From: Clostridia bacterium
GTDB taxonomy: Bacteria > Bacillota > Clostridia > Oscillospirales > Acutalibacteraceae
Length of the DNA stretch: 64,000 nucleotides
Direction: 5' to 3'
NCBI GenBank assembly: GCA_017625095.1
Contig: JAGALQ010000025.1
Coordinates: forward strand, 1-64,000
A program made the translations under genes and the position numbers. The notes under the pieces were generated by a model, which made no database searches, was not told where the DNA came from, and saw only the letters and a program-made list of their open reading frames with translations. Below, piece after piece: positions 1 to 64,000 of the stretch. Every line of letters starts with the position of its first letter. The stretch's first letter is position 1.

Positions 1-45
1 GAGTCATCTTACGATGACCCACCTCCCCTGACAAGGGGAGGCTTC
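1..45. repeat. Palindromic repeat, cut by window edge
   Basis: The stretch holds two adjacent inverted repeats: GTCATCttacGATGAC at 3-18 and CCTCCCCTgacaAGGGGAGG at 22-41. Tandem palindromes of this build resemble short MITE-like extragenic repeats common in gut Clostridia genomes. The left end lies outside the window, so its full length and any target duplication cannot be judged. It may also act as a transcript-end hairpin. Confidence 0.45.
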
Positions 46-99
46 CTTTTTCGCTGGCTTCGAGCTCGCGCATTTTGTTTTAGCTTCGCACTTTTTTCT

Positions 100-122
100 C
101 CCCCGGTAGAACCGGGGGTTTT
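100..122 (+). terminator. Rho-independent terminator, plus-oriented
   Basis: An 8-bp perfect stem, CCCCCGGT-aga-ACCGGGGG, is followed by TTTTG. It would end a transcript arriving from left of the window. Confidence 0.6.
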
Positions 123-147
123 GTCTTTGCTGAAGAGACAACAAAAG

Positions 148-178
148 AAGCCACACTTGAAGTGTGGCTTCTTTTTTA
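148..178. terminator. Bidirectional terminator downstream of aqpZ
   Basis: The stem GAAGCCACACTT/AAGTGTGGCTTC has almost no loop and is followed by TTTTTT on the plus strand and by TTTTGTTGT on the minus strand. It sits 11 bases past the aquaporin stop codon and most likely ends that minus-strand transcript. Confidence 0.75.
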
Positions 179-189
179 AATTATGCTGT

Positions 190-858
190 TTATGCCTTTT
201 TTGAATCGAGGAACTTATAAACGAGTGCTGCAAGCACGCCGCCGACAAGAGGAGCAACGATGAACACCCATACGCAGGAAAGAGCATCGCCGCCGACAAA
301 GAGAGCAGGTCCGAATGAACGTGCAGGGTTGACGGATGTGCCTGTGAAATGGATGCCGAAGATGTGAACAAGTGTGAGCGTAAGACCGATAACGATGCCT
401 GCAACAGCACTGTTCTCAACCTTTGACGTAACACCGAGGATTGCGATAACAAATACGAATGTAAGAATAACTTCAACGACAAGAGACTTGACAATATCGC
501 CCTCAAACAGACCGTTTGCACCAAGGCCGTAATCCTTACCGATGATGCCCATAAGAGCAGCAGCGCCTGCAATTGCGCCTGCAAACTGAGCAACTATGTA
601 GCCGATAAAATCCTTAACCGAGAGCTTGCCGCTGACAAGCATTGCGATTGAAACGGCAGGGTTGATGTGGCAGCCTGAAACGTTGCCGATTGAGTATGCC
701 ATTGCAACAATGACAAGACCGAAGGCAAGTGCTGTGATGAAGTAGCTGATGTTCTTGTCATCTGTAGCGCAGCCGCTTACGGCAGCTGTACCGCAGGCAA
801 ACAGAACGAGCACGAAAGTGCCGATAAATTCTGCGACATATTTTTTGACTGAATTCAT
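190..858 (-). CDS. aqpZ: Aquaporin Z-like water channel
   Basis: This is a 222-residue MIP-family channel of usual length with six predicted membrane segments. Both half-helix motifs are visible: HINPAVS after helix 2 and SVNPARS after helix 5. The His in TLVHIFG, the Thr in GTSVNPARS and the Arg of the second NPA box match the narrow selectivity filter of water-specific AqpZ rather than the wider glycerol facilitators. It should pass water across the cytoplasmic membrane and help osmotic adjustment. The start is the ATG at 858, behind TTGGAGGT. It is transcribed alone, from a promoter at 902-930 to the terminator at 148-178. The family call is firm; water specificity is inferred from the filter residues. 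Confidence 0.93.
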   Translation of the reverse strand: MNSVKKYVAEFIGTFVLVLFACGTAAVSGCATDDKNISYFITALAFGLVIVAMAYSIGNVSGCHINPAVSIAMLVSGKLSVKDFIGYIVAQFAGAIAGAAALMGIIGKDYGLGANGLFEGDIVKSLVVEVILTFVFVIAILGVTSKVENSAVAGIVIGLTLTLVHIFGIHFTGTSVNPARSFGPALFVGGDALSCVWVFIVAPLVGGVLAALVYKFLDSKKA

Positions 859-901
859 TTTTATGTACCTCCAAAATCAATTTAGCTTTAAGCTTAACTC
901 A

Positions 902-930
902 ATAATAACAGCGCAAAACCATTAAGTCAA
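902..930 (-). promoter_or_regulatory. Sigma-A-type promoter for aqpZ
   Basis: On the minus strand TTGACT (925-930), a 17-bp spacer and TATTAT (902-907) precede the aquaporin gene. Confidence 0.6.
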
Positions 931-969
931 TAAACTTGCTTCTGTAAAAAATCAATTTTTATAATTTTT

Positions 970-1000
970 TTGTTTATTTCTCATTATATTATGTTATAAT
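970..1000 (+). promoter_or_regulatory. Possible promoter of the GPH/phosphoesterase cluster
   Basis: A perfect TATAAT -10 box lies at 995-1000, about 39 bases before the first start codon. The best -35 is a weak TTGTTT at 970-975 with a long 19-bp spacer, so an activator may be needed. Confidence 0.45.
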
Positions 1001-1038
1001 TATGCAGTAAATACATATTCGACAAGGAGAACCATAAT

Positions 1039-2424
1039 ATGAGCGAACGCAAAACAACCTGGGGTGAAAAGCTCGGCTACGGTGTCGGCGCCGTCGGTCT
1101 CGACCTTTCCTACGGTCTTTTCTACTCCTACCTCGCATACTACCTCTCAAGCGTGCTCGGTCTTGCAGAAGGATTTCTTATCCTCCTCACGCCGCTTGCA
1201 AGAATTTGGGACGGTATCAACGACCCGATGATGGGATCAATCGTTGACAGCACAAAAACAAAAATCGGTAAATACAGGCCATGGATTCTCATCGGTGCTT
1301 TATCCAACGCCGTTGTGCTCTCACTTCTCTTCACCTCATTCGGTATGAGCGGCACAAAGCTCTATATCTACATAGCCGTTATGTACGTGCTCTGGGGTAT
1401 GACAAACACAATGGTCGATATCCCCTACTGGTCAATGGTGCCCAGCTTCACAAACGACCCCAAAGACAGAAACCTTATTGCAACCGTTGCCCGTACATTC
1501 AGCGGCATCGGCCAGGGACTTATCTCAATCCTCACTCCCATCATCCTTCCCAAGCTTTCAAGCGGTATGACAACCGACAAGGGTTACAGCGCATCGGGCT
1601 TTTCAAAGTGGGCAATCATCTGCGGCGGCTTCCTTGTTGCCTTTGCTCTCATTTCATTCCTCTCAACTAAAGAACGTAACGTTGTATACAGCAACGATAA
1701 ATTCAGCTTCAAAAAAGTTATCAAGGTGCTTAAAACCAATGATCAGCTCGTTGTGTTTATGGTTTTTGCTATGATTTCAAACGCAGGCTGGTACCTCACA
1801 AGCGGCACGGCAGTATACTTCTTCACCGACGTGCTCGGCGACCCTGAGGCACAGAGCCTTTTCTCAACAATCGGTGCAGTCGGCTCGGCGCTCGGTCTGC
1901 TTGTAATTCCGCTGCTGAGCAAAAAATTCTCAAACCGCACAATCTATCAGATTTCTCTCAGCCTTGCAATAATCGGCTACGTCCTTATGTTTATCTTCGG
2001 ACCCGTGCTCAGAATCAATATTGCGCTTGACCTGAGCTACACACTTGCAAGCATCGGTATCGGCTCAATGTTTGTCAATCAGACAATCTTCCTTGCTGAT
2101 ATCGTTGACTACGGCGAATATAAGACCGGCAGCAGAAGCGAGAGCATCACCTTCTCAATGAAGGGCTTCCTTCAGAAAATGGCATACACCATCCAGACAA
2201 TCATTCTCTTCGGCGGTCTGGGTATGATGAATTACAACGAGCAGATCAAAGTTCACACTCTCAACGACGGCACAAAGTCTGTTATCGGCATTATCTGCTT
2301 TGCAATTCCGCCCGTACTTATGGTTGTTTCACTTCTCATATTCCGCTTCGGCTTCAAGCTTCACGGCGATCTTCGCACAAAGGTACACGATCACATTGCA
2401 GAAAAAAGAGCAGAGGCAAATTGA
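1039..2424 (+). CDS. GPH-family sugar:cation symporter (MFS)
   Basis: This 461-residue integral membrane protein has about 12 hydrophobic segments. The family-typical loop RIWDGINDPMMGSIVDST followed by GKYRPW (about residues 55-80) identifies the glycoside-pentoside-hexuronide:cation symporter family, which imports sugars, glycosides or uronides with H+ or Na+. The substrate cannot be read from the sequence. The start ATG has AAGGAGAA at good spacing. It is the first gene of a run in which a phosphoesterase follows 3 bases later, then a second GPH transporter and a PHP hydrolase. This suggests uptake and dephosphorylation or cleavage of one class of compound. Confidence 0.88.
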   Translation: MSERKTTWGEKLGYGVGAVGLDLSYGLFYSYLAYYLSSVLGLAEGFLILLTPLARIWDGINDPMMGSIVDSTKTKIGKYRPWILIGALSNAVVLSLLFTSFGMSGTKLYIYIAVMYVLWGMTNTMVDIPYWSMVPSFTNDPKDRNLIATVARTFSGIGQGLISILTPIILPKLSSGMTTDKGYSASGFSKWAIICGGFLVAFALISFLSTKERNVVYSNDKFSFKKVIKVLKTNDQLVVFMVFAMISNAGWYLTSGTAVYFFTDVLGDPEAQSLFSTIGAVGSALGLLVIPLLSKKFSNRTIYQISLSLAIIGYVLMFIFGPVLRINIALDLSYTLASIGIGSMFVNQTIFLADIVDYGEYKTGSRSESITFSMKGFLQKMAYTIQTIILFGGLGMMNYNEQIKVHTLNDGTKSVIGIICFAIPPVLMVVSLLIFRFGFKLHGDLRTKVHDHIAEKRAEAN

Positions 2425-2427
2425 CGT

Positions 2428-3519
2428 ATGCAGCTGAAATTCAGAAACTCACAATTTAAAATAATGCAGGTTGCGGACACGCAGGAGGGCAAAAATGTCA
2501 GCCCCGATACGCTTGCGCTGATAAACGCAGCAATCGAAAAAGAAAAGCCCGACCTTGTTGTATATTCGGGTGACCAGATATGGAATTACGCATCGTTCAA
2601 GGGTAACCGTGACACGGTAAAAGATGTGCTTTTCAAGCTCACCGAGCCTGCACATTCAAGAGGTATTCCGTTCACTGTCTGCTTCGGTAACCACGACAGA
2701 CAGGTGGGGTTATCAAATGAAGAGCAGCTTGAAATCTACCGTTCATTCCCCTGCTTTGTCGGCGACAGTGCCAAAGGCATTGACGGCTGTGCAAACCACG
2801 TTATCGAAATTGCAGACGGCAGTGATATCCGATTTCTTCTTTACTGCATCGACAGCAACACAAGCCTTAAAATCGGCTATGACAACGTGCACGAAAGCCA
2901 GATTGAATGGTACAGAAAAACACGCGACAGTTACGAAGAAAAGCTCGGCAGGCTTATCCCGTCAATTGTAATTCAGCACATACCCGTGCCCGAGGTCTTC
3001 GAGCTTCTCGATGAAGTAAAGAAAGGCACAAAGGGTGCTGTACAGGGTTTCCGCAACCATAAGGGCAAGTGGTATACCCTCAACAAAGACAAAGTCAACG
3101 CTGACGGCTTTATGAAGGAATCGCCTGCAGACCCGATGGAAAACAGCGGTGAATTTGCCGCAATGTCTGAAAAAGGTGACGTTGTCGGCATATATTTCGG
3201 CCACGACCACATAAACTCATTCAACGGCAAGATTAACGGCATTGACGTCGGCTATACGCAGGGCGCAGGCTTTCACATTTACGGTCCCGGACTTGACAGA
3301 GGCGTGAGAATGATAAATTTAAGCACCGACGGATCATTTGAAACCTACGACCTGAGATACAGAAACCTTGTAGGCAAAAAGGTAAAGGAAAAGCTCTGGT
3401 TTGCCTTTTATCAGATAATGCCGACTAACGTATACGATGCCGTGTCAAAGGCGCTGAAGTTGCTCGGCATAGCAACCGCAATCGCAATCATAGCAGTCAT
3501 AATAAGTCTGCTTAAATAA
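2428..3519 (+). CDS. Calcineurin-like metallophosphoesterase, C-terminal membrane tail
   Basis: This 363-residue protein carries the two-metal phosphoesterase motifs in order: VADTQ (D17), YSGDQ (D49), FGNHD (N88, H89), a His in IQHIPVPE and GHDH near residue 258. The first motif is D-x-Q instead of the usual D-x-H, a substitution I associate with a bacterial Dcr2/Prp29-like subgroup; it may alter metal binding. The last ~20 residues are hydrophobic and could anchor the protein. No signal peptide is visible, so the catalytic domain is probably cytoplasmic. It is coupled to the upstream symporter (3-base gap, ribosome site inside that gene) and followed by a second symporter. The phosphoester substrate is unknown. 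Confidence 0.85.
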   Translation: MQLKFRNSQFKIMQVADTQEGKNVSPDTLALINAAIEKEKPDLVVYSGDQIWNYASFKGNRDTVKDVLFKLTEPAHSRGIPFTVCFGNHDRQVGLSNEEQLEIYRSFPCFVGDSAKGIDGCANHVIEIADGSDIRFLLYCIDSNTSLKIGYDNVHESQIEWYRKTRDSYEEKLGRLIPSIVIQHIPVPEVFELLDEVKKGTKGAVQGFRNHKGKWYTLNKDKVNADGFMKESPADPMENSGEFAAMSEKGDVVGIYFGHDHINSFNGKINGIDVGYTQGAGFHIYGPGLDRGVRMINLSTDGSFETYDLRYRNLVGKKVKEKLWFAFYQIMPTNVYDAVSKALKLLGIATAIAIIAVIISLLK

Positions 3520-3540
3520 AAAAAGACGGAGGTCAACAGT

Positions 3541-5079
3541 ATGCTCAACGGAATAAAAGAGTTATTGTGCAAATCCTTCCCCAACGCAACAAAAGACATC
3601 GGCGACTACTCCAACAAGGAACGCAACGTCTACCTCATAGGTATGTTCGGACAGAACCTCATCTATGCCATTATCGGCTCGGTGCTTCAGGTTTTCTACA
3701 CAGACATACTTATCATCCCGCCGCTCGCACTCACTATCATCATGGGTGTTTCCCGAATCTGGGACGGACTCAACGACATATTTATGGGCACTGTTGTTGA
3801 CAGAACTCACACACGGTGGGGCAAGTGCAGACCCTATCTCAAATTTGTCCCCATTCCCGTTGCGATAATGACAATTATCCTCTTTCTCCCCATCACAAAT
3901 CTCCCCGTTGCTGCAAAAATAATATTCGTTATTTTCAGCTATCTTCTCTGGGAAACAATATACACTCTCGGTGATATTCCGCTGTGGGGTGTAACCTCGC
4001 TTATGACTCCCGACGAGCAGAAGCGTGCAAAGCTCATATCTGCCGCAAGAACGGTTTCAAGCGTAGGCAGCATCATAATCGTTGCATTCTACCCTGTCAA
4101 GGATCTGTTCGGTGCAATTGATCTCGGTCTGTTCCCGAACACAGGTAAAGCAAACTCCGACCTTGCATATTTCTCGGAGCCTCAGGGTTATCTGCTTGCA
4201 GTTGCGGCAATTGCGCTTCTGGGCGGTCTTCTCTTCCGCACTCCCTTCCCCTTCATCCGCGAGAGAATCACACAGGCACCCAAGGAGAAGGACAGAAGCT
4301 TCAGAGAGAATCTGCGCATTATGTGGCAGAACAAGCTCTTTCTGCGTGCAATGGCAGCAAACATCCTCGGCTGCACAAAGACACTTATGCTCACAGCAGG
4401 TATGTACTTCTGCAAGTGGGTATACGGCAACGGCGGCGACGAAACGCTGTGGCTTGTAAAGCTCGGCGGTCCCTTCCTTATCGGTATGATAATCGCGATG
4501 AACATAAGCACAAAGGTTGCCGCAAAATTCGGCAAGAAGAAAACCTATCTTTTTACATCATATCTCAACGCAGTACCCTACATACTTATCTTCATCGTCG
4601 GTTTTGAGCACATTCTCTTTATGGCGGTTATGCTCTTCATCAGCGGCTTCCTCACAGGCTTCTCAACCGTTTATAACACAACAATGGTTGCAGACAGCAT
4701 CGACTATATGGAGCACAAAACGGGCGTGAGAAACGACGGTGTATTCTTCTCAGGTCTTAACTTTGTTTCAAAGCTCACGGCAGCTATCACGGCTATTATC
4801 ACAAACGCTGTGCTTGCCACTGTCAACTATGAAGACACCATCAAAACTCTCGGCGCAGCAATTGAAAACGCAGCAAACCTCGGGCAGACCTACACGCTCG
4901 ATTTCTCACAGTCTTATCCCGACATCACAATGGCTCTGCTCATACTCATCACATTCATCCCTGCAGCAGGCTGTGTGCTTCAGGCACTTCCGATTCACGG
5001 CTACAAGCTCTCCGAAGCAGAGCACGAAAAAATCCTTGAAGATCTCAAGGAAATGAGAAAAGAAAACGAGCGAGTATAA
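3541..5079 (+). CDS. GPH-family sugar:cation symporter (second copy)
   Basis: This 512-residue membrane protein belongs to the same family as the gene at 1039, with the loop RIWDGLNDIFMGTVVDRT then GKCRPYL near residues 75-100. It is longer than the first, mainly through an extended loop around residues 190-260 and a longer C-terminal tail, and the two are clearly diverged. They may import different but related substrates, or one may export. A good ribosome site (GACGGAGG) precedes the ATG, 21 bases after the phosphoesterase stop. The PHP-domain gene follows after 4 bases. Family assignment is firm; the substrate is unknown. Confidence 0.88.
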   Translation: MLNGIKELLCKSFPNATKDIGDYSNKERNVYLIGMFGQNLIYAIIGSVLQVFYTDILIIPPLALTIIMGVSRIWDGLNDIFMGTVVDRTHTRWGKCRPYLKFVPIPVAIMTIILFLPITNLPVAAKIIFVIFSYLLWETIYTLGDIPLWGVTSLMTPDEQKRAKLISAARTVSSVGSIIIVAFYPVKDLFGAIDLGLFPNTGKANSDLAYFSEPQGYLLAVAAIALLGGLLFRTPFPFIRERITQAPKEKDRSFRENLRIMWQNKLFLRAMAANILGCTKTLMLTAGMYFCKWVYGNGGDETLWLVKLGGPFLIGMIIAMNISTKVAAKFGKKKTYLFTSYLNAVPYILIFIVGFEHILFMAVMLFISGFLTGFSTVYNTTMVADSIDYMEHKTGVRNDGVFFSGLNFVSKLTAAITAIITNAVLATVNYEDTIKTLGAAIENAANLGQTYTLDFSQSYPDITMALLILITFIPAAGCVLQALPIHGYKLSEAEHEKILEDLKEMRKENERV

Positions 5080-5083
5080 GCGT

Positions 5084-5878
5084 ATGCGATATGTTGCAGA
5101 CCATGATTATCACATTCATTCAACCGTTTCTCTGTGCTGTCACGACGACTCACAGACACCTGAAGCAATCCTTGACTATGCAGTCAAAAACAGTTTCAGC
5201 TCAATCTGCCTGACAAACCACTTCTGGGATGAAAAGGTTGAAAGCGAAGCTGACTGGTGCAACGAGCACGATTTTTCGCACGTTTCATCCGTGCTGCCAT
5301 TGCCTCAGGCTGACGGCGTGCGATTCCTTTTCGGTGCGGAAACGGATATGGATTTCAACAACATCGTAGGTATCAGCCGCGAAAGAATTGATCTTTTCGA
5401 CTTCATAATCGTTTCAACAACACATCTTCACCTTGACGGAAACACAGTGAGAAAAAGTATTGAAACACCTGAAGAGGCAGCATTCCTCTGGGTTGACAAG
5501 CTCGACAATCTGCTGAAGAAAGACCTGCCGTGGCACAAAATCGGCATTGCTCATCTCACCACCGGTCACATTCTGAAGGGCAGGACACACGAGGTGCTGC
5601 CACTGATTTCCGACAGTACGCTTTATGACCTTTTCGGTGAGTGTGCAGCCAAAGGTATGGGAATCGAGCTGAATATGAAGACAATCGGTATGTCCGATGA
5701 GCAGAAAGAAATTTTCCTCCGCCCTTACTTCATCGCCAAGGAATGCGGATGCAAATTCTACCTCGGCAGTGATTCACACAAAGCATCGGCACTCATCGGC
5801 ACAAAGGATAGCTTTGAGCACGTTGCAGAAACGCTTGCTCTTCACGAATCGGATAAATTCCGACTCAATATCAACTGA
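5084..5878 (+). CDS. PHP-domain phosphoesterase
   Basis: This 264-residue protein starts with the PHP signature DYHIHST (H10, H12) and has further conserved metal-ligand regions: TNHFWD, GAETDMDF and GSDSHK near the C-terminus. The family includes histidinol-phosphate phosphatase (HisJ-like) and other trinuclear metal phosphoesterases. Its place at the end of a transporter/phosphoesterase cluster, away from his genes, argues against histidine biosynthesis and for dephosphorylation of an imported or processed sugar compound (inference). The ATG lies 4 bases after the symporter stop. A strong terminator at 5884 closes the unit. Confidence 0.83.
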   Translation: MRYVADHDYHIHSTVSLCCHDDSQTPEAILDYAVKNSFSSICLTNHFWDEKVESEADWCNEHDFSHVSSVLPLPQADGVRFLFGAETDMDFNNIVGISRERIDLFDFIIVSTTHLHLDGNTVRKSIETPEEAAFLWVDKLDNLLKKDLPWHKIGIAHLTTGHILKGRTHEVLPLISDSTLYDLFGECAAKGMGIELNMKTIGMSDEQKEIFLRPYFIAKECGCKFYLGSDSHKASALIGTKDSFEHVAETLALHESDKFRLNIN

Positions 5879-5883
5879 AAAAA

Positions 5884-5929
5884 GCACCGCAGAAGTACTT
5901 CAAGTGTACAACTGCGGTGCGATTTTTTT
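5884..5929 (+). terminator. Terminator, member of a recurring ACCGCAG/CTGCGGT family
   Basis: GCACCGCAG (5884-5892) pairs with CTGCGGTGC (5912-5920), and ATTTTTTT follows. The loop contains a GTAC-rich inner stem. The base stem recurs at 21811, 27115, 30069 and 34525. It also separates the PHP gene from the converging aldo/keto reductase. Confidence 0.85.
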
Positions 5930-5935
5930 GTTTTG

Positions 5936-6847
5936 TTAAGGAAGGATGTTACCGGCGGCACGATAGATTTCGTACCACTCTTCGCGTGTCAGTGTGATTT
6001 CGCTCGCCCTGATGCAATCGGAAAGACGGGTTAGGTTTGTTGTGCCTGTAACAGGCTGCATTTTTGCAGGGTGGCGGAGAATCCACGCAAATGCAACGGT
6101 TGTTTTTGATACACCGTATTTTTCTCCGATTTCCTCAAGCTTCTTGTTAAGCTCGGGAAATTTTTCATTGTCAATAAAGCATCCCTCAAAGAAACCGTAC
6201 TGCATCGGTGACCACGGCTGAATTGTGATTTTGTTCAGGCGGCAGTAATCGAGCACACCGCCGTCACGGTTAACCGCGGAATCGTTATACATATTCACGT
6301 TGATTCCCGACTGAATCATCGGCGCGTGCATAACCGAAAACTGAAGCTGATTGACGCAAAGAGGCATATCGAGGCACGACTGCAGCAGTTGCATCTGATA
6401 AGGGTTCTGGTTTGAAACACCGAAATGGCGCACCTTACCCGATGCTTTCAGATCATCAAAAGCCTTTGCAACCTCCTCAGGCTCCATTAGCGCATCGGGT
6501 CTGTGAAGGAGAAGCACGTCGATATAATCCGTGCCGAGCCTTTGAAGACTGCCATCTACAGACTGTGTGATGTGCTCATACGAAAAATCAAACCTGCCCG
6601 GTCTGATGCCACACTTCGTCTGAATAATAAGGTCTTCTCTTTTCATCAAAGCAATTGCCTTGCCGAAAACGCTCTCGCTTTTGCCGCCACCGTAAATATC
6701 GGCATGGTCAAAGAAGAACGCACCGTTTTCAACGGCTGTGTTCACAAAAGCCGATGCTTCACTTTCATTCATATTGCTTATGCGCATACAGCCTACCGCA
6801 ACCGTCGGCACCTGCAGACCGCTTTTTCCAAGCTCAATTTTATACAT
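5936..6847 (-). CDS. Aldo/keto reductase, YdhF-like
   Basis: This is a 303-residue cytoplasmic NADP(H)-dependent oxidoreductase. The catalytic tetrad of the aldo/keto reductase fold is visible: D47/D50 with Y52 in FDHADIYGGG, K78 in IIQTKCG and H115 in LLLHRPD. The GVSNQNP motif and the C-terminal GTTNLTRL nucleotide-binding segment are also present. Length and motifs fit the YdhF-type subfamily. The physiological carbonyl substrate is unknown. The ATG at 6847 has AAGGAGAG at ideal distance. It is transcribed alone from the promoter at 6882-6909 and converges on the preceding cluster. Confidence 0.9.
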   Translation of the reverse strand: MYKIELGKSGLQVPTVAVGCMRISNMNESEASAFVNTAVENGAFFFDHADIYGGGKSESVFGKAIALMKREDLIIQTKCGIRPGRFDFSYEHITQSVDGSLQRLGTDYIDVLLLHRPDALMEPEEVAKAFDDLKASGKVRHFGVSNQNPYQMQLLQSCLDMPLCVNQLQFSVMHAPMIQSGINVNMYNDSAVNRDGGVLDYCRLNKITIQPWSPMQYGFFEGCFIDNEKFPELNKKLEEIGEKYGVSKTTVAFAWILRHPAKMQPVTGTTNLTRLSDCIRASEITLTREEWYEIYRAAGNILP

Positions 6848-6881
6848 AAACCGCTCTCCTTTTTACCGTATGGATGATTTA

Positions 6882-6909
6882 AGTATAGCATAAAAGCACA
6901 AAAAGACAA
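6882..6909 (-). promoter_or_regulatory. Promoter of the aldo/keto reductase
   Basis: The minus strand carries TTGTCT (6904-6909), a 16-bp spacer and TATACT (6882-6887). Confidence 0.6.
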
Positions 6910-6999
6910 CTTCATTTTTGTTTTTCCGAAAATATTTGATTCCGCCTTTTAGTATAAAGTATAAAAATACATATTTCTAAATAATGTTTTTTATAGTAC

Positions 7000-7028
7000 T
7001 TGCATAATTAATAAAGTTATTGTATAAT
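7000..7028 (+). promoter_or_regulatory. Promoter of the TRAP operon
   Basis: TTGCAT (7000-7005), a 17-bp spacer and a consensus TATAAT (7023-7028) lie about 58 bases before the start of the binding-protein gene. Confidence 0.7.
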
Positions 7029-7085
7029 ACTTTCATCACTTCCGTATCGAAAATGGCCGGACGGAAGAATAACAGGAGGTAAACC

Positions 7086-8084
7086 ATGAAGAAAAAATTA
7101 GCTCTCGTTCTCTCCATCATTCTCGTTTTTGCAACACTCTTTATGACAGCTTGCGGTGACAAAGCTGCACCCGAAGCCAACGGCGGCTCAGCTGCAGATA
7201 CCCTTGCCAACACAAGAATCAATGTCGGTACAGGCGGCTCAACAGGCACATACTACGGCTTCTGTAACGTTATCTCCTCTCTCCTCAAAGAGAAGACAGG
7301 CGCTGACCTTATGATCCAGTCATCAGGTGCTTCCAAAGCTAACATCCTCGGTATTGACGACGGTGAAGTCGACATGGCTATCGTTCAGAACGACGTTATG
7401 GATTATGCTTACAATGGCACATCACTCTTTGCAGATGTCGGTGTTATCAACAGCTTCTCAACTCTCGGCGCTGCATACGCAGAGGTTTGTCAGATTGTTG
7501 CCAAGGCTGATTCAGGCATCAAAACAGTAGCTGACCTCAAGGGCAAGAAAGTCTCTGTAGGCGACAGCGGCAGCGGTGTTGAATTCAACGCACAGCAGAT
7601 CCTTGGCGCTTATGATATATCATTTGACGATATCAATAAGCAGAACCTCAGCTTCCAGGCATCAGCCGATGCTCTCAAGGACGGCAAGATAGACGCATTC
7701 TTCTGCACAGCAGGTGCTCCCACAGTTGCAATCACAGACCTTGCAACAACAACAGGTATCGTTCTCGTTGAAATCGACGCAGAACACCTTGCAGAACTTC
7801 AGAAGGACTACGGCTTCTATGCTGAGTACAAAGTTCCTGCAGGCACATACAAGGGCATTGACACCGAAGTAACAACAGTTGCTGTTAAGGCTACATTCAT
7901 TATAAGCAACGATCTCAATGAAGAAATCGTTTATCAGCTTACAAAAGCTATCTACGAAAATGCCGGCGAATATGCACACGAAAAGGCCGCTGAAATGACT
8001 CTTGAATATGCCGTTTCCAACATCTCTGTACCCTTCCATCCCGGTGCAGAAAGATACTTTAAAGAGGTTGGCGCAATAAGCTGA
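7086..8084 (+). CDS. TAXI-family TRAP transporter solute-binding lipoprotein
   Basis: This 332-residue exported lipoprotein has a basic N-terminus, a hydrophobic core and a lipobox ending at C23 (FMTAC). The mature protein begins its fold with INVGTGGSTGTYYGFCN, the typical opening of TAXI (TRAP-associated extracytoplasmic immunogenic) proteins. It should capture an organic acid or amino acid outside the membrane and hand it to the DctQM fusion encoded two genes downstream. Known TAXI proteins often bind glutamate or related acids, but the ligand here cannot be read. AGGAGG precedes the ATG. The stop overlaps the next start by one base. Confidence 0.93.
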   Translation: MKKKLALVLSIILVFATLFMTACGDKAAPEANGGSAADTLANTRINVGTGGSTGTYYGFCNVISSLLKEKTGADLMIQSSGASKANILGIDDGEVDMAIVQNDVMDYAYNGTSLFADVGVINSFSTLGAAYAEVCQIVAKADSGIKTVADLKGKKVSVGDSGSGVEFNAQQILGAYDISFDDINKQNLSFQASADALKDGKIDAFFCTAGAPTVAITDLATTTGIVLVEIDAEHLAELQKDYGFYAEYKVPAGTYKGIDTEVTTVAVKATFIISNDLNEEIVYQLTKAIYENAGEYAHEKAAEMTLEYAVSNISVPFHPGAERYFKEVGAIS

Positions 8085-8611
8085 TGAGCTCATCTTACAA
8101 AGCTCATAACAAAAAAAGTTTTCTCGCAGCAGCCGTTTTAATGCTAATCATTACAGCGGCTGCTGTAATTTTTATTCAGCTCAGAACCGATTACCTCGTG
8201 CTGTATAACGCAGATACAGGCAAGCGTTATCTGACTGAAAAAGCAGAGCAGGGCTTTGAGTTTTCCGTTGAATTCATTCACTCTGTAAACAAAACACCCG
8301 TCAGGGACACTTACAGAATAGAAGACGGAAAAATCAGGGCTTACTCAACAACCTACCGATCATTCGGCGCAGGTGTACAGACACAGCTTGAGGACGGGCA
8401 GGAAATGACAGTTGACGGTGACGGCAATATGATAGTCACCGGCTTCGACATAACCTACGACCCGCTCAGGTACGTTATCAGCGCAGCACATGACCACGTA
8501 CTGTTTATAGGCGACAGACAAATCAGCCTGCGCGAAACCTGCGGCAAAAACACAAGGGTTGTTTTTGAGGTTGCTCCCCTATTCGAAATTCTGACGAAAG
8601 GATTGACGTAA
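8084..8611 (+). CDS. DUF1850-family membrane-anchored protein
   Basis: This 175-residue protein has one N-terminal membrane segment (about residues 12-35) and an extracytoplasmic domain containing VEFIHSVNKTPV and the Y-x-F-GAGV core seen in DUF1850 proteins. Such genes are regularly found between TAXI binding proteins and their fused permeases, and a role in transporter assembly or regulation is presumed but unproven. Its TGATG overlap with the binding-protein gene and the 3-base gap to the permease imply strict co-translation. Confidence 0.82.
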   Translation: MSSSYKAHNKKSFLAAAVLMLIITAAAVIFIQLRTDYLVLYNADTGKRYLTEKAEQGFEFSVEFIHSVNKTPVRDTYRIEDGKIRAYSTTYRSFGAGVQTQLEDGQEMTVDGDGNMIVTGFDITYDPLRYVISAAHDHVLFIGDRQISLRETCGKNTRVVFEVAPLFEILTKGLT

Positions 8612-8614
8612 TTA

Positions 8615-10588
8615 ATGTCAGATGTAAACACAAAGCCGTTAACTATGGAAGCTGACGAAGTTGTTGACGTTGACAAAATAATGGCTGAGTTTGACAAAGA
8701 GTCAAACACGCGAATTTTCAAAGGCGCGTTTCAGGTCATTATCAAGGTCGCAATGGTTCTGTTTTCTCTTTACGTTATGTTCGACGGATGGACCGGAACA
8801 ATGGAAGAAAGACAGAAAATGTCCCTTTTTATCGGCATAATCGTATTTATTGCATTCATCATCTACCCCATCCGCAAAAAAGAAGTTAAAAGACCTAACC
8901 ACGTTCCGTTTTACGATTGGATCTTTGCCGTATTGGGTGCAGGTTCATTCTTCTACTACACCTTCAACTGCCAGGCAATCGTTGACAGAGCATCAAGAAT
9001 CAACGAGGTTGATATCGCTGTTGCCATAATCGGCACGCTGCTTCTGTTTGAAGCCTGCCGACGCGTTGTCGGTCTGCCGATAGTGTGTGTATCAGCGGCA
9101 TTCATAGCGTATGCATTCTTCGTTGTTGAGCGCAATCCGTTGCGTATCATTATGTATAAGCTTTTTTATACAACCGAAGGTATTGCAGGCACACCGCTCA
9201 ACGTATGCGCATCGTTCATCGTTCTGTTCATTATCTTTGCTTCATTCCTCGAGCAATCGGGCATCGGTGCATTCTTTGTTGACCTTGCAAACTCAATTGC
9301 AGGTAAGGCAACAGGCGGCCCCGCAAAGGTTGCCGTTATCTCCAGCGCAATGGAAGGTATGTACTCAGGCTCATCGGTTGCCAACACTGTCGGCAGCGGC
9401 TCCGTTACAATCCCGACAATGAAGCGTTGCGGCTACAAGCCCGAGTTTGCGGCTGCCGTAGAAGCTGCCGCTTCAACAGGCGGACAGATTATGCCCCCCA
9501 TTATGGGTGCTGCCGCATTCCTTATGACCGAATATACGGGTCTGCCCTATTCACAGATTGCTATTGCGGCTATCCTGCCCGCAGTGCTTTACTTCACAGG
9601 CATCTTTATGATGATCCACTTTGAAGCAAAGAAACTCGGTCTCAAGGGTCTGCCCAAGGAATCAATCCCCAACTTCTTCAAGCTTGTTATCAAGAAGGGT
9701 TACCTTCTTCTTCCCGTTGTTGCGCTTGTTGTTGCAATGAACTATTTCTCACCTGCCAAAGCAGCCATCATCGCAATCCTTGTTGCAATCGCAGTCAAGC
9801 TTCTTGAAGGAGCAATAAAATCAATTGCACACAAAAAATTCGAGTTTGATATTTCGCTTTACATCCAGTCACTTGCAAACGGCACAAAGAACGCTATCGG
9901 CGTTGCTCTTGCCTGTGCGGTTGCGGGATGCATCTCAGCAATGGTACAGCAGACGGGTCTTGCAAACGTGCTCTCATCTCTTGTACAGTCGGCATCCCAG
10001 ATTCACCCGATATTTGCGCTTGCAATCACAATGCTTATGTGTATTGTTCTCGGTATGGGTGTGCCCACAACGGCAAACTACGTAATTATGGCATCAATGG
10101 TTGCTCCCATCCTAATGCGCAGCCTTGATTTGCCCATACTTGCGGCTCATATGTTTGTTTTCTATTTCGGTATTGTTGCCGATATCACTCCGCCTGTTGC
10201 TCTTGCGGCGTATGCCGGCTCCGCAATCGCAAAATCGAATCCGCTCAAGACAGGTATTACTGCAACACGTCTTGCCATCACGGCGTTCATCGTGCCCTAT
10301 ATCTTCGCCTTCAGCCCCGAAATGCTTATCATCGGTGCAGACAAGCCCTGGTACGAAATCGTTCTTCTTGTTGTTACTGCACTTTGTGGTATCTACATTA
10401 TATCCGCAGGTATGGAAGGATATATGTACAAGAATATGCCCTGGTGGGAAAGAATACTTGCACTTGTCGGCGGACTTTGCATGGTTATCCCCGGCATTGT
10501 CACAGACCTTGTTGGTGTCGCACTTATCGCACTTGTATTTGTCATGCAGAAAATCGGTGCAAAAAAACAAAATGCGAAAAAAGCTTAA
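8615..10588 (+). CDS. TRAP transporter permease, 4TM/12TM fusion
   Basis: This 657-residue polytopic membrane protein fuses a small DctQ-like domain (roughly residues 30-190) with a large DctM-like domain (about 190-560). It shows the conserved stretches SGSSVANTVGSGSVTIP, GGQIMPPIMGAAAF and GMGVPTTANYV. The C-terminal extension ends in further hydrophobic helices and a lysine-rich tail. TRAP permeases of this class import substrates by an ion gradient (usually Na+) together with a TAXI binding protein. It is the last gene of the TAXI-DUF1850-permease operon. Confidence 0.93.
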   Translation: MSDVNTKPLTMEADEVVDVDKIMAEFDKESNTRIFKGAFQVIIKVAMVLFSLYVMFDGWTGTMEERQKMSLFIGIIVFIAFIIYPIRKKEVKRPNHVPFYDWIFAVLGAGSFFYYTFNCQAIVDRASRINEVDIAVAIIGTLLLFEACRRVVGLPIVCVSAAFIAYAFFVVERNPLRIIMYKLFYTTEGIAGTPLNVCASFIVLFIIFASFLEQSGIGAFFVDLANSIAGKATGGPAKVAVISSAMEGMYSGSSVANTVGSGSVTIPTMKRCGYKPEFAAAVEAAASTGGQIMPPIMGAAAFLMTEYTGLPYSQIAIAAILPAVLYFTGIFMMIHFEAKKLGLKGLPKESIPNFFKLVIKKGYLLLPVVALVVAMNYFSPAKAAIIAILVAIAVKLLEGAIKSIAHKKFEFDISLYIQSLANGTKNAIGVALACAVAGCISAMVQQTGLANVLSSLVQSASQIHPIFALAITMLMCIVLGMGVPTTANYVIMASMVAPILMRSLDLPILAAHMFVFYFGIVADITPPVALAAYAGSAIAKSNPLKTGITATRLAITAFIVPYIFAFSPEMLIIGADKPWYEIVLLVVTALCGIYIISAGMEGYMYKNMPWWERILALVGGLCMVIPGIVTDLVGVALIALVFVMQKIGAKKQNAKKA

Positions 10589-10608
10589 ACGAGAGTATTA
10601 TAATAAAT

Positions 10609-10706
10609 GAGACTTCGAGAAAGGTGACGAGATGCCGTGTTCTTTGCCCCGAAGCTGTACAAAGGTACCGCGAGAGGGCAAAAACACGGCAAACGCACAA
10701 AGTCTG
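10609..10706 (+). other. Unassigned structured RNA element or 3' UTR
   Basis: Twenty bases past the permease stop, TGCCGTGTT (10633-10641) pairs with AACACGGCA (10683-10691) and TTTGCCC (10643-10649) pairs with GGGCAAA (10676-10682), with a single bulged C between them. An inner GTAC-aaag-GTAC stem and a possible closing GACTT/AAGTC stem complete a compact fold of about 95 nt. I do not match it to a riboswitch or ncRNA class I know. It could be a 3' UTR element of the TRAP mRNA or a small RNA ended by the terminator at 10723. Nothing else is seen in the 10589-10939 gap apart from two terminators and a promoter. Confidence 0.5.
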
Positions 10707-10722
10707 ATATAATAAATATGAA

Positions 10723-10758
10723 AATCAGGAAGATTTGCTTGAAATCATCCTGATTTTT
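10723..10758 (+). terminator. Terminator of the TRAP operon or small RNA
   Basis: An AATCAGGA-GATTT/AAATC-ATCCTGATT hairpin is followed by TTTTTTT. Confidence 0.8.
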
Positions 10759-10840
10759 TTGCTTTGTTTTGCGGAACGGTCAAAGATCGTTCCCTAAAAT
10801 TTTTTTGTGCGTGTTCTCGGTGACTTTATCGACAGTCTGT

Positions 10841-10874
10841 ATCAGGCAGCATCCGAGGATGTTGCCTGATTTTT
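10841..10874 (+). terminator. Second terminator in tandem
   Basis: A perfect ATCAGGCAGCATCC/GGATGTTGCCTGAT hairpin (one G-T pair) is followed by TTTT. It lies just before the promoter of the EEP gene. Confidence 0.7.
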
Positions 10875-10879
10875 AATTG

Positions 10880-10908
10880 TTGCAAAAAAGGATAATATGT
10901 AATATATT
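10880..10908 (+). promoter_or_regulatory. Promoter of the EEP-family gene
   Basis: TTGCAA (10880-10885), a 17-bp spacer and TATATT (10903-10908) precede the gene. Confidence 0.6.
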
Positions 10909-10939
10909 AGATTTATAAACATTAACAGAGGTGAATCAA

Positions 10940-11806
10940 ATGTCATTCAGTGAAATTTTAAACCACGTAAAGCAGATTATCTGCGCTCTTTTCGCGCTTA
11001 TACTTCCCGCCTTGGGCATAGGCACAGTTGAGGATTACGGCTCAAAGGCAAACACAGCGGAAGATGTAACAAGAATTATGTCCTTCAACGTACGCAACGG
11101 TGAGCACGACCGCGGCAAAAACGTGCCGCAGAGCATAGCAGACTATCTGCCCGATTCGGTAGGTCTGCAGGAGTGTGAAGGCACGTGGTATATGACGCTC
11201 AGCGCACATCTCAAAGATCGCTACGATATTGTCGGTGTAGGCAGACTCACCGGCATCAAATGCATCGGTGAAGCGACTGCGATTATGTACCGCAAAGATA
11301 AATACAACCTCATCGACAGCGGCACATTCTGGCTTTCCGAAACACCCGACAAGGTTTCAATCGGCTGGGATGCACAGCACCACAGAACCTGCACGTGGGT
11401 AATACTCGAAAACAAAGCCACGGGTGAGCGTTACGTTCACCTCAACACACACCTTGACCACAAGGGTGAGCTTGCACGCACAAACGGACTTGCACTTGTG
11501 CTTGAAAAAGCTGAGAGCTTTGATCTTCCCGTAGTTGTAACGGGCGATTTCAACTTTAAAAAGACCGAGCAGCTGTACACACAGCTTATTTCCGGCAATC
11601 TTACAGACACACAGGATGCAGCCGAAAAAACAATGAGCGGCAAAACCTATCACGCATACGACGGCGGTGAAGACGGCGAACCGATTGACTTCATCTGCGT
11701 CAACGAAAAAATCACATCGGTTAAAGAATACCGCATTGTACGTGATATTTACGGCGGCACTTACCTTTCAGACCACTACCCCATATTTGCGGATATCATT
11801 ATGTGA
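10940..11806 (+). CDS. Endonuclease/exonuclease/phosphatase (EEP) family hydrolase
   Basis: I place the start at the ATG at 10940, because AGAGGTG is then a correctly spaced ribosome site; an in-frame GTG at 10931 overlaps that site. The product is about 288 residues. A hydrophobic stretch near residues 12-30 suggests membrane anchoring or export. The EEP motifs follow in order: MSFNVRNG, VGLQECEG (metal Glu), LNTHLDHKG, VTGDFNF, IDFICVN and LSDHYPI (catalytic His). Members cleave phosphodiester or phosphomonoester bonds in nucleic acids, phosphoinositides or sphingomyelin; the substrate here is unknown. It is monocistronic and converges on nadE across a shared terminator. Confidence 0.85.
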   Translation: MSFSEILNHVKQIICALFALILPALGIGTVEDYGSKANTAEDVTRIMSFNVRNGEHDRGKNVPQSIADYLPDSVGLQECEGTWYMTLSAHLKDRYDIVGVGRLTGIKCIGEATAIMYRKDKYNLIDSGTFWLSETPDKVSIGWDAQHHRTCTWVILENKATGERYVHLNTHLDHKGELARTNGLALVLEKAESFDLPVVVTGDFNFKKTEQLYTQLISGNLTDTQDAAEKTMSGKTYHAYDGGEDGEPIDFICVNEKITSVKEYRIVRDIYGGTYLSDHYPIFADIIM

Positions 11807-11819
11807 TTCACCAATATAA

Positions 11820-11858
11820 AAACCCCTGCCGCAGTTAATCGATACTGCCGCAGGGGTT
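11820..11858. terminator. Bidirectional terminator between EEP gene and nadE
   Basis: AAACCCCTGCCGCAGT pairs with ACTGCCGCAGGGGTTT around an 8-base loop. A-rich and T-rich flanks serve both converging genes. Confidence 0.85.
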
Positions 11859-11866
11859 TAATCGTT

Positions 11867-12610
11867 TTATGCTTTTTCGGGAATGCCCGAATCAAACACG
11901 GGCATAAGCTCAAGCTTGAACAGATTCATCCTGTGCTTTCTGTCAATCATTTCTTTCTTGACGGGATCGTCAATTTCACCAGTACGGATGTATTTATCAA
12001 GCTCGGCATAAGTGAAGCCGAGGTTTTCCTCGTCACTCTTTCCGCAAAGTCCGTCAATCGGTGTTTTGTCAACCAGCTCTTTGGGCACACCGAGCAGATA
12101 ACCTATCTGCTTGATTTCCTGAACGGTGAGCTTTGACAAAGGAGAAAAATCGCCTACCGAATCGCCGTAGCGTGTTGAATAGCCGACCCAGTCTTCTGAA
12201 AGATTGCAGGTGTTACAGACACGTCCGTTACAGCTCTGGGAAACCGCATAGAGCGTTGACATTCTGATTCTGGGCGGAATATTCTGCAGTGTCTGTGCCG
12301 TTATTTCAATATCAGACGGAAGGTTGTTTATGATGCCGTCAACCGCATCCTTGATATTAACAACGTAATGCTTTATTCCGAGGTGGTTGACAAGCATAAA
12401 CGCCTTATCGATATCGTGCTGCTCACCCTGAGGCATAAGCACACCTATAACACGGTCCTTGCCGAGAGCCTCAACACAAAGAGCCGCAGCAATCGAGCTG
12501 TCCTTACCGCCCGAAATACCGACAACAGCGTTGCATCCCTTTCCGTTCTCTTCAAAAAAGTTGCGTATCCACGCAACACATTCGTTTTTTACCTTTTCAG
12601 CGTTAAACAT
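11867..12610 (-). CDS. nadE: NAD+ synthase, ammonia-dependent
   Basis: This 247-residue cytoplasmic enzyme joins nicotinate adenine dinucleotide with ammonia using ATP to give NAD+. The PP-loop SGGKDS (residues 33-38) that binds ATP pyrophosphate is visible, followed by the family stretches RMSTLYAVSQ, VGYSTRYGDSVGDFSPL and PIDGLCGKSDEENLGF. No N-terminal glutaminase domain is present, so it belongs to the short ammonia-using form. AAGGAGGAG precedes the ATG at 12610. It lies 15 bases downstream of the nicotinamidase gene, forming a two-gene NAD salvage operon. Confidence 0.95.
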   Translation of the reverse strand: MFNAEKVKNECVAWIRNFFEENGKGCNAVVGISGGKDSSIAAALCVEALGKDRVIGVLMPQGEQHDIDKAFMLVNHLGIKHYVVNIKDAVDGIINNLPSDIEITAQTLQNIPPRIRMSTLYAVSQSCNGRVCNTCNLSEDWVGYSTRYGDSVGDFSPLSKLTVQEIKQIGYLLGVPKELVDKTPIDGLCGKSDEENLGFTYAELDKYIRTGEIDDPVKKEMIDRKHRMNLFKLELMPVFDSGIPEKA

Positions 12611-12625
12611 TGTTTTCTCCTCCTT

Positions 12626-13132
12626 TTATTCTCCGATAACGTCAATCTGGCACATCTTCATCGTTGCAAGTGCGGCACGGTGAGTTTCAGGCGTAACACC
12701 TGCACAGCAGGCGGCATCGACCTTAACCTCAGCATCGGGGAAATTCGCTTTGATTATAAGCGCATTTGATACAACACATATATCAGTGCAAAGTCCGATA
12801 ATTTCAACCGATTCCAGATTTTCCTCATTCCAGTTCGGCCAGCCGAAATTGGGTTTATCTATTATCCTGCAGCCCTCAACATAAAGCCCCTGCGCAATCT
12901 GCCAGCCGACAGTGCCTTTAATGCAGTGAGGTACGGGGAGCTTTTTGCCCTCGGGCGTTTCAAGATAGTTTTCTGTATGCGTATCGCGAGTAAAAATTAC
13001 TTCGTCGCCGTTTTCTGCATACTCTCTGATTTTCGCCTTTACATTCGGCAGAATGGCAACCGCCTCTTTTGTTCCGAGAGCCATATCTATAAAATCGTTC
13101 TGCATATCAACTACAATAAGTGTTTTTTTCAT
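12626..13132 (-). CDS. pncA: Nicotinamidase / isochorismatase-family amidohydrolase
   Basis: This 168-residue cytoplasmic hydrolase should convert nicotinamide to nicotinate. The catalytic triad D9 (VVDMQNDF), K93 and C119 (CTDICV), and the likely metal ligands D50, H52 and H69, all fit nicotinamidase. Pairing with nadE supports this over other isochorismatase-fold activities. The intermediate steps (PncB, NadD) are not in the window. The start ATG at 13132 follows AAGAGGAG, and a good promoter lies at 13171-13199. Confidence 0.9.
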   Translation of the reverse strand: MKKTLIVVDMQNDFIDMALGTKEAVAILPNVKAKIREYAENGDEVIFTRDTHTENYLETPEGKKLPVPHCIKGTVGWQIAQGLYVEGCRIIDKPNFGWPNWNEENLESVEIIGLCTDICVVSNALIIKANFPDAEVKVDAACCAGVTPETHRAALATMKMCQIDVIGE

Positions 13133-13170
13133 ATCGGTCGCTCCTCTTAAAGCAGATACTTGCTGTTTCC

Positions 13171-13199
13171 ATTATACTTTCATTTTCACATCAGCGCAA
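13171..13199 (-). promoter_or_regulatory. Promoter of pncA-nadE
   Basis: The minus strand has TTGCGC (13194-13199), a 17-bp spacer and TATAAT (13171-13176). Confidence 0.55.
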
Positions 13200-13210
13200 G
13201 AAGTTTGATT

Positions 13211-13255
13211 AAAAAAATCAGGTGCAACGGGAATCAAATCCTGCTGCACCTGATT
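13211..13255 (-). terminator. Terminator of the V-ATPase operon
   Basis: AATCAGGTGCA (13216-13226) pairs with TGCACCTGATT (13245-13255), and on the minus strand a run of Ts follows. It lies 17 bases past the stop of the proteolipid gene, the last of the operon. Confidence 0.8.
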
Positions 13256-13271
13256 GTTGTTTTGCTTGTTT

Positions 13272-13697
13272 TTAGCCGAGGGCAACCATACTGAAAACGA
13301 GTGCGAAAAGTGCAACCGTTTCACAAAGACCGACAACAGTGATGTACTGTGAGAAGCCTTTGCCTGTTTCAGCAAGAGCATCTGCACCTGCAGCGCCTGC
13401 CTTGCCCTGGAAAACAGCGGAAGCTGCCATTGCAACACCTGAAGCAAGACCGAGACCGAGAAGGAAAGCGGGGTCTGCATCTGAGCCCTTCATCTGCTGC
13501 ATAAGAAGGAAGCCGTAGATTGTCTGTGTAAGAGGAGCACCTGCGAAAACCGTAAGGATGAAGGGTGCTGCCTTGTTGCTCATATAGCATTTTTTCCATG
13601 CACCGATTGATGCCTGACCTGCGATACCGATACCGATTGCAGAGCCGATTGCGGCAATGCCCATAGAGAGTGCTGTTGCTAATAATCCGAAATTCAT
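13272..13697 (-). CDS. atpK: V-type ATP synthase subunit K (membrane proteolipid)
   Basis: This is a 141-residue, four-helix proteolipid that forms the rotating c-ring. It contains two hairpins of the c-subunit fold. T57-Q58 (PLTQTIYGF), Q97 (VFQGKAGAAG) and E126 (GLCETVAL) correspond by pattern to T64, Q65, Q110 and E139 that bind Na+ in Enterococcus hirae NtpK. Na+ rather than H+ coupling is therefore plausible (inference). It follows subunit I by 12 bases and is the last gene of the operon. AAAGGAG precedes the ATG. Confidence 0.93.
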   Translation of the reverse strand: MNFGLLATALSMGIAAIGSAIGIGIAGQASIGAWKKCYMSNKAAPFILTVFAGAPLTQTIYGFLLMQQMKGSDADPAFLLGLGLASGVAMAASAVFQGKAGAAGADALAETGKGFSQYITVVGLCETVALFALVFSMVALG

Positions 13698-13709
13698 AAT
13701 TATTCTCCT

Positions 13710-15626
13710 TTAATCTGTTTGTTCTTCAAAAGGTTTGAATTTATGTCCGCTCCAGGACATATCAAGGTGTGATGAAAATTCCAGCGTGTTTAGTCTGATT
13801 CCGTGTACGATAACCGAAAGAACATTGAGTATCATATTCAGTCCGTGACCGAAGACCAGAAGGAAAATTCCGAGCACCATAAACATAAAGTTACCGAGCA
13901 GCGGTCCTGCCAGCTCATTTACCGTTGCGGAAATTGCCGCACCTGCAAGACCGACAGCCCAGAGGCGTATATACGAAACTATATCAGAGAAGACGTTGAC
14001 AACACCAAGCAATACCGAAACGATATTCTTCAGGCTTGCAGTTATTGATTTTATAATACTTCCCTCATAGTTTGAGAAAACAAAGCTCATAACAAAGCCG
14101 ATACCTATCAATGCGATTGCAACCGTGCCTACGGGCACACCGCCGATTACCAGACCGAAGCTGAAAACCTCGGCGTTGACAACAAGGCTGAGCACAAGAT
14201 AGTAGATACCGAAAAGCTGTAAAACAGAACCGATATCACCAAGCATCTTCACAGACTTTATATTTCTGAATACACCCTTGATGTGAGCAACCGTCAGCTG
14301 AACAAGAGCCAGCGTGAAACATAATATCTGAAGATTCTGTGCCGTTGTGAGTCCGACCTCGCCCTGAGTCCAGAAAGGATGCCATATCCTGTCGGCATAA
14401 ACATTCGAAATAACGGGTACGGAAAGTGCCTTTATCCATTGCGGCAGCTGCTCGGGAGAAAGACCGAACCACGTACACGTGAGTGTGCCCCAGAGCATCG
14501 TAGACAGTCCGAAAAGACCTACGAGCAGAAAAGTCGGTGAAACCTTCTTATCTTTGACTGCCGATTTGACAACCATAGCCGCGGCAACCGCTGTTATGAG
14601 AAGACCGTATCCTCCGTCGCCGAAAATAATTCCGAAGAATATGAGTATGAAGCCAAGGAACCAAGCGGAAATATCGTATTCAAAATATCCGGGCACAGTA
14701 CCGAGGAAATCGGTCAGCGGATAAATAAGGCTGACAAATTTGTTGTTCTTCAGCTTTGTCGGAACGTTATCGTCAGGTGTGGGATCTTCAATAAGCAGTG
14801 CCCACGAATTGTCTTTTGCCGTTTGCCTGAGCTTATCGAGGTTATCAGTTTCAACGTAGCCTCTGAAATACGCAACGCTGAAATCTCCCTTACCGTCAGC
14901 TGATAAGTTTTCGTTTGCCATACCTGTAGCGTAAACCTCAAATTCAACGTCTTTTTCGATTGCGCTGACAGCGGCCTTCATACTCGTCACACAGCCTGCG
15001 TACGATAAAATCTTTTCGTCAATTTCTTTTATGCGGCTGCTGAGCTGTGTAACCTTTGCTTGAGCCTGAGCTGTTGAAATCTGAGGCAGCTCAAATCGGT
15101 AAGCATCAAGTTTTTTCACCGCCTGAGCATCCGAATCCGAGACGATAAGCATAAACCTGACAGAGGCTTTGCCTGCGGCAAGTCTGACGGTTTTCACTTC
15201 TTCGCCCAGGCTCTCGTACTCTGATTTCGGCATTTCGTAAAACGCAACCTCTATGCCGTTTTCTGCAATACTTTTGATTTTTTTGGGGTCAATCTCACCC
15301 CAGCTTTTAAGTCTGTCAAGCTCTGCGGTCAGCGTGACTTTCTCCGAATGACAGATTTTCTTCTCTTCTTCAAGTGCGGCAATTTCTTTTGCTGCTGCTA
15401 ACGCTTCGGAAACGGAAAGCTTCTTTTCTTTCGCTTTTTTGTCCTTTCCTACCGTGAAAACCGCACTTTCGAGCAAGCTGATTTCTGCCTTGAGCTCTTC
15501 GAGCCTTGCGCCTGAGCCTTCCGATATTTCAATATGGAGGAAGCCCGCTTTGCGAAGCTTTCTGAGTGCTTCGTGTTTTTTATCTCCCGGTATAACGAGA
15601 GAAACTTTTTTCATAGGCACGATCAT
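13710..15626 (-). CDS. atpI: V-type ATP synthase subunit I (a-subunit homologue)
   Basis: At 638 residues it has the two-part build of the family: a cytoplasmic N-terminal half (about 1-320) with coiled-coil stretches, then a C-terminal half with about eight membrane segments. The segments around residues 470-600 hold the ion half-channels; the conserved Arg is expected in the helix containing SYIRLWAVGLAGAAIS. It forms part of the stator and the ion path against the K ring. The start ATG overlaps the stop of subunit D as ATGA, with AAAGGAGG inside the D gene. Confidence 0.93.
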   Translation of the reverse strand: MIVPMKKVSLVIPGDKKHEALRKLRKAGFLHIEISEGSGARLEELKAEISLLESAVFTVGKDKKAKEKKLSVSEALAAAKEIAALEEEKKICHSEKVTLTAELDRLKSWGEIDPKKIKSIAENGIEVAFYEMPKSEYESLGEEVKTVRLAAGKASVRFMLIVSDSDAQAVKKLDAYRFELPQISTAQAQAKVTQLSSRIKEIDEKILSYAGCVTSMKAAVSAIEKDVEFEVYATGMANENLSADGKGDFSVAYFRGYVETDNLDKLRQTAKDNSWALLIEDPTPDDNVPTKLKNNKFVSLIYPLTDFLGTVPGYFEYDISAWFLGFILIFFGIIFGDGGYGLLITAVAAAMVVKSAVKDKKVSPTFLLVGLFGLSTMLWGTLTCTWFGLSPEQLPQWIKALSVPVISNVYADRIWHPFWTQGEVGLTTAQNLQILCFTLALVQLTVAHIKGVFRNIKSVKMLGDIGSVLQLFGIYYLVLSLVVNAEVFSFGLVIGGVPVGTVAIALIGIGFVMSFVFSNYEGSIIKSITASLKNIVSVLLGVVNVFSDIVSYIRLWAVGLAGAAISATVNELAGPLLGNFMFMVLGIFLLVFGHGLNMILNVLSVIVHGIRLNTLEFSSHLDMSWSGHKFKPFEEQTD

Positions 15627-16255
15627 AACGAATAAACCTCCTTTGCCGAAGGCTCTTCATTACGAAGGGCTATCTTACGTTTTGATATTTTAGAACGAAC
15701 AACGGCACTGACCTGCTGGTCGGAAAGATAAATCGATATCTTGCGGATGTTCTCTTCTGTTTCGGGGATTTTAACCTTTTCAAACAGATTGACTCGCTGT
15801 GAGGTAGAGCGCAGCTCTGCTTCAAGCAGCCTTACCTGTTCTTCCAACACTTCCGCTTCAAGATCAAGCGACATTGCTTTTTCCATATGGTTGGCGGCAA
15901 TATCAACCCAGAGGGGCGTTTCGTACAAATCGTAATCTCCTCTGGAAAAATCCGCACCCTCGAAGGTGGGAATCGCAACGCCTGCAATGTTTCCTTCACC
16001 CTTACGGATATTGCTTACGGTGATTATTCCGTCAGGGAACGCATCGCTTTCGCTGAAAACGGCAATCCAGGAGCCAAAACCTTTTTCAAGGTTTTCCTTC
16101 TCTTTGAGCACCGCTTTAGCCTTCGCCTCAATAGTGCGTATCTCCGATTGAAGCTGTTGTTTTTTAAGTGTCAGAGTAGGCAAATATCTCCGGTACATCT
16201 TGAGTGCATCCTTCTGTACCTTTAACTCGTTTTTAGTCAGTTTGATTTTTGCCAC
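15623..16255 (-). CDS. atpD: V-type ATP synthase subunit D (central stalk)
   Basis: This 210-residue, mostly helical protein is the rotor shaft linking the A3B3 head to the membrane ring. N-terminal TKNELKVQKDALKMYRRYLPTL and the C-terminal heptad-rich stretch give the long antiparallel coiled coil expected. The start is GTG at 16255, preceded by AAGGAGG. It lies 11 bases downstream of subunit B and overlaps subunit I. Confidence 0.9.
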   Translation of the reverse strand: MAKIKLTKNELKVQKDALKMYRRYLPTLTLKKQQLQSEIRTIEAKAKAVLKEKENLEKGFGSWIAVFSESDAFPDGIITVSNIRKGEGNIAGVAIPTFEGADFSRGDYDLYETPLWVDIAANHMEKAMSLDLEAEVLEEQVRLLEAELRSTSQRVNLFEKVKIPETEENIRKISIYLSDQQVSAVVRSKISKRKIALRNEEPSAKEVYSL

Positions 16256-16266
16256 TTCAATCCTCC

Positions 16267-17568
16267 TTACTTATCGGGCCAGAATTCATCGGTAAGGTCG
16301 GATTTGATACCGGTTTCATCTTTTTCAAAGCACTCGGCAAGGATTTCCCAGCCAAGGTCAAGCGCTTCTTCAAGCGTGAGGTTGACAGAAAGATCCATAA
16401 GCTTGTCTTCAAAAAGTTTACCGTATCTGAGCAGCTTTTCATCCCAACGGCTCATTGCAAAGCCCATGTTTTTCTTCTCGATTGTTTCTTTGTAAGAGGA
16501 ATACATACGGATCATATTGTCCATAAGTGCACGATGGTCTTTACGGGTTTTGCCGTTGACATTCTGCTTGAGTCGGGAAAGCGAGCCGAACGGCTCAATA
16601 CGGCCGCCCTTGAGATAATACTGACCTTCCGTGATGTAGCCTGTATTATCGGGAACGGGATGAGTTACGTCATCACCGGGCATTGTCGTAACGGCAAGAA
16701 CCGTGACAGAGCCTGAATCGTCAAAGTCAACAGCCTTTTCGTAACGGGAGGCAAGCTGTGAATAGAGGTCACCGGGGTAGCCTCTGTTTGAGGGAACCTG
16801 TTCCTGGGTGATGGCAATTTCTTTCATTGCATCGGCAAAGTTTGTCATATCTGTCAGCAGCACAAGAACATCCTTGTTCTGCAGTGCAAACTGTTCTGCC
16901 GTTGCAAGCACCATATCGGGAATCATCATACATTCAACCGTCGGGTCTGATGCGGTATGAATGAACATTACCGTCTTGCTCAGCGCACCGCCGTTTGAAA
17001 GCTCCTCTTTTAAATAGAGGAAGTCGTCATATTTAAGACCCATACCGCCGAGGATGATAACGTCCGCCTCAGCCTGAAGGGCAATTCTTGCAAGAAGCTG
17101 ATTGTAAGGCTCACCCGAAATTGAGAAAATCGGGAGCTTCTGAGAAACGACAAGAGTGTTGAACATATCAATCATCGGAATGTTCGTTCTCATCATACGG
17201 TTTGCAAGAATACGTTTTGTCGGATTGACGGAAGGACCGCCGATGGATTTCATATTTTCCGTGAGCGCAGGGCCCTTATCTCTCGGTTCACCCGAACCGT
17301 CAAAGATTCTGCCGAGAAGATCCTCGCTGAATGAAACTCTCATTTCATGGCCGAGGAAACGGACTTCGTCGCCCGTCGACACACCCTGGCCGCCTGCAAA
17401 GACCTGCAGTGAAACCGTATCGCCGTCAATTTTATTGACCTGTGCGAGAGATTTGCCAAAACGGGTGCTTATCTGTGCAAGCTCATTGTTGCGCACACCG
17501 TCTGCTTTAACGGTGATAACATTACCCGTAATGGATTCAATTTTGTTGAAAACTTTATTCATTATCAC
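16267..17568 (-). CDS. atpB: V-type ATP synthase subunit B (regulatory)
   Basis: This 433-residue non-catalytic head subunit is slightly shorter than the usual ~460. It shows the beta-barrel start, [34 protein letters not shown] and [14 protein letters not shown]. As expected for B it lacks a Walker A GKT. The likely start is GTG at 17568, six bases after AAAGGA and overlapping the subunit A stop; an ATG two codons later is an alternative. Tight overlap with A supports co-translation and equal stoichiometry. Confidence 0.94.
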
Positions 17569-19334
17569 TCACCGTCCTTTAACAAACGCTCGGCTTCAGG
17601 AGTTGTTTTACCCTGACCGTCGGCATATATTGCATCAATATCGCCTTCTACCTTTGCAAATGAGCTGCTGCCGAATTCTTCATAGTTCCAGTCAATAAAT
17701 TTCTGACGCATACGGTTGAAGAACGCTCTTGCCTCATCCTTTTCGCTCAGTGCGTATTCACTGCCGAGGATTTTTATAAGCTTATCGGTAACGTAGCACT
17801 GACGCTCTCTTGTGCTGTTTGCATCGGTCAGATCAAAGGAATTCTGCTGAAGATAAACAGCATCGAGCATTTCCGATTTGAGATATACCACGTAGTCCGA
17901 TATGCTTGTTCCCTCTTCACCGACAACCTTCATCATCGCACCGATTTCGTTGCCGTCAAGAAGAATGTTTTTGCAGAAAGCGGATTTTGCGCCGTCTGTT
18001 ACGGTCCTGTATTTTGACCAGGAAATAAGCGGATCGATTGCGGGATATTTTCTCGCATCTGAACGTTCACGGGACAGGCCGTGGAAAGCACCGACAACCT
18101 TTAGTGTTGCCTGGGTAACCGGCTCTTCAAAGTTACCGCCTGCAGGCGAAACCGTACCGCCGATTGTAACGGAGCCCTTGCTGCCGTCGGGAAGAAGAAC
18201 ATAGCCTGCTCTTTCATAGAAAGCCGCGATATAGGATTCGAGATATGCGGGGAAAGCTTCTTCGCCGGGGATTTCTTCAAGTCTGCCCGACATTTCACGA
18301 AGCGCCTGTGCCCAACGTGAGGTTGAATCGGCAAGAAGAAGAACGTTAAGACCCATCTGACGGTAATACTCCGCAAGAGTAACCGAGGTATAAACGGAAG
18401 CTTCACGCGATGCAACGGGCATTGATGACGTGTTGCATATAATAATCGTCCTCTCCATAAGAGAACGTCCTGTTTTCGGGTCGGTAAGTTCGGGGAATTC
18501 CGTCAGGGTTTCAACAACCTCACCTGCACGCTCACCGCAAGCAGCAATAATAACGATATCAACATCGGCATACTTTGAAGTGGTGTGCTGAAGCACGGTT
18601 TTGCCTGCACCGAAGGGACCCGGTGTGCAATAAGTTCCGCCCTTTGCGACAGGGAAGAACGAATCTATAAGGCGCACCTTTGTTTCCATTGTTTCAACAG
18701 GTGCAAGTCTTTCGCTGTAGCATTTTACGGCTCTCTTTACAGGCCATTTGAACGACATTGAAACGGGAATCTCTCTGCCTCTGTCATCGGCAAGAACAGC
18801 AACCGTTTCGTTGACGGTGTATTCACCCTTATCTGCAATTGACTTGAGTGTATAATTTCCGAGAAGATAGAACGGAACAAAAATTTTATGTGTGAACGGA
18901 CCTTCGGGCACCGTTCCGAAATATTCGCCTGCACGCAGGGTATCGCCAACCTTTGCGGTGGGGGTGAACTCCCACTTCTTTTCTGCGTTGAGTCCGTCAG
19001 CATAAATTCCTCTTTCAAGGAACCAGCCTGCCTGCTCAGCCAGAACGTGCAGCGGATTCTGAAGTCCGTCATATACCTGACCGAGAAGACCCGGTCCGAG
19101 CTGTGCTGAAAGCATATCGCCGGTGAAATCAACCGCGTCACCGCACTTTATGCCGTTTGTCATTTCATAAACCTGAATCTGTGCAATGTCACCTCTGATA
19201 CGGATGACCTCGCTTTTGAGCTTTTTTCCGTCAACGTTAACGTAGCAGATTTCGTTCATCGAAACACTGCCGTCAAACCTTACTGACACAAGGTTGCCGT
19301 TAACGCTTACTACCTTACCTTTATTTTCGGTCAT
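17565..19334 (-). CDS. atpA: V-type ATP synthase subunit A (catalytic)
   Basis: At 589 residues it is the usual length for the catalytic head subunit that hydrolyses or makes ATP. Walker [10 protein letters not shown] (about residues 240-250), the catalytic-Glu region [41 protein letters not shown] and the A-specific non-homologous region near residues 110-200 are visible. The ATG at 19334 overlaps the DUF2764 stop as ATGA. GGAGGT lies at correct distance. Confidence 0.96.
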
Positions 19335-19888
19335 TGTGTAACCTCCGATCTGTCCGAGTTCATAATGGAGCTGTAAATGCTTCTATATGCATCGTCTCCG
19401 CTTTTTGCATCAAATTTTCTTATACGCTCAATCAGCCTGAGTTTCAGCCCGTAGTAGAAAACAAACTCTTCCGAAAAAGAATCCGTCGGTCTGAGCGATT
19501 CGAGAAAGTCAAGACGGTATTTGTTGAGAAAAAGTTCCGCTTCCATCGGGCTTTCGGTTTCGACAGCGGCACGTGCCGCCTGCAAAAGTGACGGAGAGAA
19601 GGAATTATTGCCGCAAGCAAACTGCTTGTTCAGCTTTTCCGCACGGAGCTTCGCAAGTGCAAGACGCAGACTGCGTTCGCCATCATTCCATTTTTCAATC
19701 AGTTGGGATAATGTCTTTTCGTGATCCCTCGAGGGAATAAGCGTGAGCTTTCCGAATTCAGCATTTGCTTTTTTGCCGAGAAAGCTGCGACACAGCTCCT
19801 CAAACCTTTCCGAGGTTATCGGCAAAGGCGTGTTTTCGTTAATTCCGTCAAGCGACGGCAATTGAGATATGAGATAATATTCAGCCAT
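19331..19888 (-). CDS. DUF2764-family V-ATPase-associated protein
   Basis: The product is about 185 residues and soluble. It opens with MAEYYLISQLPSLDG, the usual beginning of DUF2764 proteins, and ends in a helical region. These occur in V-ATPase operons that lack recognisable C and F subunits and are thought to replace part of the stalk. I chose the ATG at 19888 rather than in-frame starts at 19897 or 19915 because a leader element shared with the gene at 60428 ends exactly there. No Shine-Dalgarno lies next to this ATG. It sits between subunits E and A, overlapping A. Confidence 0.82.
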   Translation of the reverse strand: MAEYYLISQLPSLDGINENTPLPITSERFEELCRSFLGKKANAEFGKLTLIPSRDHEKTLSQLIEKWNDGERSLRLALAKLRAEKLNKQFACGNNSFSPSLLQAARAAVETESPMEAELFLNKYRLDFLESLRPTDSFSEEFVFYYGLKLRLIERIRKFDAKSGDDAYRSIYSSIMNSDRSEVTQ

Positions 19889-19966
19889 AATCGCCATGCG
19901 ATACAGAATCCGCACAAAACGTCATTAAAAACAGCCTTGTGTGCACGGTATCTTTTCCTTTCTTTT
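19889..19966 (-). promoter_or_regulatory. Leader element, copy 1 (possible translational switch)
   Basis: The 88-base gap between subunit E and DUF2764 is filled by a sequence that recurs at 61448-61525. On the minus strand both run AAAGGA(A), GATACCG, a variable loop with T5, GTATCGC-NNN-GCGAT and then the ATG. GATAC pairs with GTATC, and ATCGC pairs with GCGAT; they share the bases ATC and exclude each other. The only Shine-Dalgarno-like AAAGGA is about 65 nt upstream of the start codon. I do not recognise the element. Confidence 0.5.
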
Positions 19967-19976
19967 ATTCTTCACG

Positions 19977-20585
19977 CTATTCAGCCTCTTTCAGAAGTGC
20001 GGTAACCCTGGGACTGAGATAATTTGAAAGCATATCGGTAACAGCCTCAGCCGAATAATCATAATAGACCGCGCCGTTATCGACTGCTATACGGAAGCCG
20101 CCGTCAAAATTATCGTTTGCCTTAAGTGTAACACCGCCCAGCATTTTTGCCTTAAGCTGAGCGAGAACGGCTTCTTCAAGCTTTGCAAGGTCATCGGCGT
20201 TGAGAATAACGGATACATCCTCCGATTCGGGTTTGCCTGTCCAGCTTTCAACGGCACTTACAATAAGCTTTGCAAATGCGTCAGATGAATAAACCGCATT
20301 CACGTTATCGCTTACAATTGCTTTAAGTTCCCTGGTGATGCTCTCTCGGAAAGATATAAGCAGGTTACGACCTGCCTGACGGATTGCATCCTCACCTGAT
20401 CTGACAGTTTTTGCGTTTTCGCTTTTTGCATCAGCCATAATCTTTTCTGCCTGTGCTTTTGCATCGGCGATGATTTTTTCTGCCTCTGCCTTTGCCGAGC
20501 TGATTATTGCTTCAGCCTGAGTTTCAGCGGCGCCTACTCCGTCTTTTCTGATCTGCTCAATCAGTTCCTGAAGTTGAATTTCCAT
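19977..20585 (-). CDS. atpE: V-type ATP synthase subunit E (peripheral stalk)
   Basis: This 202-residue protein has a long Ala/Glu/Lys-rich helix (residues 15-80, heptads such as AEAEKIIADAKAQAEKIM) and a compact C-terminal domain. That is the pattern of the peripheral stalk subunit holding the head to the membrane part. It is the first gene of the operon, with AAAGGAGA before the ATG. No separate G/H stalk partner is seen in the window, so a partner would have to be encoded elsewhere or be absent. Confidence 0.85.
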   Translation of the reverse strand: MEIQLQELIEQIRKDGVGAAETQAEAIISSAKAEAEKIIADAKAQAEKIMADAKSENAKTVRSGEDAIRQAGRNLLISFRESITRELKAIVSDNVNAVYSSDAFAKLIVSAVESWTGKPESEDVSVILNADDLAKLEEAVLAQLKAKMLGGVTLKANDNFDGGFRIAVDNGAVYYDYSAEAVTDMLSNYLSPRVTALLKEAE

Positions 20586-20643
20586 AACGCAGTCTCCTTT
20601 ATAATAACGTTATCATTGTTTGTAAATTGCTGAAAAAGCACAA

Positions 20644-20681
20644 AAAGGAACCAACATCCTCTACAGACAGCTGGTTCCTTT
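20644..20681 (-). promoter_or_regulatory. Leader hairpin, possible attenuator of the V-ATPase operon
   Basis: A 10-bp stem, AAAGGAACCA/TGGTTCCTTT, followed on the minus strand by a T-run and then TGCTTTTTC, lies between the promoter and the first gene. Transcription would begin about 20 bases upstream. It looks like a terminator placed in the 5' leader; no clear antiterminator is seen. Confidence 0.5.
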
Positions 20682-20704
20682 AATTATTATATTTATTTTT
20701 TACG

Positions 20705-20732
20705 ATTATATCACAATCATAATTTTTGTCAA
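20705..20732 (-). promoter_or_regulatory. Strong promoter of the V-ATPase operon
   Basis: The minus strand carries perfect TTGACA (20727-20732) and TATAAT (20705-20710) with a 16-bp spacer. Confidence 0.8.
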
Positions 20733-20800
20733 TAGTTGTTATTTATATATACGCCAAACTATACTTTTACTTTATTTCCGTGCAACTGTATCTGTTAATA

Positions 20801-20829
20801 TTGCTTTAAAAGCTTCTTTGTGGTAAAAT
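20801..20829 (+). promoter_or_regulatory. Promoter of the glycosyltransferase gene
   Basis: TTGCTT (20801-20806), a 17-bp spacer and TAAAAT (20824-20829). Its position rules out the in-frame GTG at 20820 as the start codon. Confidence 0.6.
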
Positions 20830-20855
20830 CAAAAATATTGAAGGAGCGTGAAAAA

Positions 20856-21785
20856 ATGCAGCCGACGGTAAGTATCATTATCCCCGTATACAACATCGAA
20901 AATTATATTGCAAACTGCCTTGAGAGTGTACTTAATCAGAGCTACTCACAGCTCGAAATAATCTGTGTAGACGACGGCAGCAACGATAGCTCGGCTCAGA
21001 TTATACGCAGCTTTGCGAAAAAAGACAGTAGAGTTATTTATGTGCGTCAGGATAACGCAGGCGTTTCCGCTGCCCGAAACAAAGGACTTGACACCGCTAC
21101 GGGTGATTACGTTTTCTTCCTTGACGGTGACGATTATCTGCACAGACAAGCTGTTGAAATACTTGTTGACGGTGCAGTTAAAACAGGCGCACAGATGATC
21201 TGCTCAGATTATACGGTTACAAAATCACTTGACGAAAAGAATGCAGACTATAGTGATTATGATTTTGTGCAGACCGATTTTGAAACACTGTTCACAAAAG
21301 GAAAAACGCTCGGCAAATGCTGCTTTGCAAAGCTTATAAAGAGCGAAATTGCAAAAAAGGTACGTTTCTTTGAGGGTGTAGCTATGGGCGAAGACGGTTG
21401 CTATATCGTACTGATTCTGAACGAAAATGCAAACGTATTTGTCACAGACAAACCGCTTTACTATTATTACGTGCGTCAGGGTTCGGCAACAAAATCCGCA
21501 CTCACCGAAAAGAAGCTGACCATAGTCAACGCTTATGACAGACTTTGCGATATTCTTGCAGATTCACCCAACAAAAATATCAAAGCGTTTGCGTTAAGGG
21601 CAGTTTTCTATCAACTGAACCACAAACGCAGACTGTATAAGGGCACAGCTTACGAATCACTCGCAGAAAAAGTCTGTAAACAAGCGGGCAAAAAGCATCT
21701 TAAAGCATTTATGAAAGAGAAAAACATCAGCCTCACCGTAAGACTGATGCACTTTATAAGATTTAAGCTGAAATTTATAAAGTAA
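20856..21785 (+). CDS. Family 2 glycosyltransferase
   Basis: This is a 309-residue GT-A fold enzyme starting at the ATG at 20856 behind GAAGGAG. TVSIIIPVYNIENYIANCL, CVDDGSNDSS, NAGVSAARNKGL and FLDGDDY (the DxD metal/nucleotide-sugar site, about residue 90) are diagnostic. The C-terminal third is basic and unassigned. It transfers a sugar from a nucleotide donor, probably in surface polysaccharide or teichoic acid decoration. No other capsule genes are adjacent, so the acceptor is unknown. It is transcribed alone. Confidence 0.9.
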   Translation: MQPTVSIIIPVYNIENYIANCLESVLNQSYSQLEIICVDDGSNDSSAQIIRSFAKKDSRVIYVRQDNAGVSAARNKGLDTATGDYVFFLDGDDYLHRQAVEILVDGAVKTGAQMICSDYTVTKSLDEKNADYSDYDFVQTDFETLFTKGKTLGKCCFAKLIKSEIAKKVRFFEGVAMGEDGCYIVLILNENANVFVTDKPLYYYYVRQGSATKSALTEKKLTIVNAYDRLCDILADSPNKNIKAFALRAVFYQLNHKRRLYKGTAYESLAEKVCKQAGKKHLKAFMKEKNISLTVRLMHFIRFKLKFIK

Positions 21786-21810
21786 AACCGAAACAGCATA
21801 TTAAATTTTC

Positions 21811-21848
21811 ACCGCAGGCGATACAACTGTATCAACTGCGGTATTTTT
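21811..21848 (+). terminator. Terminator, ACCGCAG/CTGCGGT family
   Basis: ACCGCAG (21811-21817) pairs with CTGCGGT (21836-21842). An inner GATAC/GTATC stem and a TTTTTT tail are present. Confidence 0.85.
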
Positions 21849-21892
21849 TACGTTCCGACTTTTTATCCGCATAGTGTTTACGCTGTTCTGTC

Positions 21893-21920
21893 TTGACAAA
21901 ATCGGACGCAATTATATAAT
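21893..21920 (+). promoter_or_regulatory. Promoter of the sulfatase operon
   Basis: TTGACA (21893-21898) and TATAAT (21915-21920) with a 16-bp spacer, both perfect. Confidence 0.75.
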
Positions 21921-21953
21921 TAAATCATAATAAGCAGATACGGAGGAACTGCA

Positions 21954-23966
21954 ATGAAAAAAGAAATACATACAGATTCCGGCAAAAAAGTTTTACCCGT
22001 TATTCTTATGGCGGCAGGTGCATTGCTGGCAGTAGCTCTTCTCTTTATCCGTCTCAACATTGTAGCGGTTGTGGCGGTTGCATTCAACTGCATTATGTCG
22101 GCGCTCATCACGCTCAGCCTTATCATCAAAAGAAAAGTTTATACTCCGATGGTGCTCGCCTATGCGCTGTCGGGTCTTGGCGTTATGCTCTACTTTATAA
22201 TTTTCGGAGCGGATGCAGGCTTCGGTGCATTCACATCGGGTCTTGCAGGCTATTCTTCCGCAGAGCATAATCTTTTCACGGGCGAAGGCAACTTCTTTAC
22301 CCGTCTGCTCGGCAATATTCTTCTCGCTTTGCCGTGGATTCTTTCTCTTTTGGGTTTGTTCCTTTTCGCAAAACGCAACTTCAGACGCAGCGGAACAAAA
22401 GCAGCCGTATGCGCACTTATGTGCGTCTGCCTTATGGGCACAAGCGTACTTTACGTGCTGACAATGAATATGCGCTCAAAGCCCAACACAGACAGACTCT
22501 GGGAGGGGCACGACAAGTATCTCAACGGCGTCGACGCAAAGGATGCCGCAGATTCTCCCAACGTGCTTGTTGTTATGATGGACGACCTCGGTTGGGGCGA
22601 CGTATCGCTCAACGGTGCAATCTATGACACACCCAACATCGATTCAATCGGTGAAAACGGACTCAATTTCACAAACTTCTATTCAGCCTATTCCGTCTGC
22701 TCTCCTGCAAGATTTGCCGCACTTACGGGCAGATACCCCTACAGAGGATATGCGGATAACGTTATCTATCCCACCGTTGCAACACTTTCACCGTTTGCAC
22801 AGACAAGAATTTTCAACTCGATTGAAATGGGAAACAATGCCGACGGTATGCTCGGCGATGAAATTACAATCGCAGAAACCTTCAAGGCAGCAGGCTATTC
22901 CACAGGCTGCTTCGGCAAATGGCATCTGGGCGACTACGGCGAATATCTGCCGACAAACCAGGGTTTTGACTATTTCTACGGCAGCCACCACGTAAACGAT
23001 ATGAAGCCTTTCTACCACGTAACGGAAGAAGACGGCGAGTGGCAGATTGTGCACGGCACAGACGAGCTCAAAGACCAGAGTCAGGCAACAAAGTGGATTC
23101 ACGATGAAATCACAGCTTGGATTACAGACAAGGCACAAAACGATGAGCCTTTCTTCGCTTATTACGCTTCTCCCTGGCCGCACGGCCCTGTTTATGCAGG
23201 TGACGATTTTGACGGCACAAGCGGAATGGGTACGTATGTTGACTGCGTAACGGAGTTTGACCATTATCTCGGCATCCTCTTTGCTGAAATGGAAAAGCTC
23301 GGTGTGCTTGACGATACGATAATTGTTTTCACAAGCGATAACGGACCTGCTCTTGAAGGCTCTGTCGGTGACCTTCGCGGCGGCAAATATCTCGCCTATG
23401 AGGGCGGACAGAAGGTGCCGTTTATGATACGCTGGGACAACGACAACGGTGCACTCGGCGAAAAGCAGACCGAAAGAAACAGCAGTGCCGTGCTCGTTGA
23501 CCTTTACCCGACGTTGGTTGAGCTTTGCGACATTACAGGCAACGGCGGACAGAAAAATTATATGCCGACCGACCGTGTTATTGACGGCATATCAATGGCT
23601 CAGCTGATAAAAAGCGACAAGGTTATACACACCGAAGCTCATCCGATTCTTCATATGAAGCGTGAGGTTATAAAGGCCGTTCAGTACGCAGTACCTACAG
23701 CCGAAGTCAAAGCACTCTATCCCGGATATAATTATGATATTCTCAATGACGAATATATTTCATTCAAGTATTTTGAAAAGATACAGAACGACAACTCCGC
23801 TTTCTTTGATAAGAACCGCAAAAACTGGTTGCATATACTCAATGATGACTATGCGGAAAACTATAACCGTACTCCCGTATATCCCGAAATCTCCGACCGG
23901 TTCAGAGAAAAGCTCCACGAAATAACAGACGATTTCAAACACAACAGACGAGGTGTGATTTCATAA
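21954..23966 (+). CDS. Membrane-anchored sulfatase (Cys-type)
   Basis: The 670-residue protein has about five N-terminal membrane helices (residues 12-175) and then an extracytoplasmic alkaline-phosphatase-fold sulfatase domain from about residue 205. VVMMDDLGWGDV supplies metal-binding Asp residues. The signature C-S-P-A-R begins at C249 and is followed by LTGRYPYR. C249 must be oxidised to formylglycine for activity, which fits the maturase encoded two bases downstream. It probably removes sulfate from host mucin or glycosaminoglycan sugars or sulfated steroids; the substrate is not readable. The polytopic N-terminus is less common than a simple signal peptide and resembles lipoteichoic-synthase-like architecture. 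Confidence 0.88.
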   Translation: MKKEIHTDSGKKVLPVILMAAGALLAVALLFIRLNIVAVVAVAFNCIMSALITLSLIIKRKVYTPMVLAYALSGLGVMLYFIIFGADAGFGAFTSGLAGYSSAEHNLFTGEGNFFTRLLGNILLALPWILSLLGLFLFAKRNFRRSGTKAAVCALMCVCLMGTSVLYVLTMNMRSKPNTDRLWEGHDKYLNGVDAKDAADSPNVLVVMMDDLGWGDVSLNGAIYDTPNIDSIGENGLNFTNFYSAYSVCSPARFAALTGRYPYRGYADNVIYPTVATLSPFAQTRIFNSIEMGNNADGMLGDEITIAETFKAAGYSTGCFGKWHLGDYGEYLPTNQGFDYFYGSHHVNDMKPFYHVTEEDGEWQIVHGTDELKDQSQATKWIHDEITAWITDKAQNDEPFFAYYASPWPHGPVYAGDDFDGTSGMGTYVDCVTEFDHYLGILFAEMEKLGVLDDTIIVFTSDNGPALEGSVGDLRGGKYLAYEGGQKVPFMIRWDNDNGALGEKQTERNSSAVLVDLYPTLVELCDITGNGGQKNYMPTDRVIDGISMAQLIKSDKVIHTEAHPILHMKREVIKAVQYAVPTAEVKALYPGYNYDILNDEYISFKYFEKIQNDNSAFFDKNRKNWLHILNDDYAENYNRTPVYPEISDRFREKLHEITDDFKHNRRGVIS

Positions 23967-23967
23967 T

Positions 23968-25059
23968 ATGCCGCCTTTATCGCTGATGATAAAACCTGCT
24001 TCTTCGCTTTGCAATCTCTCGTGTGAATACTGCTTTTACCGTGACGTTTCCGAGCACCGTGAGCACCTCGGCTTCGGTGTTATGAAAAAAGATACGGCAC
24101 GTGAACTTATCGCAAAAGCTCTCTGCTACGCAAACGGCGACAGTGTTGCCTTCGCTTTTCAGGGCGGTGAGCCGACACTTGCGGGGCTTGATTACTTCAG
24201 ATTTTTTGTAAGCACGGTAAATGAGCTTAACCGAAAGAACAGCACGGTTTTTTACAGTATGCAGACCAACGGCACGGTTATTGACGAAACGTGGGCAGAC
24301 TTTTTAAGAGAAAACAAATTCCTTGTAGGTCTGAGCCTTGACGGAGACCACGAAGCAAACAAATTCCGCAAAAAGCCAAGCGGAGAAAACTCGTTTTACA
24401 CGGTGCTGGACACTGCACGGCTTCTGAAAAAGCACGGTGTTGATTTCAATATCCTCACCGTTCTGACAGGCTACTGTGCAGAAAACATTGAACGGATTTA
24501 CCGCTATTTCCGCTTTCAGGGCTTTGGCTATCTTCAGTTTATCCCCTGCCTGCGGCCTTTCGGATCGGCAGAAAAAAGCGAGCTTTATATGACTTCTGAC
24601 CAATATGCCGAATTTCTGATAAAGCTGTTCAATCTTTATGTCAAAGATTATGTCAGACATCAATATGTCAGCATACGTCAGTTTGACAACTGGGTGCGGC
24701 TTTATCTCGGTCAACCAACCGAGCAATGCGGAATTATGGGACACTGCTCTCACCAGTTTGTAAGCGAAGCAAACGGCAACATCTACCCCTGTGATTTTTA
24801 CTGCACGGATGAATACCTGCTGGGCAATATTCTCGACACGGATTTTCTGCAGATGGAGCGCAGCAAAACTGCTGTGAATTTCATCAGAGAAAGCCTTGTA
24901 ATTCCCGAAAGATGTAAAGGCTGCAACCTCTATCCGATCTGCAGAAGCGGCGGCTGCAAGAGGACACAGCTGAGTGAAGACTACTGCAATGCATATAAAA
25001 AATTCTTCACAGCCTGTCTGCCGCTTTTCAGAGTATTTATAAACGAAAAGCCCAATTAA
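23968..25059 (+). CDS. Anaerobic sulfatase-maturating enzyme (radical SAM/SPASM)
   Basis: At 363 residues it has the radical SAM cluster motif C15-x3-C19-x2-C22 (CNLSCEYCFY), the FQGGEPTL SAM-binding stretch and a C-terminal SPASM region with clustered cysteines (CGIMGHCSHQF, CDFYC, CKGCNLYPIC). Family members oxidise the active-site Cys or Ser of sulfatases to formylglycine without oxygen, in the cytoplasm before export. The start ATG lies two bases after the sulfatase stop and the ribosome site GAGGTG is inside that gene. C249 of the neighbouring sulfatase is the evident target. Confidence 0.93.
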   Translation: MPPLSLMIKPASSLCNLSCEYCFYRDVSEHREHLGFGVMKKDTARELIAKALCYANGDSVAFAFQGGEPTLAGLDYFRFFVSTVNELNRKNSTVFYSMQTNGTVIDETWADFLRENKFLVGLSLDGDHEANKFRKKPSGENSFYTVLDTARLLKKHGVDFNILTVLTGYCAENIERIYRYFRFQGFGYLQFIPCLRPFGSAEKSELYMTSDQYAEFLIKLFNLYVKDYVRHQYVSIRQFDNWVRLYLGQPTEQCGIMGHCSHQFVSEANGNIYPCDFYCTDEYLLGNILDTDFLQMERSKTAVNFIRESLVIPERCKGCNLYPICRSGGCKRTQLSEDYCNAYKKFFTACLPLFRVFINEKPN

Positions 25060-25090
25060 CCCTGTGACTTCATATAGGAGGTGAGTGTAC

Positions 25091-25174
25091 GTGAAACTGA
25101 ATGATATCCGACTTATTATCGGCGATATGAAAAATTCATTACACAGCTACACTCCTGTCAAATCACTGCGTTGA
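25091..25174 (+). CDS. Short ORF (27 aa) or 5' remnant of a lost gene
   Basis: A very strong ribosome site, AGGAGGTG, lies seven bases before a GTG that opens a 27-codon frame. The product has four Lys, two Arg, no Cys, and an amphipathic first half (NDIRLIIGDMKNSL). It lies 31 bases after the maturase and before the ABC exporter. ABC exporters in Clostridia often come as pairs, so this could be the leftover start of a deleted partner; or it is a true small peptide. The rest of the 25060-25302 gap shows no other gene. Confidence 0.4.
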   Translation: MKLNDIRLIIGDMKNSLHSYTPVKSLR

Positions 25175-25302
25175 TATTTTTAAAACGGATTTGATGTAAA
25201 ATCCAGAGATACCCGATAACCGTTCTGCTTTTAATGCTTAACAAATTGAAAGCGGATAGGTTTTTTGCGCAAAAAATTCATTTTAAAAATAACGGTGATT
25301 AT

Positions 25303-27087
25303 ATGAAGAACAAAAAATTATCAAAGATAAAATATATTCTGTTTCTCCTCAAACCTTACTGGAATTACGGAAAAGGTTACATACTGACAGTTGCGCTGAT
25401 GTCCCTGGTGCTTCAGCCTCTGTCCGCTTATCTTACGGCGCTTTTACCGCAAAAGGCAATAGATGCCGTAATAAATGATACACCTCAGAAAGAGGTTATC
25501 GGCTTAATCATAATGTTCACGCTGTTCATTGTTCTGGTTTCTGCATTGGAAAAAGTTATTCAGATGTCATATACCCAAATGACACTTGTAAAGGTAAGCA
25601 ACAAAATCAAAAACGATGTCAACAAGAAAGCATTGGACACGGATTTCAAGTATTACGATAAGCCTGATTTTTTTGTGAAGTTTATTTTCGCACAGGATAG
25701 TTATCCTGCTCACGCTCAGAATGTTGTGATGTTTTTTCCTGATATACTCAGAGGCATTGCAACAATGGTTGCTATGGTTACGATTATCGCTTCCACAGGC
25801 CCTGTCCTGCTCGGAATCACAGCGTTTTTTGTTATCCTCAATGCGGTTGTCGGTATCCCGGCGGTAAAGCCCACTGCGGACTACGAAATGAATCTCGCCG
25901 ATGCCTGGCGGCCAATGGAATATTCGAGCCGTGTACTCAAAACCAAAGAAAACGCAGCTGAACTTCGTGCATCCGGTGCCGGCATAAAGTTGCTCAACTC
26001 AGTCAATGCGGCAATGAACAATTTCCAAGCGGTTTACAGACAGTTCATACGCAAGGTTGCACCCTTTCACCTATTGCAGGGTGCTGTTGCTCCGATACAG
26101 GCGGCGTGTATACTTGCATATATAATTTTCTTTGTTATTGCAGGTGACAAATCACAAATCGGGTTATATGCATCACTCACCGTTGCCTCAACAGCATTGG
26201 CTTCAAGCCTTAACGATGTAGCAGGCAGTATTATGCAAATGCTTCAGTGTATTGCAAACGGTGAAAAGGTTGCGGAGTTTTTTGAAGCCGAATCAGTTAT
26301 TGAGCCACACAATATCAACGCAATCCCTGCCCCTGACGGCAATTATGAAATTGAATTTAATGATGTATCTTTCGGATATGACGACTGCTCACCGCTGTTT
26401 GAAAATTTCAGTCTTCATATAAAGCCCGGAGAAAGGGTGGCGATTGTCGGAGAAAACGGTGCAGGCAAAACAACTCTGACAAAATTGCTGCTGCGCTTAT
26501 ACGATGTCAACAGCGGTGCGATACTTATCAACGGCAAAAACATAAAAGATTATGACGTGCATCAGTTAAGGCTGAATATAGGCACGGTGTTTCAGGATGT
26601 CCGTGTGCCGGCAATGAGCCTGCGTGATAATCTGTGCGTGTATAACGATGTGCCCGATGATAAGCTGCGTGAAACGTTGGACAAAATCAACTTGACGGAT
26701 GTGCTCAGAAAAGCAAACGGAAATTTGGACACGATGGTTTCCCGTGAGTTTACGGAAGACGGAATTGCTCTCTCAGGAGGAGAAGCACAAAAGCTGATGC
26801 TCGCAAGACTTTTCACAAAGCCGTTCGGTCTTTTGATTCTTGATGAACCCTCGTCTGCGCTTGACCCTTTGTCCGAAGTAAAGTTAATGCAGAATATTCT
26901 TGATATATCAAACTCTGCCACAACGGTTATGATTGCCCACCGTCTTTCAACTGTGCGTGATTTTGATTGTATTTATCATATTGAAAACGGCAGAATTATC
27001 GAAAGCGGATCGCACGATGAGCTTATGGCCCTCAAAGGCAAATATTATCAGATGTTCGTCAGCCAAGGTGAAAACTATCGCAATTAA
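25303..27087 (+). CDS. ABC exporter, fused membrane and ATPase domains
   Basis: I start at the ATG at 25303 (AACGGTGAT upstream); an in-frame ATG at 25234 lacks a ribosome site. The 594-residue product has a six-helix exporter domain (about 1-330) and a nucleotide-binding domain: Walker A GENGAGKTT (about 383-391), Q-loop FQDV, signature LSGGEAQK, Walker B LLILDEPSSALD (about 511) and H-loop AHRLS. One polypeptide has one ATPase, so it works as a dimer. The substrate is unknown: drug, peptide or lipid are all possible. No partner half-transporter is intact nearby, though the 27-codon ORF upstream may be a trace of one. Confidence 0.88.
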   Translation: MKNKKLSKIKYILFLLKPYWNYGKGYILTVALMSLVLQPLSAYLTALLPQKAIDAVINDTPQKEVIGLIIMFTLFIVLVSALEKVIQMSYTQMTLVKVSNKIKNDVNKKALDTDFKYYDKPDFFVKFIFAQDSYPAHAQNVVMFFPDILRGIATMVAMVTIIASTGPVLLGITAFFVILNAVVGIPAVKPTADYEMNLADAWRPMEYSSRVLKTKENAAELRASGAGIKLLNSVNAAMNNFQAVYRQFIRKVAPFHLLQGAVAPIQAACILAYIIFFVIAGDKSQIGLYASLTVASTALASSLNDVAGSIMQMLQCIANGEKVAEFFEAESVIEPHNINAIPAPDGNYEIEFNDVSFGYDDCSPLFENFSLHIKPGERVAIVGENGAGKTTLTKLLLRLYDVNSGAILINGKNIKDYDVHQLRLNIGTVFQDVRVPAMSLRDNLCVYNDVPDDKLRETLDKINLTDVLRKANGNLDTMVSREFTEDGIALSGGEAQKLMLARLFTKPFGLLILDEPSSALDPLSEVKLMQNILDISNSATTVMIAHRLSTVRDFDCIYHIENGRIIESGSHDELMALKGKYYQMFVSQGENYRN

Positions 27088-27114
27088 AACAGTTTAATAT
27101 CAGACACTTATAAG

Positions 27115-27158
27115 CACCGCAGTCGGTACGGAATGTATCAACTGCGGTGTTATTTTTC
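27115..27158 (+). terminator. Terminator, ACCGCAG/CTGCGGT family
   Basis: CACCGCAGT (27115-27123) pairs with ACTGCGGTG (27141-27149). The loop has the recurring TGTATCA, and TATTTTT follows. Confidence 0.8.
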
Positions 27159-27230
27159 TCAGTTGAAAGATTGATGCAAAGCATACGTACAAAAAGCTTT
27201 ATTTTCGGCTGTATGAAAAATACTATACTC

Positions 27231-27259
27231 TTGTAAGCCCAATGGATTTGTGATACAAT
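27231..27259 (+). promoter_or_regulatory. Promoter of the flavoprotein pair
   Basis: TTGTAA (27231-27236), a 17-bp spacer and TACAAT (27254-27259), 38 bases before the start codon. Confidence 0.6.
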
Positions 27260-27296
27260 ACACTACATAAGACATTATTATGAAAGAAGTGGAAAT

Positions 27297-28841
27297 ATGG
27301 TAAAAAATTATGATGCAGTTGTTATCGGTGCAGGTAACGGCGGCCTCGTTGCATCTGCGCGCCTTGCCAAAGAGGGTAAAAAGACGTTGCTTATCGAGCG
27401 TCATAATCTGCCCGGCGGCTTTGCCACAAGCTTTGTAAGAGGCAGATTTGAGTTTGAAGCATCTCTTCACGAGCTTTGCGGCGTCGGTCCTATCACAGGC
27501 AAATCTCCGCTGAAGAGAATTTTCGAAGAAGTCGGTGCGGCAGACAAGATAGAATGGGTTTCACTTGATGAAGCATACAGACTTATCACACTTAACGAAG
27601 ACGACAAATGCGACTATTCAATGCCTCTGGGCAAGGAAGCTTTCATAAACAAGCTTGAAGAGTACGATCCCGGCTCATCAAAGGTTGTAAGAAAGATTTT
27701 CGACCTTATCGAAAGCATTGAAAAGACACTTGATTTTGTAGATAATATCGGCGATTTCAAGCCCGCTATGATAAAAGAAATCTTCTCTGAGCACACAGAG
27801 TTCCTCAAGGTTGCAAACTATTCTGTTGACGAGGTTCTTGATGCATTCGGAGTAAGCAAAACAACAAGGGATATACTCAACGGTTACTGGTGCTACCTCG
27901 GTCAGCCTACGGATGAGCTGAACGTTATCCACTATTTCACAATGCTTCATTCATATATCATTGACGGTGCTGTTATTCCCAGAGGCAGAAGCCACCAGAT
28001 AAGCACGGCACTGCTTGAAGCATTCACCGAAAACGGCGGCGAAGCCTGGTTCAACACAAGCGTTACAAAAATAATTGTCAAAGACGGTGCCGTAACAGGT
28101 GTTGAGCTTAACAACGGCACACAGATAAACGCCAAGGTTGTAATCTGCAACGCTTCACCGTACAATGCATTCACAAAGCTTATGGACGAAAAAGACGTCC
28201 CCGAAAAGTTCAAGAAAGAAGTTAATGCAAGAACACTTTCATCCAAGGGCTTTGCAGTGTTCATCGGTCTTAACCGCTCTGCGGATGAGCTCGGACTCAA
28301 CAACCACACATATTTCATCTATCCCACCAATGACAACAGAAAATGCTATGAGCTGAGCCGCAAGCTCGAAACAAACGACGTTCAGGCAACAGTCTGCCTC
28401 AACAGAGCTTTTGACGATTGCTCACCCGAGGGCACAAGCATTCTCTATATGACATCTATTTTTGCAGGCGATGAATGGAGCAAGGTTTCCGCTGAGGATT
28501 ACCACAAAACCAAGACAGCCTTTGCAGAAAAAATGATAGATAACTTTGAAAAAGCAACAGGTGTCGCAATCAGAGATTATATTGAGGAAATTGAAATTGC
28601 AACACCGATGACCTATGCCCGTTACACCGATGCTCCTGCAGGCACCATTTACGGCTATGAAGCAAGCAAGGAAGACGGCATTGTCAAGCGTATTGTTTTT
28701 GACCTGATAGAAAAAGGTATGCCCGGCCTCTATTTTGCAGGCGGATATTCTGTCAGACATATGGGTTATTCGCCCAGCTACACAACAGGTAATCTGGCAG
28801 CGATGAATGCAATACTCGCTATGGAAAAGGAGGCAAAGTAA
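27297..28841 (+). CDS. Phytoene desaturase-like FAD oxidoreductase
   Basis: This 514-residue cytoplasmic flavoprotein has an N-terminal dinucleotide-binding fold, VVIGAGNGGLVASARLAKEGKKTLLIERHNLPGG in pieces across residues 8-41, and the C-terminal FAD-closing motif YFAGGYSVRHMGYSPSYTTGNLAA. It belongs to the CrtI/amine-oxidase-like superfamily. No other carotenoid genes are near, so a carotenoid role is unlikely. The next gene, which begins at the base after its stop, is a ferredoxin-reductase-type NAD(P)H enzyme, so it probably receives electrons from it to reduce (or saturate) an unsaturated organic substrate. The substrate is unknown. Confidence 0.82.
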   Translation: MVKNYDAVVIGAGNGGLVASARLAKEGKKTLLIERHNLPGGFATSFVRGRFEFEASLHELCGVGPITGKSPLKRIFEEVGAADKIEWVSLDEAYRLITLNEDDKCDYSMPLGKEAFINKLEEYDPGSSKVVRKIFDLIESIEKTLDFVDNIGDFKPAMIKEIFSEHTEFLKVANYSVDEVLDAFGVSKTTRDILNGYWCYLGQPTDELNVIHYFTMLHSYIIDGAVIPRGRSHQISTALLEAFTENGGEAWFNTSVTKIIVKDGAVTGVELNNGTQINAKVVICNASPYNAFTKLMDEKDVPEKFKKEVNARTLSSKGFAVFIGLNRSADELGLNNHTYFIYPTNDNRKCYELSRKLETNDVQATVCLNRAFDDCSPEGTSILYMTSIFAGDEWSKVSAEDYHKTKTAFAEKMIDNFEKATGVAIRDYIEEIEIATPMTYARYTDAPAGTIYGYEASKEDGIVKRIVFDLIEKGMPGLYFAGGYSVRHMGYSPSYTTGNLAAMNAILAMEKEAK

Positions 28842-30014
28842 ATGAGCAAGAAAAAGTTTACCGTTAACGGCAACTTTAAAGACAGCATAAACACAGTAAA
28901 GTTTCTGACGGAGAGAAAGAAGTTTATCAACAGTGCACCTGCTGTTCTGCCGACACGTACAGATGATTTCGGTGTAAACAAAGTTGCAAAGAGCCTTCAC
29001 CCCAAAATGCAGAAGCTGGTCATAAGCAGAATTGAAGAGCACGCAGATATTGCAAAAAGCTACTATTTCAAGAGCGAATCCGCACCCCTTGCTTATTTCA
29101 AAGCAGGTCAGTATCTCACATTCAGACTCGAAATCGGCAATTCTGTCGTTACCCGCTCATATTCGGTTGCATCTTCTCCCAGAAGCACATTGGGCGGCGA
29201 ATACCAGATTACCGTCAAGCGCATTGCCGACGGCTTTGTTTCAGACTATATTCTCGACAACTGGAAGGTCGGCGACAAGGTAACAGCCTACGCTCCCGAG
29301 GGCAATATGACATATTCTCCCCTGAGAGATGCTAAGAACATCGTTGCAATTGCAGGCGGCAGCGGCATCACCCCCTTCCTTTCACTTGCAAGAGCAATCG
29401 ACAACGGCGATGAGGACTGCTCACTTACCCTTCTTTACGGCTGCAGAAATTCAGACGAAATTCTTTTCAAGGCAGAGCTTGACTCACTTGCAGCGAAGAA
29501 TGAGAAAATCAACGTGGTCTATGTGCTCAGCCACAGCGACGAGGAAGGCTATGAAAAGGGCTTTGTCGGCGCAGACATCATTAAAAAATACGCACCTGAA
29601 GGCAAATACAGCATCTTTGTCTGCGGACCCGGCGGATTATATAAATTCCTTGAAACAGAGCTTCCCAAGCTTGAACTTGAAAAGAAATACATCCGCTTTG
29701 AGGTTTTCTCATCAGGTAAAAAGAGTGCAGAAGACCCGAAGGAATTCAACATCAGAGTTATCAACCGCGGTGAAGAAACCGTTATCAAAGCAAGCAGCAG
29801 CGAAACCGTACTTTGTGCATTTGAGCGTGCAGGCATTGAAGTCCCCGCAAGATGTCACACAGGCGAATGCGGCTTCTGCAGAAGCAAGCTAGTCAGCGGC
29901 AAGGTTTATATCCCCGAAGGTGAAGACAAGCGCCGTATAGCAGATATGCAGTTTAATTACATCCACCCCTGCTGCTGTTATCCCGAAAGCGACCTTGTTG
30001 TAAGAATAAATTAA
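28842..30014 (+). CDS. NAD(P)H:ferredoxin-type reductase with C-terminal [2Fe-2S] domain
   Basis: At 390 residues it has three modules after a ~60-residue N-terminal extension. These are an FAD-binding barrel with RSYSVASSP (about residue 104), an NAD(P)-binding domain with AIAGGSGITPFLSLA (about 172) and CGPGG, and a plant-type [2Fe-2S] domain with CHTGECGFC (C-x4-C-x2-C, about 337-345) plus a later Cys in HPCCC. Electrons would flow NAD(P)H to FAD to [2Fe-2S] and on to the preceding flavoprotein. Zero spacing between the two genes (AGGAGG inside the first) suggests an obligatory pair. The N-terminal extension is unassigned. Confidence 0.88.
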   Translation: MSKKKFTVNGNFKDSINTVKFLTERKKFINSAPAVLPTRTDDFGVNKVAKSLHPKMQKLVISRIEEHADIAKSYYFKSESAPLAYFKAGQYLTFRLEIGNSVVTRSYSVASSPRSTLGGEYQITVKRIADGFVSDYILDNWKVGDKVTAYAPEGNMTYSPLRDAKNIVAIAGGSGITPFLSLARAIDNGDEDCSLTLLYGCRNSDEILFKAELDSLAAKNEKINVVYVLSHSDEEGYEKGFVGADIIKKYAPEGKYSIFVCGPGGLYKFLETELPKLELEKKYIRFEVFSSGKKSAEDPKEFNIRVINRGEETVIKASSSETVLCAFERAGIEVPARCHTGECGFCRSKLVSGKVYIPEGEDKRRIADMQFNYIHPCCCYPESDLVVRIN

Positions 30015-30068
30015 CCATTCGGCAACCGCAATAAATGTTCATTGCTTGTTTGAATACTAAATAAAAAC

Positions 30069-30106
30069 ACCGCAGATGACACGTATCATCTGCGGTATCT
30101 TTTTTT
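30069..30106 (+). terminator. Terminator, ACCGCAG/CTGCGGT family
   Basis: ACCGCAGATGA (30069-30079) pairs perfectly with TCATCTGCGGT (30086-30096), and TTTTTTT follows. It ends the flavoprotein pair. Confidence 0.88.
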
Positions 30107-30111
30107 ATGGC

Positions 30112-30148
30112 GGAGAGTTTTCTTTACGCCCTTTCTAATCCCTAACTC
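30112..30148 (+). repeat. tRNA-Ser-linked direct repeat, copy A (short)
   Basis: These 37 bases, from GGAGAGTTTTC to TCTAATCCCTAACTC, match copies B (near 34670-34707) and C (37651-37687) with about four differences and in the same orientation. TAATCCCTAACTC is the T-arm sequence of the tRNA-Ser gene at 37731 in inverted sense. The rest of 30015-30311 holds two hairpins (30162-30198 and 30212-30250) and no gene. Confidence 0.6.
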
Positions 30149-30161
30149 TTTCTGAAAACAT

Positions 30162-30198
30162 AAAAAGGTAAGATACCTTTCGTCACCTTACCTTTTTT
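30162..30198. terminator. Terminator-like hairpin after copy A
   Basis: AAAAGGTAA pairs with TTACCTTTT, and TTT follows. The motif resembles the hairpin at 37511 that precedes copy C. A further stem, GGTTACcTGATAC/GTATCAGTAACC, lies at 30212-30250 and may end the minus-strand surface-protein gene. Confidence 0.45.
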
Positions 30199-30311
30199 CT
30201 GTCTAATGGCGGGTTACCTGATACGGTAGATATTTTTGTATCAGTAACCGTGTGAGCCACTATATATTTCGATTCAAATAATACAATCTGAGAATATCGG
30301 ATTGTGACAGT

Positions 30312-33300
30312 TTAGTGAATTATAAAAGAGAAAACCATCAAAAAAAACTTTTTTATTATTAAGAAAAGATTTGTAAAAACAACACCGATATCATAGCCTT
30401 CGACAGACTCATCCGACTCAGCATCTTCACTTGGTTCGGGAGCTTTTTCATCCTGCTGCTCATCGTCTGTATCAATGCCTGCAGATTGATCAATAAGCAA
30501 AGCATACTCAATATACGCTGCCTGAGTTACAAGCTCAGCCTGAGCAACACTCTGGTCAATATCATTTTTTCTGACGCCTGCACCGATAAGCAAATCGGCA
30601 TCGGACTCATTTATCAAACCGTCGTGATTACAGTCAGCGGCCTTCCACATATATGCAGGCAGCATATTCTCTGTGAGCAAACCGTTAACCATAAGCTTTA
30701 CAAGGAACGCATCATCTGCATCATACCAGCCGTTACCGTCAACATCACCGTATATAATGACTGTATATTCTGCAAAAGCCTCATCCTCATAAAGCATAAT
30801 CGCTTTAGTGCCTGTGCCAAATCCGTTTGACGTTTCAGTATACTTTACACTGCAAGCTCCTTCAGAAAAATACACATAGCCGTCCAGTGAATCAATGCCT
30901 GCTCTGAGTCCGTAAATATATCTGTCTGTATGGTCAATAACAGCACCGTTATCAGCAAAGACATAGCGGTCGGGTTCCTGAATTCCTGTCGCTGCCACAA
31001 CCTTACCGTCAGCCAGCTTTTCATCACAACCAAGGCAATAAGTGTCGCCTGTGTATCCATCCTTTATATCGGTTGGCTGAACAACATTCCGCAGCTCTGT
31101 GCCGCCCGTGTGGTTTGCCGCATCCTTTATTCCGTATCCCTTGCCGCAGATATCACACACTGCGGGCTCTGCACAAGTGGCTGTGCCACCCTTATGGCCT
31201 GCTTCTTCTCGCAACACAGCATTGCTGTAGGTTACCTGCTCGGATTCGCAAGAATCATAGCCGCAGTAAACTGTTTTGCCTGTAAATTTCGGTAAAGAAT
31301 CCTTTCCCAATGTCTGATAGAACACCTGCGTGCCGTCGGTAACACCGCGATTGAGCAGATACGCAACTTCACCCGTACCAAAGGAGCTTAAACCTTCGAC
31401 CGACTCAACCGTTGAGTAATTGTTGCCGTAAGCATTACCGTTATACTTTGCTTTATCAAAATAACAGTTATTAATGCTTGCACCGCCTTCAACCGAGCCG
31501 CAAATTGCTCCGACAGCAGAGCCTGAAGAAAGAGCACCGGAATAATAACAATCCTCTGCTGTGCCGCTCATCAGACCGAACAAGCCGCCGACATAAGATG
31601 TGCCAGCCACCGTTGCTTCAACATAACAATCCGAAACCTGACCTTCGCAACGTCCTGCAATACCGCCAACATAAGCCGATGCACTGAAATAAGAATCCTC
31701 AACACCGACACGGTTTACCTTTGCTGCGGAGCCGAGACAGCCGAACAAACCGACATTCTCCGCACCCGAATCATTCAGATAAAGTCCGCTGACGGTTTTG
31801 CCGTTACCGTAAAACATACCGTTAAACTTGTTTGCGGTGCTACCGATGGGAGTCCACGCTCTGAAATATGAGGCAGCAGAGCTGAGAGCACCGTTAACCA
31901 ATACATTCTCATTAACTATAATATCATTTATCAGAATTGCATTGATACCCGTATTGCCCGAATTGACGTGAGAAGCAAACCAATAGAGCTGACCTGCGTT
32001 GGCAATTTCATAAACGCTGTCATGCTTGTTATCGCCATTCAGGTCATATTTATCCGTTGTAAGCTTCGGTTCCTCATAACGCGAGCACATATTACAGAAA
32101 CCGTTTGTATAGCCGACGTTACAGTCATCTTTTACGCTTGTTCCAAGCTCACTGAAACTGCTGCGGATCTCATCTATATTACCCGTTGTTATGTAGTAAA
32201 CGTATGATGTCGGGTTATAGCTCTGGAATTTGATCGTATCGACAACACCGATGTACGATGTTGCATTTTCTGTAGACGGGTCAACTGTCTTTGCAGTTCC
32301 TCGTTCAAAAACTCCGACAAAAAACTCTGTCTGTGCAGGTGCATAAATACCGATACCGAAGCTGTCAGCATCCGCACCGATAAAGGCACCCCAATTTTCA
32401 TTACAGTCGTAACGCTGGTCTACCGCCGTACCCCAGAAAGCAAGGTCGCTAAGGGTAGTTTTTTTGTTTGTATCGGACCATGCCTCACCGCCGGTGTAAT
32501 ACACAAAATTATTAAGCGGCTCAACACAGTAAAACGCAGGGAATTCCTGAGTTGTTGTGACTGACGGATAGCCCGAATAGTCAACAAATCTGCACGTGCC
32601 TTTTACTCTGCCGTCTTCAAGTGTATACCACGCCTCCATATATGACGGTGTGATGTATGTCGCCTGCTTAGCCCAGTCCAAAGGACGGCACTTGATGTAT
32701 ATTTCATTTTCGGTTACACGGTAATCAACAATTTTGCTTGCCTCATTATAGAGGTTACCGCCTTGTACCGGGTTGTAAGGCCAGTTGACATCCTGATATA
32801 TACCCGGCTCATAAGGGTAGGCTCCCGTGCCGTAATAGGATTGCTGAACAAGTCTGCCCGTATCGTGACAGTTTATGAGGTTGACGTTACTGCTTGTGTT
32901 ATACATAAATGAGGTATTAACCTTGGATGAAAAATCCACCTCGGTTGCCGAAGAGCCTATTCTTTTGGTTGAGGACATAACGCCGTTAGTCAGATCCTCC
33001 AGATATGTCAGCGCACCGCCCCAGCTGAGATTGACACCGATTTTATAATCACTGCCCGAAAGGTACAGCATATTAGATGGGATATCCGATTTCACGGTTG
33101 ATACAGAAAACAGATCGAACTCCATTTCGTCCTTATCCAGCGGCACAAATTTAATGCTTGTAATCTGTGTTTGTGTTGTGCCGCCGAGAAAGCCGTCGAT
33201 GAATGCGGAGAAGCTGCCGTTGGATGACGGCTCCATAAAGAAATCTTCACTTGCCGAGCCCATAACAACAGTGCCCTTAATATAGGCATCAGAGGAATAT

Positions 33301-34409
33301 TTCAGCTCAAAACGGTTAAAAGCATCCGCTGTGCAGTTGAATGTATACTCGTTGTTTTTCACCTGAACCGAATATTCGGTATTGTTAACTACTACGGTTC
33401 TGTTGGCAAACTCTTTGACCGTTACCGTAAACTGAGCAGTGCTGCCGCCGTAGCTGACGGTTACAGTCTGAGTGCCCTGCTGAGTTAAACGTGCAGGTGT
33501 ACAGACAAAGCCGGATTCGAGCGTTTCGCTTGAGCCGTCGAGATAAGTAACACCAATCTTCAGACCTGTTGTGTTCAGTTTTTCACCAACGTAATAATTC
33601 TGCTTGACAGGCGCAGATACAATTGTTATCGAGCTTGTAGCGGGTTCCCATTTCGAGTAAACGCTTGTGCTGTAAGCAGCTATCGGCGTATCTGAGGTGA
33701 TATGTTCACCCGTGCCGTTTTCACCGGTAAACCAGCCGGCAAAAACAAGGCTTCCTCTTTCAGGTGTCGGCAAAGCACCGTAAACACCTGCCGATGAATA
33801 TGCATAAGCCTGTCGTGTCGGCAGTTGAGAAGAGTAAGCGTAACTTTCACTTTTACAGATTCTTATATCCTTAACGGTTGCACTCTCACCCGGAAGATTA
33901 ACATCAAAGCGGATCTGAATACTTCCCGCATTTTCGGGGGTAGTAAAAGTCCACGCATTAACACCGTAATTCTGTGCGGAATGATTATAAAGGCTGGAAT
34001 ATGCCCCTGTGTTATCAAAAATAAAAACAAAGGTTTCAAAACTTGTAACCGCACCTGATACGTTATATGAAAAAACATATTCTGTTCCCGGCTCAACCTT
34101 CATTGAGTAATAGTTGGTATTTCCCCCGGGATTAAAATCCATTGAATGACCTGTATAGATTTCGGACGTAGAGCCGTTAGTCATAGTGAAACTGCCGGCA
34201 GAAATATCCTTTGAAATCGTACCGCCACTCAGTCCGGCACTCACGACGCCCGAAAGCGTATTATTTGCCCACTGCTCAAAAACAAAGCTGTTGTCAAATG
34301 CAAGCTCATAAACCGATGCATCTGCAGAGCTTGCAGCGATAAACAAGTCAGCACAAAGCAGCGCCGACAAAATAACAAAACATAATATACGTTTAATATG
34401 TTTTTTCAA
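30312..34409 (-). CDS. Large secreted dockerin/GLUG surface protein
   Basis: About 1365 residues. I favour the TTG at 34409, six bases after GGGGTG; a GTG at 34418 overlaps that site. Order: signal peptide (~1-32); carbohydrate-module-like beta domain (~35-190); one InlB/Flg_new repeat (LPTPERG...FAGWFTG, ~210-255); Ig-like domain (~262-335); an unassigned ~300-residue beta-rich domain with NLSWGGALTYL and CHDTGRLVQQSYY; GLUG repeats (YVGGIAG, YVGGLFG, ~880-990); Cys-pair segment (CDICG, CLGCDEK); dockerin with DVDGNGWYDADDAFL and DCNHDGLINESDADLL (~1225-1290); acidic linker; hydrophobic C-terminal helix. It could bind complex glycans and dock to a cohesin or sit on the membrane. No catalytic call is made. 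It is flanked by tRNA-linked repeats. Confidence 0.8.
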   Translation of the reverse strand: MKKHIKRILCFVILSALLCADLFIAASSADASVYELAFDNSFVFEQWANNTLSGVVSAGLSGGTISKDISAGSFTMTNGSTSEIYTGHSMDFNPGGNTNYYSMKVEPGTEYVFSYNVSGAVTSFETFVFIFDNTGAYSSLYNHSAQNYGVNAWTFTTPENAGSIQIRFDVNLPGESATVKDIRICKSESYAYSSQLPTRQAYAYSSAGVYGALPTPERGSLVFAGWFTGENGTGEHITSDTPIAAYSTSVYSKWEPATSSITIVSAPVKQNYYVGEKLNTTGLKIGVTYLDGSSETLESGFVCTPARLTQQGTQTVTVSYGGSTAQFTVTVKEFANRTVVVNNTEYSVQVKNNEYTFNCTADAFNRFELKYSSDAYIKGTVVMGSASEDFFMEPSSNGSFSAFIDGFLGGTTQTQITSIKFVPLDKDEMEFDLFSVSTVKSDIPSNMLYLSGSDYKIGVNLSWGGALTYLEDLTNGVMSSTKRIGSSATEVDFSSKVNTSFMYNTSSNVNLINCHDTGRLVQQSYYGTGAYPYEPGIYQDVNWPYNPVQGGNLYNEASKIVDYRVTENEIYIKCRPLDWAKQATYITPSYMEAWYTLEDGRVKGTCRFVDYSGYPSVTTTQEFPAFYCVEPLNNFVYYTGGEAWSDTNKKTTLSDLAFWGTAVDQRYDCNENWGAFIGADADSFGIGIYAPAQTEFFVGVFERGTAKTVDPSTENATSYIGVVDTIKFQSYNPTSYVYYITTGNIDEIRSSFSELGTSVKDDCNVGYTNGFCNMCSRYEEPKLTTDKYDLNGDNKHDSVYEIANAGQLYWFASHVNSGNTGINAILINDIIVNENVLVNGALSSAASYFRAWTPIGSTANKFNGMFYGNGKTVSGLYLNDSGAENVGLFGCLGSAAKVNRVGVEDSYFSASAYVGGIAGRCEGQVSDCYVEATVAGTSYVGGLFGLMSGTAEDCYYSGALSSGSAVGAICGSVEGGASINNCYFDKAKYNGNAYGNNYSTVESVEGLSSFGTGEVAYLLNRGVTDGTQVFYQTLGKDSLPKFTGKTVYCGYDSCESEQVTYSNAVLREEAGHKGGTATCAEPAVCDICGKGYGIKDAANHTGGTELRNVVQPTDIKDGYTGDTYCLGCDEKLADGKVVAATGIQEPDRYVFADNGAVIDHTDRYIYGLRAGIDSLDGYVYFSEGACSVKYTETSNGFGTGTKAIMLYEDEAFAEYTVIIYGDVDGNGWYDADDAFLVKLMVNGLLTENMLPAYMWKAADCNHDGLINESDADLLIGAGVRKNDIDQSVAQAELVTQAAYIEYALLIDQSAGIDTDDEQQDEKAPEPSEDAESDESVEGYDIGVVFTNLFLIIKKFFLMVFSFIIH

Positions 34410-34426
34410 TAGAATCACCCCGAAAA

Positions 34427-34455
34427 ATTATATCACATCTGCAAACAAATGTAAA
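34427..34455 (-). promoter_or_regulatory. Promoter of the dockerin/GLUG gene
   Basis: The minus strand has TTTACA (34450-34455), a 17-bp spacer and TATAAT (34427-34432). The predicted transcript start is only about 10 bases before the likely TTG start codon, giving an unusually short leader. Confidence 0.6.
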
Positions 34456-34524
34456 CAACCATGCAACCTGCCACACATGCTGTGAATGTTGATATATAAG
34501 ACTTTGAGATGATTGAATAACTAC

Positions 34525-34562
34525 ACCGCAGCTGACACTGTTGTATCAACTGCGGTATCTTT
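34525..34562 (+). terminator. Hairpin, ACCGCAG/CTGCGGT family
   Basis: ACCGCAG (34525-34531) pairs with CTGCGGT (34550-34556), with TGTATCAA before the 3' arm and ATCTTTT after it. Here it does not follow a plus-strand gene, which suggests it moved or was copied as a unit with the neighbouring repeat. Confidence 0.6.
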
Positions 34563-34565
34563 TCC

Positions 34566-34745
34566 GGCGGAGAGTTAGGGTAGATTTATCTGAAAATAAC
34601 TGGCATCTCGAACCCGTTATGGGTACAAAATCATAATGTCCTCAACGCGACGGGCTAAAAACGCTCCACCGGAGCGTTTTCTTTTCGCCCTTTCGAATCC
34701 CTAACTCAAAAAAAATAACAGATACCTCTTCGGGTATCTGTTATT
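34566..34745 (+). repeat. tRNA-Ser-linked direct repeat, copy B
   Basis: This ~180-bp unit begins with GGCGGAGAGTTAGGG, identical to the 3' end of tRNA-Ser (37733-37747). It contains ATCTCGAACCCGT, an AACGCTCC/GGAGCGTT hairpin and TTCGAATCCCTAACTC, and ends with the terminator hairpin AACAGATACC/GGTATCTGTT. Copy C at 37546 is the same unit. Together with the hairpin at 34525 it accounts for most of the 34419-34799 gap; no gene is seen there. Confidence 0.7.
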
Positions 34746-34799
34746 TTATGTATATGAGTTAGTTGAATAATACAATTAACAATATAAATTTTTATTCGT

Positions 34800-35042
34800 T
34801 CATCCAAGCAAAAGCTCATCAAACGAAACATTAAATATCTTTGCAAAAGCAATAATTTCAATATCGGTAACAAATCTTTTTCCACACTCGATACGCTGGA
34901 TTGCATTTTTGTCAATATCAATTCCAACAAGCTGCATTCTATCTGCAAGTTCTCTTTGAGATATTTTCAATTCTATGCGAAGTTTTGCGATGTTTTTACC
35001 GCAGATATTGTTCAATCCGTCAGTTGTTTTATTGATAAACAT
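34800..35042 (-). CDS. XRE-family helix-turn-helix regulator
   Basis: This 80-residue, single-domain DNA-binding protein shows the XRE pattern: CGKNIAKLRIELKISQRELA, then IDKNAIQRIECGKRFVTDIEIIAFAKIFNVSFDELL. The length matches the small phage- and island-type repressors with no sensing domain. AAAGGAGAG precedes the ATG. It is divergent from the secreted protein at 35169, and two identical-format palindromes lie between them, one over its own transcript start. Autorepression and control of the neighbour are therefore likely (inference). Confidence 0.85.
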   Translation of the reverse strand: MFINKTTDGLNNICGKNIAKLRIELKISQRELADRMQLVGIDIDKNAIQRIECGKRFVTDIEIIAFAKIFNVSFDELLLG

Positions 35043-35058
35043 ATAAAATCTCTCCTTT

Positions 35059-35079
35059 TTGACATTTAGTGCTTGTCAA
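35059..35079. promoter_or_regulatory. Operator 1 (TTGACA-n9-TGTCAA)
   Basis: This 21-bp palindrome has half-sites TTGACA (35059-35064) and TGTCAA (35074-35079). It covers the expected transcript start of the XRE gene, whose minus-strand -10 TATAAT lies at 35087-35092. Confidence 0.65.
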
Positions 35080-35111
35080 TAAGAAAATTATATGTTATAT
35101 TAAATCTGCAG

Positions 35112-35132
35112 TTGACATCTTGTGAGTGTCAA
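35112..35132. promoter_or_regulatory. Operator 2 (TTGACA-n9-TGTCAA) over the -35 of the surface-protein gene
   Basis: The half-sites and 9-bp spacing are the same as in operator 1, and the centres are 53 bp apart, close to five helical turns. Its left half-site doubles as the -35 TTGACA of the plus-strand promoter (-10 candidate TGTAAA at 35135-35140), so a bound repressor would block RNA polymerase. Confidence 0.65.
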
Positions 35133-35168
35133 ATTGTAAATAACATTAGCGATAGGGTGTGTTTTCAA

Positions 35169-37502
35169 ATGAAAAAAGCAGGCAAAATTTTATCAGTCAT
35201 CATAGCATTTCTTATGATTCTTGCTACAATTCCCATATTTGCAAGTGCAGCAGGGGCATCTCCAGCAATAACATCTCAAGAGACATATTGTTATAATAAC
35301 ACGAGTTTCAGTCAATGTTATCAAGGTATGAGATTGAAATGGAATGCTGTTTCAGGAGCTTCTTATTATTCGCTTTATATTTACCAATTTGATGATTTTT
35401 ATAGTAGTTCTTATACAAGAAATACATTAGCTTTCTCAACTACTTGTTATACTAACAGCTTTGATTCAGCAACTATAAGAAGTGAGTCTACATATCTTGA
35501 AACTTATGACATATGGGGAGGTGGAACATTCCCTGGCTATTATGTTCTTGTGGTTCCCCGTAATTCTTCGGGCAGTTCTTTGAGTAGCAGTTATACATAT
35601 ACAGATTTAACAAGTAGTATAGGTATCTATGACCCTCATATGTTGTATTTTTATACCAATGATGGAACAAACACTGAGTTTGATAAAACATCATCCATGT
35701 GTCATAACGGAGTTACAATATCTGAATGGTCCTCTCTTCCTACAAGAAAAGGATATAAACTCATTGGTTGGTCAAAAAACAAAAACTCATCAACTGCAGA
35801 ATATTCAATAAATGACAAATTTAGTTGTGGTCATGGTGATGCTTACTTTTATGCGGTTTGGTCTCCCAACAAATATACAGTAAACTATAATTCAAACGGT
35901 GGCACAGGTTCAATGTCAAGCTCGTCACACACTTATGACCAAAACAAGGCTTTATCAACTAATAAATTTACACGGTCAGGTTACTATTTCCTTGGTTGGT
36001 CAACCAACTCAAATGCAACGAGCGCAACATATTCAGATGGTCAAAGTGTAATAAACCTAACTTCAACTGATGGCGCAACAGTTAATTTGTATGCTATTTG
36101 GAGCAAAATTCCGACATATACTGTTTCCTATAATGCAAACGGCGGTGCGGGTGCACCTTCGGCACAGACAAAAACAAAAGACACTACCCTTTGGCTCAGT
36201 TCAACCAACCCCACCAAATCATATACGGTAACATACAACGCAAACGGTGGCAGTGTGTCTCCTTCAAGCAAGACTGTAAATTGCACATTCAAAAACTGGA
36301 ACACCGCTCAAAACGGCAGCGGAACATCATATTCATCAGGTGCAAGTTACACCGCAAACAGTGGTGCAACACTTTATGCACAGTGGACTAATCCTACTTA
36401 CGGCACATTACCTACACCCACAAGAACAGGCTATACCTTTGACGGTTGGTACACAGCAGCTTCAGGTGGTACAAAAATCACAAGCACAAGTGCTTTATCT
36501 TCTAATATAACGATATATGCACATTGGACACAAGAAAAAGATATTTATAATCTCGGCGAAGAAACATATAGTTTTTCCAATTATGGTGATTACGATTCTC
36601 CAGGTGGACATTGTTTTGGAATGTCAATAACAAGCGCAGCGTACTATTTAACAGAGTTGGATATAGCTTTGGCAGGTGGAAATTATGAGCAGGATGTTTA
36701 TTCTCTTAACTCAACATCCACTGTAAGAGCACCTATTTGTTATTATCAGGATATCCAGGATTCAAGAAGAGATAAGTCAATGGTTGCAGGAGGAAGTTTT
36801 TACAAAAATCGTTTTAATAATATTTCTTCTGACTGGGCAGAGGTAGTAAACTATGTCAAAAACCACAACCATGACAATAAGGGAACTTTGCAAATAGGTT
36901 TCAGAAAAGATGGCGAAGGCGGTCATGCAATTAATTTCCTTTATTATGCTGAGGTCGATGGTCAAGCCAGAATTTATGCCTATGACAATAATTATCCCAA
37001 TACAGAAACTTATTTTTATATGGATTCAAGCGGAAGTGTAAGACAAGCTCCTCGTTCAACATTCTCTGGAGCTATCGATTGTATCACATTACGAAGTGTA
37101 CCTAAATTTTTTGATCTTCTAGATAATTATGATTCAACACGCTATATTTTTGCAGACAAAGACACTATTTCAATCGAAGGCGCAACAGTTTACGCTTTGG
37201 AAGGCGGAGTTGAAATGGGTGAAAGGGTTATGTATGAGGTACCTGCAAATGCAACTCAAGTAAGAATTAAGCCTCTTGTTGATAATGCGGATTTCGAATA
37301 TCTTAATGAAAACTATAGTTTTGGTAAAGTTGATGATGATACTGTAGGTATATTTACTTTAGCAACTTCAGCTGAAACAGGAAATATTCAATCTCCCGGT
37401 CTTGAGATAGAAAGCGAAAGCAAGAGCATATGGGATAGTATATGGGACTTCTTCAAAATGATAATAGACTTTTTGCTGCTGCCTTTTAGTTGGCTGTTTT
37501 AA
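35169..37502 (+). CDS. Secreted InlB-repeat protein with papain-like C-terminal domain
   Basis: The start is the ATG at 35169 (AGGGTG upstream), giving 777 residues. A signal peptide (~1-30) is followed by a fibronectin-like region (~35-170). Three to four InlB/Flg_new repeats follow (YTVNYNSNGG, YTVSYNANGG, YTVTYNANGG, GYTFDGWY; ~170-455). The ~220-residue C-terminal domain has GGHCFGMS, GHAINFLYYAEVDG and YAYDNNYP, a Cys-His-Asp/Asn order typical of papain-like cysteine peptidases or transglutaminase-like folds (inference). A hydrophobic C-terminal helix (about the last 20 residues) may anchor it. Base composition is clearly A+T-richer than the neighbours, and it lies between direct repeats, pointing to recent acquisition. 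Confidence 0.78.
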   Translation: MKKAGKILSVIIAFLMILATIPIFASAAGASPAITSQETYCYNNTSFSQCYQGMRLKWNAVSGASYYSLYIYQFDDFYSSSYTRNTLAFSTTCYTNSFDSATIRSESTYLETYDIWGGGTFPGYYVLVVPRNSSGSSLSSSYTYTDLTSSIGIYDPHMLYFYTNDGTNTEFDKTSSMCHNGVTISEWSSLPTRKGYKLIGWSKNKNSSTAEYSINDKFSCGHGDAYFYAVWSPNKYTVNYNSNGGTGSMSSSSHTYDQNKALSTNKFTRSGYYFLGWSTNSNATSATYSDGQSVINLTSTDGATVNLYAIWSKIPTYTVSYNANGGAGAPSAQTKTKDTTLWLSSTNPTKSYTVTYNANGGSVSPSSKTVNCTFKNWNTAQNGSGTSYSSGASYTANSGATLYAQWTNPTYGTLPTPTRTGYTFDGWYTAASGGTKITSTSALSSNITIYAHWTQEKDIYNLGEETYSFSNYGDYDSPGGHCFGMSITSAAYYLTELDIALAGGNYEQDVYSLNSTSTVRAPICYYQDIQDSRRDKSMVAGGSFYKNRFNNISSDWAEVVNYVKNHNHDNKGTLQIGFRKDGEGGHAINFLYYAEVDGQARIYAYDNNYPNTETYFYMDSSGSVRQAPRSTFSGAIDCITLRSVPKFFDLLDNYDSTRYIFADKDTISIEGATVYALEGGVEMGERVMYEVPANATQVRIKPLVDNADFEYLNENYSFGKVDDDTVGIFTLATSAETGNIQSPGLEIESESKSIWDSIWDFFKMIIDFLLLPFSWLF

Positions 37503-37510
37503 CATAAAAA

Positions 37511-37539
37511 AGCAAGGTAACTTTCGTTACCTTGCCTTT
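37511..37539 (+). terminator. Terminator of the InlB-repeat gene
   Basis: AAGCAAGGTAAC-tttc-GTTACCTTGCCTT is followed by TTTA, eight bases after the stop codon. Confidence 0.85.
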
Positions 37540-37545
37540 TTATCT

Positions 37546-37727
37546 GGCGGAGAGTTAGGGTAGTTTTATCTGAAAACAACTTTCATCTCGAACCCGTCCA
37601 TTGATTTATCGGTCATTCAACATTAACGCGACGGGCTAAAAACTCTCCACCGGAGAGTTTCCTTTTCGCCCTTTCGAATCCCTAACTCAAAAAAAAATAA
37701 CAGATACCTCTTCGGGTATCTGTTATT
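37546..37727 (+). repeat. tRNA-Ser-linked direct repeat, copy C
   Basis: This ~182-bp unit is homologous to copy B over its length. It starts GGCGGAGAGTTAGGG and ends with the AACAGATACC/GGTATCTGTT hairpin that also acts as terminator for the tRNA-Ser gene on the minus strand. B and C bracket the XRE/InlB-repeat module. Confidence 0.7.
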
Positions 37728-37730
37728 CTT

Positions 37731-37817
37731 TGGCGGAGAGTTAGGGATTCGAACCCTAGAGGCTTTTGGCCTACAGCATTTCGAGTGCTGCACCTTCGAC
37801 CACTCGGACAACTCTCC
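37731..37817 (-). tRNA. tRNA-Ser (anticodon CGA)
   Basis: On the minus strand the sequence from 37817 folds as an 87-nt class II tRNA. The acceptor GGAGAGT pairs with ACTCTCC, with discriminator G and an encoded CCA. The anticodon loop is CT-CGA-AA on a GCAGCA/TGCTGT stem. A long variable arm and the T-arm GGGTTCGAATCCC are also present. It reads UCG codons. A perfect -35 and a near -10 lie upstream and a terminator lies directly downstream. Its 3' end is the sequence shared with repeats B and C. Confidence 0.95.
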
Positions 37818-37831
37818 GTACAACAACGGAT

Positions 37832-37860
37832 ATTTTATCAAAATCCGTTGAGTTTGTCAA
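37832..37860 (-). promoter_or_regulatory. Promoter of tRNA-Ser
   Basis: The minus strand has TTGACA (37855-37860), a 17-bp spacer and TAAAAT (37832-37837). Confidence 0.7.
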
Positions 37861-37889
37861 TATCAAACTGTGCTTAAACATTCGCACAT

Positions 37890-39932
37890 TCAGTTCATAC
37901 CCTGCGGACCTACTGCTTCATACAGCTCGATAACCGCTTTTTTAAGCGGCTCGTTGATTGCCTTTCTCAATGCGGGGTCATCGCTGAGGGTTTCCTGTGC
38001 GGCGCGCTGTGCCTGCTTCAGAAGCTCCATATCGCTTGAAAGATCAGCTATTTTCATTTCAGGCAGACCGTGCTGTCTTGCACCGAAGAAATCGCCAGGG
38101 CCTCTGAGCTTCAGATCCTCATCAGCAATTTCAAAACCGTTTGTTGTTCTGCACATTGTTTTAAGTCTGTGCTGTGCGGTCTTGCCCTTTGCGTCGGATA
38201 TGAGTATGCAGGTTGATTTATGCTCGCCTCTGCCGACTCTGCCTCTGAGCTGATGCAGCTGTGAAAGTCCGAACCGCTCTGCGTTTTCTATAACCATAAT
38301 AACGCTGTTGGGCACGTCAACACCGACCTCAACAACCGTTGTAGAAACAAGGAGCTGAATTCTGCCCTCGGCAAAATCGCGCATTACCCTGTCCTTATCG
38401 GCAGCCTTCATCTTGCCGTGAAGCAGACCGACCGAATAGCCCTTGAAATCCTCCTTTGCGATTCGGTCTGCAACCTCCTGAGCTGCAGAAAGCTCGCTGA
38501 TTTCGCTGTCTTCAACAAGCGGACAGATAATATAACCCTGCCTGCCCTCGTCAAGATGCTTTCTGACATAACCGTATGCACGCTGACGGATGCTGCCGTC
38601 AACAGCAAATGTTTCAATCTTCTGTCTGCCTGCAGGCAGCTCATCGAGAATTGAAATATCAAGATCACCGTATATTATCAGCGCAAGCGTGCGCGGTATT
38701 GGTGTTGCGGACATAACAAGCGTATGCGGATTGATGCCCTTGCTGCCGAGTGCCGAGCGTTGTGCGACACCGAAACGGTGCTGTTCATCGGTAACGACAA
38801 GACCAAGACTTCTGAACTCAACGTCTTTCTGTATCAGCGCATGTGTGCCGATGACGATATCAATTTCTCCGCCGGCAAGCCCCTGCTTGATTCTTTTCTT
38901 TTCCTTTGCAGGTGTTGACCCGACAAGAAGCTCAACGCTGAGGTCAGTTTTTTCAAGCAACTTGCAGAATGTACGGTAATGCTGTGCGGCAAGAATTTCA
39001 GTCGGTGCCATAATCGCACACTGGAACGAATTTTTCGCGCAGGTGTAAGCAACTGCGGCGGCAACCGCGGTTTTACCCGAACCGACATCACCCTGAAGCA
39101 GGCGGCTCATCGGCGTTGGACGTTTCATATCCTCAACCGCTTCTCTGACAGCACGCTGCTGTGCACCGGTAGGAGTAAACGGCAAGAGTGAGAAAAACTC
39201 ATCCGAATAATCCTGCGCTATTCTGTAGCCTGTGCTTTTTCGGTTTCTGCCGCGCATAAGCATCATACCTGTCTGAAGAACATAAAGCTCCTCAAAGCTG
39301 AGCCTTCGTCTTGCGGCAAGCATTGACTGCTCATTCTGCGGAAAGTGTATATTTTCAAGCGCCTGAGCATAGTTGCAGAGCGCAAATCTGTTGCGTATAT
39401 CTTCGCTTAAAACATCGGCAGGCAGCTCTTCAACAGAATCTATCGCGCGTCTGACGCAACCCTCAATCATCCTTGATGAGAGCGACTGTGTCTGCGGATA
39501 AATCGGTCGGATTCTTTCGCCCGTGGTTGCTCTTTCAATCTGCGGGTTGAGCATTTCTCTGGTGTATCCGCTCTGCTGCAGCTTACCGAAGAAGAGATAT
39601 TCCTCGCCCTCTTTCAGTTTTTCGGCAGAGAAGCGATTATTGAAAATGGTTATTTTCATAATGCTTTCGCCGTCTGTTGCCTGTGTTTTATACACGGTCA
39701 TTCCCTTACGGATGAGAGCGTGAGTTACCGCAGAACAGACCGTCGCTTTTATGCAGCACTGTTCACCCGGCATTGCATCAAAAATCGAACACACCTTGCT
39801 CCAGTCCTCGTAAGTTCGCGGATAAAGGCGCAGAAGGGAGCCGATGTCAGCCACGCCAAGCCGCCTGAACAGCTTGGCACGTGCTTCACCGACTCCCTTT
39901 AAATATTGAATATCGCTTGAGAATTTGAGCAT
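37890..39932 (-). CDS. recG: ATP-dependent DNA helicase RecG
   Basis: From the ATG at 39932 the protein has 680 residues, the usual RecG length; an upstream in-frame start would add 22 residues overlapping fakA. The N-terminal wedge domain (IQYLKGVGEARAKLFRRLGV) is followed by superfamily 2 helicase motifs: GDVGSGKTA (Walker A), VTDEQHRFG (DEQH box), MSATPIPRTLAL, STTVVEVGVDVP and QLRGRVGRGEH. RecG remodels stalled forks and Holliday junctions. Its start codon lies one base after the fakA stop, the last link in the minus-strand operon. Confidence 0.96.
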   Translation of the reverse strand: MLKFSSDIQYLKGVGEARAKLFRRLGVADIGSLLRLYPRTYEDWSKVCSIFDAMPGEQCCIKATVCSAVTHALIRKGMTVYKTQATDGESIMKITIFNNRFSAEKLKEGEEYLFFGKLQQSGYTREMLNPQIERATTGERIRPIYPQTQSLSSRMIEGCVRRAIDSVEELPADVLSEDIRNRFALCNYAQALENIHFPQNEQSMLAARRRLSFEELYVLQTGMMLMRGRNRKSTGYRIAQDYSDEFFSLLPFTPTGAQQRAVREAVEDMKRPTPMSRLLQGDVGSGKTAVAAAVAYTCAKNSFQCAIMAPTEILAAQHYRTFCKLLEKTDLSVELLVGSTPAKEKKRIKQGLAGGEIDIVIGTHALIQKDVEFRSLGLVVTDEQHRFGVAQRSALGSKGINPHTLVMSATPIPRTLALIIYGDLDISILDELPAGRQKIETFAVDGSIRQRAYGYVRKHLDEGRQGYIICPLVEDSEISELSAAQEVADRIAKEDFKGYSVGLLHGKMKAADKDRVMRDFAEGRIQLLVSTTVVEVGVDVPNSVIMVIENAERFGLSQLHQLRGRVGRGEHKSTCILISDAKGKTAQHRLKTMCRTTNGFEIADEDLKLRGPGDFFGARQHGLPEMKIADLSSDMELLKQAQRAAQETLSDDPALRKAINEPLKKAVIELYEAVGPQGMN

Positions 39933-39933
39933 T

Positions 39934-41586
39934 TTATTCAACCGCAATCGTGAAATAATATATCGGCTGACCGCCGGGGACAACGGCAATATCCGCATCG
40001 GAGCAGCGCGATGCTATCATCTCGCTGAGCTGTTCAGCCTGCTCCTCATTGGATTCTTCGCCGTAATAAATCGTAATCATTGAAGCGTCCAGACGCTTAT
40101 AAAGACGGCGCGCAACCTTGTAGCCTGCCTTTATCGGATCATTCTCGAGAACTGTGATTTTGCCGTCCTCCATACCGAGAATCTGACCCTTGCGTACACG
40201 CTCGTTGTTGACCTCGCTGTCACGTGCGGCAAAGGTTACAAGACCTGTACCGACGTTGCCTGCAGCTCTCATCATTTCAAGATGGTTCTTATCTGAAGGC
40301 TGTGTTTCATCAAATGCGAGCATAGCTGCAATACCCTGAGGCACTGTCTTTGTGTGGAGAACACTTATGCCCTTTTCACAGAGCGGAACAACCTGCTCTG
40401 CCGCCATAATAATGTTCTTATTGTTAGGCAGGATGAAAACATGCTCTGCAGGTGTGGCAAGAACAGCGCGGAGTATATCCTCTGTGCTGGGATTCATAGT
40501 CTGACCGCCGCTGACAATTCTGTCCGCACCGAGCTGAGAGAACAGCTCCTCAAAGCCTTCGCCTGCACAGACTGCAACAAAGCCGAACTGCTTTTCGATT
40601 TCTGCAACCTCAGGTTCTGCTTCAGCTGTCTGTTCGGGCAGCTGATCCTGCTCGACAACGTTGTTGCTGTGCTGATAGCGCATATTGTCGATTTTGATAT
40701 TTACGAGCGCACCGTATTTAAGACCTGCCTGGATTGCATTACCGGGATCGTTCGAGTGAACGTGAACCTTGATTATGTCGTCATCGTCAACTACAACGAC
40801 ACAGTCGCCTATGCTCTCAAGATATGCTCTGAGCTTGACGGCATCAGTCGGTTCAGGATTGACACGGTTAACAATAAACTCGGTGCAATAGCCGAATTTG
40901 ATATCTTCATTGACTGTTGAAGCGGCAGAAACGGACTGCACGGGCGCAACGGGATTATCACCGGAAGCCACCATACCCTCGCCCTTGAATACGCTGAGCA
41001 TACCCTCCATAACGAGAAGCAAGCCCTGACCGCCTGCGTCGACAACGCCTGCCTTCTTAAGCTGAGGAAGAAGCTCGGGTGTTCTGTCAAGCGATGCCTT
41101 TGCGGCGATGCATGCCTTTTCCCAGAGCTCAACCGGGTCAATATTACCCTTTGCAAGCTTTGCTGCCTCTTCACCCGATTCACGGATAACCGTAAGGATC
41201 GTACCCTCTGTAGGCTTCATAACAGCGCTGTAAGCGGACTTTGCGCCCTCTTCAAGTGCTTTTGCGAGCGATGCGGAATCAATTTCAACAAGGTCCTTGA
41301 GAGCCTTTGAAAATCCTCTGAAAATAAGTGAGAGAATAACACCTGAGTTACCTCTTGCACCTCTGAGAAGTGCGGATGCCGTTTTTGCGGCAATCTCCCC
41401 TGCGGTCAGACCGGTGGGAAGAATTGACAGCTCTCTTGCCGCTGCACGCATTGTCATCGACATATTTGTGCCGGTATCGCCGTCAGGCACAGGGAAAACA
41501 TTAAGTGCGTCAACAGCGGTTTTGCTGTTATCTATGTTATTTGCTGCTGATATTACAGCTTCACGCAGAATATTACCGTTAATCAA
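39934..41586 (-). CDS. fakA: DAK2-domain fatty acid kinase FakA/YloV-like
   Basis: This 550-residue protein starts at a TTG codon behind GAGGT. The N-terminal DAK2 nucleotide-binding domain shows FPVPDGDTGTNMSMTM (about 31-46), GARGNSGVILS and a long helical bundle. The middle and C-terminal parts match the FakA-type EDD-like regions (FVAVCAGEGFEELFSQLGAD, ILPNNKNIIMAA). FakA phosphorylates fatty acids delivered by a FakB carrier, feeding phospholipid synthesis. No fakB is in the window. Gene order yloU-fakA-recG is the standard Firmicute arrangement. Confidence 0.92.
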   Translation of the reverse strand: MINGNILREAVISAANNIDNSKTAVDALNVFPVPDGDTGTNMSMTMRAAARELSILPTGLTAGEIAAKTASALLRGARGNSGVILSLIFRGFSKALKDLVEIDSASLAKALEEGAKSAYSAVMKPTEGTILTVIRESGEEAAKLAKGNIDPVELWEKACIAAKASLDRTPELLPQLKKAGVVDAGGQGLLLVMEGMLSVFKGEGMVASGDNPVAPVQSVSAASTVNEDIKFGYCTEFIVNRVNPEPTDAVKLRAYLESIGDCVVVVDDDDIIKVHVHSNDPGNAIQAGLKYGALVNIKIDNMRYQHSNNVVEQDQLPEQTAEAEPEVAEIEKQFGFVAVCAGEGFEELFSQLGADRIVSGGQTMNPSTEDILRAVLATPAEHVFILPNNKNIIMAAEQVVPLCEKGISVLHTKTVPQGIAAMLAFDETQPSDKNHLEMMRAAGNVGTGLVTFAARDSEVNNERVRKGQILGMEDGKITVLENDPIKAGYKVARRLYKRLDASMITIYYGEESNEEQAEQLSEMIASRCSDADIAVVPGGQPIYYFTIAVE

Positions 41587-41597
41587 ATTTCTTTACC

Positions 41598-41957
41598 TCA
41601 GCTTTCCGCTTTCATACCGTCAACAAATACTTTGATTTTGGCAACATCAAGTCCTGTTGCCTGCTCGACGGTGTATTTGACCTTGTTAGTTATGCTCTGG
41701 CAGATTGCCGAAATATTAAGGCCGTAAGTTATTATGATATGAAGCTCAATAAAAAGTCCGTCATCACGCATTTCAACAGCTACACCCTGATCAGGGAATA
41801 TCTGTCCCTTTCTTATAAACGCGCGAAGCTGCTGACGTGTGTTTGAGTGAGCCATACCGACAACGCCGAAGCAAGATGAAGCGGCATTACCGACAAGATT
41901 GGCAAAATAAGTTTCGGTTATTTCAATTTTGCCCATATGATTTTCAAAATAAATCAT
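41598..41957 (-). CDS. yloU: Asp23/Gls24 family protein YloU
   Basis: This 119-residue soluble protein has the Asp23 core IEITETYFANLVGNAASSCFGVVGMA and a C-terminal VNVxVDG-like strand (AKIKVFVDGMKAES). Such proteins associate with the inner face of the membrane and relate to envelope stress; YloU is normally encoded next to fakA as here. The ATG directly follows the stop of the binding-protein gene, with GGAGGG as ribosome site. Confidence 0.9.
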   Translation of the reverse strand: MIYFENHMGKIEITETYFANLVGNAASSCFGVVGMAHSNTRQQLRAFIRKGQIFPDQGVAVEMRDDGLFIELHIIITYGLNISAICQSITNKVKYTVEQATGLDVAKIKVFVDGMKAES

Positions 41958-43556
41958 TTATTTCCCTCCGTTTTTATTTTTTACCTGCCAACTTCCTATG
42001 TTATAGAAATTATCATAGCAGGTTCCCTTGACCTGTGAAGTAATGTCGCGGGAATATATTTCGACTCCGTTGCGGTAGCATACGGGGACAAAAGGCACTT
42101 CATACTCGAACAGTCTGCAGAAATCAGCCAGCGGCAGTTCACCCGAAAGCACTGTCAGATATTCGTCATAACAGACGGTGAAATTCAAGCCGTTTTCGTC
42201 AACCAGCCTCAATGCACAGTTCGGTTCACCGCTTGAAGAAAAGAACGGTGTTATTTTCATATTTGCAGGAAGCATTATTTCGCCAAGATACATTTCATAG
42301 TCGCCTGCATTAATTACCTTGACGTAATCTTTATAGGGAAGCTCAATTATCCTGACGTTGAAGTTGAGCTTTGCAAGCTGATCCTTTATCTGCCTTGCAG
42401 CAGCCACCTTGAACTCGTTATCCTTGCATACGGTTAGGTTGCAGGTAAGGCTTTGTGTTGTGCTGCAACGGTAGCCGTAATGGTTGATTGACGTGTAGCC
42501 TGCCTGCTCAAGAATTGCTTTTGCGCCGTCAATGTCAGCTTCAGGCTTTGTGGCAACAGAAATGTTTTTCATAGCGCTCCACGCAGGATTAAACGGCAGA
42601 GCAGACGGTGTCGCGTGGCCCTGGAAGCCCTGAGAAACAATTTCGTTTCTGTCAATAAGCGTTGATAAAGCCCGTCTTACCGCATTTTCGGTAAAAATAC
42701 TCTTTTCGTCATTAAGGCCAAGATATATAAGACTGTTTGTGGGGACAACACCGAGGCCGGCATTGACTCTTGTATACTTGCCGTCGGAAAGATCATTATA
42801 CCAATAATCGTAGTTACCTATCTGCAGACCGTAAGACATACCTTCCGAATTGTTGACCTCAAAAAGCATAATCGTATCAACATTGAGGATTTCATCGCGG
42901 TTGCAGTAAGCGTTGGTCACAAGCGTAGCCGTCGGAAGCTTGCCGTTGATTACGTATCTGCCTGCACCGACAGGCGGAACAATATCATAAATTTTTGTGC
43001 TGCCGTACAAGGTCTGAACGGTATCGGTCTTGACAATCGGGAAATCGAGGCAGGCAAGCGCATTTATATCGGCGCTGTTCAGCTTGAATTCAACAGAATT
43101 GCCGTTTGCAGTCGCTGACGCAATGCCCGAAAGACGCGCCGAATAATAATCGCTGCGCTTGGACTGATTGAACGAATAAACAACGTCATCGGCAGTTATT
43201 GGCGAGCCGTCTGAAAAACGTATGCCGCCTTTTAGGGTAACGGTAAGCGTTTTATCTTCATTAGTGTAGTTGCTGATAAGAAGCAGCTGTGCGGTAAAAG
43301 AGTTATCAATGCGCACAAGCCCGTCATAAAGCAGCGGCACAAGCGCACGGTTAACCGAGCTGATATCCTTGAACGGATCAACCGTATCGTTGTGAGCAAC
43401 CGGCAACGTTACACTGTAGCTGACGGCAGGAGCAGAGCTGTTCAGGTTGTTCTGTCCGTTGTCAACATCGCTGTCGGTTTTATCCGAACAGGCACACAGC
43501 GAAAACATAACCGATGCGGCTATAAATATGCTTATGAGTCTGAGGTTTTTTTTCAT
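41958..43556 (-). CDS. Extracellular solute-binding lipoprotein, oligopeptide/nickel type (SBP_bac_5)
   Basis: This 532-residue exported lipoprotein has a signal ending near FSLCAC, giving an N-terminal lipid-linked Cys. Family features include LVPLLYDGLVRID, LKGGIRFSDGSPITADDVVYSF and RRALSTLIDRNEIVSQGFQGHATPSALPF. These proteins bind peptides, nickel or other ligands for an ABC importer. No permease or ATPase genes accompany it, so it may be an orphan receptor or work with a distant transporter. It is tightly packed between ymdB and yloU, an unusual place for it. Confidence 0.88.
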   Translation of the reverse strand: MKKNLRLISIFIAASVMFSLCACSDKTDSDVDNGQNNLNSSAPAVSYSVTLPVAHNDTVDPFKDISSVNRALVPLLYDGLVRIDNSFTAQLLLISNYTNEDKTLTVTLKGGIRFSDGSPITADDVVYSFNQSKRSDYYSARLSGIASATANGNSVEFKLNSADINALACLDFPIVKTDTVQTLYGSTKIYDIVPPVGAGRYVINGKLPTATLVTNAYCNRDEILNVDTIMLFEVNNSEGMSYGLQIGNYDYWYNDLSDGKYTRVNAGLGVVPTNSLIYLGLNDEKSIFTENAVRRALSTLIDRNEIVSQGFQGHATPSALPFNPAWSAMKNISVATKPEADIDGAKAILEQAGYTSINHYGYRCSTTQSLTCNLTVCKDNEFKVAAARQIKDQLAKLNFNVRIIELPYKDYVKVINAGDYEMYLGEIMLPANMKITPFFSSSGEPNCALRLVDENGLNFTVCYDEYLTVLSGELPLADFCRLFEYEVPFVPVCYRNGVEIYSRDITSQVKGTCYDNFYNIGSWQVKNKNGGK

Positions 43557-43559
43557 AAC

Positions 43560-44330
43560 TTATCCTCTGATATTAATCCGTTGAATGTCAACGGTTTTTC
43601 CGCTTTGTTTATCAATATCGAATATGCAGCCGCACAGCATACATTCACCGCTGTTATTTTCAAAGCGCGTCGGCATACCCGTTTTAAGTTTTGTGATGAT
43701 ATTCTGCGGTGCAACACCGAGCACACTCTGCACCGTGCCGACCATACCGAGGTCGGTTATATAACCCGTACCGTCGGGCAGAATCTGCTCATCCGCCGTC
43801 TGCACGTGGGTGTGAGTGCCGAAAACCGCGCTGACCCTGCCGTCTAAATAAAAACCGAGAGCACGCTTTTCACCTGTTGCCTCTGCGTGGAAATCAACAA
43901 GCTTTATGCGGCAGTCGCTTATCTCGTCAAGGCATCCGTCAACGGCAGTGAACGGATTGTCACCGTCCATAAATGCATTGCCCGCAAGGTTGATTACGCC
44001 TATTTTCACGCTGCCCATATCCGCAACGGCAACACCCTTGCCTGGGTTACCTGCATAATAGTTGGCAGGGCGTATTATATCGTGACAGCTGTCAAGCCGC
44101 TCATATATTTCACGGCGGCGGTAGACGTGATTGCCTGTTGTGATAAGGTCAACACCGCAGCTGAAAAGATAATCCGCCGAGTCGGGTGTTATACCGTTGC
44201 CTGCGGCTGAATTTTCACCGTTGGCAATGCAGAAGTCCACACCGTACTGCTTTTTTATTGTCGGCAGACGACAGCGGAGATATTCGCTTCCGGGTACACC
44301 GACAACGTCACCGATTGCAAGTATAACCAT
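43560..44330 (-). CDS. ymdB: YmdB-family metallophosphoesterase
   Basis: This 256-residue protein has the YmdB signature pattern: AIGDVVGVPG, CIANGENSAAGNGITP, ITTGNHVYRRREIY, VDFHAEATGEKRALGFYLDGRVSAVFGTHTHVQTADEQILP. Bacillus subtilis YmdB is a dimetal 2',3'-cyclic nucleotide phosphodiesterase that affects biofilm formation and sporulation. The GNHV motif instead of GNHD is expected for the family. GGGGAG precedes the ATG. It follows the subtilase gene by 10 bases and so shares its mRNA. Confidence 0.93.
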   Translation of the reverse strand: MVILAIGDVVGVPGSEYLRCRLPTIKKQYGVDFCIANGENSAAGNGITPDSADYLFSCGVDLITTGNHVYRRREIYERLDSCHDIIRPANYYAGNPGKGVAVADMGSVKIGVINLAGNAFMDGDNPFTAVDGCLDEISDCRIKLVDFHAEATGEKRALGFYLDGRVSAVFGTHTHVQTADEQILPDGTGYITDLGMVGTVQSVLGVAPQNIITKLKTGMPTRFENNSGECMLCGCIFDIDKQSGKTVDIQRINIRG

Positions 44331-44340
44331 TTGTTATCGG

Positions 44341-47300
44341 TCACTCCCCTGCTGTATAGTTATTGAATATCGAGTTTTCGTAAATTGCACTTTCCTGAAT
44401 GAGCATAGAATCACTTTCAGTGACTGCACCGTCACAGTCGGCATCGGCTGCGACAGTGTATGCATTCTGAGCTGTCTTAAGCAGACCTATCGCATACATT
44501 CTCGATAAGAACGCATCGTTTGCGTCAGCCTTGCCGTTGCCGTCAATATCACCGAGCACCACAACGGTATATACAACATCTTCACATCCGTCTTTGGAGA
44601 GCGTTACGGTAGAGCCTGTAGAATAAGTACCGCTGCTGTTTTGCTGATGAGTCACAGTATATCCGCCCGTAGCTTCAAGCGTATCAAAATAAAGTTCAAG
44701 ATATTCGGCAGTGCAAACAATATATTTATTTGCATTGTCTGCCACAACGGACGGATCCAGCGTTTCTATGGAAACCTTTGTTTCAAGTGCGGCAATCGCA
44801 TCAAGAATATCCTGAGCCATTTTATCGACTGCTGCCTGCTCATCGGAATATTTGCCGTAAACAACTGCTTTGACAGCCGCAGTAACACCGCTGAAGTCAA
44901 CGTAATTGTCGGGGTTGAGTGCTGCCGCCTGAGCCTTTGCTTCTTCAACTGCAGAGTAATCGGCAGGTACGCGCTCAACAAGCTTATCCATAGCATCAAT
45001 CAGTTCAAGATATTTTGCGTCAACTTCATCCTGCTGATATGCGTAGAGGTTATAATCAATACTGTCAATAACAGCCTGAACAATTTCATAGTTGGTGAAA
45101 TCCGCAGGGTCAAGGCTCTGTGCTGCTGCAACGATTCTGTTGAGCTGAGTGTAGTTTGCCTTACCGACCACGGTACGCAAAGCCGCCTCGGTAACAAGCT
45201 TCATGCTCATCATTCTGCCGTTACCTGTGAGAGGATGAACATCATAATAAACACCGTCGCTGCCTTTTTGCATATTTGAGTAATCGTATACAACGCACCT
45301 TGTATTTTCTTCGGCACAGATAAGATTCTTTACCTGAGTACCTGTAAAGTCGGGATTGATTGCAAAGCAGAGTGCCGCAACGGCTGTTACCTGCGGAGCT
45401 GCCTGCGACGTGCCGCTTGCTCTTCCGTACATAATGTTATAGGTTCCGCTTGAGTTCGCCTGTGGAGTGGTTGCACCGAATATGTTGTAGCCGGGAGCAT
45501 AAATATCAACTCTGCTGCCGGCATTGCTGAAGTATGCCATTTCAAACAGCAGACCGTTGGCATTGTTGCTCTGATTGGAGGCAGCACCTACAACGATAAT
45601 GCGATCATACACTTCATTTACCTTGGATGTGCTGAGTGCTCCGTAGCGTGTATTACGGCGTATAGAGCAGTAAAGACCGTTCTGCGTTGCATCAACGCTG
45701 CGGTATACGTTGACACCGAGTCTTGTGTCGATAACACCATTGCCGGCTGACTGCACTACAACAAATTCTTTGCCTGCATCGAGCAGTGAGGACATACCGA
45801 TCGCACACTGCTTGGCTGTACTGTAAAGATCTGATTCTGAGTATGGGTTTTCGTAAGGATTGAATGTGTCTGTCGGTGTAGGATTGAGACCGAGCGAAAG
45901 GTTGACTGCCGTTGCACCGTTGGTTACCTGACTGGAAACTGCACCTGTTATATAGCCGATTGTGTCAGAGCTTGCGCCGAAATTTGCGGCATAAATGTCT
46001 ACATCCCAAAGGATACCGCTCAGACCTTTGCCGTTATCCGGGGTTGCACCGATTGTACTTGCAACGTGTGTGCCGTGGAATTGACCGGCCTTTGTTTTGG
46101 CTACTGTTGAGAACACGTTGTCGCTCTGATAGCTGCCGGTGAATTTGATTGTGTCGAGCATATCCTCATGGTCGGTCATAACCGGACCGTCGATAATACC
46201 GGCTTTAGCAGTGGGGAAGAATTCGTCATACTTCCACGTGCTGTATGCCTGTATAGCTTCGGCGTGCCAATTGTAGCCGCCGGGAATATCTTCATTGACG
46301 GTTTCTTTATAGCTGGTGTTTACGTTCCACGGATCGTTTGTGGTGACGTTGATGTCAAGCGGCAGAATCTGCTCGATACCTGCACCGACAATCTCATCGT
46401 ATTTTTCAATCTCTTCACACTTTTTGTTGAGTGCATCAAGATTTTCCGCTTCAAATCTTGCCTGCACCATAGCTATATCGTTCACTTCACCGACACGCTC
46501 ACCACCGATTTCGGCAAGAATCTCATTGATTCTGTCGTCTGTCGTGTCGATTTTGAAATAGATGTTGATTATCTCTTTGACATACTTTATACCGTTTTCT
46601 TCGGCTTCTTCATCCTTTGTGCGCTGATATATTTCACCTGCGTCATAATGAATTTCCTGCGTGTACGTCTGTGTTTCACCGCTGTCGAGTGTTGCGGTAA
46701 AGGTAACAGTGTTATCGCCGTGCTTGAGTGAAAGATTATCAACACTCCAGTTACAGCCGCTCAGCACAGCATCGCCGCTTGAACCGACCTCAAAGCCATC
46801 AATACCACTGCGCACCTCGTAAGTAACGGAAGAAACAGTTGAATCAGCAATTGCAACACCGTTAAAATCGGCAACAGGGCGGTTTACTGTTTTGTCTTTG
46901 CCCGTATCACCATCGGATTCAAACTCAAAATAACTATCGTTTGCATCAGCCGCAGTATAGTTCACGGTAATGCTGACGGGATATGATTTATCACCGATTG
47001 TGATTACTTCTTCAAGCGTAAAGCTGCGTGCCTCGGCAACATTGACAGCCTGTGCGGCAAAAACACCCATAACGGGCATAAGCATTGTAAGAGCGAGCAT
47101 TAACGCCGCCGCTTTTTTATGCTTGCGTGCAAGCACAACAATAACCGCAACAATCACAACCGCTGCAATAACTGCCGCTATAACAGCTTTTTCGTTTGTC
47201 TTTTTGACAGCAACAGCTTCAACCGTTTGTGTTTCTCCATAGGTTATTACGGGAGAGCTTAACACATCAAAAACAAGCTCCGCTTCATATGTACTGTTTG

Positions 47301-47592
47301 CAGCAAGACTGCCGACGGGAAGAACACAGCCTTCGCCGTTTTTGTCTGCAACATCGCTTTTCAGCTCAAGTCCTTCAGGCACGGTGTAAACAATTTCTAT
47401 ACCGTTTACATCAAAGCTGTTTGAATTTTCGAGGTTGAGCGCAAGCGTTGCCGAGCTGTCAGAGACAGACGAATCGACAGAAAGTCCCAGTCCGTATTCA
47501 TTAGTGCTTTTCGCAGATGAAAAAAGGCAGAATGCTCCGCAGAGCATACAACATAAGACAAAGGCAAGCAGCCTCTTTGTTGCTTTTTTCAT
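44341..47592 (-). CDS. Secreted subtilisin-like serine protease (S8) with dockerin
   Basis: The ATG at 47592 has AGAGGTGG upstream and gives 1083 residues. Order: signal peptide (~1-27); Ig-like domain (~30-115); a membrane helix at ~135-153 and, after the basic ARKHKK, a second signal-like helix ending GVFAAQA (~160-180); beta domain; inhibitor/propeptide-like region (~330-400); S8 domain with D468 (GIIDGPV), H506 (QFHGTHVAS) and S729 (SGTSQAAP); helical FIVAR-like region (~800-950); dockerin with DIDGNGKADANDAFL and DADCDGAVTESD. GTSQAAP replaces the usual GTSMAAP. The paired inner helices would make a hairpin or an internal signal, which is odd for a secreted protease. It heads the ymdB-SBP-yloU-fakA-recG run. 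Confidence 0.88.
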   Translation of the reverse strand: MKKATKRLLAFVLCCMLCGAFCLFSSAKSTNEYGLGLSVDSSVSDSSATLALNLENSNSFDVNGIEIVYTVPEGLELKSDVADKNGEGCVLPVGSLAANSTYEAELVFDVLSSPVITYGETQTVEAVAVKKTNEKAVIAAVIAAVVIVAVIVVLARKHKKAAALMLALTMLMPVMGVFAAQAVNVAEARSFTLEEVITIGDKSYPVSITVNYTAADANDSYFEFESDGDTGKDKTVNRPVADFNGVAIADSTVSSVTYEVRSGIDGFEVGSSGDAVLSGCNWSVDNLSLKHGDNTVTFTATLDSGETQTYTQEIHYDAGEIYQRTKDEEAEENGIKYVKEIINIYFKIDTTDDRINEILAEIGGERVGEVNDIAMVQARFEAENLDALNKKCEEIEKYDEIVGAGIEQILPLDINVTTNDPWNVNTSYKETVNEDIPGGYNWHAEAIQAYSTWKYDEFFPTAKAGIIDGPVMTDHEDMLDTIKFTGSYQSDNVFSTVAKTKAGQFHGTHVASTIGATPDNGKGLSGILWDVDIYAANFGASSDTIGYITGAVSSQVTNGATAVNLSLGLNPTPTDTFNPYENPYSESDLYSTAKQCAIGMSSLLDAGKEFVVVQSAGNGVIDTRLGVNVYRSVDATQNGLYCSIRRNTRYGALSTSKVNEVYDRIIVVGAASNQSNNANGLLFEMAYFSNAGSRVDIYAPGYNIFGATTPQANSSGTYNIMYGRASGTSQAAPQVTAVAALCFAINPDFTGTQVKNLICAEENTRCVVYDYSNMQKGSDGVYYDVHPLTGNGRMMSMKLVTEAALRTVVGKANYTQLNRIVAAAQSLDPADFTNYEIVQAVIDSIDYNLYAYQQDEVDAKYLELIDAMDKLVERVPADYSAVEEAKAQAAALNPDNYVDFSGVTAAVKAVVYGKYSDEQAAVDKMAQDILDAIAALETKVSIETLDPSVVADNANKYIVCTAEYLELYFDTLEATGGYTVTHQQNSSGTYSTGSTVTLSKDGCEDVVYTVVVLGDIDGNGKADANDAFLSRMYAIGLLKTAQNAYTVAADADCDGAVTESDSMLIQESAIYENSIFNNYTAGE

Positions 47593-47631
47593 TTTTGACG
47601 CCACCTCTCCAATTTAAAATTAATCATCTAT

Positions 47632-47660
47632 ATTATACTGAAATAATTATAATATGTCAA
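47632..47660 (-). promoter_or_regulatory. Strong promoter of the protease-ymdB-recG operon
   Basis: On the minus strand, TTGACA (47655-47660), a 17-bp spacer and TATAAT (47632-47637), a full consensus. It is divergent from the promoter at 47722. Confidence 0.8.
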
Positions 47661-47721
47661 CTGCGGGTGTTTTGCATAAAAATTAACGTTATGTTAACTG
47701 CAATTGTATAGCTTAATTCAC

Positions 47722-47750
47722 TTGACATAAAACGAAATTTTTACTATACT
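47722..47750 (+). promoter_or_regulatory. Promoter of the OYE/FadH-like gene
   Basis: TTGACA (47722-47727), a 17-bp spacer and TATACT (47745-47750). Confidence 0.75.
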
Positions 47751-47804
47751 TTAAACTAGGAAAAAATGATATTCCAAAATCAGAAAAGGATGTGTGCATA
47801 AGCT

Positions 47805-49871
47805 ATGGATTCCAAGTATGAAGCATTATTTACCCCTTGGAAAATAGGCAATGTTGAAATCAAAAACAGAATCGTTATGTGCCCTATGGGCGGTACATCT
47901 CTCTTCGGCTGGTTTGAGCTCGGCGGTTGCCATTTTGACAAGGAAGCAGCAAAGCTCTTCCTCGAAAGAGCAAATAACAACGTCGGTCTTATCATCCCCG
48001 GTATCGCTCCCCTTCGTGATACGTTCTGGGGCAAATGGCTCTGGCAGAACCCCAAGATGTTTGAGGAACTCAAAGAGTTCATGGACGAAATTCACAAAAC
48101 AGGCGCAAAGCTGTTTGTTCAGCTTACAGCAGGTATGGGCCGTTCCTGGGCTATCACCGAGCTTGTTGCACCCCTTCACAAAAATAAATTCACACGTGCT
48201 CTTATAAAGCCGATTCTCGATACTTCACACGAGCTTGCTTCTCCCAGCCCGCAGAAGTCACGTTGGGCTCACGATATCGAGTGCCCCGAAATGACAAAAG
48301 AGCAGATCCACGAGATCATCGAAGCTTTCGCAAAGACAGCTAAGCTCTGCCGCGACGCAGGCGTTGACGGCGTTGAGGTTCACGCTGTTCACGAAGGCTA
48401 CCTTCTTGACCAGTTCGCAATTGAGTTCTTTAACAAGCGTACCGACGAATACGGCGGCAGCTTCGAGAACAGATACCGTTTTGCAGTTGAGGTTGTAAAG
48501 GCAATCAAGGAAGCTTGCGGCAACGATTACCCCGTATCACTCCGCTACTCCGTTGAGTCCAAGATGAAGGGCTTCTGCGAAGGCGCAATGCCCGGCGAGG
48601 ACTACAAAGAGGTCGGCCGTAATATGGAAGAATCCGAAAAGGCTGCAAAATACCTTCAGGATGCAGGATACGATATGCTCAACGCCGACAACGGCACATA
48701 CGACTCCTGGTACTGGGCACATCCGCCTATGTACATGCCTCAGAACTGTAACCTTGACGACGTTGCTCACATCAAGACCTGTGTTGACATTCCCGTTGTT
48801 TGTGCAGGCCGTATGGAGCCTGATGTCGGCGCACAGGCTGTTGCAGAAGGCAAGATTGACGGCGTAGGTGTTGCACGTCAGTTCCTTACAGACCCCGAAT
48901 GGATCACAAAGATTATCGAAGACAGAATTGAGGAAATCAAGCCCTGTATCTGCTGCCACAGCGGCTGCTTCAACTTCTCATCCTCAAAGGGTCACGCAAA
49001 CACACAGGATCTTCTCGATACAATGGGTCTTGCACGTTGCGCACTTAATCCCAAGACTATGCAGTCCAAGAAATATAAGATTGTACCTGCAAAGAAAAAG
49101 AAGAACATCGCTGTTATCGGCGGCGGTATCGGCGGTATGGAAGCTGCTATCGTCTGTGCACAGCGCGGTCATACAGTTACTCTTTACGAGAAGAGCGACG
49201 TTCTCGGCGGCGTATTCATTGCTGCTGCAGCTCCCGAGTTCAAAGAGAAGGACCGTGACCTTATTGCTTGGTACAACCGCGAAATCAGAAAGTACCCTGC
49301 AATCACAATCAAGATGAACACAGAGGTTAAGGATATCAATTCCCTCGGTGCAGACGAAGTTATCATAGCTACAGGCTCTGTTGCAAACAGAATCCCCGTC
49401 AAGGGCGCTGACGATTTCGGTATTCAGGCTGTTGATTACCTTCTCAAGAAGAAGGAAGTCGGCGAAAACGTTGTTGTTATCGGCGGCGGTCTTACAGGCT
49501 GTGAAATCGCATACGACCTCTATCTCCAGGGCAAGAAGCCCGTCATTGTCGAAATGATGGATGACCTTGTAGTAACACCCGGTGTCGCACTTGCAAACAC
49601 AAGCTTCCTCCGCGACTTCTTCAAGACAAACAAGGTTCCCACCTATCTTGAGACAAAGACAACCGAAATCCGCAAGGATGGCGTAACAATCGCAACAAAG
49701 GACGGCAAGACAGCTGATATTCCCGCTGACAGCGTAATCCTTTCAGTCGGTTACAAGCCCGCTCCCATCGCAGAAAAGAGCAAGCACGTCCACATCGTCG
49801 GCGATGCTTCCAAGGTCGGCAACCTCCGTACCGTTATCTGGCAGGCATGGGATGTTGCAATGAAGCTGTAA
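47805..49871 (+). CDS. OYE/FadH-like FMN-FAD-[4Fe-4S] enoate reductase
   Basis: This 688-residue enzyme has an N-terminal Old Yellow Enzyme TIM barrel binding FMN (IGNVEIKNRIVMCPMGG, VHAVHEGYLLDQF, RTDEYGGSFENRYRF, GVARQFLTDPEW). A [4Fe-4S] motif C-x2-C-x3-C near residues 381-388 follows. The C-terminal FAD/NAD(P) domain has IGGGIGGMEA (~441) and VIGGGLTGCEIA (~562). The build matches 2,4-dienoyl-CoA reductase and BaiCD/BaiH-type bile-acid enzymes, which reduce conjugated C=C bonds. The fourth cluster Cys appears after about 23 residues instead of the 11 of E. coli FadH. The substrate is unknown. It is a single-gene unit with its own promoter and terminator. Confidence 0.9.
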   Translation: MDSKYEALFTPWKIGNVEIKNRIVMCPMGGTSLFGWFELGGCHFDKEAAKLFLERANNNVGLIIPGIAPLRDTFWGKWLWQNPKMFEELKEFMDEIHKTGAKLFVQLTAGMGRSWAITELVAPLHKNKFTRALIKPILDTSHELASPSPQKSRWAHDIECPEMTKEQIHEIIEAFAKTAKLCRDAGVDGVEVHAVHEGYLLDQFAIEFFNKRTDEYGGSFENRYRFAVEVVKAIKEACGNDYPVSLRYSVESKMKGFCEGAMPGEDYKEVGRNMEESEKAAKYLQDAGYDMLNADNGTYDSWYWAHPPMYMPQNCNLDDVAHIKTCVDIPVVCAGRMEPDVGAQAVAEGKIDGVGVARQFLTDPEWITKIIEDRIEEIKPCICCHSGCFNFSSSKGHANTQDLLDTMGLARCALNPKTMQSKKYKIVPAKKKKNIAVIGGGIGGMEAAIVCAQRGHTVTLYEKSDVLGGVFIAAAAPEFKEKDRDLIAWYNREIRKYPAITIKMNTEVKDINSLGADEVIIATGSVANRIPVKGADDFGIQAVDYLLKKKEVGENVVVIGGGLTGCEIAYDLYLQGKKPVIVEMMDDLVVTPGVALANTSFLRDFFKTNKVPTYLETKTTEIRKDGVTIATKDGKTADIPADSVILSVGYKPAPIAEKSKHVHIVGDASKVGNLRTVIWQAWDVAMKL

Positions 49872-49888
49872 TACCCATAATATAAGCC

Positions 49889-49927
49889 AAGAGGTTTGCA
49901 GACAGCATCTGCAAACCTCTTATTTTT
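49889..49927 (+). terminator. Terminator of the OYE/FadH-like gene
   Basis: AAGAGGTTTGCAGA-cagca-TCTGCAAACCTCTT is followed by ATTTTTC. Confidence 0.85.
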
Positions 49928-49958
49928 CAATATAATGCTCATTTTTTTCTTTGCGCTA

Positions 49959-49987
49959 TTGAAAAATTGTGAATAATGTGTTACAAT
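49959..49987 (+). promoter_or_regulatory. Promoter of the small peptide/aconitase X unit
   Basis: TTGAAA (49959-49964), a 17-bp spacer and TACAAT (49982-49987) precede the small ORF at 50054. Confidence 0.6.
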
Positions 49988-50053
49988 CACTTATGCGGAT
50001 ATCTGTATCCGTGGAGAAAGAAACAAAAATCAATAAAAAAGGAGGTAAAAATA

Positions 50054-50164
50054 ATGTCTTTTGCAGAGTTTGTACAGGGTGTTCTTGGTTTCCTCGAGGA
50101 GATTAAAACATTCCTTTTCAATTTCGGCGAGTATGCTCAGATTTTCTTTGATCTGCTTCCGTAA
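50054..50164 (+). CDS. Small Phe-rich acidic peptide (36 aa)
   Basis: The strong site AAAAAAGGAGG stands eight bases before the ATG. The 36-residue product (MSFAEFVQGVLGFLEE ... FFDLLP) is rich in Phe (eight) and acidic residues, with one Lys. It could form one amphipathic helix lying on or in a membrane. It has its own promoter (49959) and precedes the aconitase X genes by 125 bases, with a stable hairpin (AGCCATATTAC/GTGATATGGCT, 50186-50213) between. No T-run follows the hairpin, so readthrough into acnX is likely. I know no family for it; a leader peptide, membrane peptide or small-protein partner are all open. Confidence 0.6.
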   Translation: MSFAEFVQGVLGFLEEIKTFLFNFGEYAQIFFDLLP

Positions 50165-50185
50165 TCATAAGACTTTCACATTCAC

Positions 50186-50213
50186 AGCCATATTACTTTC
50201 GGGTGATATGGCT
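50186..50213 (+). other. Stable intergenic hairpin before aconitase X
   Basis: An 11-bp stem with one T-G pair and a tttcgg loop. It lacks a T-tract and may be a processing or stability element that separates peptide and enzyme expression levels. Confidence 0.45.
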
Positions 50214-50289
50214 ATTATAAAGTTTATCTGCCGTAAACCGGCTTGAATATAGATAAATTTGATCCTTAACGAAAGGGGACATAAATAAA

Positions 50290-51576
50290 ATGAACTACAA
50301 AATGCAGCTCACACCCGATGAGATAGAAATTCTCAACGGCGCAAAGGGCGAAACAATGGCAAAGGTTATGAAAACCCTTGTTATGTACGGCGATGCTTTC
50401 GGCGCAACCAAGATGGTTCCCGTTGAGAGCAAGATGGGTCACCTTGTTACAAGCTTCGGCCTCAAGGTTATGAGCCCTGTTTACGACCTTATGGATCAGC
50501 TTATTGCCGGCGGTGCACTTTCTCAGCAGAAGTTCTCTGTTGACCCCAAGCCGCTTGATCCCAAGGTTCCCGCAAACTTCCTTCAGAAGCTTATCTTCAA
50601 CAAGTTTATGTACTCCAAGCAGGATGAGTACGATAAGCAGCTTGCAAAGCTCGGCCTTATCGACGACAAATCCTACACATGTACATGCTATATGGATGAG
50701 GTCGGCAACCTTCCCAAGAAGGGTGAAGTTCTCTCCTGGGCAGAGTCATCTGCTGTTGTTTACGCAAACTCCGTAATCGGCGCAAGATGTAACCGTAACT
50801 CCGGCATTATCGAGCTTTTCGGCTCAATTGTCGGCAAAGTTCCTTACTTCGGCCTTGTTACAGACGAGGGCAGAAAGGCAACATGGATTGTCGAAGTCAA
50901 GACAACCAAGAAGCCCGAAGCACAGATCCTCGGTTCTGCAATCGGTATGAAGGTTATGGAAGACGTTCCCTACATAAAGGGTCTTGACAAGTGGATCGGC
51001 ACAGAGCTTGACGGCGACACAAAGGCATACCTTAAGGATTTTGGTGCTGCTACAGCTTCCAACGGTGCTGTCGGCCTTTATCACATCGATAACCTTACTC
51101 CCGAAGCTGTTGAGCAGGGCGAAAGCCTTATCGCTGAGGGTGCTCAGGTTTACGTTGTTGACGATGCTGAGCTTGCAAGAGTTCAGGCCAACTACCCCAT
51201 CATGTGGAAAGACAAGAGCGCTGCACCGAAGCTCTGCTTCGTTGGTTGCCCCCACCTTTCACACGCACAGCTTATTGAGTGGACTGACAACGTTGTTGCA
51301 GGTCTCAAGAAGAACGGCCTCAAGAAGGTTACTGTTCCCACAGTATTCACAGCAGCTCCCGCTGTTGTTGAAGAGTTCAACAAAACTGCAAAGGCTAAGG
51401 AGCTTGAAGCAACAGGCGTTATTCTCAGCTACATCTGTCCGCTGATGTATATGAATAATCCGCTTTGCAAGAAGATGCCCGTCATCACAAACTCCAACAA
51501 GCTCAGAACTTATACAACTTCACGTTACTACAGAAGTGACGAGATTCTCAACATCATCACAGGAGGTAAAGCATAA
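50290..51576 (+). CDS. Aconitase X large (catalytic) subunit
   Basis: This 428-residue protein is of the DUF521/AcnX type: MQLTPDEIEILNGAKGETMAKVMKTLVMYGDAFGA, the YANSVIGARCNRNSG loop, CFVGCPHLSHAQL and a C-terminal KLRTYTTSRYYRSD. Conserved cysteines in CTCYMDE, GARCNR and GCPH could hold the iron-sulfur cluster. Known AcnX enzymes dehydrate cis-3-hydroxy-L-proline or mevalonate 5-phosphate; this one cannot be assigned between them or to a new substrate. Its stop overlaps the small-subunit start by one base. GAAAGGGG precedes the ATG. Confidence 0.9.
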   Translation: MNYKMQLTPDEIEILNGAKGETMAKVMKTLVMYGDAFGATKMVPVESKMGHLVTSFGLKVMSPVYDLMDQLIAGGALSQQKFSVDPKPLDPKVPANFLQKLIFNKFMYSKQDEYDKQLAKLGLIDDKSYTCTCYMDEVGNLPKKGEVLSWAESSAVVYANSVIGARCNRNSGIIELFGSIVGKVPYFGLVTDEGRKATWIVEVKTTKKPEAQILGSAIGMKVMEDVPYIKGLDKWIGTELDGDTKAYLKDFGAATASNGAVGLYHIDNLTPEAVEQGESLIAEGAQVYVVDDAELARVQANYPIMWKDKSAAPKLCFVGCPHLSHAQLIEWTDNVVAGLKKNGLKKVTVPTVFTAAPAVVEEFNKTAKAKELEATGVILSYICPLMYMNNPLCKKMPVITNSNKLRTYTTSRYYRSDEILNIITGGKA

Positions 51577-52016
51577 TGAAAAAGTTTAAAGGCCGTCCGG
51601 TTGTTCCGGGCACATGCTCCGCTCCTGCTCTCGTTTCTCATGGTGGCTTCAACACACTCGCTTCCTTCCAGAACGCTCTTCAGTTCGGCGATAAGGCTGC
51701 AAAGTGCGGCGACCAGAACAACAAGGATCTCTACCAGAAGCCCATGGTCGGCACAGCTCTTTGCCTGCCCCAGACTATCGGCTCCACAACAGGCGGTATG
51801 GTTCTCTACTGTGCAAAGGTTATGGAGAGAAACCCCGCTTGTATGCTCTTCTCAGAGCACATTGACTCACTTGCCTGCGCAGGTGCAGTTCTCGGTGCTG
51901 TATGGACAGATTCTCCCATGCCCGTTATCGATTGCCTTGGTGACGAGTTCCTCAACTATGTTAAGGATGGTATGAAGATCACAGTTGCTGAAGACGGTAC
52001 AGTAACAGTTGAATAA
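51576..52016 (+). CDS. Aconitase X small (swivelling) subunit
   Basis: This 146-residue DUF126-type swivel domain has GRPVVPGTCSAPALVSHGGFN at the N-terminus, and ALCLPQTIGSTTGG, HIDSLACAGAVLGA and MPVIDCLGDEFL further on. It closes over the active site of the large subunit; in many organisms both domains are one protein, here they are two overlapping genes (TAATG). AGGAGG lies in the large-subunit gene. A terminator follows. Confidence 0.9.
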   Translation: MKKFKGRPVVPGTCSAPALVSHGGFNTLASFQNALQFGDKAAKCGDQNNKDLYQKPMVGTALCLPQTIGSTTGGMVLYCAKVMERNPACMLFSEHIDSLACAGAVLGAVWTDSPMPVIDCLGDEFLNYVKDGMKITVAEDGTVTVE

Positions 52017-52037
52017 TTAAAAATCAACAAACAAATT

Positions 52038-52075
52038 AAGCGTCAGCCTGCACAAAACAGGTTGACGCTTTTTGT
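52038..52075 (+). terminator. Terminator of the aconitase X operon
   Basis: AAGCGTCAgCCTG pairs with CAGGtTGACGCTT around a 7-base loop, then TTTTG. Confidence 0.85.
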
Positions 52076-52159
52076 ATTATATACTGTATGCAAAATGACG
52101 AAAATTTCTAAACAAAACCTCACAAACTTTTTTAACCCGAAATTCAATTAAAATCGTTT

Positions 52160-52180
52160 ATTTTGCCATTTTGGCAAAAT
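52160..52180. promoter_or_regulatory. Perfect 21-bp palindrome, possible operator
   Basis: ATTTTGCCA-TTT-TGGCAAAAT lies alone in the 52017-52369 gap, about 130 bp upstream of the promoter at 52307. The gap otherwise contains a terminator, a second palindrome and the promoter. Confidence 0.4.
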
Positions 52181-52260
52181 CATTGGTCATAATGTACAAA
52201 TTCTAACGCCATTGTTCGTGTAATGTGTTGATTGCCTTATTTTCCGAGTTTTGAATTTGT

Positions 52261-52275
52261 TGTGCATATTGCACA
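52261..52275. promoter_or_regulatory. TGTGCA-TAT-TGCACA palindrome upstream of the promoter
   Basis: This 15-bp palindrome sits 31 bp before the -35 box. A third TGTGCA half-site lies at 52294-52299, close to the -35. The pattern fits an activator or repressor site. Confidence 0.45.
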
Positions 52276-52306
52276 GTCAGAGCCGCTACTATTTGTGCAT
52301 TTAGTC

Positions 52307-52335
52307 TTGACAAATCTTACAAAAAAGTTTACAAT
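52307..52335 (+). promoter_or_regulatory. Strong promoter of the 45-aa peptide gene
   Basis: TTGACA (52307-52312), a 17-bp spacer and TACAAT (52330-52335). Confidence 0.75.
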
Positions 52336-52369
52336 GCAGATGCAAACAAAAAGAAAGGAGAAACAAAAA

Positions 52370-52507
52370 ATGTTTTCAAAGATTGTTTTTAAGAAGGAAA
52401 ATGAACTTATCAAGGAGATCTCCAAAGAGAAGAATTTCTTCCGTATGTTCACAAAAGCTATGGAGCTTGAAGGTCTTATCAACTACATGAACGGTTCTGT
52501 TCAGTAA
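52370..52507 (+). CDS. Small basic peptide (45 aa), unknown
   Basis: The ATG at 52370 follows AAAGGAG and a consensus promoter 35 bases upstream. The product is a 45-residue, Lys/Glu-rich peptide with no signal sequence, no Cys and predicted helical content (NELIKEISKEKNFFRMFTKAMELEGLIN). It stands alone between the aconitase X operon and the converging ylmH gene, with palindromes upstream and a structured 3' region ending in a terminator. I recognise no family. The combined promoter, ribosome site and terminator make it a real small gene more likely than not. Confidence 0.65.
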   Translation: MFSKIVFKKENELIKEISKEKNFFRMFTKAMELEGLINYMNGSVQ

Positions 52508-52642
52508 GCTTGAGCCTGAAGCTCACCCAAGTGGGATTATTACCGGACGTCAGGTCCGTTTACATATATCGCAACTCCCCTTGACATCTTCTCACATCAG
52601 CAATTTTTACGAGTGATTGTTCGATGTTTTTATCCCCTTTAC

Positions 52643-52675
52643 CCGCAGTGTACATTCACTGCGGGATTTTTTATG
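52643..52675. terminator. Terminator between the 45-aa gene and ylmH
   Basis: CCCGCAGTG-tacatt-CACTGCGGG followed by ATTTTTT. The stem is related to the ACCGCAG/CTGCGGT family. It serves the plus-strand gene and may serve converging ylmH. Confidence 0.8.
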
Positions 52676-52678
52676 TCT

Positions 52679-53425
52679 TCAGCGATGTACCCTGATAAGC
52701 GCGCGAAGCTTGCCTTTTTTTGTTTCGCGCCGTATACCTTCATAAATAAACCTGCCCTTACCTCTGACGGAAACCGTATCGTGCTCCTCGAGCATACGCG
52801 ACGGATTGGTAACGAGAATGCTGTTGACGCTCACCTTGCCCTGCTCGACAATATCCTTGCACACACTGCGTGATACACCGTAGACGCAGGAAATAACAGC
52901 ATCAAGCCGCTCAGACGCAACCACAAATTCTTCAGCTTCAGGCAGAGCAACGCTTTCTACAGGCGGAGCTTCCACCTCACGGCAGGCCACTGTGGTGTGC
53001 TTGACCTGGGTCAGGTTTTCGGCAATATATCCGCTCACACTGTCCATACAGTAAAGATAGGCACAGTTATCATAAACAATTATGTCACCGAGCACTTCTC
53101 TTTTAAGCCCGAGAGCCATAACAGAACCGAAAAAGTCACGGTGAGTCAGCTCATCAGCAAACTTTCTGGCAACAGGCTCAATCGCAAGCCAGACACATTC
53201 GGGGCATGCCTCATAGCCGCACATATCCTCACTGCCGAAGCACGCAACGCGTCTTTCAGCACCGTCGTAGCCACCGCAAAAGGTAACCGCACCTAATTTC
53301 ATCGCTTGGAGCATTGCCTGCTGTGCGGTTGTAAGAAAATCGGAATAAACCCATATCCCCTTATTGAAGCTTCGTGAACTCAGCTCTTCAAACCGCCCTG
53401 CAAGGCGCTTTTCTTCATCGGTCAT
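52679..53425 (-). CDS. ylmH: S4-domain RNA-binding protein YlmH
   Basis: This 248-residue protein has a fold typical of YlmH: an N-terminal domain with AMKLGAVTFCGGYDGAERRVACFGSE and GSVMALGLKREVLGDIIV, and a C-terminal S4 RNA-binding domain (SERLDAVISCVYGVSRSVCKDIVEQGKVSVNSILVTNPSRML). YlmH homologues associate with ribosomes/stalled subunits and are encoded near cell-division genes in many Firmicutes. Here it follows the AbrB-type regulator by 20 bases and appears co-transcribed with it, not with a division cluster. Confidence 0.92.
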   Translation of the reverse strand: MTDEEKRLAGRFEELSSRSFNKGIWVYSDFLTTAQQAMLQAMKLGAVTFCGGYDGAERRVACFGSEDMCGYEACPECVWLAIEPVARKFADELTHRDFFGSVMALGLKREVLGDIIVYDNCAYLYCMDSVSGYIAENLTQVKHTTVACREVEAPPVESVALPEAEEFVVASERLDAVISCVYGVSRSVCKDIVEQGKVSVNSILVTNPSRMLEEHDTVSVRGKGRFIYEGIRRETKKGKLRALIRVHR

Positions 53426-53445
53426 CGTACCTTGTCCTCACAAAA

Positions 53446-53703
53446 TCAAAGATTGCGTGATTTCTCAAAAAGCTCTGCGGCACAGCTGCGGCAAACCTTC
53501 TTGCCCGAATATTCTATAACATCCTCTGTGCTGTCACAAAAGACACAGCACGGTGAATATTTGCGAAGCATTATAAATTCACCCTGTGTGAAAATTTCGA
53601 GATAATCGGAGTTTTCTTTAAGACCGAGCATTGTTCTGAGCTCTTTGGGCAATACGATTCTGCCTGCGCTGTCAATCTGACGTGTGATACCTGTTGATCT
53701 CAT
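53446..53703 (-). CDS. AbrB/SpoVT-type regulator with C-terminal zinc ribbon
   Basis: The ATG at 53703 (AAAGGAGAG upstream) gives 85 residues; an earlier in-frame start lacks a ribosome site. The N-terminal half is a SpoVT/AbrB swapped-hairpin DNA-binding domain (RQIDSAGRIVLPKELRTMLGL). The C-terminal half has CVFC and CRSC pairs 16 residues apart, a likely zinc site. Transition-state regulators of this type control stationary-phase and sporulation genes. A palindrome overlaps its own -35 box, suggesting autoregulation. Confidence 0.9.
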   Translation of the reverse strand: MRSTGITRQIDSAGRIVLPKELRTMLGLKENSDYLEIFTQGEFIMLRKYSPCCVFCDSTEDVIEYSGKKVCRSCAAELFEKSRNL

Positions 53704-53735
53704 TTTATACTCTCCTTTATTTCTTACTAATAGTA

Positions 53736-53764
53736 AAAATACCATATTATGACATTTATGTCAA
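53736..53764 (-). promoter_or_regulatory. Promoter of abrB-ylmH with overlapping palindrome
   Basis: The minus strand has TTGACA (53759-53764), a 17-bp spacer and TATTTT (53736-53741). The palindrome TGACAT-TT-ATGTCA (53750-53763) covers the -35 box. Confidence 0.6.
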
Positions 53765-53768
53765 ATAA

Positions 53769-53803
53769 AGGGCAGCACGCCGCCAACGCAGTGTGCTGCC
53801 CTG
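53769..53803 (-). terminator. Terminator of the cytidylate-kinase-like gene
   Basis: AGGGCAGCAC pairs with GTGCTGCCCT, followed on the minus strand by TTTATTTG and on the plus strand by GTTTTTT, so it can work in both directions. Confidence 0.75.
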
Positions 53804-53807
53804 TTTT

Positions 53808-54410
53808 TTATTTAAGCATATCTGCAAAACTGTCAACAAGCTGTTTTATATTCTTGTTTGTGGTGTTAATGCAGATATCGTAGTTGAGCGCATCCTCCCA
53901 CTTTTTGCCTGTATAAAAACGGTAATATTTTGCTCTTGCCTTATCTGTTTCGTTGATTTTCTGTCTGATTTCACGGTCGGTTAGCTTCTCCGACTCTTCT
54001 GCTCTTGCCTTACAGCGCTCAACCCTTGCATCAATATCCGCATAGAGTCGGATGCGAATCGGATTGAAATCACTCAGGCAGCAATCGGCACAGCGACCTA
54101 CGACAACACAGTCTGATTTCTCGGCAAGCTCCTTGAGAAGGTTACTCTGCTCAACAAAAAGTGTGTTGTGATGTTCAAGTCTGACATCAGCAACGGGCGC
54201 AAGAGTGTGACCTATTGTAATCGGGAACAGCGGAGCAGGACTCCTTTCGTTGAGCGACTGCACATATTCCTCAGCAAGATTTGTACGCTTTGCAAGCTCG
54301 GTGATAATCTCGCTGTCGTAGTAAGCAAAGCCGAGCTTATCGGCAAGACGTCGTGCAAACTCACGGCCTCCGCTGCCGAATTCACGGCTGACGGTAATAA
54401 CTTTATTCAT
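53808..54410 (-). CDS. Cytidylate kinase-like family protein
   Basis: This 200-residue P-loop protein has an N-terminal VSREFGSGGREFARRLADKLGFAYYD with the Walker-like GSGG, CVVVGRCADC and the Arg-rich lid KARAEESEKLTDREIRQKINETDKARAKYYRFYTGKKW. It belongs to the AAA_26/cytidylate-kinase-like family, which is distinct from the canonical CMP kinase (about 220 residues with GKST). The true nucleotide substrate is unproven. It is monocistronic. AAGGAG precedes the ATG at 54410. Confidence 0.88.
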   Translation of the reverse strand: MNKVITVSREFGSGGREFARRLADKLGFAYYDSEIITELAKRTNLAEEYVQSLNERSPAPLFPITIGHTLAPVADVRLEHHNTLFVEQSNLLKELAEKSDCVVVGRCADCCLSDFNPIRIRLYADIDARVERCKARAEESEKLTDREIRQKINETDKARAKYYRFYTGKKWEDALNYDICINTTNKNIKQLVDSFADMLK

Positions 54411-54449
54411 AAATCTGACTCCTTGTAGAGAAAACTTTTATATAAATAT

Positions 54450-54480
54450 ATTATACATTTAATAACCTATGCTTTGTCAA
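54450..54480 (-). promoter_or_regulatory. Likely promoter of the cytidylate-kinase-like gene
   Basis: TTGACA (54475-54480) and TATAAT (54450-54455) on the minus strand, separated by a long 19-bp spacer. No convincing plus-strand promoter for the allose operon is seen in 54481-54562. Confidence 0.5.
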
Positions 54481-54562
54481 GCAAAATATCAAATTTTCCG
54501 AATCATAAACCAACAAACTCCGTACATACTAAATCAAAGCGAAAAAACGAAGGTGTGATCGG

Positions 54563-56098
54563 ATGCAGCCTCTTGTAATAATGAAAGATGTCAAAAAACA
54601 GTTTCCCGGTGTTACGGCACTTGACGGAATATCCTTTGATATTATGCCCGGCGAAGTTCACGTTTTGCTAGGCGAAAACGGTGCAGGCAAATCCACACTG
54701 ATGAAAATTCTCAGCGGTGTGCATAAACCTACCGACGGGCAGATAATAATCGGCGGCTCTGAGTTTACCGCGCTTACTCCCAAGGATTCACGAAGCTGCG
54801 GCATAAGCGTAATTTATCAGGAGCTGAGCGTGATAAACGAGCTTTCCATTCAGGAGAATCTCTTCGTCGGTAATCTGCCTGTAAAAAATATAGGACCCAT
54901 GAAAATTGTTGACTACAAAAAAATGAGAGAAGCAACGCAGATGCTTCTTGGCAAAGTGGGTCTGCGCAAAGACCCCGAAACCGCTGTTGAGGAGCTGAGC
55001 ATATCGGAAAAGCAGCAGGTTGAAATTGCCAAAGCACTTGCCGCTGACAGCAGAATACTGATTATGGACGAGCCGACAACCTCACTCACCTCAAGCGAAG
55101 TCAGTCACCTTTTTGCCGTTATAAGAGAGCTGAAAAAAGAGGGGCACGGAATTGTCTTTATCTCGCATAAGCTCGGCGAAATAATGGAAATCGGCGACAG
55201 AGTAACCGTGCTGAAAGACGGCAGATACGTCGGCACAAAAAAGATAAGCGACGTAACACAGGATGACCTCGTGACAATGATGGTAGGCAGACAGATAAGC
55301 AAAAACTATCAGCACCCTTCGGCAGATTACAGTGACGCACCAGTCATATTCGAGGTGCGCAACCTGTCCAGAAAAGACGGCAAGGTAAAAAACGTGTCTT
55401 TTAAATTAAGGCGCGGTGAAATCCTCGGCTTTTCGGGTCTTGTCGGTTCAGGCAGAAGCGAAATGATGAACTCCATCTTCGGTGCAGAGCCGAAAGCCTG
55501 CGGCGAGATTCTGATTGACGGCAAAGAGGTACGCACGTCTGCTCCGTTTTATTCGATAAAAAGCGGACTTGCAATGGTGACGGAAAACAGACGAGAAACA
55601 GGCTTTTTCCATAACTTCAGCATAAAGAAAAACATTTCTGTTCTGCCATTTATAAAGCAGTCATCCTTTGCAGGCATAACAGGCCTTGTAAGCGACAAAA
55701 ACGAAGATATATGGGCTGATGAACAAAAAAAGAACCTCAACATCAAATGCTACTCGACCGAGCAGGGAATAACCGAGCTTTCGGGCGGCAACCAGCAAAA
55801 GGTAATACTCGGCAAATGGCTTGCCGCAGATTCGCAGATAATAATTTTCGACGAGCCGACGAAGGGCATTGACGTAGGCTCAAAGGGCGAGATATATGCG
55901 CTTATGCGAAGGCTTGCGGATGAGGGCAAGGGCATACTTGTTGTCAGCTCTGAGCTTCCCGAGCTGCTCGCCGTCTGCGACACGATTGCCGTATTCCGCG
56001 AGGGTGAGATTGTTGCCGTTTTTCCTCACAAAGAGGCAACCGAAGAAAAAATAATCGCTGCTTCAACAGCAGAAAAAGGAGAGGGAAACAGACCTTGA
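54563..56098 (+). CDS. alsA: D-allose ABC transporter ATP-binding protein
   Basis: This 511-residue protein has two nucleotide-binding domains in tandem, as in all monosaccharide (RbsA/AlsA/MglA) importers. The first has Walker A GENGAGKST (about 36-44), ELSISEKQQVEIAKAL and ILIMDEPTTSL. The second has the degenerate GLVGSGRSE (about 291), ELSGGNQQKVILGKWL and IIIFDEPTKGID. It powers import with the permease and binding protein of the same operon. The sugar is inferred as D-allose from the downstream AlsE- and AlsK-like enzymes. GAAGGTG precedes the ATG. Confidence 0.9.
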   Translation: MQPLVIMKDVKKQFPGVTALDGISFDIMPGEVHVLLGENGAGKSTLMKILSGVHKPTDGQIIIGGSEFTALTPKDSRSCGISVIYQELSVINELSIQENLFVGNLPVKNIGPMKIVDYKKMREATQMLLGKVGLRKDPETAVEELSISEKQQVEIAKALAADSRILIMDEPTTSLTSSEVSHLFAVIRELKKEGHGIVFISHKLGEIMEIGDRVTVLKDGRYVGTKKISDVTQDDLVTMMVGRQISKNYQHPSADYSDAPVIFEVRNLSRKDGKVKNVSFKLRRGEILGFSGLVGSGRSEMMNSIFGAEPKACGEILIDGKEVRTSAPFYSIKSGLAMVTENRRETGFFHNFSIKKNISVLPFIKQSSFAGITGLVSDKNEDIWADEQKKNLNIKCYSTEQGITELSGGNQQKVILGKWLAADSQIIIFDEPTKGIDVGSKGEIYALMRRLADEGKGILVVSSELPELLAVCDTIAVFREGEIVAVFPHKEATEEKIIAASTAEKGEGNRP

Positions 56099-57063
56099 AC
56101 GCAAATAACAAAATCGGCAACAGCACGTTTGCCTTTAAAACCGCCTGGCAGCGCTACGGCACGCTCGGCATTCTGATACTGCTGCTCACCATTCTTGCAG
56201 CACTCAAACCCGGCTACTTTTTTCAGCCGTCAACCGTAACACAGATTCTGTCGCAGAGCTCGGTCAACATTCTCATAGCTCTCGGCGAATTCTTCGCAAT
56301 ACTGATTGCCGGCATAGATCTTTCCGTCGGCTCGGTAACAGCTCTTTCGGGTATGGTTACGGCAAAGCTGATGGTGGCAGGCATCGCTCCCCTGCCTGCT
56401 GTTATTCTCGGCATACTTCTCGGCGCAATTTTAGGCTTTATTAACGGCATTCTGGTCAACGGCACAGGTTTACACCCATTCATCATCACACTCGGCACGC
56501 AGGCAATATTCCGCGGAATAACGCTGATTATTTCCGACTCAAGCGCAATATTCGGCTTTCCCGCATCGTTCACAACGTTTATGGCGAAGCGGTTTATATA
56601 TATCCCCGTATCGGCTTTTATCGCGCTTGTTGCCGCACTTGTGCTTGCCTTCCTCACAAACAAAACAAAGCTCGGCAGAAATATCTATGCTCTTGGCGGC
56701 AATAAGGAAAGCGCGTGGTATTCGGGCATAAACGTAAAACTTCACACGCTTATCGTTTTTATTATTTCGGGCATCTGTGCAGGCATTGCAGGTGCTGTGC
56801 TGCTCGGACGTGTCGGCTCCGCAGAGCCTGCAGCGGCAACGGGATTTGAAACCTATGCAATTGCCGCGGCAATTATCGGCGGCACGAGCTTTTTCGGAGG
56901 AAAGGGTAAAATTTTCGGCGTTGTGATGGGCGGTCTGATTATCGGTGTTATCAACTTCGGTATGAATCTGCTCTCTGTTTCAAGCACCCTTCAGCAGGTT
57001 GTTATGGGCGCGCTTATCATAGGCTCTGTCACACTTGACCGCTTCGTCGCCGGCAACAAATAA
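56095..57063 (+). CDS. alsC: D-allose ABC transporter permease
   Basis: This 322-residue membrane protein of the RbsC/AlsC family has about 8-10 hydrophobic segments and the conserved LIAGIDLSVGSVTALSGM, NGTGLHPFIITLGT, YALGGNKESAWYSGINV and GGTSFFGGKGKIFGVVMGG. The start is TTG at 56095, overlapping the alsA stop (TTGA), with AAAGGAGAG a little far upstream. It forms the membrane pore as a dimer. Confidence 0.9.
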   Translation: MNANNKIGNSTFAFKTAWQRYGTLGILILLLTILAALKPGYFFQPSTVTQILSQSSVNILIALGEFFAILIAGIDLSVGSVTALSGMVTAKLMVAGIAPLPAVILGILLGAILGFINGILVNGTGLHPFIITLGTQAIFRGITLIISDSSAIFGFPASFTTFMAKRFIYIPVSAFIALVAALVLAFLTNKTKLGRNIYALGGNKESAWYSGINVKLHTLIVFIISGICAGIAGAVLLGRVGSAEPAAATGFETYAIAAAIIGGTSFFGGKGKIFGVVMGGLIIGVINFGMNLLSVSSTLQQVVMGALIIGSVTLDRFVAGNK

Positions 57064-57075
57064 GGAGAATTAATT

Positions 57076-57756
57076 ATGAGTATAATGTTCAGCCCCTCAC
57101 TGATGTGTATGGATTTTCTTAACATCTCAGCGCAGATAGATGTGTTAAACACACGGTGCGATTATTACCACGTTGATATTATGGACGGCCACTATGTGCC
57201 GAATCTTGCGCTCTCACCCGATTTTGTCAGAGCAATAAGTCCTGCGGCAAAGCAGCCGATTGATTGCCACCTGATGGTGACCGACCCGTCACGCTATATC
57301 GCGCCGCTTAAAGCTGCAGGCGCACAGATGATATGTCCGCAGGTTGAAACAATAACCGCTGACGCTTTCCGCACCATAAACACAATAAAGCAGACAGGCT
57401 ACAAGGCAGGTGCGGTTTTTAACCCTGCAACTCCGATTTCAGTCGCACAGTATTATCTGCATCTGCTCGACAAAATCACAATTATGACGGTTGATCCCGG
57501 CTTTGCAGGACAGCCGTTCATACGCGAAATGCTGGCTAAGATTGAGCAGGCACGCTCACTTAAAGAAAAGCACGGCTATCACTATGTCATCGAGGTTGAC
57601 GGTGCGTGCAACAAGAGCACATTCAAGGACCTGTACAGTGCAGGCGCAGAATGTCTCGTTGTAGGCTCATCGGGTCTTTTTGACCTTGACGGCAACCTTG
57701 AGAGAGCGTGGGATATTATGACAGAGGATTTCAGAAAGGCTACGGAGGGATGTTGA
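57076..57756 (+). CDS. alsE: D-allulose-6-phosphate 3-epimerase
   Basis: This is a 226-residue TIM-barrel epimerase of the ribulose-phosphate 3-epimerase family. FSPSLMCMDFLN, YYHVDIMDGHYVPNLALSPDFV, DCHLMVTDPSRYI, ITIMTVDPGFAGQPFI and IEVDGACN closely follow E. coli AlsE (which begins KISPSLMCMDLLK) rather than Rpe. It converts D-allulose 6-phosphate to D-fructose 6-phosphate. Metal and catalytic residues (the Asp of VDIMDG, the His of CHLMV, the Asp of EVDGA) are present. AAGGAG precedes the ATG; the next gene starts immediately after the stop. Confidence 0.92.
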   Translation: MSIMFSPSLMCMDFLNISAQIDVLNTRCDYYHVDIMDGHYVPNLALSPDFVRAISPAAKQPIDCHLMVTDPSRYIAPLKAAGAQMICPQVETITADAFRTINTIKQTGYKAGAVFNPATPISVAQYYLHLLDKITIMTVDPGFAGQPFIREMLAKIEQARSLKEKHGYHYVIEVDGACNKSTFKDLYSAGAECLVVGSSGLFDLDGNLERAWDIMTEDFRKATEGC

Positions 57757-58686
57757 TTGAGCGACATATTTGCGCTTGGAATTGATATAGGCGGCACCAA
57801 CTTCCGTATGGGAGTTGTCGGCGGTGACGGAAAAATACACTCGTTCACACGCACACCGAGCAACGTTTTTTCTGACGGCAACGCAGAGGAAATACTTCTG
57901 CGCGAAATAAAGGTTTATCTAAAGCAAAGCGGATTTGAAGGCAGAATCAAGGCTGCCGCCGCAGGTATCCCCGCAACAGTAAGCAAGGATAAAAAAACCG
58001 TGCTCTCCTCCCCTAACCTGAAAGCTTTTGACGGTGTGACAATTTCTCAGGACTTTGAAACGGCGCTCGGTTTTTCATTCTATATCGACAGAGATGTAAA
58101 CTTTCTTCTTCAGAACGATATTGCAAAGCTCGGGCTTTCAGGTGAAAAAACAGTGCTCGGTTTTTATATCGGCACGGGATTCGGAAACGCGATATCATTC
58201 GGCGGCAAGGTATATTCCGGATGTAACGGCACTGCAGGCGAGCTCGGTCACGTGCCGATACTCGGCAGCACCGATGTGTGCACCTGCGGCAACGTAGGCT
58301 GTATCGAAACACGCTGCTCGGGCAAGGCACTTGAAGAGCTTGCGGCAAAGCATTTTCCGACTGACGATATAAAAAAGATTTTCACACTGCACGGTGACAG
58401 CGAAATCATAAGAGAATTCATCAAGGATCTTTCAATACCAATCTCCACGGAAATTAATATTTTAGATCCCGATTGCTGCGTCATAGGCGGCGGTGTGGTC
58501 GACATGTGCGATTTCCCGAAGGAACTTCTTATGGATGCAATAAGAATGCGTGTGCGAAAGCCGTATCCCGAACAAACATTCAACGTGATTTTCACAAAGC
58601 ACGACCAGCAGAGCGGTGTTTTCGGAAGCGGTGATTTTGCACTCAACGAATATCTGAGCCAAATTGGGAATAATATAACAAACTGA
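57757..58686 (+). CDS. alsK: D-allose kinase (ROK family)
   Basis: This 309-residue kinase starts at a TTG directly after the alsE stop (ribosome site inside alsE, GGAGGG). ROK features: GIDIGGTNFRMGVV phosphate-binding loop, IDRDVNFLLQNDIA catalytic region, GTGFGNAISFGG, GELGHVPI and the zinc-binding CTCGNVGCIETRCSG. The C-terminal GGGVVDMCDFPKELLMDAIRMRVRKPYP follows the allose kinase pattern. It makes D-allose 6-phosphate from imported allose and ATP. Confidence 0.9.
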   Translation: MSDIFALGIDIGGTNFRMGVVGGDGKIHSFTRTPSNVFSDGNAEEILLREIKVYLKQSGFEGRIKAAAAGIPATVSKDKKTVLSSPNLKAFDGVTISQDFETALGFSFYIDRDVNFLLQNDIAKLGLSGEKTVLGFYIGTGFGNAISFGGKVYSGCNGTAGELGHVPILGSTDVCTCGNVGCIETRCSGKALEELAAKHFPTDDIKKIFTLHGDSEIIREFIKDLSIPISTEINILDPDCCVIGGGVVDMCDFPKELLMDAIRMRVRKPYPEQTFNVIFTKHDQQSGVFGSGDFALNEYLSQIGNNITN

Positions 58687-58703
58687 TGAAAAGAGGTAAA
58701 AAT

Positions 58704-59708
58704 ATGAAAGCAAGAAAAATTATTGCAGCTGTGCTGGCTGTTACATTATTAGGCTGTATACTGACCGCATGCGGCAACAATACAGATGAAAACTCACCTG
58801 TACCCGATGTGACAAACTCCGCTGCAAACAACACGGATTATGCCATTATCCTCAAAACACTTTCAAACGATTTCTGGGCAAAGATGAAAACAGGCATTGA
58901 AGAAGAGGCAAAAAAGCTCGGCGTTAAGGTGGATATTTTCGCCGCACAGAATGAAGAAGATACGGCAGGTCAGCTGACAATTCTCGAAAACTGCCTTGCG
59001 AAAAATTACAAGGCAATCGGTGTTGCTCCGCTTTCACCGACTAACCTTATCAACGGCATTGTACAGGCAAACGAAAACGGAATTTACGTGATGAACATTG
59101 ATGAAAAAATCGATATTGATTCACTTCGCAACGCAGGCGGAAGCGTTATTGCGTTTGCAACAACTGATAACGAAGCCGTAGGCAAAAAGGGCGCAGAATT
59201 TATTATCAATAAGCTCGGTGAGAGCGGCGGTGAGGTTGCAATAATCGAAGGTAAGGCAGGTAACGCGTCGGGCGAATCGAGAAAAACAGGCGCAACAAAA
59301 GCATTCGAGGATGCTGACGACATCGAGCTTGTTGCCTCACAGCCTGCTGACTGGGACAGACAGAAAGCGCTCGACACCGCAACGGGCTATTTGCAGATGT
59401 ATCCTCAATTAAAAGCAATCTACTGCTGTAACGACACAATGGCGCTCGGTGCACTGCAGGCGGTTATCAACGCAGGCAAGCTCGGCAAAATTATCATCGT
59501 CGGCACAGACGGCTCAGCTGAAGCACTTGAATCAGTCAAGGCAGGTCAGCTTGACGCAACCGTTGCGCAGGACCCTGCTGAAATCGGCGCGGCATCACTG
59601 AGAAAAATGGTTGACGCAGTAACCAACAAGCCGAAAATCGACCCGAACACAGCGCCGCAGACAATACCCGTAGACTCTTATATCGTAACAAAGGAAAACG
59701 TAAAATGA
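58704..59708 (+). CDS. alsB: D-allose-binding lipoprotein
   Basis: The ATG at 58704 is preceded by AAAGAGGT and gives 334 residues; an in-frame ATG six codons earlier overlaps the alsK stop. The lipobox LTAC places the lipidated Cys at residue 23. The mature part is a periplasmic-binding-protein (type I) fold: YAIILKTLSNDFWAKMKTGIEEEAKKLGV, CLAKNYKAIGVAPLSPTNL, EGKAGNASGESRKTGATKAF, YCCNDTMALGALQAV. It captures the sugar outside the cell for alsA/alsC. It is placed late in the operon, unlike the usual binding-protein-first order. Confidence 0.9.
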   Translation: MKARKIIAAVLAVTLLGCILTACGNNTDENSPVPDVTNSAANNTDYAIILKTLSNDFWAKMKTGIEEEAKKLGVKVDIFAAQNEEDTAGQLTILENCLAKNYKAIGVAPLSPTNLINGIVQANENGIYVMNIDEKIDIDSLRNAGGSVIAFATTDNEAVGKKGAEFIINKLGESGGEVAIIEGKAGNASGESRKTGATKAFEDADDIELVASQPADWDRQKALDTATGYLQMYPQLKAIYCCNDTMALGALQAVINAGKLGKIIIVGTDGSAEALESVKAGQLDATVAQDPAEIGAASLRKMVDAVTNKPKIDPNTAPQTIPVDSYIVTKENVK

Positions 59709-60133
59709 GTCTGATTGCAATAGGCTGTGACCACGTTGGATTTGAGCTGAAAATCCGAATCATCGACCACCTTCAGAGTCAGGGACACAGCATAAAGGAT
59801 TTCGGAACACACAGCACAGAGAGAACGGATTATCCGATTTTCGGCAAAGCCGTTGCCAACGCCGTAGCAAGCCGCGAATGCGATAAAGGCATTTTAATCT
59901 GCGGCACGGGTGTCGGCATTTCCATTGCGGCAAATAAGGTGCACGGCATCCGTGCGGTTGTGTGCAGCGAGCCGTATTCCGCCCTGCTTTCAAGGCAGCA
60001 CAATGACACAAATATACTTGCATTCGGTTCAAGAGTTGTCGGCGCTGACCTTGCGGTGATGATTGTTGATGCGTGGCTCAGCGGTGAATTTGAAGGCGGC
60101 AGACACAAAAACAGAGTTGATAATATAGAATAA
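59705..60133 (+). CDS. rpiB: RpiB/AlsI-type sugar phosphate isomerase
   Basis: This 142-residue enzyme of the RpiB/LacAB family has AIGCDHVGFELK at the N-terminus, ERTDYPIFG, GILICGTGVGISIAANKVHGIRAVVC (Cys base in the ICGTG loop) and SRQHNDTNILAFGSRVVG. In E. coli the same enzyme serves ribose 5-phosphate and allose 6-phosphate. Its place here completes the path allose to allose-6-P (AlsK) to allulose-6-P (this) to fructose-6-P (AlsE). It overlaps the alsB stop by four bases (ATGA). A terminator-like palindrome cluster follows. Confidence 0.92.
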   Translation: MSLIAIGCDHVGFELKIRIIDHLQSQGHSIKDFGTHSTERTDYPIFGKAVANAVASRECDKGILICGTGVGISIAANKVHGIRAVVCSEPYSALLSRQHNDTNILAFGSRVVGADLAVMIVDAWLSGEFEGGRHKNRVDNIE

Positions 60134-60262
60134 GATTCTTCGCTATCGCTCGGAATGACAATTAAATTGATTTTTATAAAAAACGGGAGACCACACAGGG
60201 TCTCCCCTACGCGTGAAAATATTAAGCAGCATCGTAAGGGAGAAATTTTGCCTCCCACTATA
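60134..60262. repeat. Dispersed palindromic repeats after the allose operon
   Basis: GATTCTTCGCTATCGCTCGG (from 60133) leads into ATTAAA. Then GGGAGACC-acaca-GGGTCTCCC lies around 60185-60208 and a further GGGAG...CTCCC pair at about 60230-60256. These resemble repeat families scattered through gut Clostridia genomes and are not terminators by themselves, as no T-run follows. The remaining part, up to 60427, holds the terminator at 60287 and no gene. Confidence 0.5.
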
Positions 60263-60286
60263 AACCATAATATACCACAACAAAAA

Positions 60287-60326
60287 AACTCCGCTTACTG
60301 ATTGGTAAACGGAGTTCTGATTTTTT
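60287..60326. terminator. Bidirectional terminator between rpiB and the SDR gene
   Basis: AACTCCG (60287-60293) pairs with CGGAGTT (60310-60316). TTTTTT lies downstream on the plus strand and TTTTTTTG on the minus strand. Confidence 0.75.
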
Positions 60327-60427
60327 ATGCAGTTGATTTCGGGGGCAGCGACATTCACTGTCCTCGGTGCCGCACATCCTCTCTGTATCTCAACTTAATT
60401 GAGGTATCGGATGCAACGTCACGTTGC

Positions 60428-61447
60428 TTATTCGCCCTTCATTTCAAGGAGCTTGACCTTACCGTCGTAAGAAGCCTGGCTGACCTTGATTGAATCGAAG
60501 ATAGCAGCTCTGATATCGTCTTCTGTTGCACCAAGCTCTACCGAATACTTGCGATCAATGAAGAGATCGATATCCATAATGTCAGCAAGTCCGTCAACAT
60601 CAATACCGCTTTCGATGCCCTTTTCGGCATATTCCTTCTTGACACCACCAAGACCCATACGCATCATCCAGGGAGCGACGCTGATAATCTTACGGTTGTC
60701 GCCCATACCTCTTGCGGCATAAACGATCTTGAGGAATTCCTTCCAAGTCTGGTTGTACATGCTGATGGGCCATGCCTTTGCGCCCTTTGACTTCTCAGCT
60801 GCACCGACAATAACCTCACCAACCTGACGGACTGTAAGCATAGCTGTACCGCCGCCGGGATACATTGTGAAGGGAAGCTTATCCATTCTCTTGATCTGCT
60901 CGATAAGAATAACCCAGACGGGCTTTCTGCCGGGCTGTGTGCCGAAAATGTAGGGAAGCTCAAGAACAGCTACATCAAAATTCTCGTCAGCATAGGAGAA
61001 TGCAACCTCTTCCTGGTCGATTCTGCTGCGAATGTAGGGATGCTTCTCTGTGAGCTTCATATCGGGACGCTCTTTTGCAAGGTATGCAAAGTAAGAGCCG
61101 AGGATAACGGCATTCTTCATACCGACTTCCTTACAGATAGGAAGAAGTCTCTTGAGAGGAGCGATGTTGCACTTGTAGTAAAGATCATAAACAGGAGCGG
61201 GAGCTTCAACTCTTTCGTCAACGCCTGCAGCGAAAACGAAACAGTCGCAGCCTGTCATCATCTCTTTGATTTCCTCGTCGCTCTTTTCATAGAGATTGCA
61301 AAGCTCGATTTCCATCTCTTCGGGGATGGGAGCACCTTCGGGAAGAGGAGGCAGAGCAACGCTCTTGACCTGATGTCCTCTTTCGATGAAAATTCTTGCA
61401 GCCTCACAGCCGAGAAGGCCTGTGCCGCCAATCATAAATACTTTCAT
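60428..61447 (-). CDS. NAD-dependent epimerase/dehydratase-family (extended SDR) protein
   Basis: This 339-residue Rossmann-fold protein has the N-terminal MIGGTGLLGCEAARIFIERGH cofactor loop, FVFAAGVDER and a YIRSRIDQEE region where the usual YxxxK is not evident. LELPYIFGTQPGRKPVW and MYPGGGTAMLTVRQVG follow the extended SDR/NmrA-like plan. Loss of the canonical Tyr-Lys pair may mean altered catalysis or a binding role. The start codon is at the end of a leader element shared with the DUF2764 gene. It lies downstream of the SCP2-like and transketolase genes on the same strand. The substrate is unknown. Confidence 0.82.
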   Translation of the reverse strand: MKVFMIGGTGLLGCEAARIFIERGHQVKSVALPPLPEGAPIPEEMEIELCNLYEKSDEEIKEMMTGCDCFVFAAGVDERVEAPAPVYDLYYKCNIAPLKRLLPICKEVGMKNAVILGSYFAYLAKERPDMKLTEKHPYIRSRIDQEEVAFSYADENFDVAVLELPYIFGTQPGRKPVWVILIEQIKRMDKLPFTMYPGGGTAMLTVRQVGEVIVGAAEKSKGAKAWPISMYNQTWKEFLKIVYAARGMGDNRKIISVAPWMMRMGLGGVKKEYAEKGIESGIDVDGLADIMDIDLFIDRKYSVELGATEDDIRAAIFDSIKVSQASYDGKVKLLEMKGE

Positions 61448-61525
61448 ATCGCAGTGCGATACACGGTACGCACCAAAAGTTGATATAAAAACAACGCTTA
61501 GTGCCCGGTATCTCTTCCTTTCTTC
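61448..61525 (-). promoter_or_regulatory. Leader element, copy 2 (possible translational switch)
   Basis: This copy is homologous to 19889-19966. The GATAC (61508-61512)/GTATC (61458-61462) helix and the ATCGC-act-GCGAT hairpin directly before the ATG are both kept, and they again share bases. The AAAGGAAG-like ribosome site is about 65 nt from the start codon. Confidence 0.5.
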
Positions 61526-61553
61526 AAATAATAAACTTTTTATTATAAGGCAT

Positions 61554-61590
61554 ATGCAGAGCAGTAGGTTATACCGCTCTGCATTTTTTT
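61554..61590. terminator. Hairpin after the SCP2-like gene
   Basis: ATGCAGAGC pairs with GCTCTGCAT. The T-run (TTTTTTT) is on the plus strand; on the minus strand, where the genes are, no T-tract follows, so readthrough to the SDR gene is possible. Confidence 0.5.
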
Positions 61591-61595
61591 AGATA

Positions 61596-62405
61596 TTAGC
61601 CCTGTGCGTATGCACCAACCTGCATCATAAAGTCGCCGAGCTGTGCACCGAATTCGGGTGCACCGTCCATAATAAGCTTGCCTGCCTTGACGGATTCAAG
61701 CATATCTGCAGTCTGCATAAGGATACCGAGTGCACTGTCAAAATTATCAAAGCGCATTGTGAAGAAGGGCATTGCGCGCTTGTACTCGCCTCTGCCTGCT
61801 CTTGACTTACCTGCCTTGATACGGATGTATGCACTGACCTCAGGGTAGCCGTTAACTGCCCAGGAGTAAACACGGTCGGGGCTCTTTGAAGTCCAGTCGT
61901 GTATTGCATCGTGACCGTTTTTATTAAGTGTGCTGATACCGCTGGAGAGCAGGTAGAAGTAGCACTTAACAAGAAGCTTCTTTGTTTCCTCATCCTCGGG
62001 AGCCTCTTTAGCTGTAAGGAGAGAGGACATCTTAAGAAGAACCATCATAAAGGACGCGAAAGCAGCTGTGTGCTTTGCGATACCCTTCATTTTGGGAAGG
62101 TACTGCGGCTTAATCTGACCCTTGAAGAATGCGTTGAGAGCCTCAATGCTCTTGAACTCAAGCTCAACGTGAGCGTTGTTTGTGAGCTTATCAGTGTGAA
62201 CAATCCACTCACCGTTGTTTACAACAAGGTGTGTGCCGACCTTTCCTTCGGGAACGTCGGGGCAAAGTGCACTTATCTGATAGATTGTGTGAGCGTGCTC
62301 AAACTTCTTTGCAAGGTTGGGAACATCGTTAGCAATGACCTTGATAAGCGGGATCGCAGCACAGAGGAAAATTTTATTGGTAAAAACTTCGTCTCTTGTA
62401 GACAT
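61596..62405 (-). CDS. SCP2 sterol-binding-like domain protein
   Basis: From the ATG at 62405 (AAAGGA nine bases upstream) the product has 269 residues, soluble, with no signal peptide. HLVVNNGEWIVHTDKLTNNAHVELEFKSIEALNAFFKGQ and the C-terminal IMDGAPEFGAQLGDFMMQVGAYAQ resemble the SCP2 fold, a hydrophobic pocket that binds lipids or sterols in other proteins. The central helical region is unassigned. It is 41 bases downstream of the transketolase C-subunit gene and probably in the same transcript. A lipid- or acyl-carrier role for a neighbouring enzyme is only inference. Confidence 0.6.
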   Translation of the reverse strand: MSTRDEVFTNKIFLCAAIPLIKVIANDVPNLAKKFEHAHTIYQISALCPDVPEGKVGTHLVVNNGEWIVHTDKLTNNAHVELEFKSIEALNAFFKGQIKPQYLPKMKGIAKHTAAFASFMMVLLKMSSLLTAKEAPEDEETKKLLVKCYFYLLSSGISTLNKNGHDAIHDWTSKSPDRVYSWAVNGYPEVSAYIRIKAGKSRAGRGEYKRAMPFFTMRFDNFDSALGILMQTADMLESVKAGKLIMDGAPEFGAQLGDFMMQVGAYAQG

Positions 62406-62446
62406 AAAAATCAATCCTTTCTGCCGTTATAATCTGACCGTTCAGA

Positions 62447-63457
62447 TTAAACTTCGTCGTCCCAATCGTCGTCAAGCTCAAAGTCAGCATTCATTGCCTC
62501 ACGGACTGCTGCGATGATACCGTTGGAGTCAATACCGAGTGTTGACATGATATCCTCGTGAAGACCGATGGGAGCAAACTGATCCTGAATACCGAGGCGC
62601 TTGAATGCACAGCCCTTACCTGTCTCTGCGATAACCTCTGCAACAGCAGCACCGAGACCGCCGATAACGGAGTGATCTTCTACAGTGATGATACGGCGTG
62701 TATCCATAATTGCCTTGACAACAGCTTCCTTATCAAGGGGCTTGATTGTGTGCATATTGATAACTCTGACCTTAAGACCGTCAGCGTTCTCAAGGAAGTT
62801 AGCAGCCTGGAGAGCCTGGAAAGCACAGGAACCGCAAGCGATAACTGTGATATCTGTACCCTCTTTAAGCTGAACAGCCTTGCCTACTTCGAAGCCGTAG
62901 TCTGTTGATTCATAGAGAACACGGTCGAAACCGCGGTTGATACGGATGTAGTAGGGGCCGGGGTTCTCGTATGCTGCACGAACTGCGTTGACAGTCTCAA
63001 GACCGTCTGCAGGGCAGATAAGAGTGATGTTGGGCATTGAGCGTACAACTGCCATATCGCAGATAGCGTGGTGAGTTGAGCCTGCCTGACCGAAAGATGT
63101 ACCTGCGTGTGTAGCGATAATCTTTGCGTTAACGTTCTGGTAGCAGATATCTGTGTGGAGCTGGTCAGCACTTCTGAGAGAAGCGAAAACCGAGAATGTG
63201 GAAAGGAAGGGAACGAGGCCTGCCTTAGCCATACCTGCTGCAACACCGAACATATTCTGCTCAGCGATACCTACGTTGAAGTATCTGTCCGGGAAATGCT
63301 CACCGAACATACCGATTTTTGTTGATTTACCAAGGTCAGCTGTAAGAGCGACAACATCGTCATGCTCCTGACCGAGTTCTACGAGCGTTTTGCCGTAGTA
63401 TTCAGCTGTTGAAAAAGCTGTAGATTCAGTAGCTGTATAAGTAAGTCCACCTGCCAT
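62447..63457 (-). CDS. Transketolase C-terminal subunit
   Basis: This 336-residue protein covers the pyrimidine-binding and C-terminal domains of transketolase: ALTADLGKSTKIGMFGEHFPDRYFNVGIAEQNMFGVAAGMA (with the Glu that activates TPP), HAGTSFGQAGSTHHAICDMAVVRSMPNITLICPAD and VEDHSVIGGLGAAVAEVI. Split transketolases of this type are common in Clostridia and archaea. It pairs with the N-terminal subunit encoded three bases upstream. It links pentose phosphates with fructose-6-P and glyceraldehyde-3-P. Confidence 0.93.
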   Translation of the reverse strand: MAGGLTYTATESTAFSTAEYYGKTLVELGQEHDDVVALTADLGKSTKIGMFGEHFPDRYFNVGIAEQNMFGVAAGMAKAGLVPFLSTFSVFASLRSADQLHTDICYQNVNAKIIATHAGTSFGQAGSTHHAICDMAVVRSMPNITLICPADGLETVNAVRAAYENPGPYYIRINRGFDRVLYESTDYGFEVGKAVQLKEGTDITVIACGSCAFQALQAANFLENADGLKVRVINMHTIKPLDKEAVVKAIMDTRRIITVEDHSVIGGLGAAVAEVIAETGKGCAFKRLGIQDQFAPIGLHEDIMSTLGIDSNGIIAAVREAMNADFELDDDWDDEV

Positions 63458-63460
63458 GGC

Positions 63461-64000
63461 TTATGCACCCTCCTTTTCTGCTCTCTCGCAGCGCTTCTTG
63501 TAGAATGCTTCGAGGCTCTTCTTTGCAAGTTCGTATTTCTCTTCGTTAAGAGCACCGTAGTGCCACTTGTAGTCGCCTTCCATATAGTCGACACCGCAGC
63601 CCTTGACTGTGTTTGCAACAATCATAACAGGCTTCTCTGTGTTTTCGTATGCGTAGTCGATAGCTTCGCAAAGCTCCTTGATGTTGTTACCGTCAATCTC
63701 GATAACGTGGAAGCCGAATGCACGCCACTTGTCGCAGAAGGGCTCAAGCTTCATAACTTCTTCTGTCGGGCCGTCGATCATGCACTGGTTACGGTCAACA
63801 AAAGAGATAACGTTTGTGATGTTGTAGTGAGCGATTGTCATTGCAGCTTCCCAGTTGGAGCCTTCGTCACACTCACCGTCGCCGAGGACGCAGAATGTCT
63901 TGTAATCCTTACCCTTGATCTTTGCAGCAAGACCTGTACCTGCAGCAATTGAAAGACCGTGGCCGAGAGAGCCTGTTGAAGCATCAGCACCGACAACCTT
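63461..64000 (-). CDS. Transketolase N-terminal subunit, partial
   Basis: The frame is open to the window edge, so only the last 179 residues are seen; the start lies beyond 64000. The TPP-binding motif GDGECDEGSNWEAAM is visible about 38 residues into the visible part, after ASTGSLGHGLSIAAG, and then NVISFVDRNQCMIDGPTEEV and GNNIKELCEAIDYAYENTEKPVMIVANTVKGCGV. An in-frame ATG at 63841 is internal, not the start. It forms the enzyme with the C-subunit downstream. Confidence 0.93.
   Translation of the reverse strand, partial: KVVGADASTGSLGHGLSIAAGTGLAAKIKGKDYKTFCVLGDGECDEGSNWEAAMTIAHYNITNVISFVDRNQCMIDGPTEEVMKLEPFCDKWRAFGFHVIEIDGNNIKELCEAIDYAYENTEKPVMIVANTVKGCGVDYMEGDYKWHYGALNEEKYELAKKSLEAFYKKRCERAEKEGA

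Follow-up and report, generated by a model that had tools for sequence, protein, structure and literature searches.

A repeated element inserted before start codons in gut Clostridia probably equips its target genes with a hairpin-bridged ribosome-binding site

Introduction

In T4 genes 38 and 25, a hairpin located between the Shine-Dalgarno (SD) sequence and the AUG shortens the spacing from 22 to 5 nt and from 27 to 11 nt, respectively, and in bridged sites of this type mutations that weaken the structure reduce initiation, as described in the passages of PMC3014915 devoted to them. The published bridged ribosome-binding sites that we located are leaders of single genes. Among small repeats, MITEs are normally intergenic, and Rickettsia palindromic elements have inserted in many unrelated genes, giving in-frame ORF fusions (both according to the parts of PMC10969869 concerned with repeats). 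The TAACTGA repeats of Beggiatoaceae lie mostly no further than several nt from start codons of genes without a pattern in function, some of them essential, as stated in the sections of PMC4679880 dealing with them.

The element described here occurs in a window of 64,000 nt, the whole stretch of DNA that was analysed (JAGALQ010000025.1, GCA_017625095.1, Clostridia bacterium, positions 1-64,000, forward strand). It resembles T4 genes 38 and 25 and E. coli thrS in that a hairpin would bridge an overlong gap between SD and AUG: these are 67-68 nt apart in the two copies in the window, as split sites require, and the first helix, P1, is likewise conserved by compensatory changes. The predicted bridged spacing of 12-14 nt compares with the 11 nt given for T4 gene 25 in the relevant part of PMC3014915. 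Unlike these single-gene leaders, the element is a repeated, probably mobile unit before unrelated genes and has a longer loop-out. It shares with MITEs that it is short, non-coding, highly base-paired, dispersed and probably non-autonomous, but no terminal inverted repeat was evident in the copy examined, there is no clear target duplication, and the element has a single orientation and a single location with respect to genes. Rickettsia palindromic elements, as far as the cited parts describe them, are similar as small repeats at many unrelated genes, whereas the present element precedes the start codon and alters the ribosome-binding site. The TAACTGA repeats are similarly found by start codons of functionally unpatterned genes; however, they are heptamer direct repeats proposed as regulator binding sites, and the sections of PMC4679880 that treat them present neither a bridging hairpin nor empty-site evidence.

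Results

Copies A and B were confirmed in the sequence of the window, both on the minus strand (Table 1). Copy A reads AAGAAAGGAAAAGATACC...GTATCGCATGGCGATT and is followed by the DUF2764 ATG at 19888-19886 (-), and copy B reads AAGAAAGGAAGAGATACC...GTATCGCACTGCGAT, followed by the SDR/epimerase ATG at 61447-61445 (-), so that the two copies of a ~78-nt leader ending at the ATG of two unrelated genes, which the initial annotation had reported, are both present. The helices described there, GATAC/GTATC (P1) and ATCGC-NNN-GCGAT (P3) with a common ATC, were found in A and B as stated, and an inner hairpin, P2, is present inside P1 of both. The only nearby SD-like sequence, AAAGGA, had been noted as distant from the ATG and was measured at 67-68 nt upstream in each copy. 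In copy A, P1 extends over 53 nt from start to end, and the triplet looping out of P3 is an in-frame ATG. A third copy in the genome, copy C, lies outside the window at G000:C17:28383-28457 before a gene that, by reading, resembles an Fe-S/F420-hydrogenase. The element had no match in Rfam at the gathering score, and a young copy (L094) gave nothing there up to E 0.5. The surroundings of copy B showed weak Rfam matches to unrelated families, all under the gathering score.

Table 1. Positions of the element copies, their parts and the adjacent genes in the window
Feature	Position	Strand	Basis or remark
Element copy A	19889..19977	-	R1 and R2 matches; lies where the V-ATPase E-like gene ends, directly before the start codon of DUF2764
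Copy A internal Shine-Dalgarno AAAGGA	19956..19961	-	Sequence; family-wide retention of internal SD (see text)
Copy A P1 5' strand GATAC	19948..19952	-	Family covariation
Copy A P1 3' strand GTATC	19900..19904	-	Family covariation
Copy A P3 ATCGC-ATG-GCGAT, competing hairpin	19890..19902	-	Pairing without covariation support over all copies
Native ATG of DUF2764	19886..19888	-	Aligns with the ATG of five congeners
DUF2764 gene, V-ATPase operon, target of copy A	19331..19888	-	Pfam PF10962, E 2.8e-9
V-ATPase E-subunit-like gene, upstream of copy A	19977..20585	-	Pfam PF01991, E 1.5e-4, under the curated cut-off
Element copy B, before SDR/epimerase gene; left limit provisional	61448..61525	-	R1 and R2 matches
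Copy B internal Shine-Dalgarno AAAGGA	61516..61521	-	Sequence
Copy B P1 5' strand GATAC	61508..61512	-	Family covariation
Copy B P1 3' strand GTATC	61458..61462	-	Family covariation
Copy B P3 ATCGC-ACT-GCGAT, competing hairpin	61448..61460	-	Sequence; P3 covariation test at shuffle level
SDR/epimerase gene, target of copy B	60428..61447	-	Pfam PF01370, E 9e-9

A covariance model, R1, trained on copies A, B and C scored these at E 1e-22 to 4e-19, with the next match in the genome at E 1.6, and their likeness is therefore far beyond chance. The search of relatives proposed in the initial annotation was carried out and recovered a large family: the covariance models gave three copies in the genome of the window, and of 300 genomes sampled from the host family of gut Clostridia, 19 had matches. 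A second model, R2, was trained on 31 copies, 11 of which came from genome G007 and 4 from G097. At E up to 0.05 it matched 56 times in G007 and 28 times in G097, mostly non-training copies given these few training copies. In total, 157 R2 matches were obtained in the collected loci and 110 in ten genomes in a separate genome search; tests on 141 copies omit 16 matches scoring below 33 bits. Six G097 copies were 97-100% identical to each other. Twenty regions with partial or weak matches were inspected by eye, and 16 resembled copies that precede a start codon, most of them diverged; L308, L309, L313 and L316 did not. L110, L112, L086 and the second match in L111 appear unrelated to the element, and a pattern match in another phylum (L059) looks like chance. 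No gene-bearing form that could represent a longer autonomous version was found in the 20 regions or by BLAST of three genomes, and viral contigs searched with one strict pattern gave no exact match.

Comparison of orthologous sites indicated that the element had been inserted. The DUF2764 gene was located in five congeners, all five without an insertion before it, and the empty site corresponding to copy A reads GAATAATT directly followed by ATG in G003, G004 and G010; the G002 and G005 sites are variants of it that differ by one base. The ATT with which copy A ends (19891-19889) is also what natively precedes the ATG in three congeners, and the stop codon of the V-ATPase E-like gene is TAG instead of the TAA of the congeners because the element begins within it. 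The copy B site is also filled in G002 and carries a diverged filling in G003. At alr, GTTT-CTG-ATG of a congener corresponds to CTTT-element-CTG-ATG in G007, and at tkt, GGTGAAT-AGA-ATG corresponds to ..AAT-element-AGA-ATG in G007, the tkt orthologues being not plainly empty. Orthologues of the G007 genes grpE and dnaG lack the element, and R2 gave no match under E 0.2 in 61 orthologue loci. No target site duplication was seen in the aligned empty sites; in 35 young copies, taking the best of 64 boundary shifts, identical flanks occurred in 12 (2 nt), 6 (3 nt), 2 (4 nt) and 0 cases (5 and 6 nt), which leaves room for 2-3 nt. When the ends of L094, a young copy, were compared as terminal inverted repeats, 4 of 20 bases matched, and the best 15-mer near the ends matched at 7 of 15.

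The position relative to the downstream gene was strongly biased. An ATG followed exactly at +3 after the element in 94 of 141 copies, compared to 0.49% of random positions, and it lay between -1 and +6 in 126 of 141 compared to 3.7%, the control being 28,200 positions drawn at random from these loci, target genes included. Among 143 copies, 43 departed from +3 with ATG: 15 at 0, 9 at 2, 5 at 4, and the remainder at other distances or with a different start codon. In L176 no ATG stands at +3. All six young, near-identical G097 copies were at exactly +3, each behind a native SD-like run as judged by eye. The copies are in sense orientation relative to the downstream gene, and the scatter in random orientation and position that would mark copies unconnected to start codons was not seen. 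An excess of frame 0 reflects the fixed 3-nt distance, since it also occurred in copies without a loop start (31 of 39). The genes that follow the copies are not related to each other and have no common theme, and a regulon is therefore unlikely; together with the lack of P3 covariation over all copies this led us to reject a regulon or riboswitch.

The initial annotation had asked for a test of covariation, and covariation was found for P1 but not, over all copies, for P3. In 106 distinct rows tested against 2000 shuffles, 93.1% of P1 cells were paired (shuffles 86.0 ± 0.7) with 53 double changes (18.2 ± 3.3), a signal reached by 0/2000, the number of pair types being matched by 61/2000; this pooled result is inflated by relatedness, because the signal was weaker within single lineages, where 97/5000 (G007), 202/5000 (G097) and 82/5000 (G130, G319 and G337 together) shuffles reached it. 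Repeating the test on 83 copies of at least 60 bits, for which the model's reward for P1 hardly decides inclusion, gave 16 double changes compared to 3.9 (0/2000). P1 was fully paired (7/7) in 96 of 141 copies and has only 5 bp in the three copies of the window's genome. The inner hairpin had a mean z of -2.5 relative to mononucleotide shuffles, and z was negative in 99%. Copy L320 has lost P2, so that a 4-nt loop is closed by P1, but it retains SD, P1 and ATG.

Of the 141 copies, 98% had an internal SD with an energy of -5 kcal/mol or lower, a figure that is partly ascertained: R1 and R2 both include P1 and the SD and favour the discovery of copies retaining these, and copies without either are under-found because R2 contains both. 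By score, it occurred in 100% and 96% of the two upper classes. The native upstream SD was found in 69% (at least 85 bits), 29% (60-85 bits) and 33% (below 60 bits) of copies, compared to 19% at random, so roughly one in three older copies still has an SD-like native run. An SD adjoins the native ATG in 5% of copies, and the native start codon is retained in 130 of 132. The ATG in the P3 loop occurred in 30/35, 34/48 and 30/58 copies from the highest to the lowest class; it is not favoured as the main start, as it becomes rarer with divergence and the native start stays. With P1 closed, the spacing between SD and ATG would be 12-14 nt by sequence; the usual SD-start spacing is 5-9 nt, shorter than this.

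Of the two roles that the initial annotation had offered for the leader, the structure-bridged ribosome site is favoured by the P1 covariation, the kept internal SD, the rarer native SD and the sense copies at starts, whereas a translational switch is not borne out. Such a switch, with P1 closed as the on state and P3 as the off state, controlled by a ligand, protein or temperature, would be in line with both helices being drawable in most copies (P3 with 5/5 pairs in 92 of 132, P1 as given above), with a compensatory GTCGC/GCGAC in L090 and, by reading, a pair in the copy B orthologue of G003 that changed from G-C to A-T. For copies A, B and C of the window's genome the predicted energies of the two states are equal or nearly so (P1/P3: A -19.3/-19.3, C -16.1/-16.2, B -22.8/-23.6), P1 having no advantage in stability, and among copies of 70 bits or more P3 gave a weak hint of covariation (2 double changes, 84/2000; paired cells, 127/2000), so that a local two-state equilibrium may exist. 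However, in 97 distinct rows (rows with other tail lengths dropped) P3 was paired in 89.1% of cells compared to 89.0% in shuffles (962/2000 reached) with 4 double changes compared to 3.0 (710/2000). Below 60 bits it fell short of the shuffles (1817/2000 and 1775/2000 reached). Changes between nearest neighbours were compensatory, one-sided and unpaired in 2, 53 and 58 cases for P3 and in 30, 81 and 58 for P1. P3 was predicted to be less stable than P1 in 113 of 132 copies (other tail lengths dropped), L140, L178 and L137, in which the shared strand is altered, keep P1 fully paired but not P3, and the downstream genes lack a theme, all of which makes a switch unlikely.

A leader peptide, encoded by a short upstream ORF that would be translated from the native SD, with reinitiation or coupling then giving translation of the gene, is suggested by an 11-codon ORF (GTG AAA AAT CAG AAA GGA GGC GCG ATT CGG GCA TAA) running from the element's left end in 25 of the 35 highest-scoring copies and starting, by eye, at start-codon distance from the native SD. 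Yet its start codon is absent in 26 of the 58 most diverged copies, its length is not kept, being reduced to GTG AAA ATT TAG in L104, and the native SD needed to drive it grows rarer; we rejected it as a conserved general feature and consider this explanation very unlikely. The dispersed repeat, the main alternative in the initial annotation, is supported independently of the bridged site and holds alongside it. As a plain repeat, located at start codons by chance or tolerance and with no role in translation, it would account for random downstream genes, patchy spread and near-identical recent copies, but position and orientation are far from random, and P1 covariation and internal SD are retained through divergence, so that we regard it as highly improbable. 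No mobilising enzyme was pinpointed in a search covering the Y1 family, in which a Y1 transposase was found in 12 of 20 genomes, including G000, G319, G276 and G097, and none in G130 (99% complete, 14 element matches), G007 (77% complete) and G024.

Discussion

We consider it likely that the family represents a mobile element which targets start codons and swaps the ribosome-binding site of a gene for its own, hairpin-bridged one. The element comprises about 86-92 nt with the consensus AGYGTGAAAAAT-CAGAAAGGAGG-(P1/P2 hairpin)-CATGGCGATT, and it inserts in the sense direction into the interval that separates the SD of a gene from its start codon, usually at exactly 3 nt from the ATG. It would thereby supply a ribosome-binding site in which the SD abuts a long hairpin formed by P1 and the inner stem P2, and closing of P1 would reduce the roughly 70 nt that separate SD and native ATG to about 12-14 nt. 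The sequences themselves show insertion, start-codon placement and P1 covariation; they also show that the internal SD and the native ATG are kept, whereas many diverged copies no longer have the gene's native SD. We infer that the bridged SD is used by the ribosome.

The 3-nt distance would be set by the insertion machinery and not by selection alone. More tentatively, this machinery might read the site of initiation: it could act through the mRNA and the initiating ribosome, with DNA copying afterwards, or recognise an SD-ATG pair directly. It could thus place the element 3 nt before the start, and the target gene would be kept alive by the complete bridged site, possibly resulting in a stealth genome-wide rewiring of initiation.

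To our knowledge, this would be the first case of a mobile element directed at the interval that separates SD and start codon. For annotation, the working SD of element-bearing genes would be located about 70 nt upstream, and gene finders expecting a near SD may misplace starts. Because the family offers well over 100 natural replicates, a part of which have empty-site controls, the principles of bridged initiation become directly testable.

Copies in the genome and empty sites

Copies A and B of the element carry the features that the initial annotation had described, and copy C occurs in the same genome. Unlike copy A, which is internal to an operon, copy B may sit close to the 5' terminus of its mRNA.

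Element copies and further features (positions are those of the window unless a contig is named)
Feature	Position	Strand	Context
Copy A		minus	between V-ATPase E-like gene and DUF2764
Copy B		minus	before SDR/epimerase gene
Copy C (third copy)			different contig
TATAAT	61542-61547	minus	directly upstream of copy B; by eye
Hairpin with T run	about 61556-61590		adjoins TATAAT upstream of copy B; by eye
tRNA gene	37734-37817	minus	nothing else in the window reaches an Rfam gathering score
Tandem array L093	G007:C122:17531-17787		three head-to-tail copies, ~90-nt period, ahead of one transporter-like gene

Comparison of orthologous sites indicates that the element is an insertion. DUF2764 was present in five of the ten congeneric genomes searched, and the site was empty in all five, reading ..AAAGAGGCTGAATAATT followed directly by ATGGC in G003, G004 and G010, with the variants TAAT in G005 and TAACT in G002. 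The filled site in the genome under study (G000) reads ..AAAGAGGCTGAATA, the element (GCGTGAAG...CGCATGGCG), then ATT and ATGGCTGAA. For genome G007, 16 element-bearing genes were looked up in five congeners; 14 of them had similar genes open to inspection, L136 and L153 being the exceptions. Where the flanks were alignable, bases native to the site (CTG in alr and AGA in tkt) occupied the three positions preceding the ATG. Scanning 61 orthologue loci with the covariance model R2, built from 31 copies, yielded nothing below E 0.2; these loci included the five DUF2764 ones and 14 relatives of the YhbY gene, which in G097 bears a young copy. The tkt leaders of G001 (L263), G006 (L265), G009 (L258) and G010 (L266) lack the copy of G007, yet have their own SD-hairpin-ATG arrangement, and the best R2 score directly before the tkt ATG of G009 was 14.3 bits (E 0.23). 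These leaders may be eroded remnants of earlier insertions at this position, followed in G007 by a new one, or may be unrelated.

Distribution and class of the element

The earlier model R1, built from three copies, matched 7 of 97 genomes, the genome under study included, and R2 gave 110 matches in ten chosen genomes (E up to 0.05), G007 accounting for 56 of them and G097 for 28. In two surveys with stricter filters, at which weak matches are lost, R2 had hits in 19 of 300 sampled family genomes (own genome counted; E up to 0.001) and in 5 of 394 genomes sampled across the order (E up to 1e-4), all five belonging to the same family. Named genomes screened with a strict pattern gave 23 stretches; the named carriers are Clostridia MAGs, including RUG14170, RGIG2633 (goat omasum), RGIG3744 (goat rumen) and RUI225, and a further pattern match, in a MAG of the Hyphomicrobiaceae, does not resemble a copy. 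In Rfam no family matched the element at gathering score, and a young copy had no match up to E 0.5. Titles and abstracts of the open-licence papers listed by literature searches, a coverage mostly outside subscription journals, described no such element.

The copy tested had no terminal inverted repeat and there was no clear target duplication, so the element does not agree with the description of MITEs in PMC3049150. Some of the copy-rich genomes yielded no Y1 transposase. Locus L188 (G130:C2) holds two copies in tandem; as the units of the tandem arrays resemble each other, duplication in place and repeated insertion are equally likely origins. A TruA-like gene bears a copy in two genomes (L197 in G319, L207 in G337), as does a dehydrogenase-like gene, judged by its N-terminus (L173 in G097, L186 in G130); either an old shared insertion or repeated targeting would account for these pairs.

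Placement at start codons

The proposed placement at start codons was borne out among the R2 hits. A long ORF started within -10 to +25 after 143 of 157 R2 hits, with the ATG exactly 3 nt past the element in 100 of the 143. Among hits of at least 33 bits, the ATG stood at +3 in 94/141 and within -1 to +6 in 126/141, compared with 0.49% and 3.7% of random positions; in the best-scoring set, 25 of the 32 hits that have a long ORF showed the 3-nt distance. Nine of the 141 hits lack a long ORF: L072 lies at a contig end, two are internal units of the array L093, and five (L167, L084, L131, L183, L214) have a start codon nearby whose frame is short or broken; L176 is the ninth.

The N-termini encoded downstream all differed (153/153). 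Nineteen of 20 chosen proteins had a Pfam match (none for L116): GrpE, DnaG, alanine racemase, D-Ala ligase, phosphoglycerate mutase, transketolase, RecR, ParA-like, RimM, gyrase/topo IV A, TruA-like (twice), undecaprenyl diphosphate synthase-like, RsmF-like, acetolactate synthase small subunit, YhbY and others. The element appears to be aimed at start codons. The 3-nt distance could stem from such targeting or from selection; we favour targeting, because near-identical young copies already sit at this distance (6/6 in G097).

Helices of the element

The first helix, P1, which encloses the inner hairpin P2, has 7 bp in most copies and 5 bp in the genome under study; its forms include GCGATTC/GAATCGC, GCGATAC/GTATCGC, GCGATCC/GGATCGC, GCGGTTC/GAACCGC and GCAATAC/GTATTGC. 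Covariation had been suggested as a check on both P1 and P3, the hairpin at the start codon, and over all copies was found for P1 only. In a sequence-only alignment, P1 exceeded every shuffle in pairing, double changes and score, while its number of pair types was reached by 61 of 2000 shuffles. Since R2 itself rewards P1, the test was rerun on copies well above the cut-off: pairing was 95.2% versus 90.3% in shuffles, with 16 versus 3.9 double changes, at 60 bits or more, and 96.8% versus 94.1%, with 6 versus 1.4, at 70 bits or more (0/2000 shuffles each). These statistics pool related copies, and the excess is modest inside three lineages (97, 202 and 82 of 5000 shuffles). P3, which is not part of R2, did not covary beyond shuffles over all copies; among those of at least 70 bits there was only a weak hint of it, reached by 127 and 84 of 2000 shuffles. 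The impression of two mutually exclusive helices was nevertheless fair for the copies on which it was based, as the predicted energies of P1 and P3 are equal or nearly so in this genome.

In L320, P2 is reduced to a few bases, and P1, SD and ATG remain. The diverged orthologue of copy B in G003 (L319) retains the SD, a lengthened P1 (GATACAT/ATGTATC) and a P2 that is short; its start codon now overlaps what was the 3' side of P3, a helix in which four pairs are still possible.

Probable ribosome-binding site

The core of the internal SD, AAAGGA(GG), ends 0-2 nt ahead of P1 in 134 of 141 copies, and P1/P2 is followed by about 12 nt and the native ATG. A native SD was present in 69% of young copies and in 29% and 33% of older ones (random, 19%), and the internal SD in 98%, a figure partly ascertained. 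At L145, L098, L134 and L135, with flanks read by eye, the SD-like run of the congeners is gone in the filled gene. The loss of the native SD with age and the retention of the internal one suggest that, after insertion, selection acts on the latter, despite its distance of about 70 nt from the ATG. The proposed bridged arrangement resembles T4 genes 38 and 25, for which the same principle is documented (PMC3014915), and thrS, for which PMC3936740 documents a split site. Closure of P1 would cut the SD-ATG spacing from about 70 nt to 13 nt in copy B and 14 nt in copy A.
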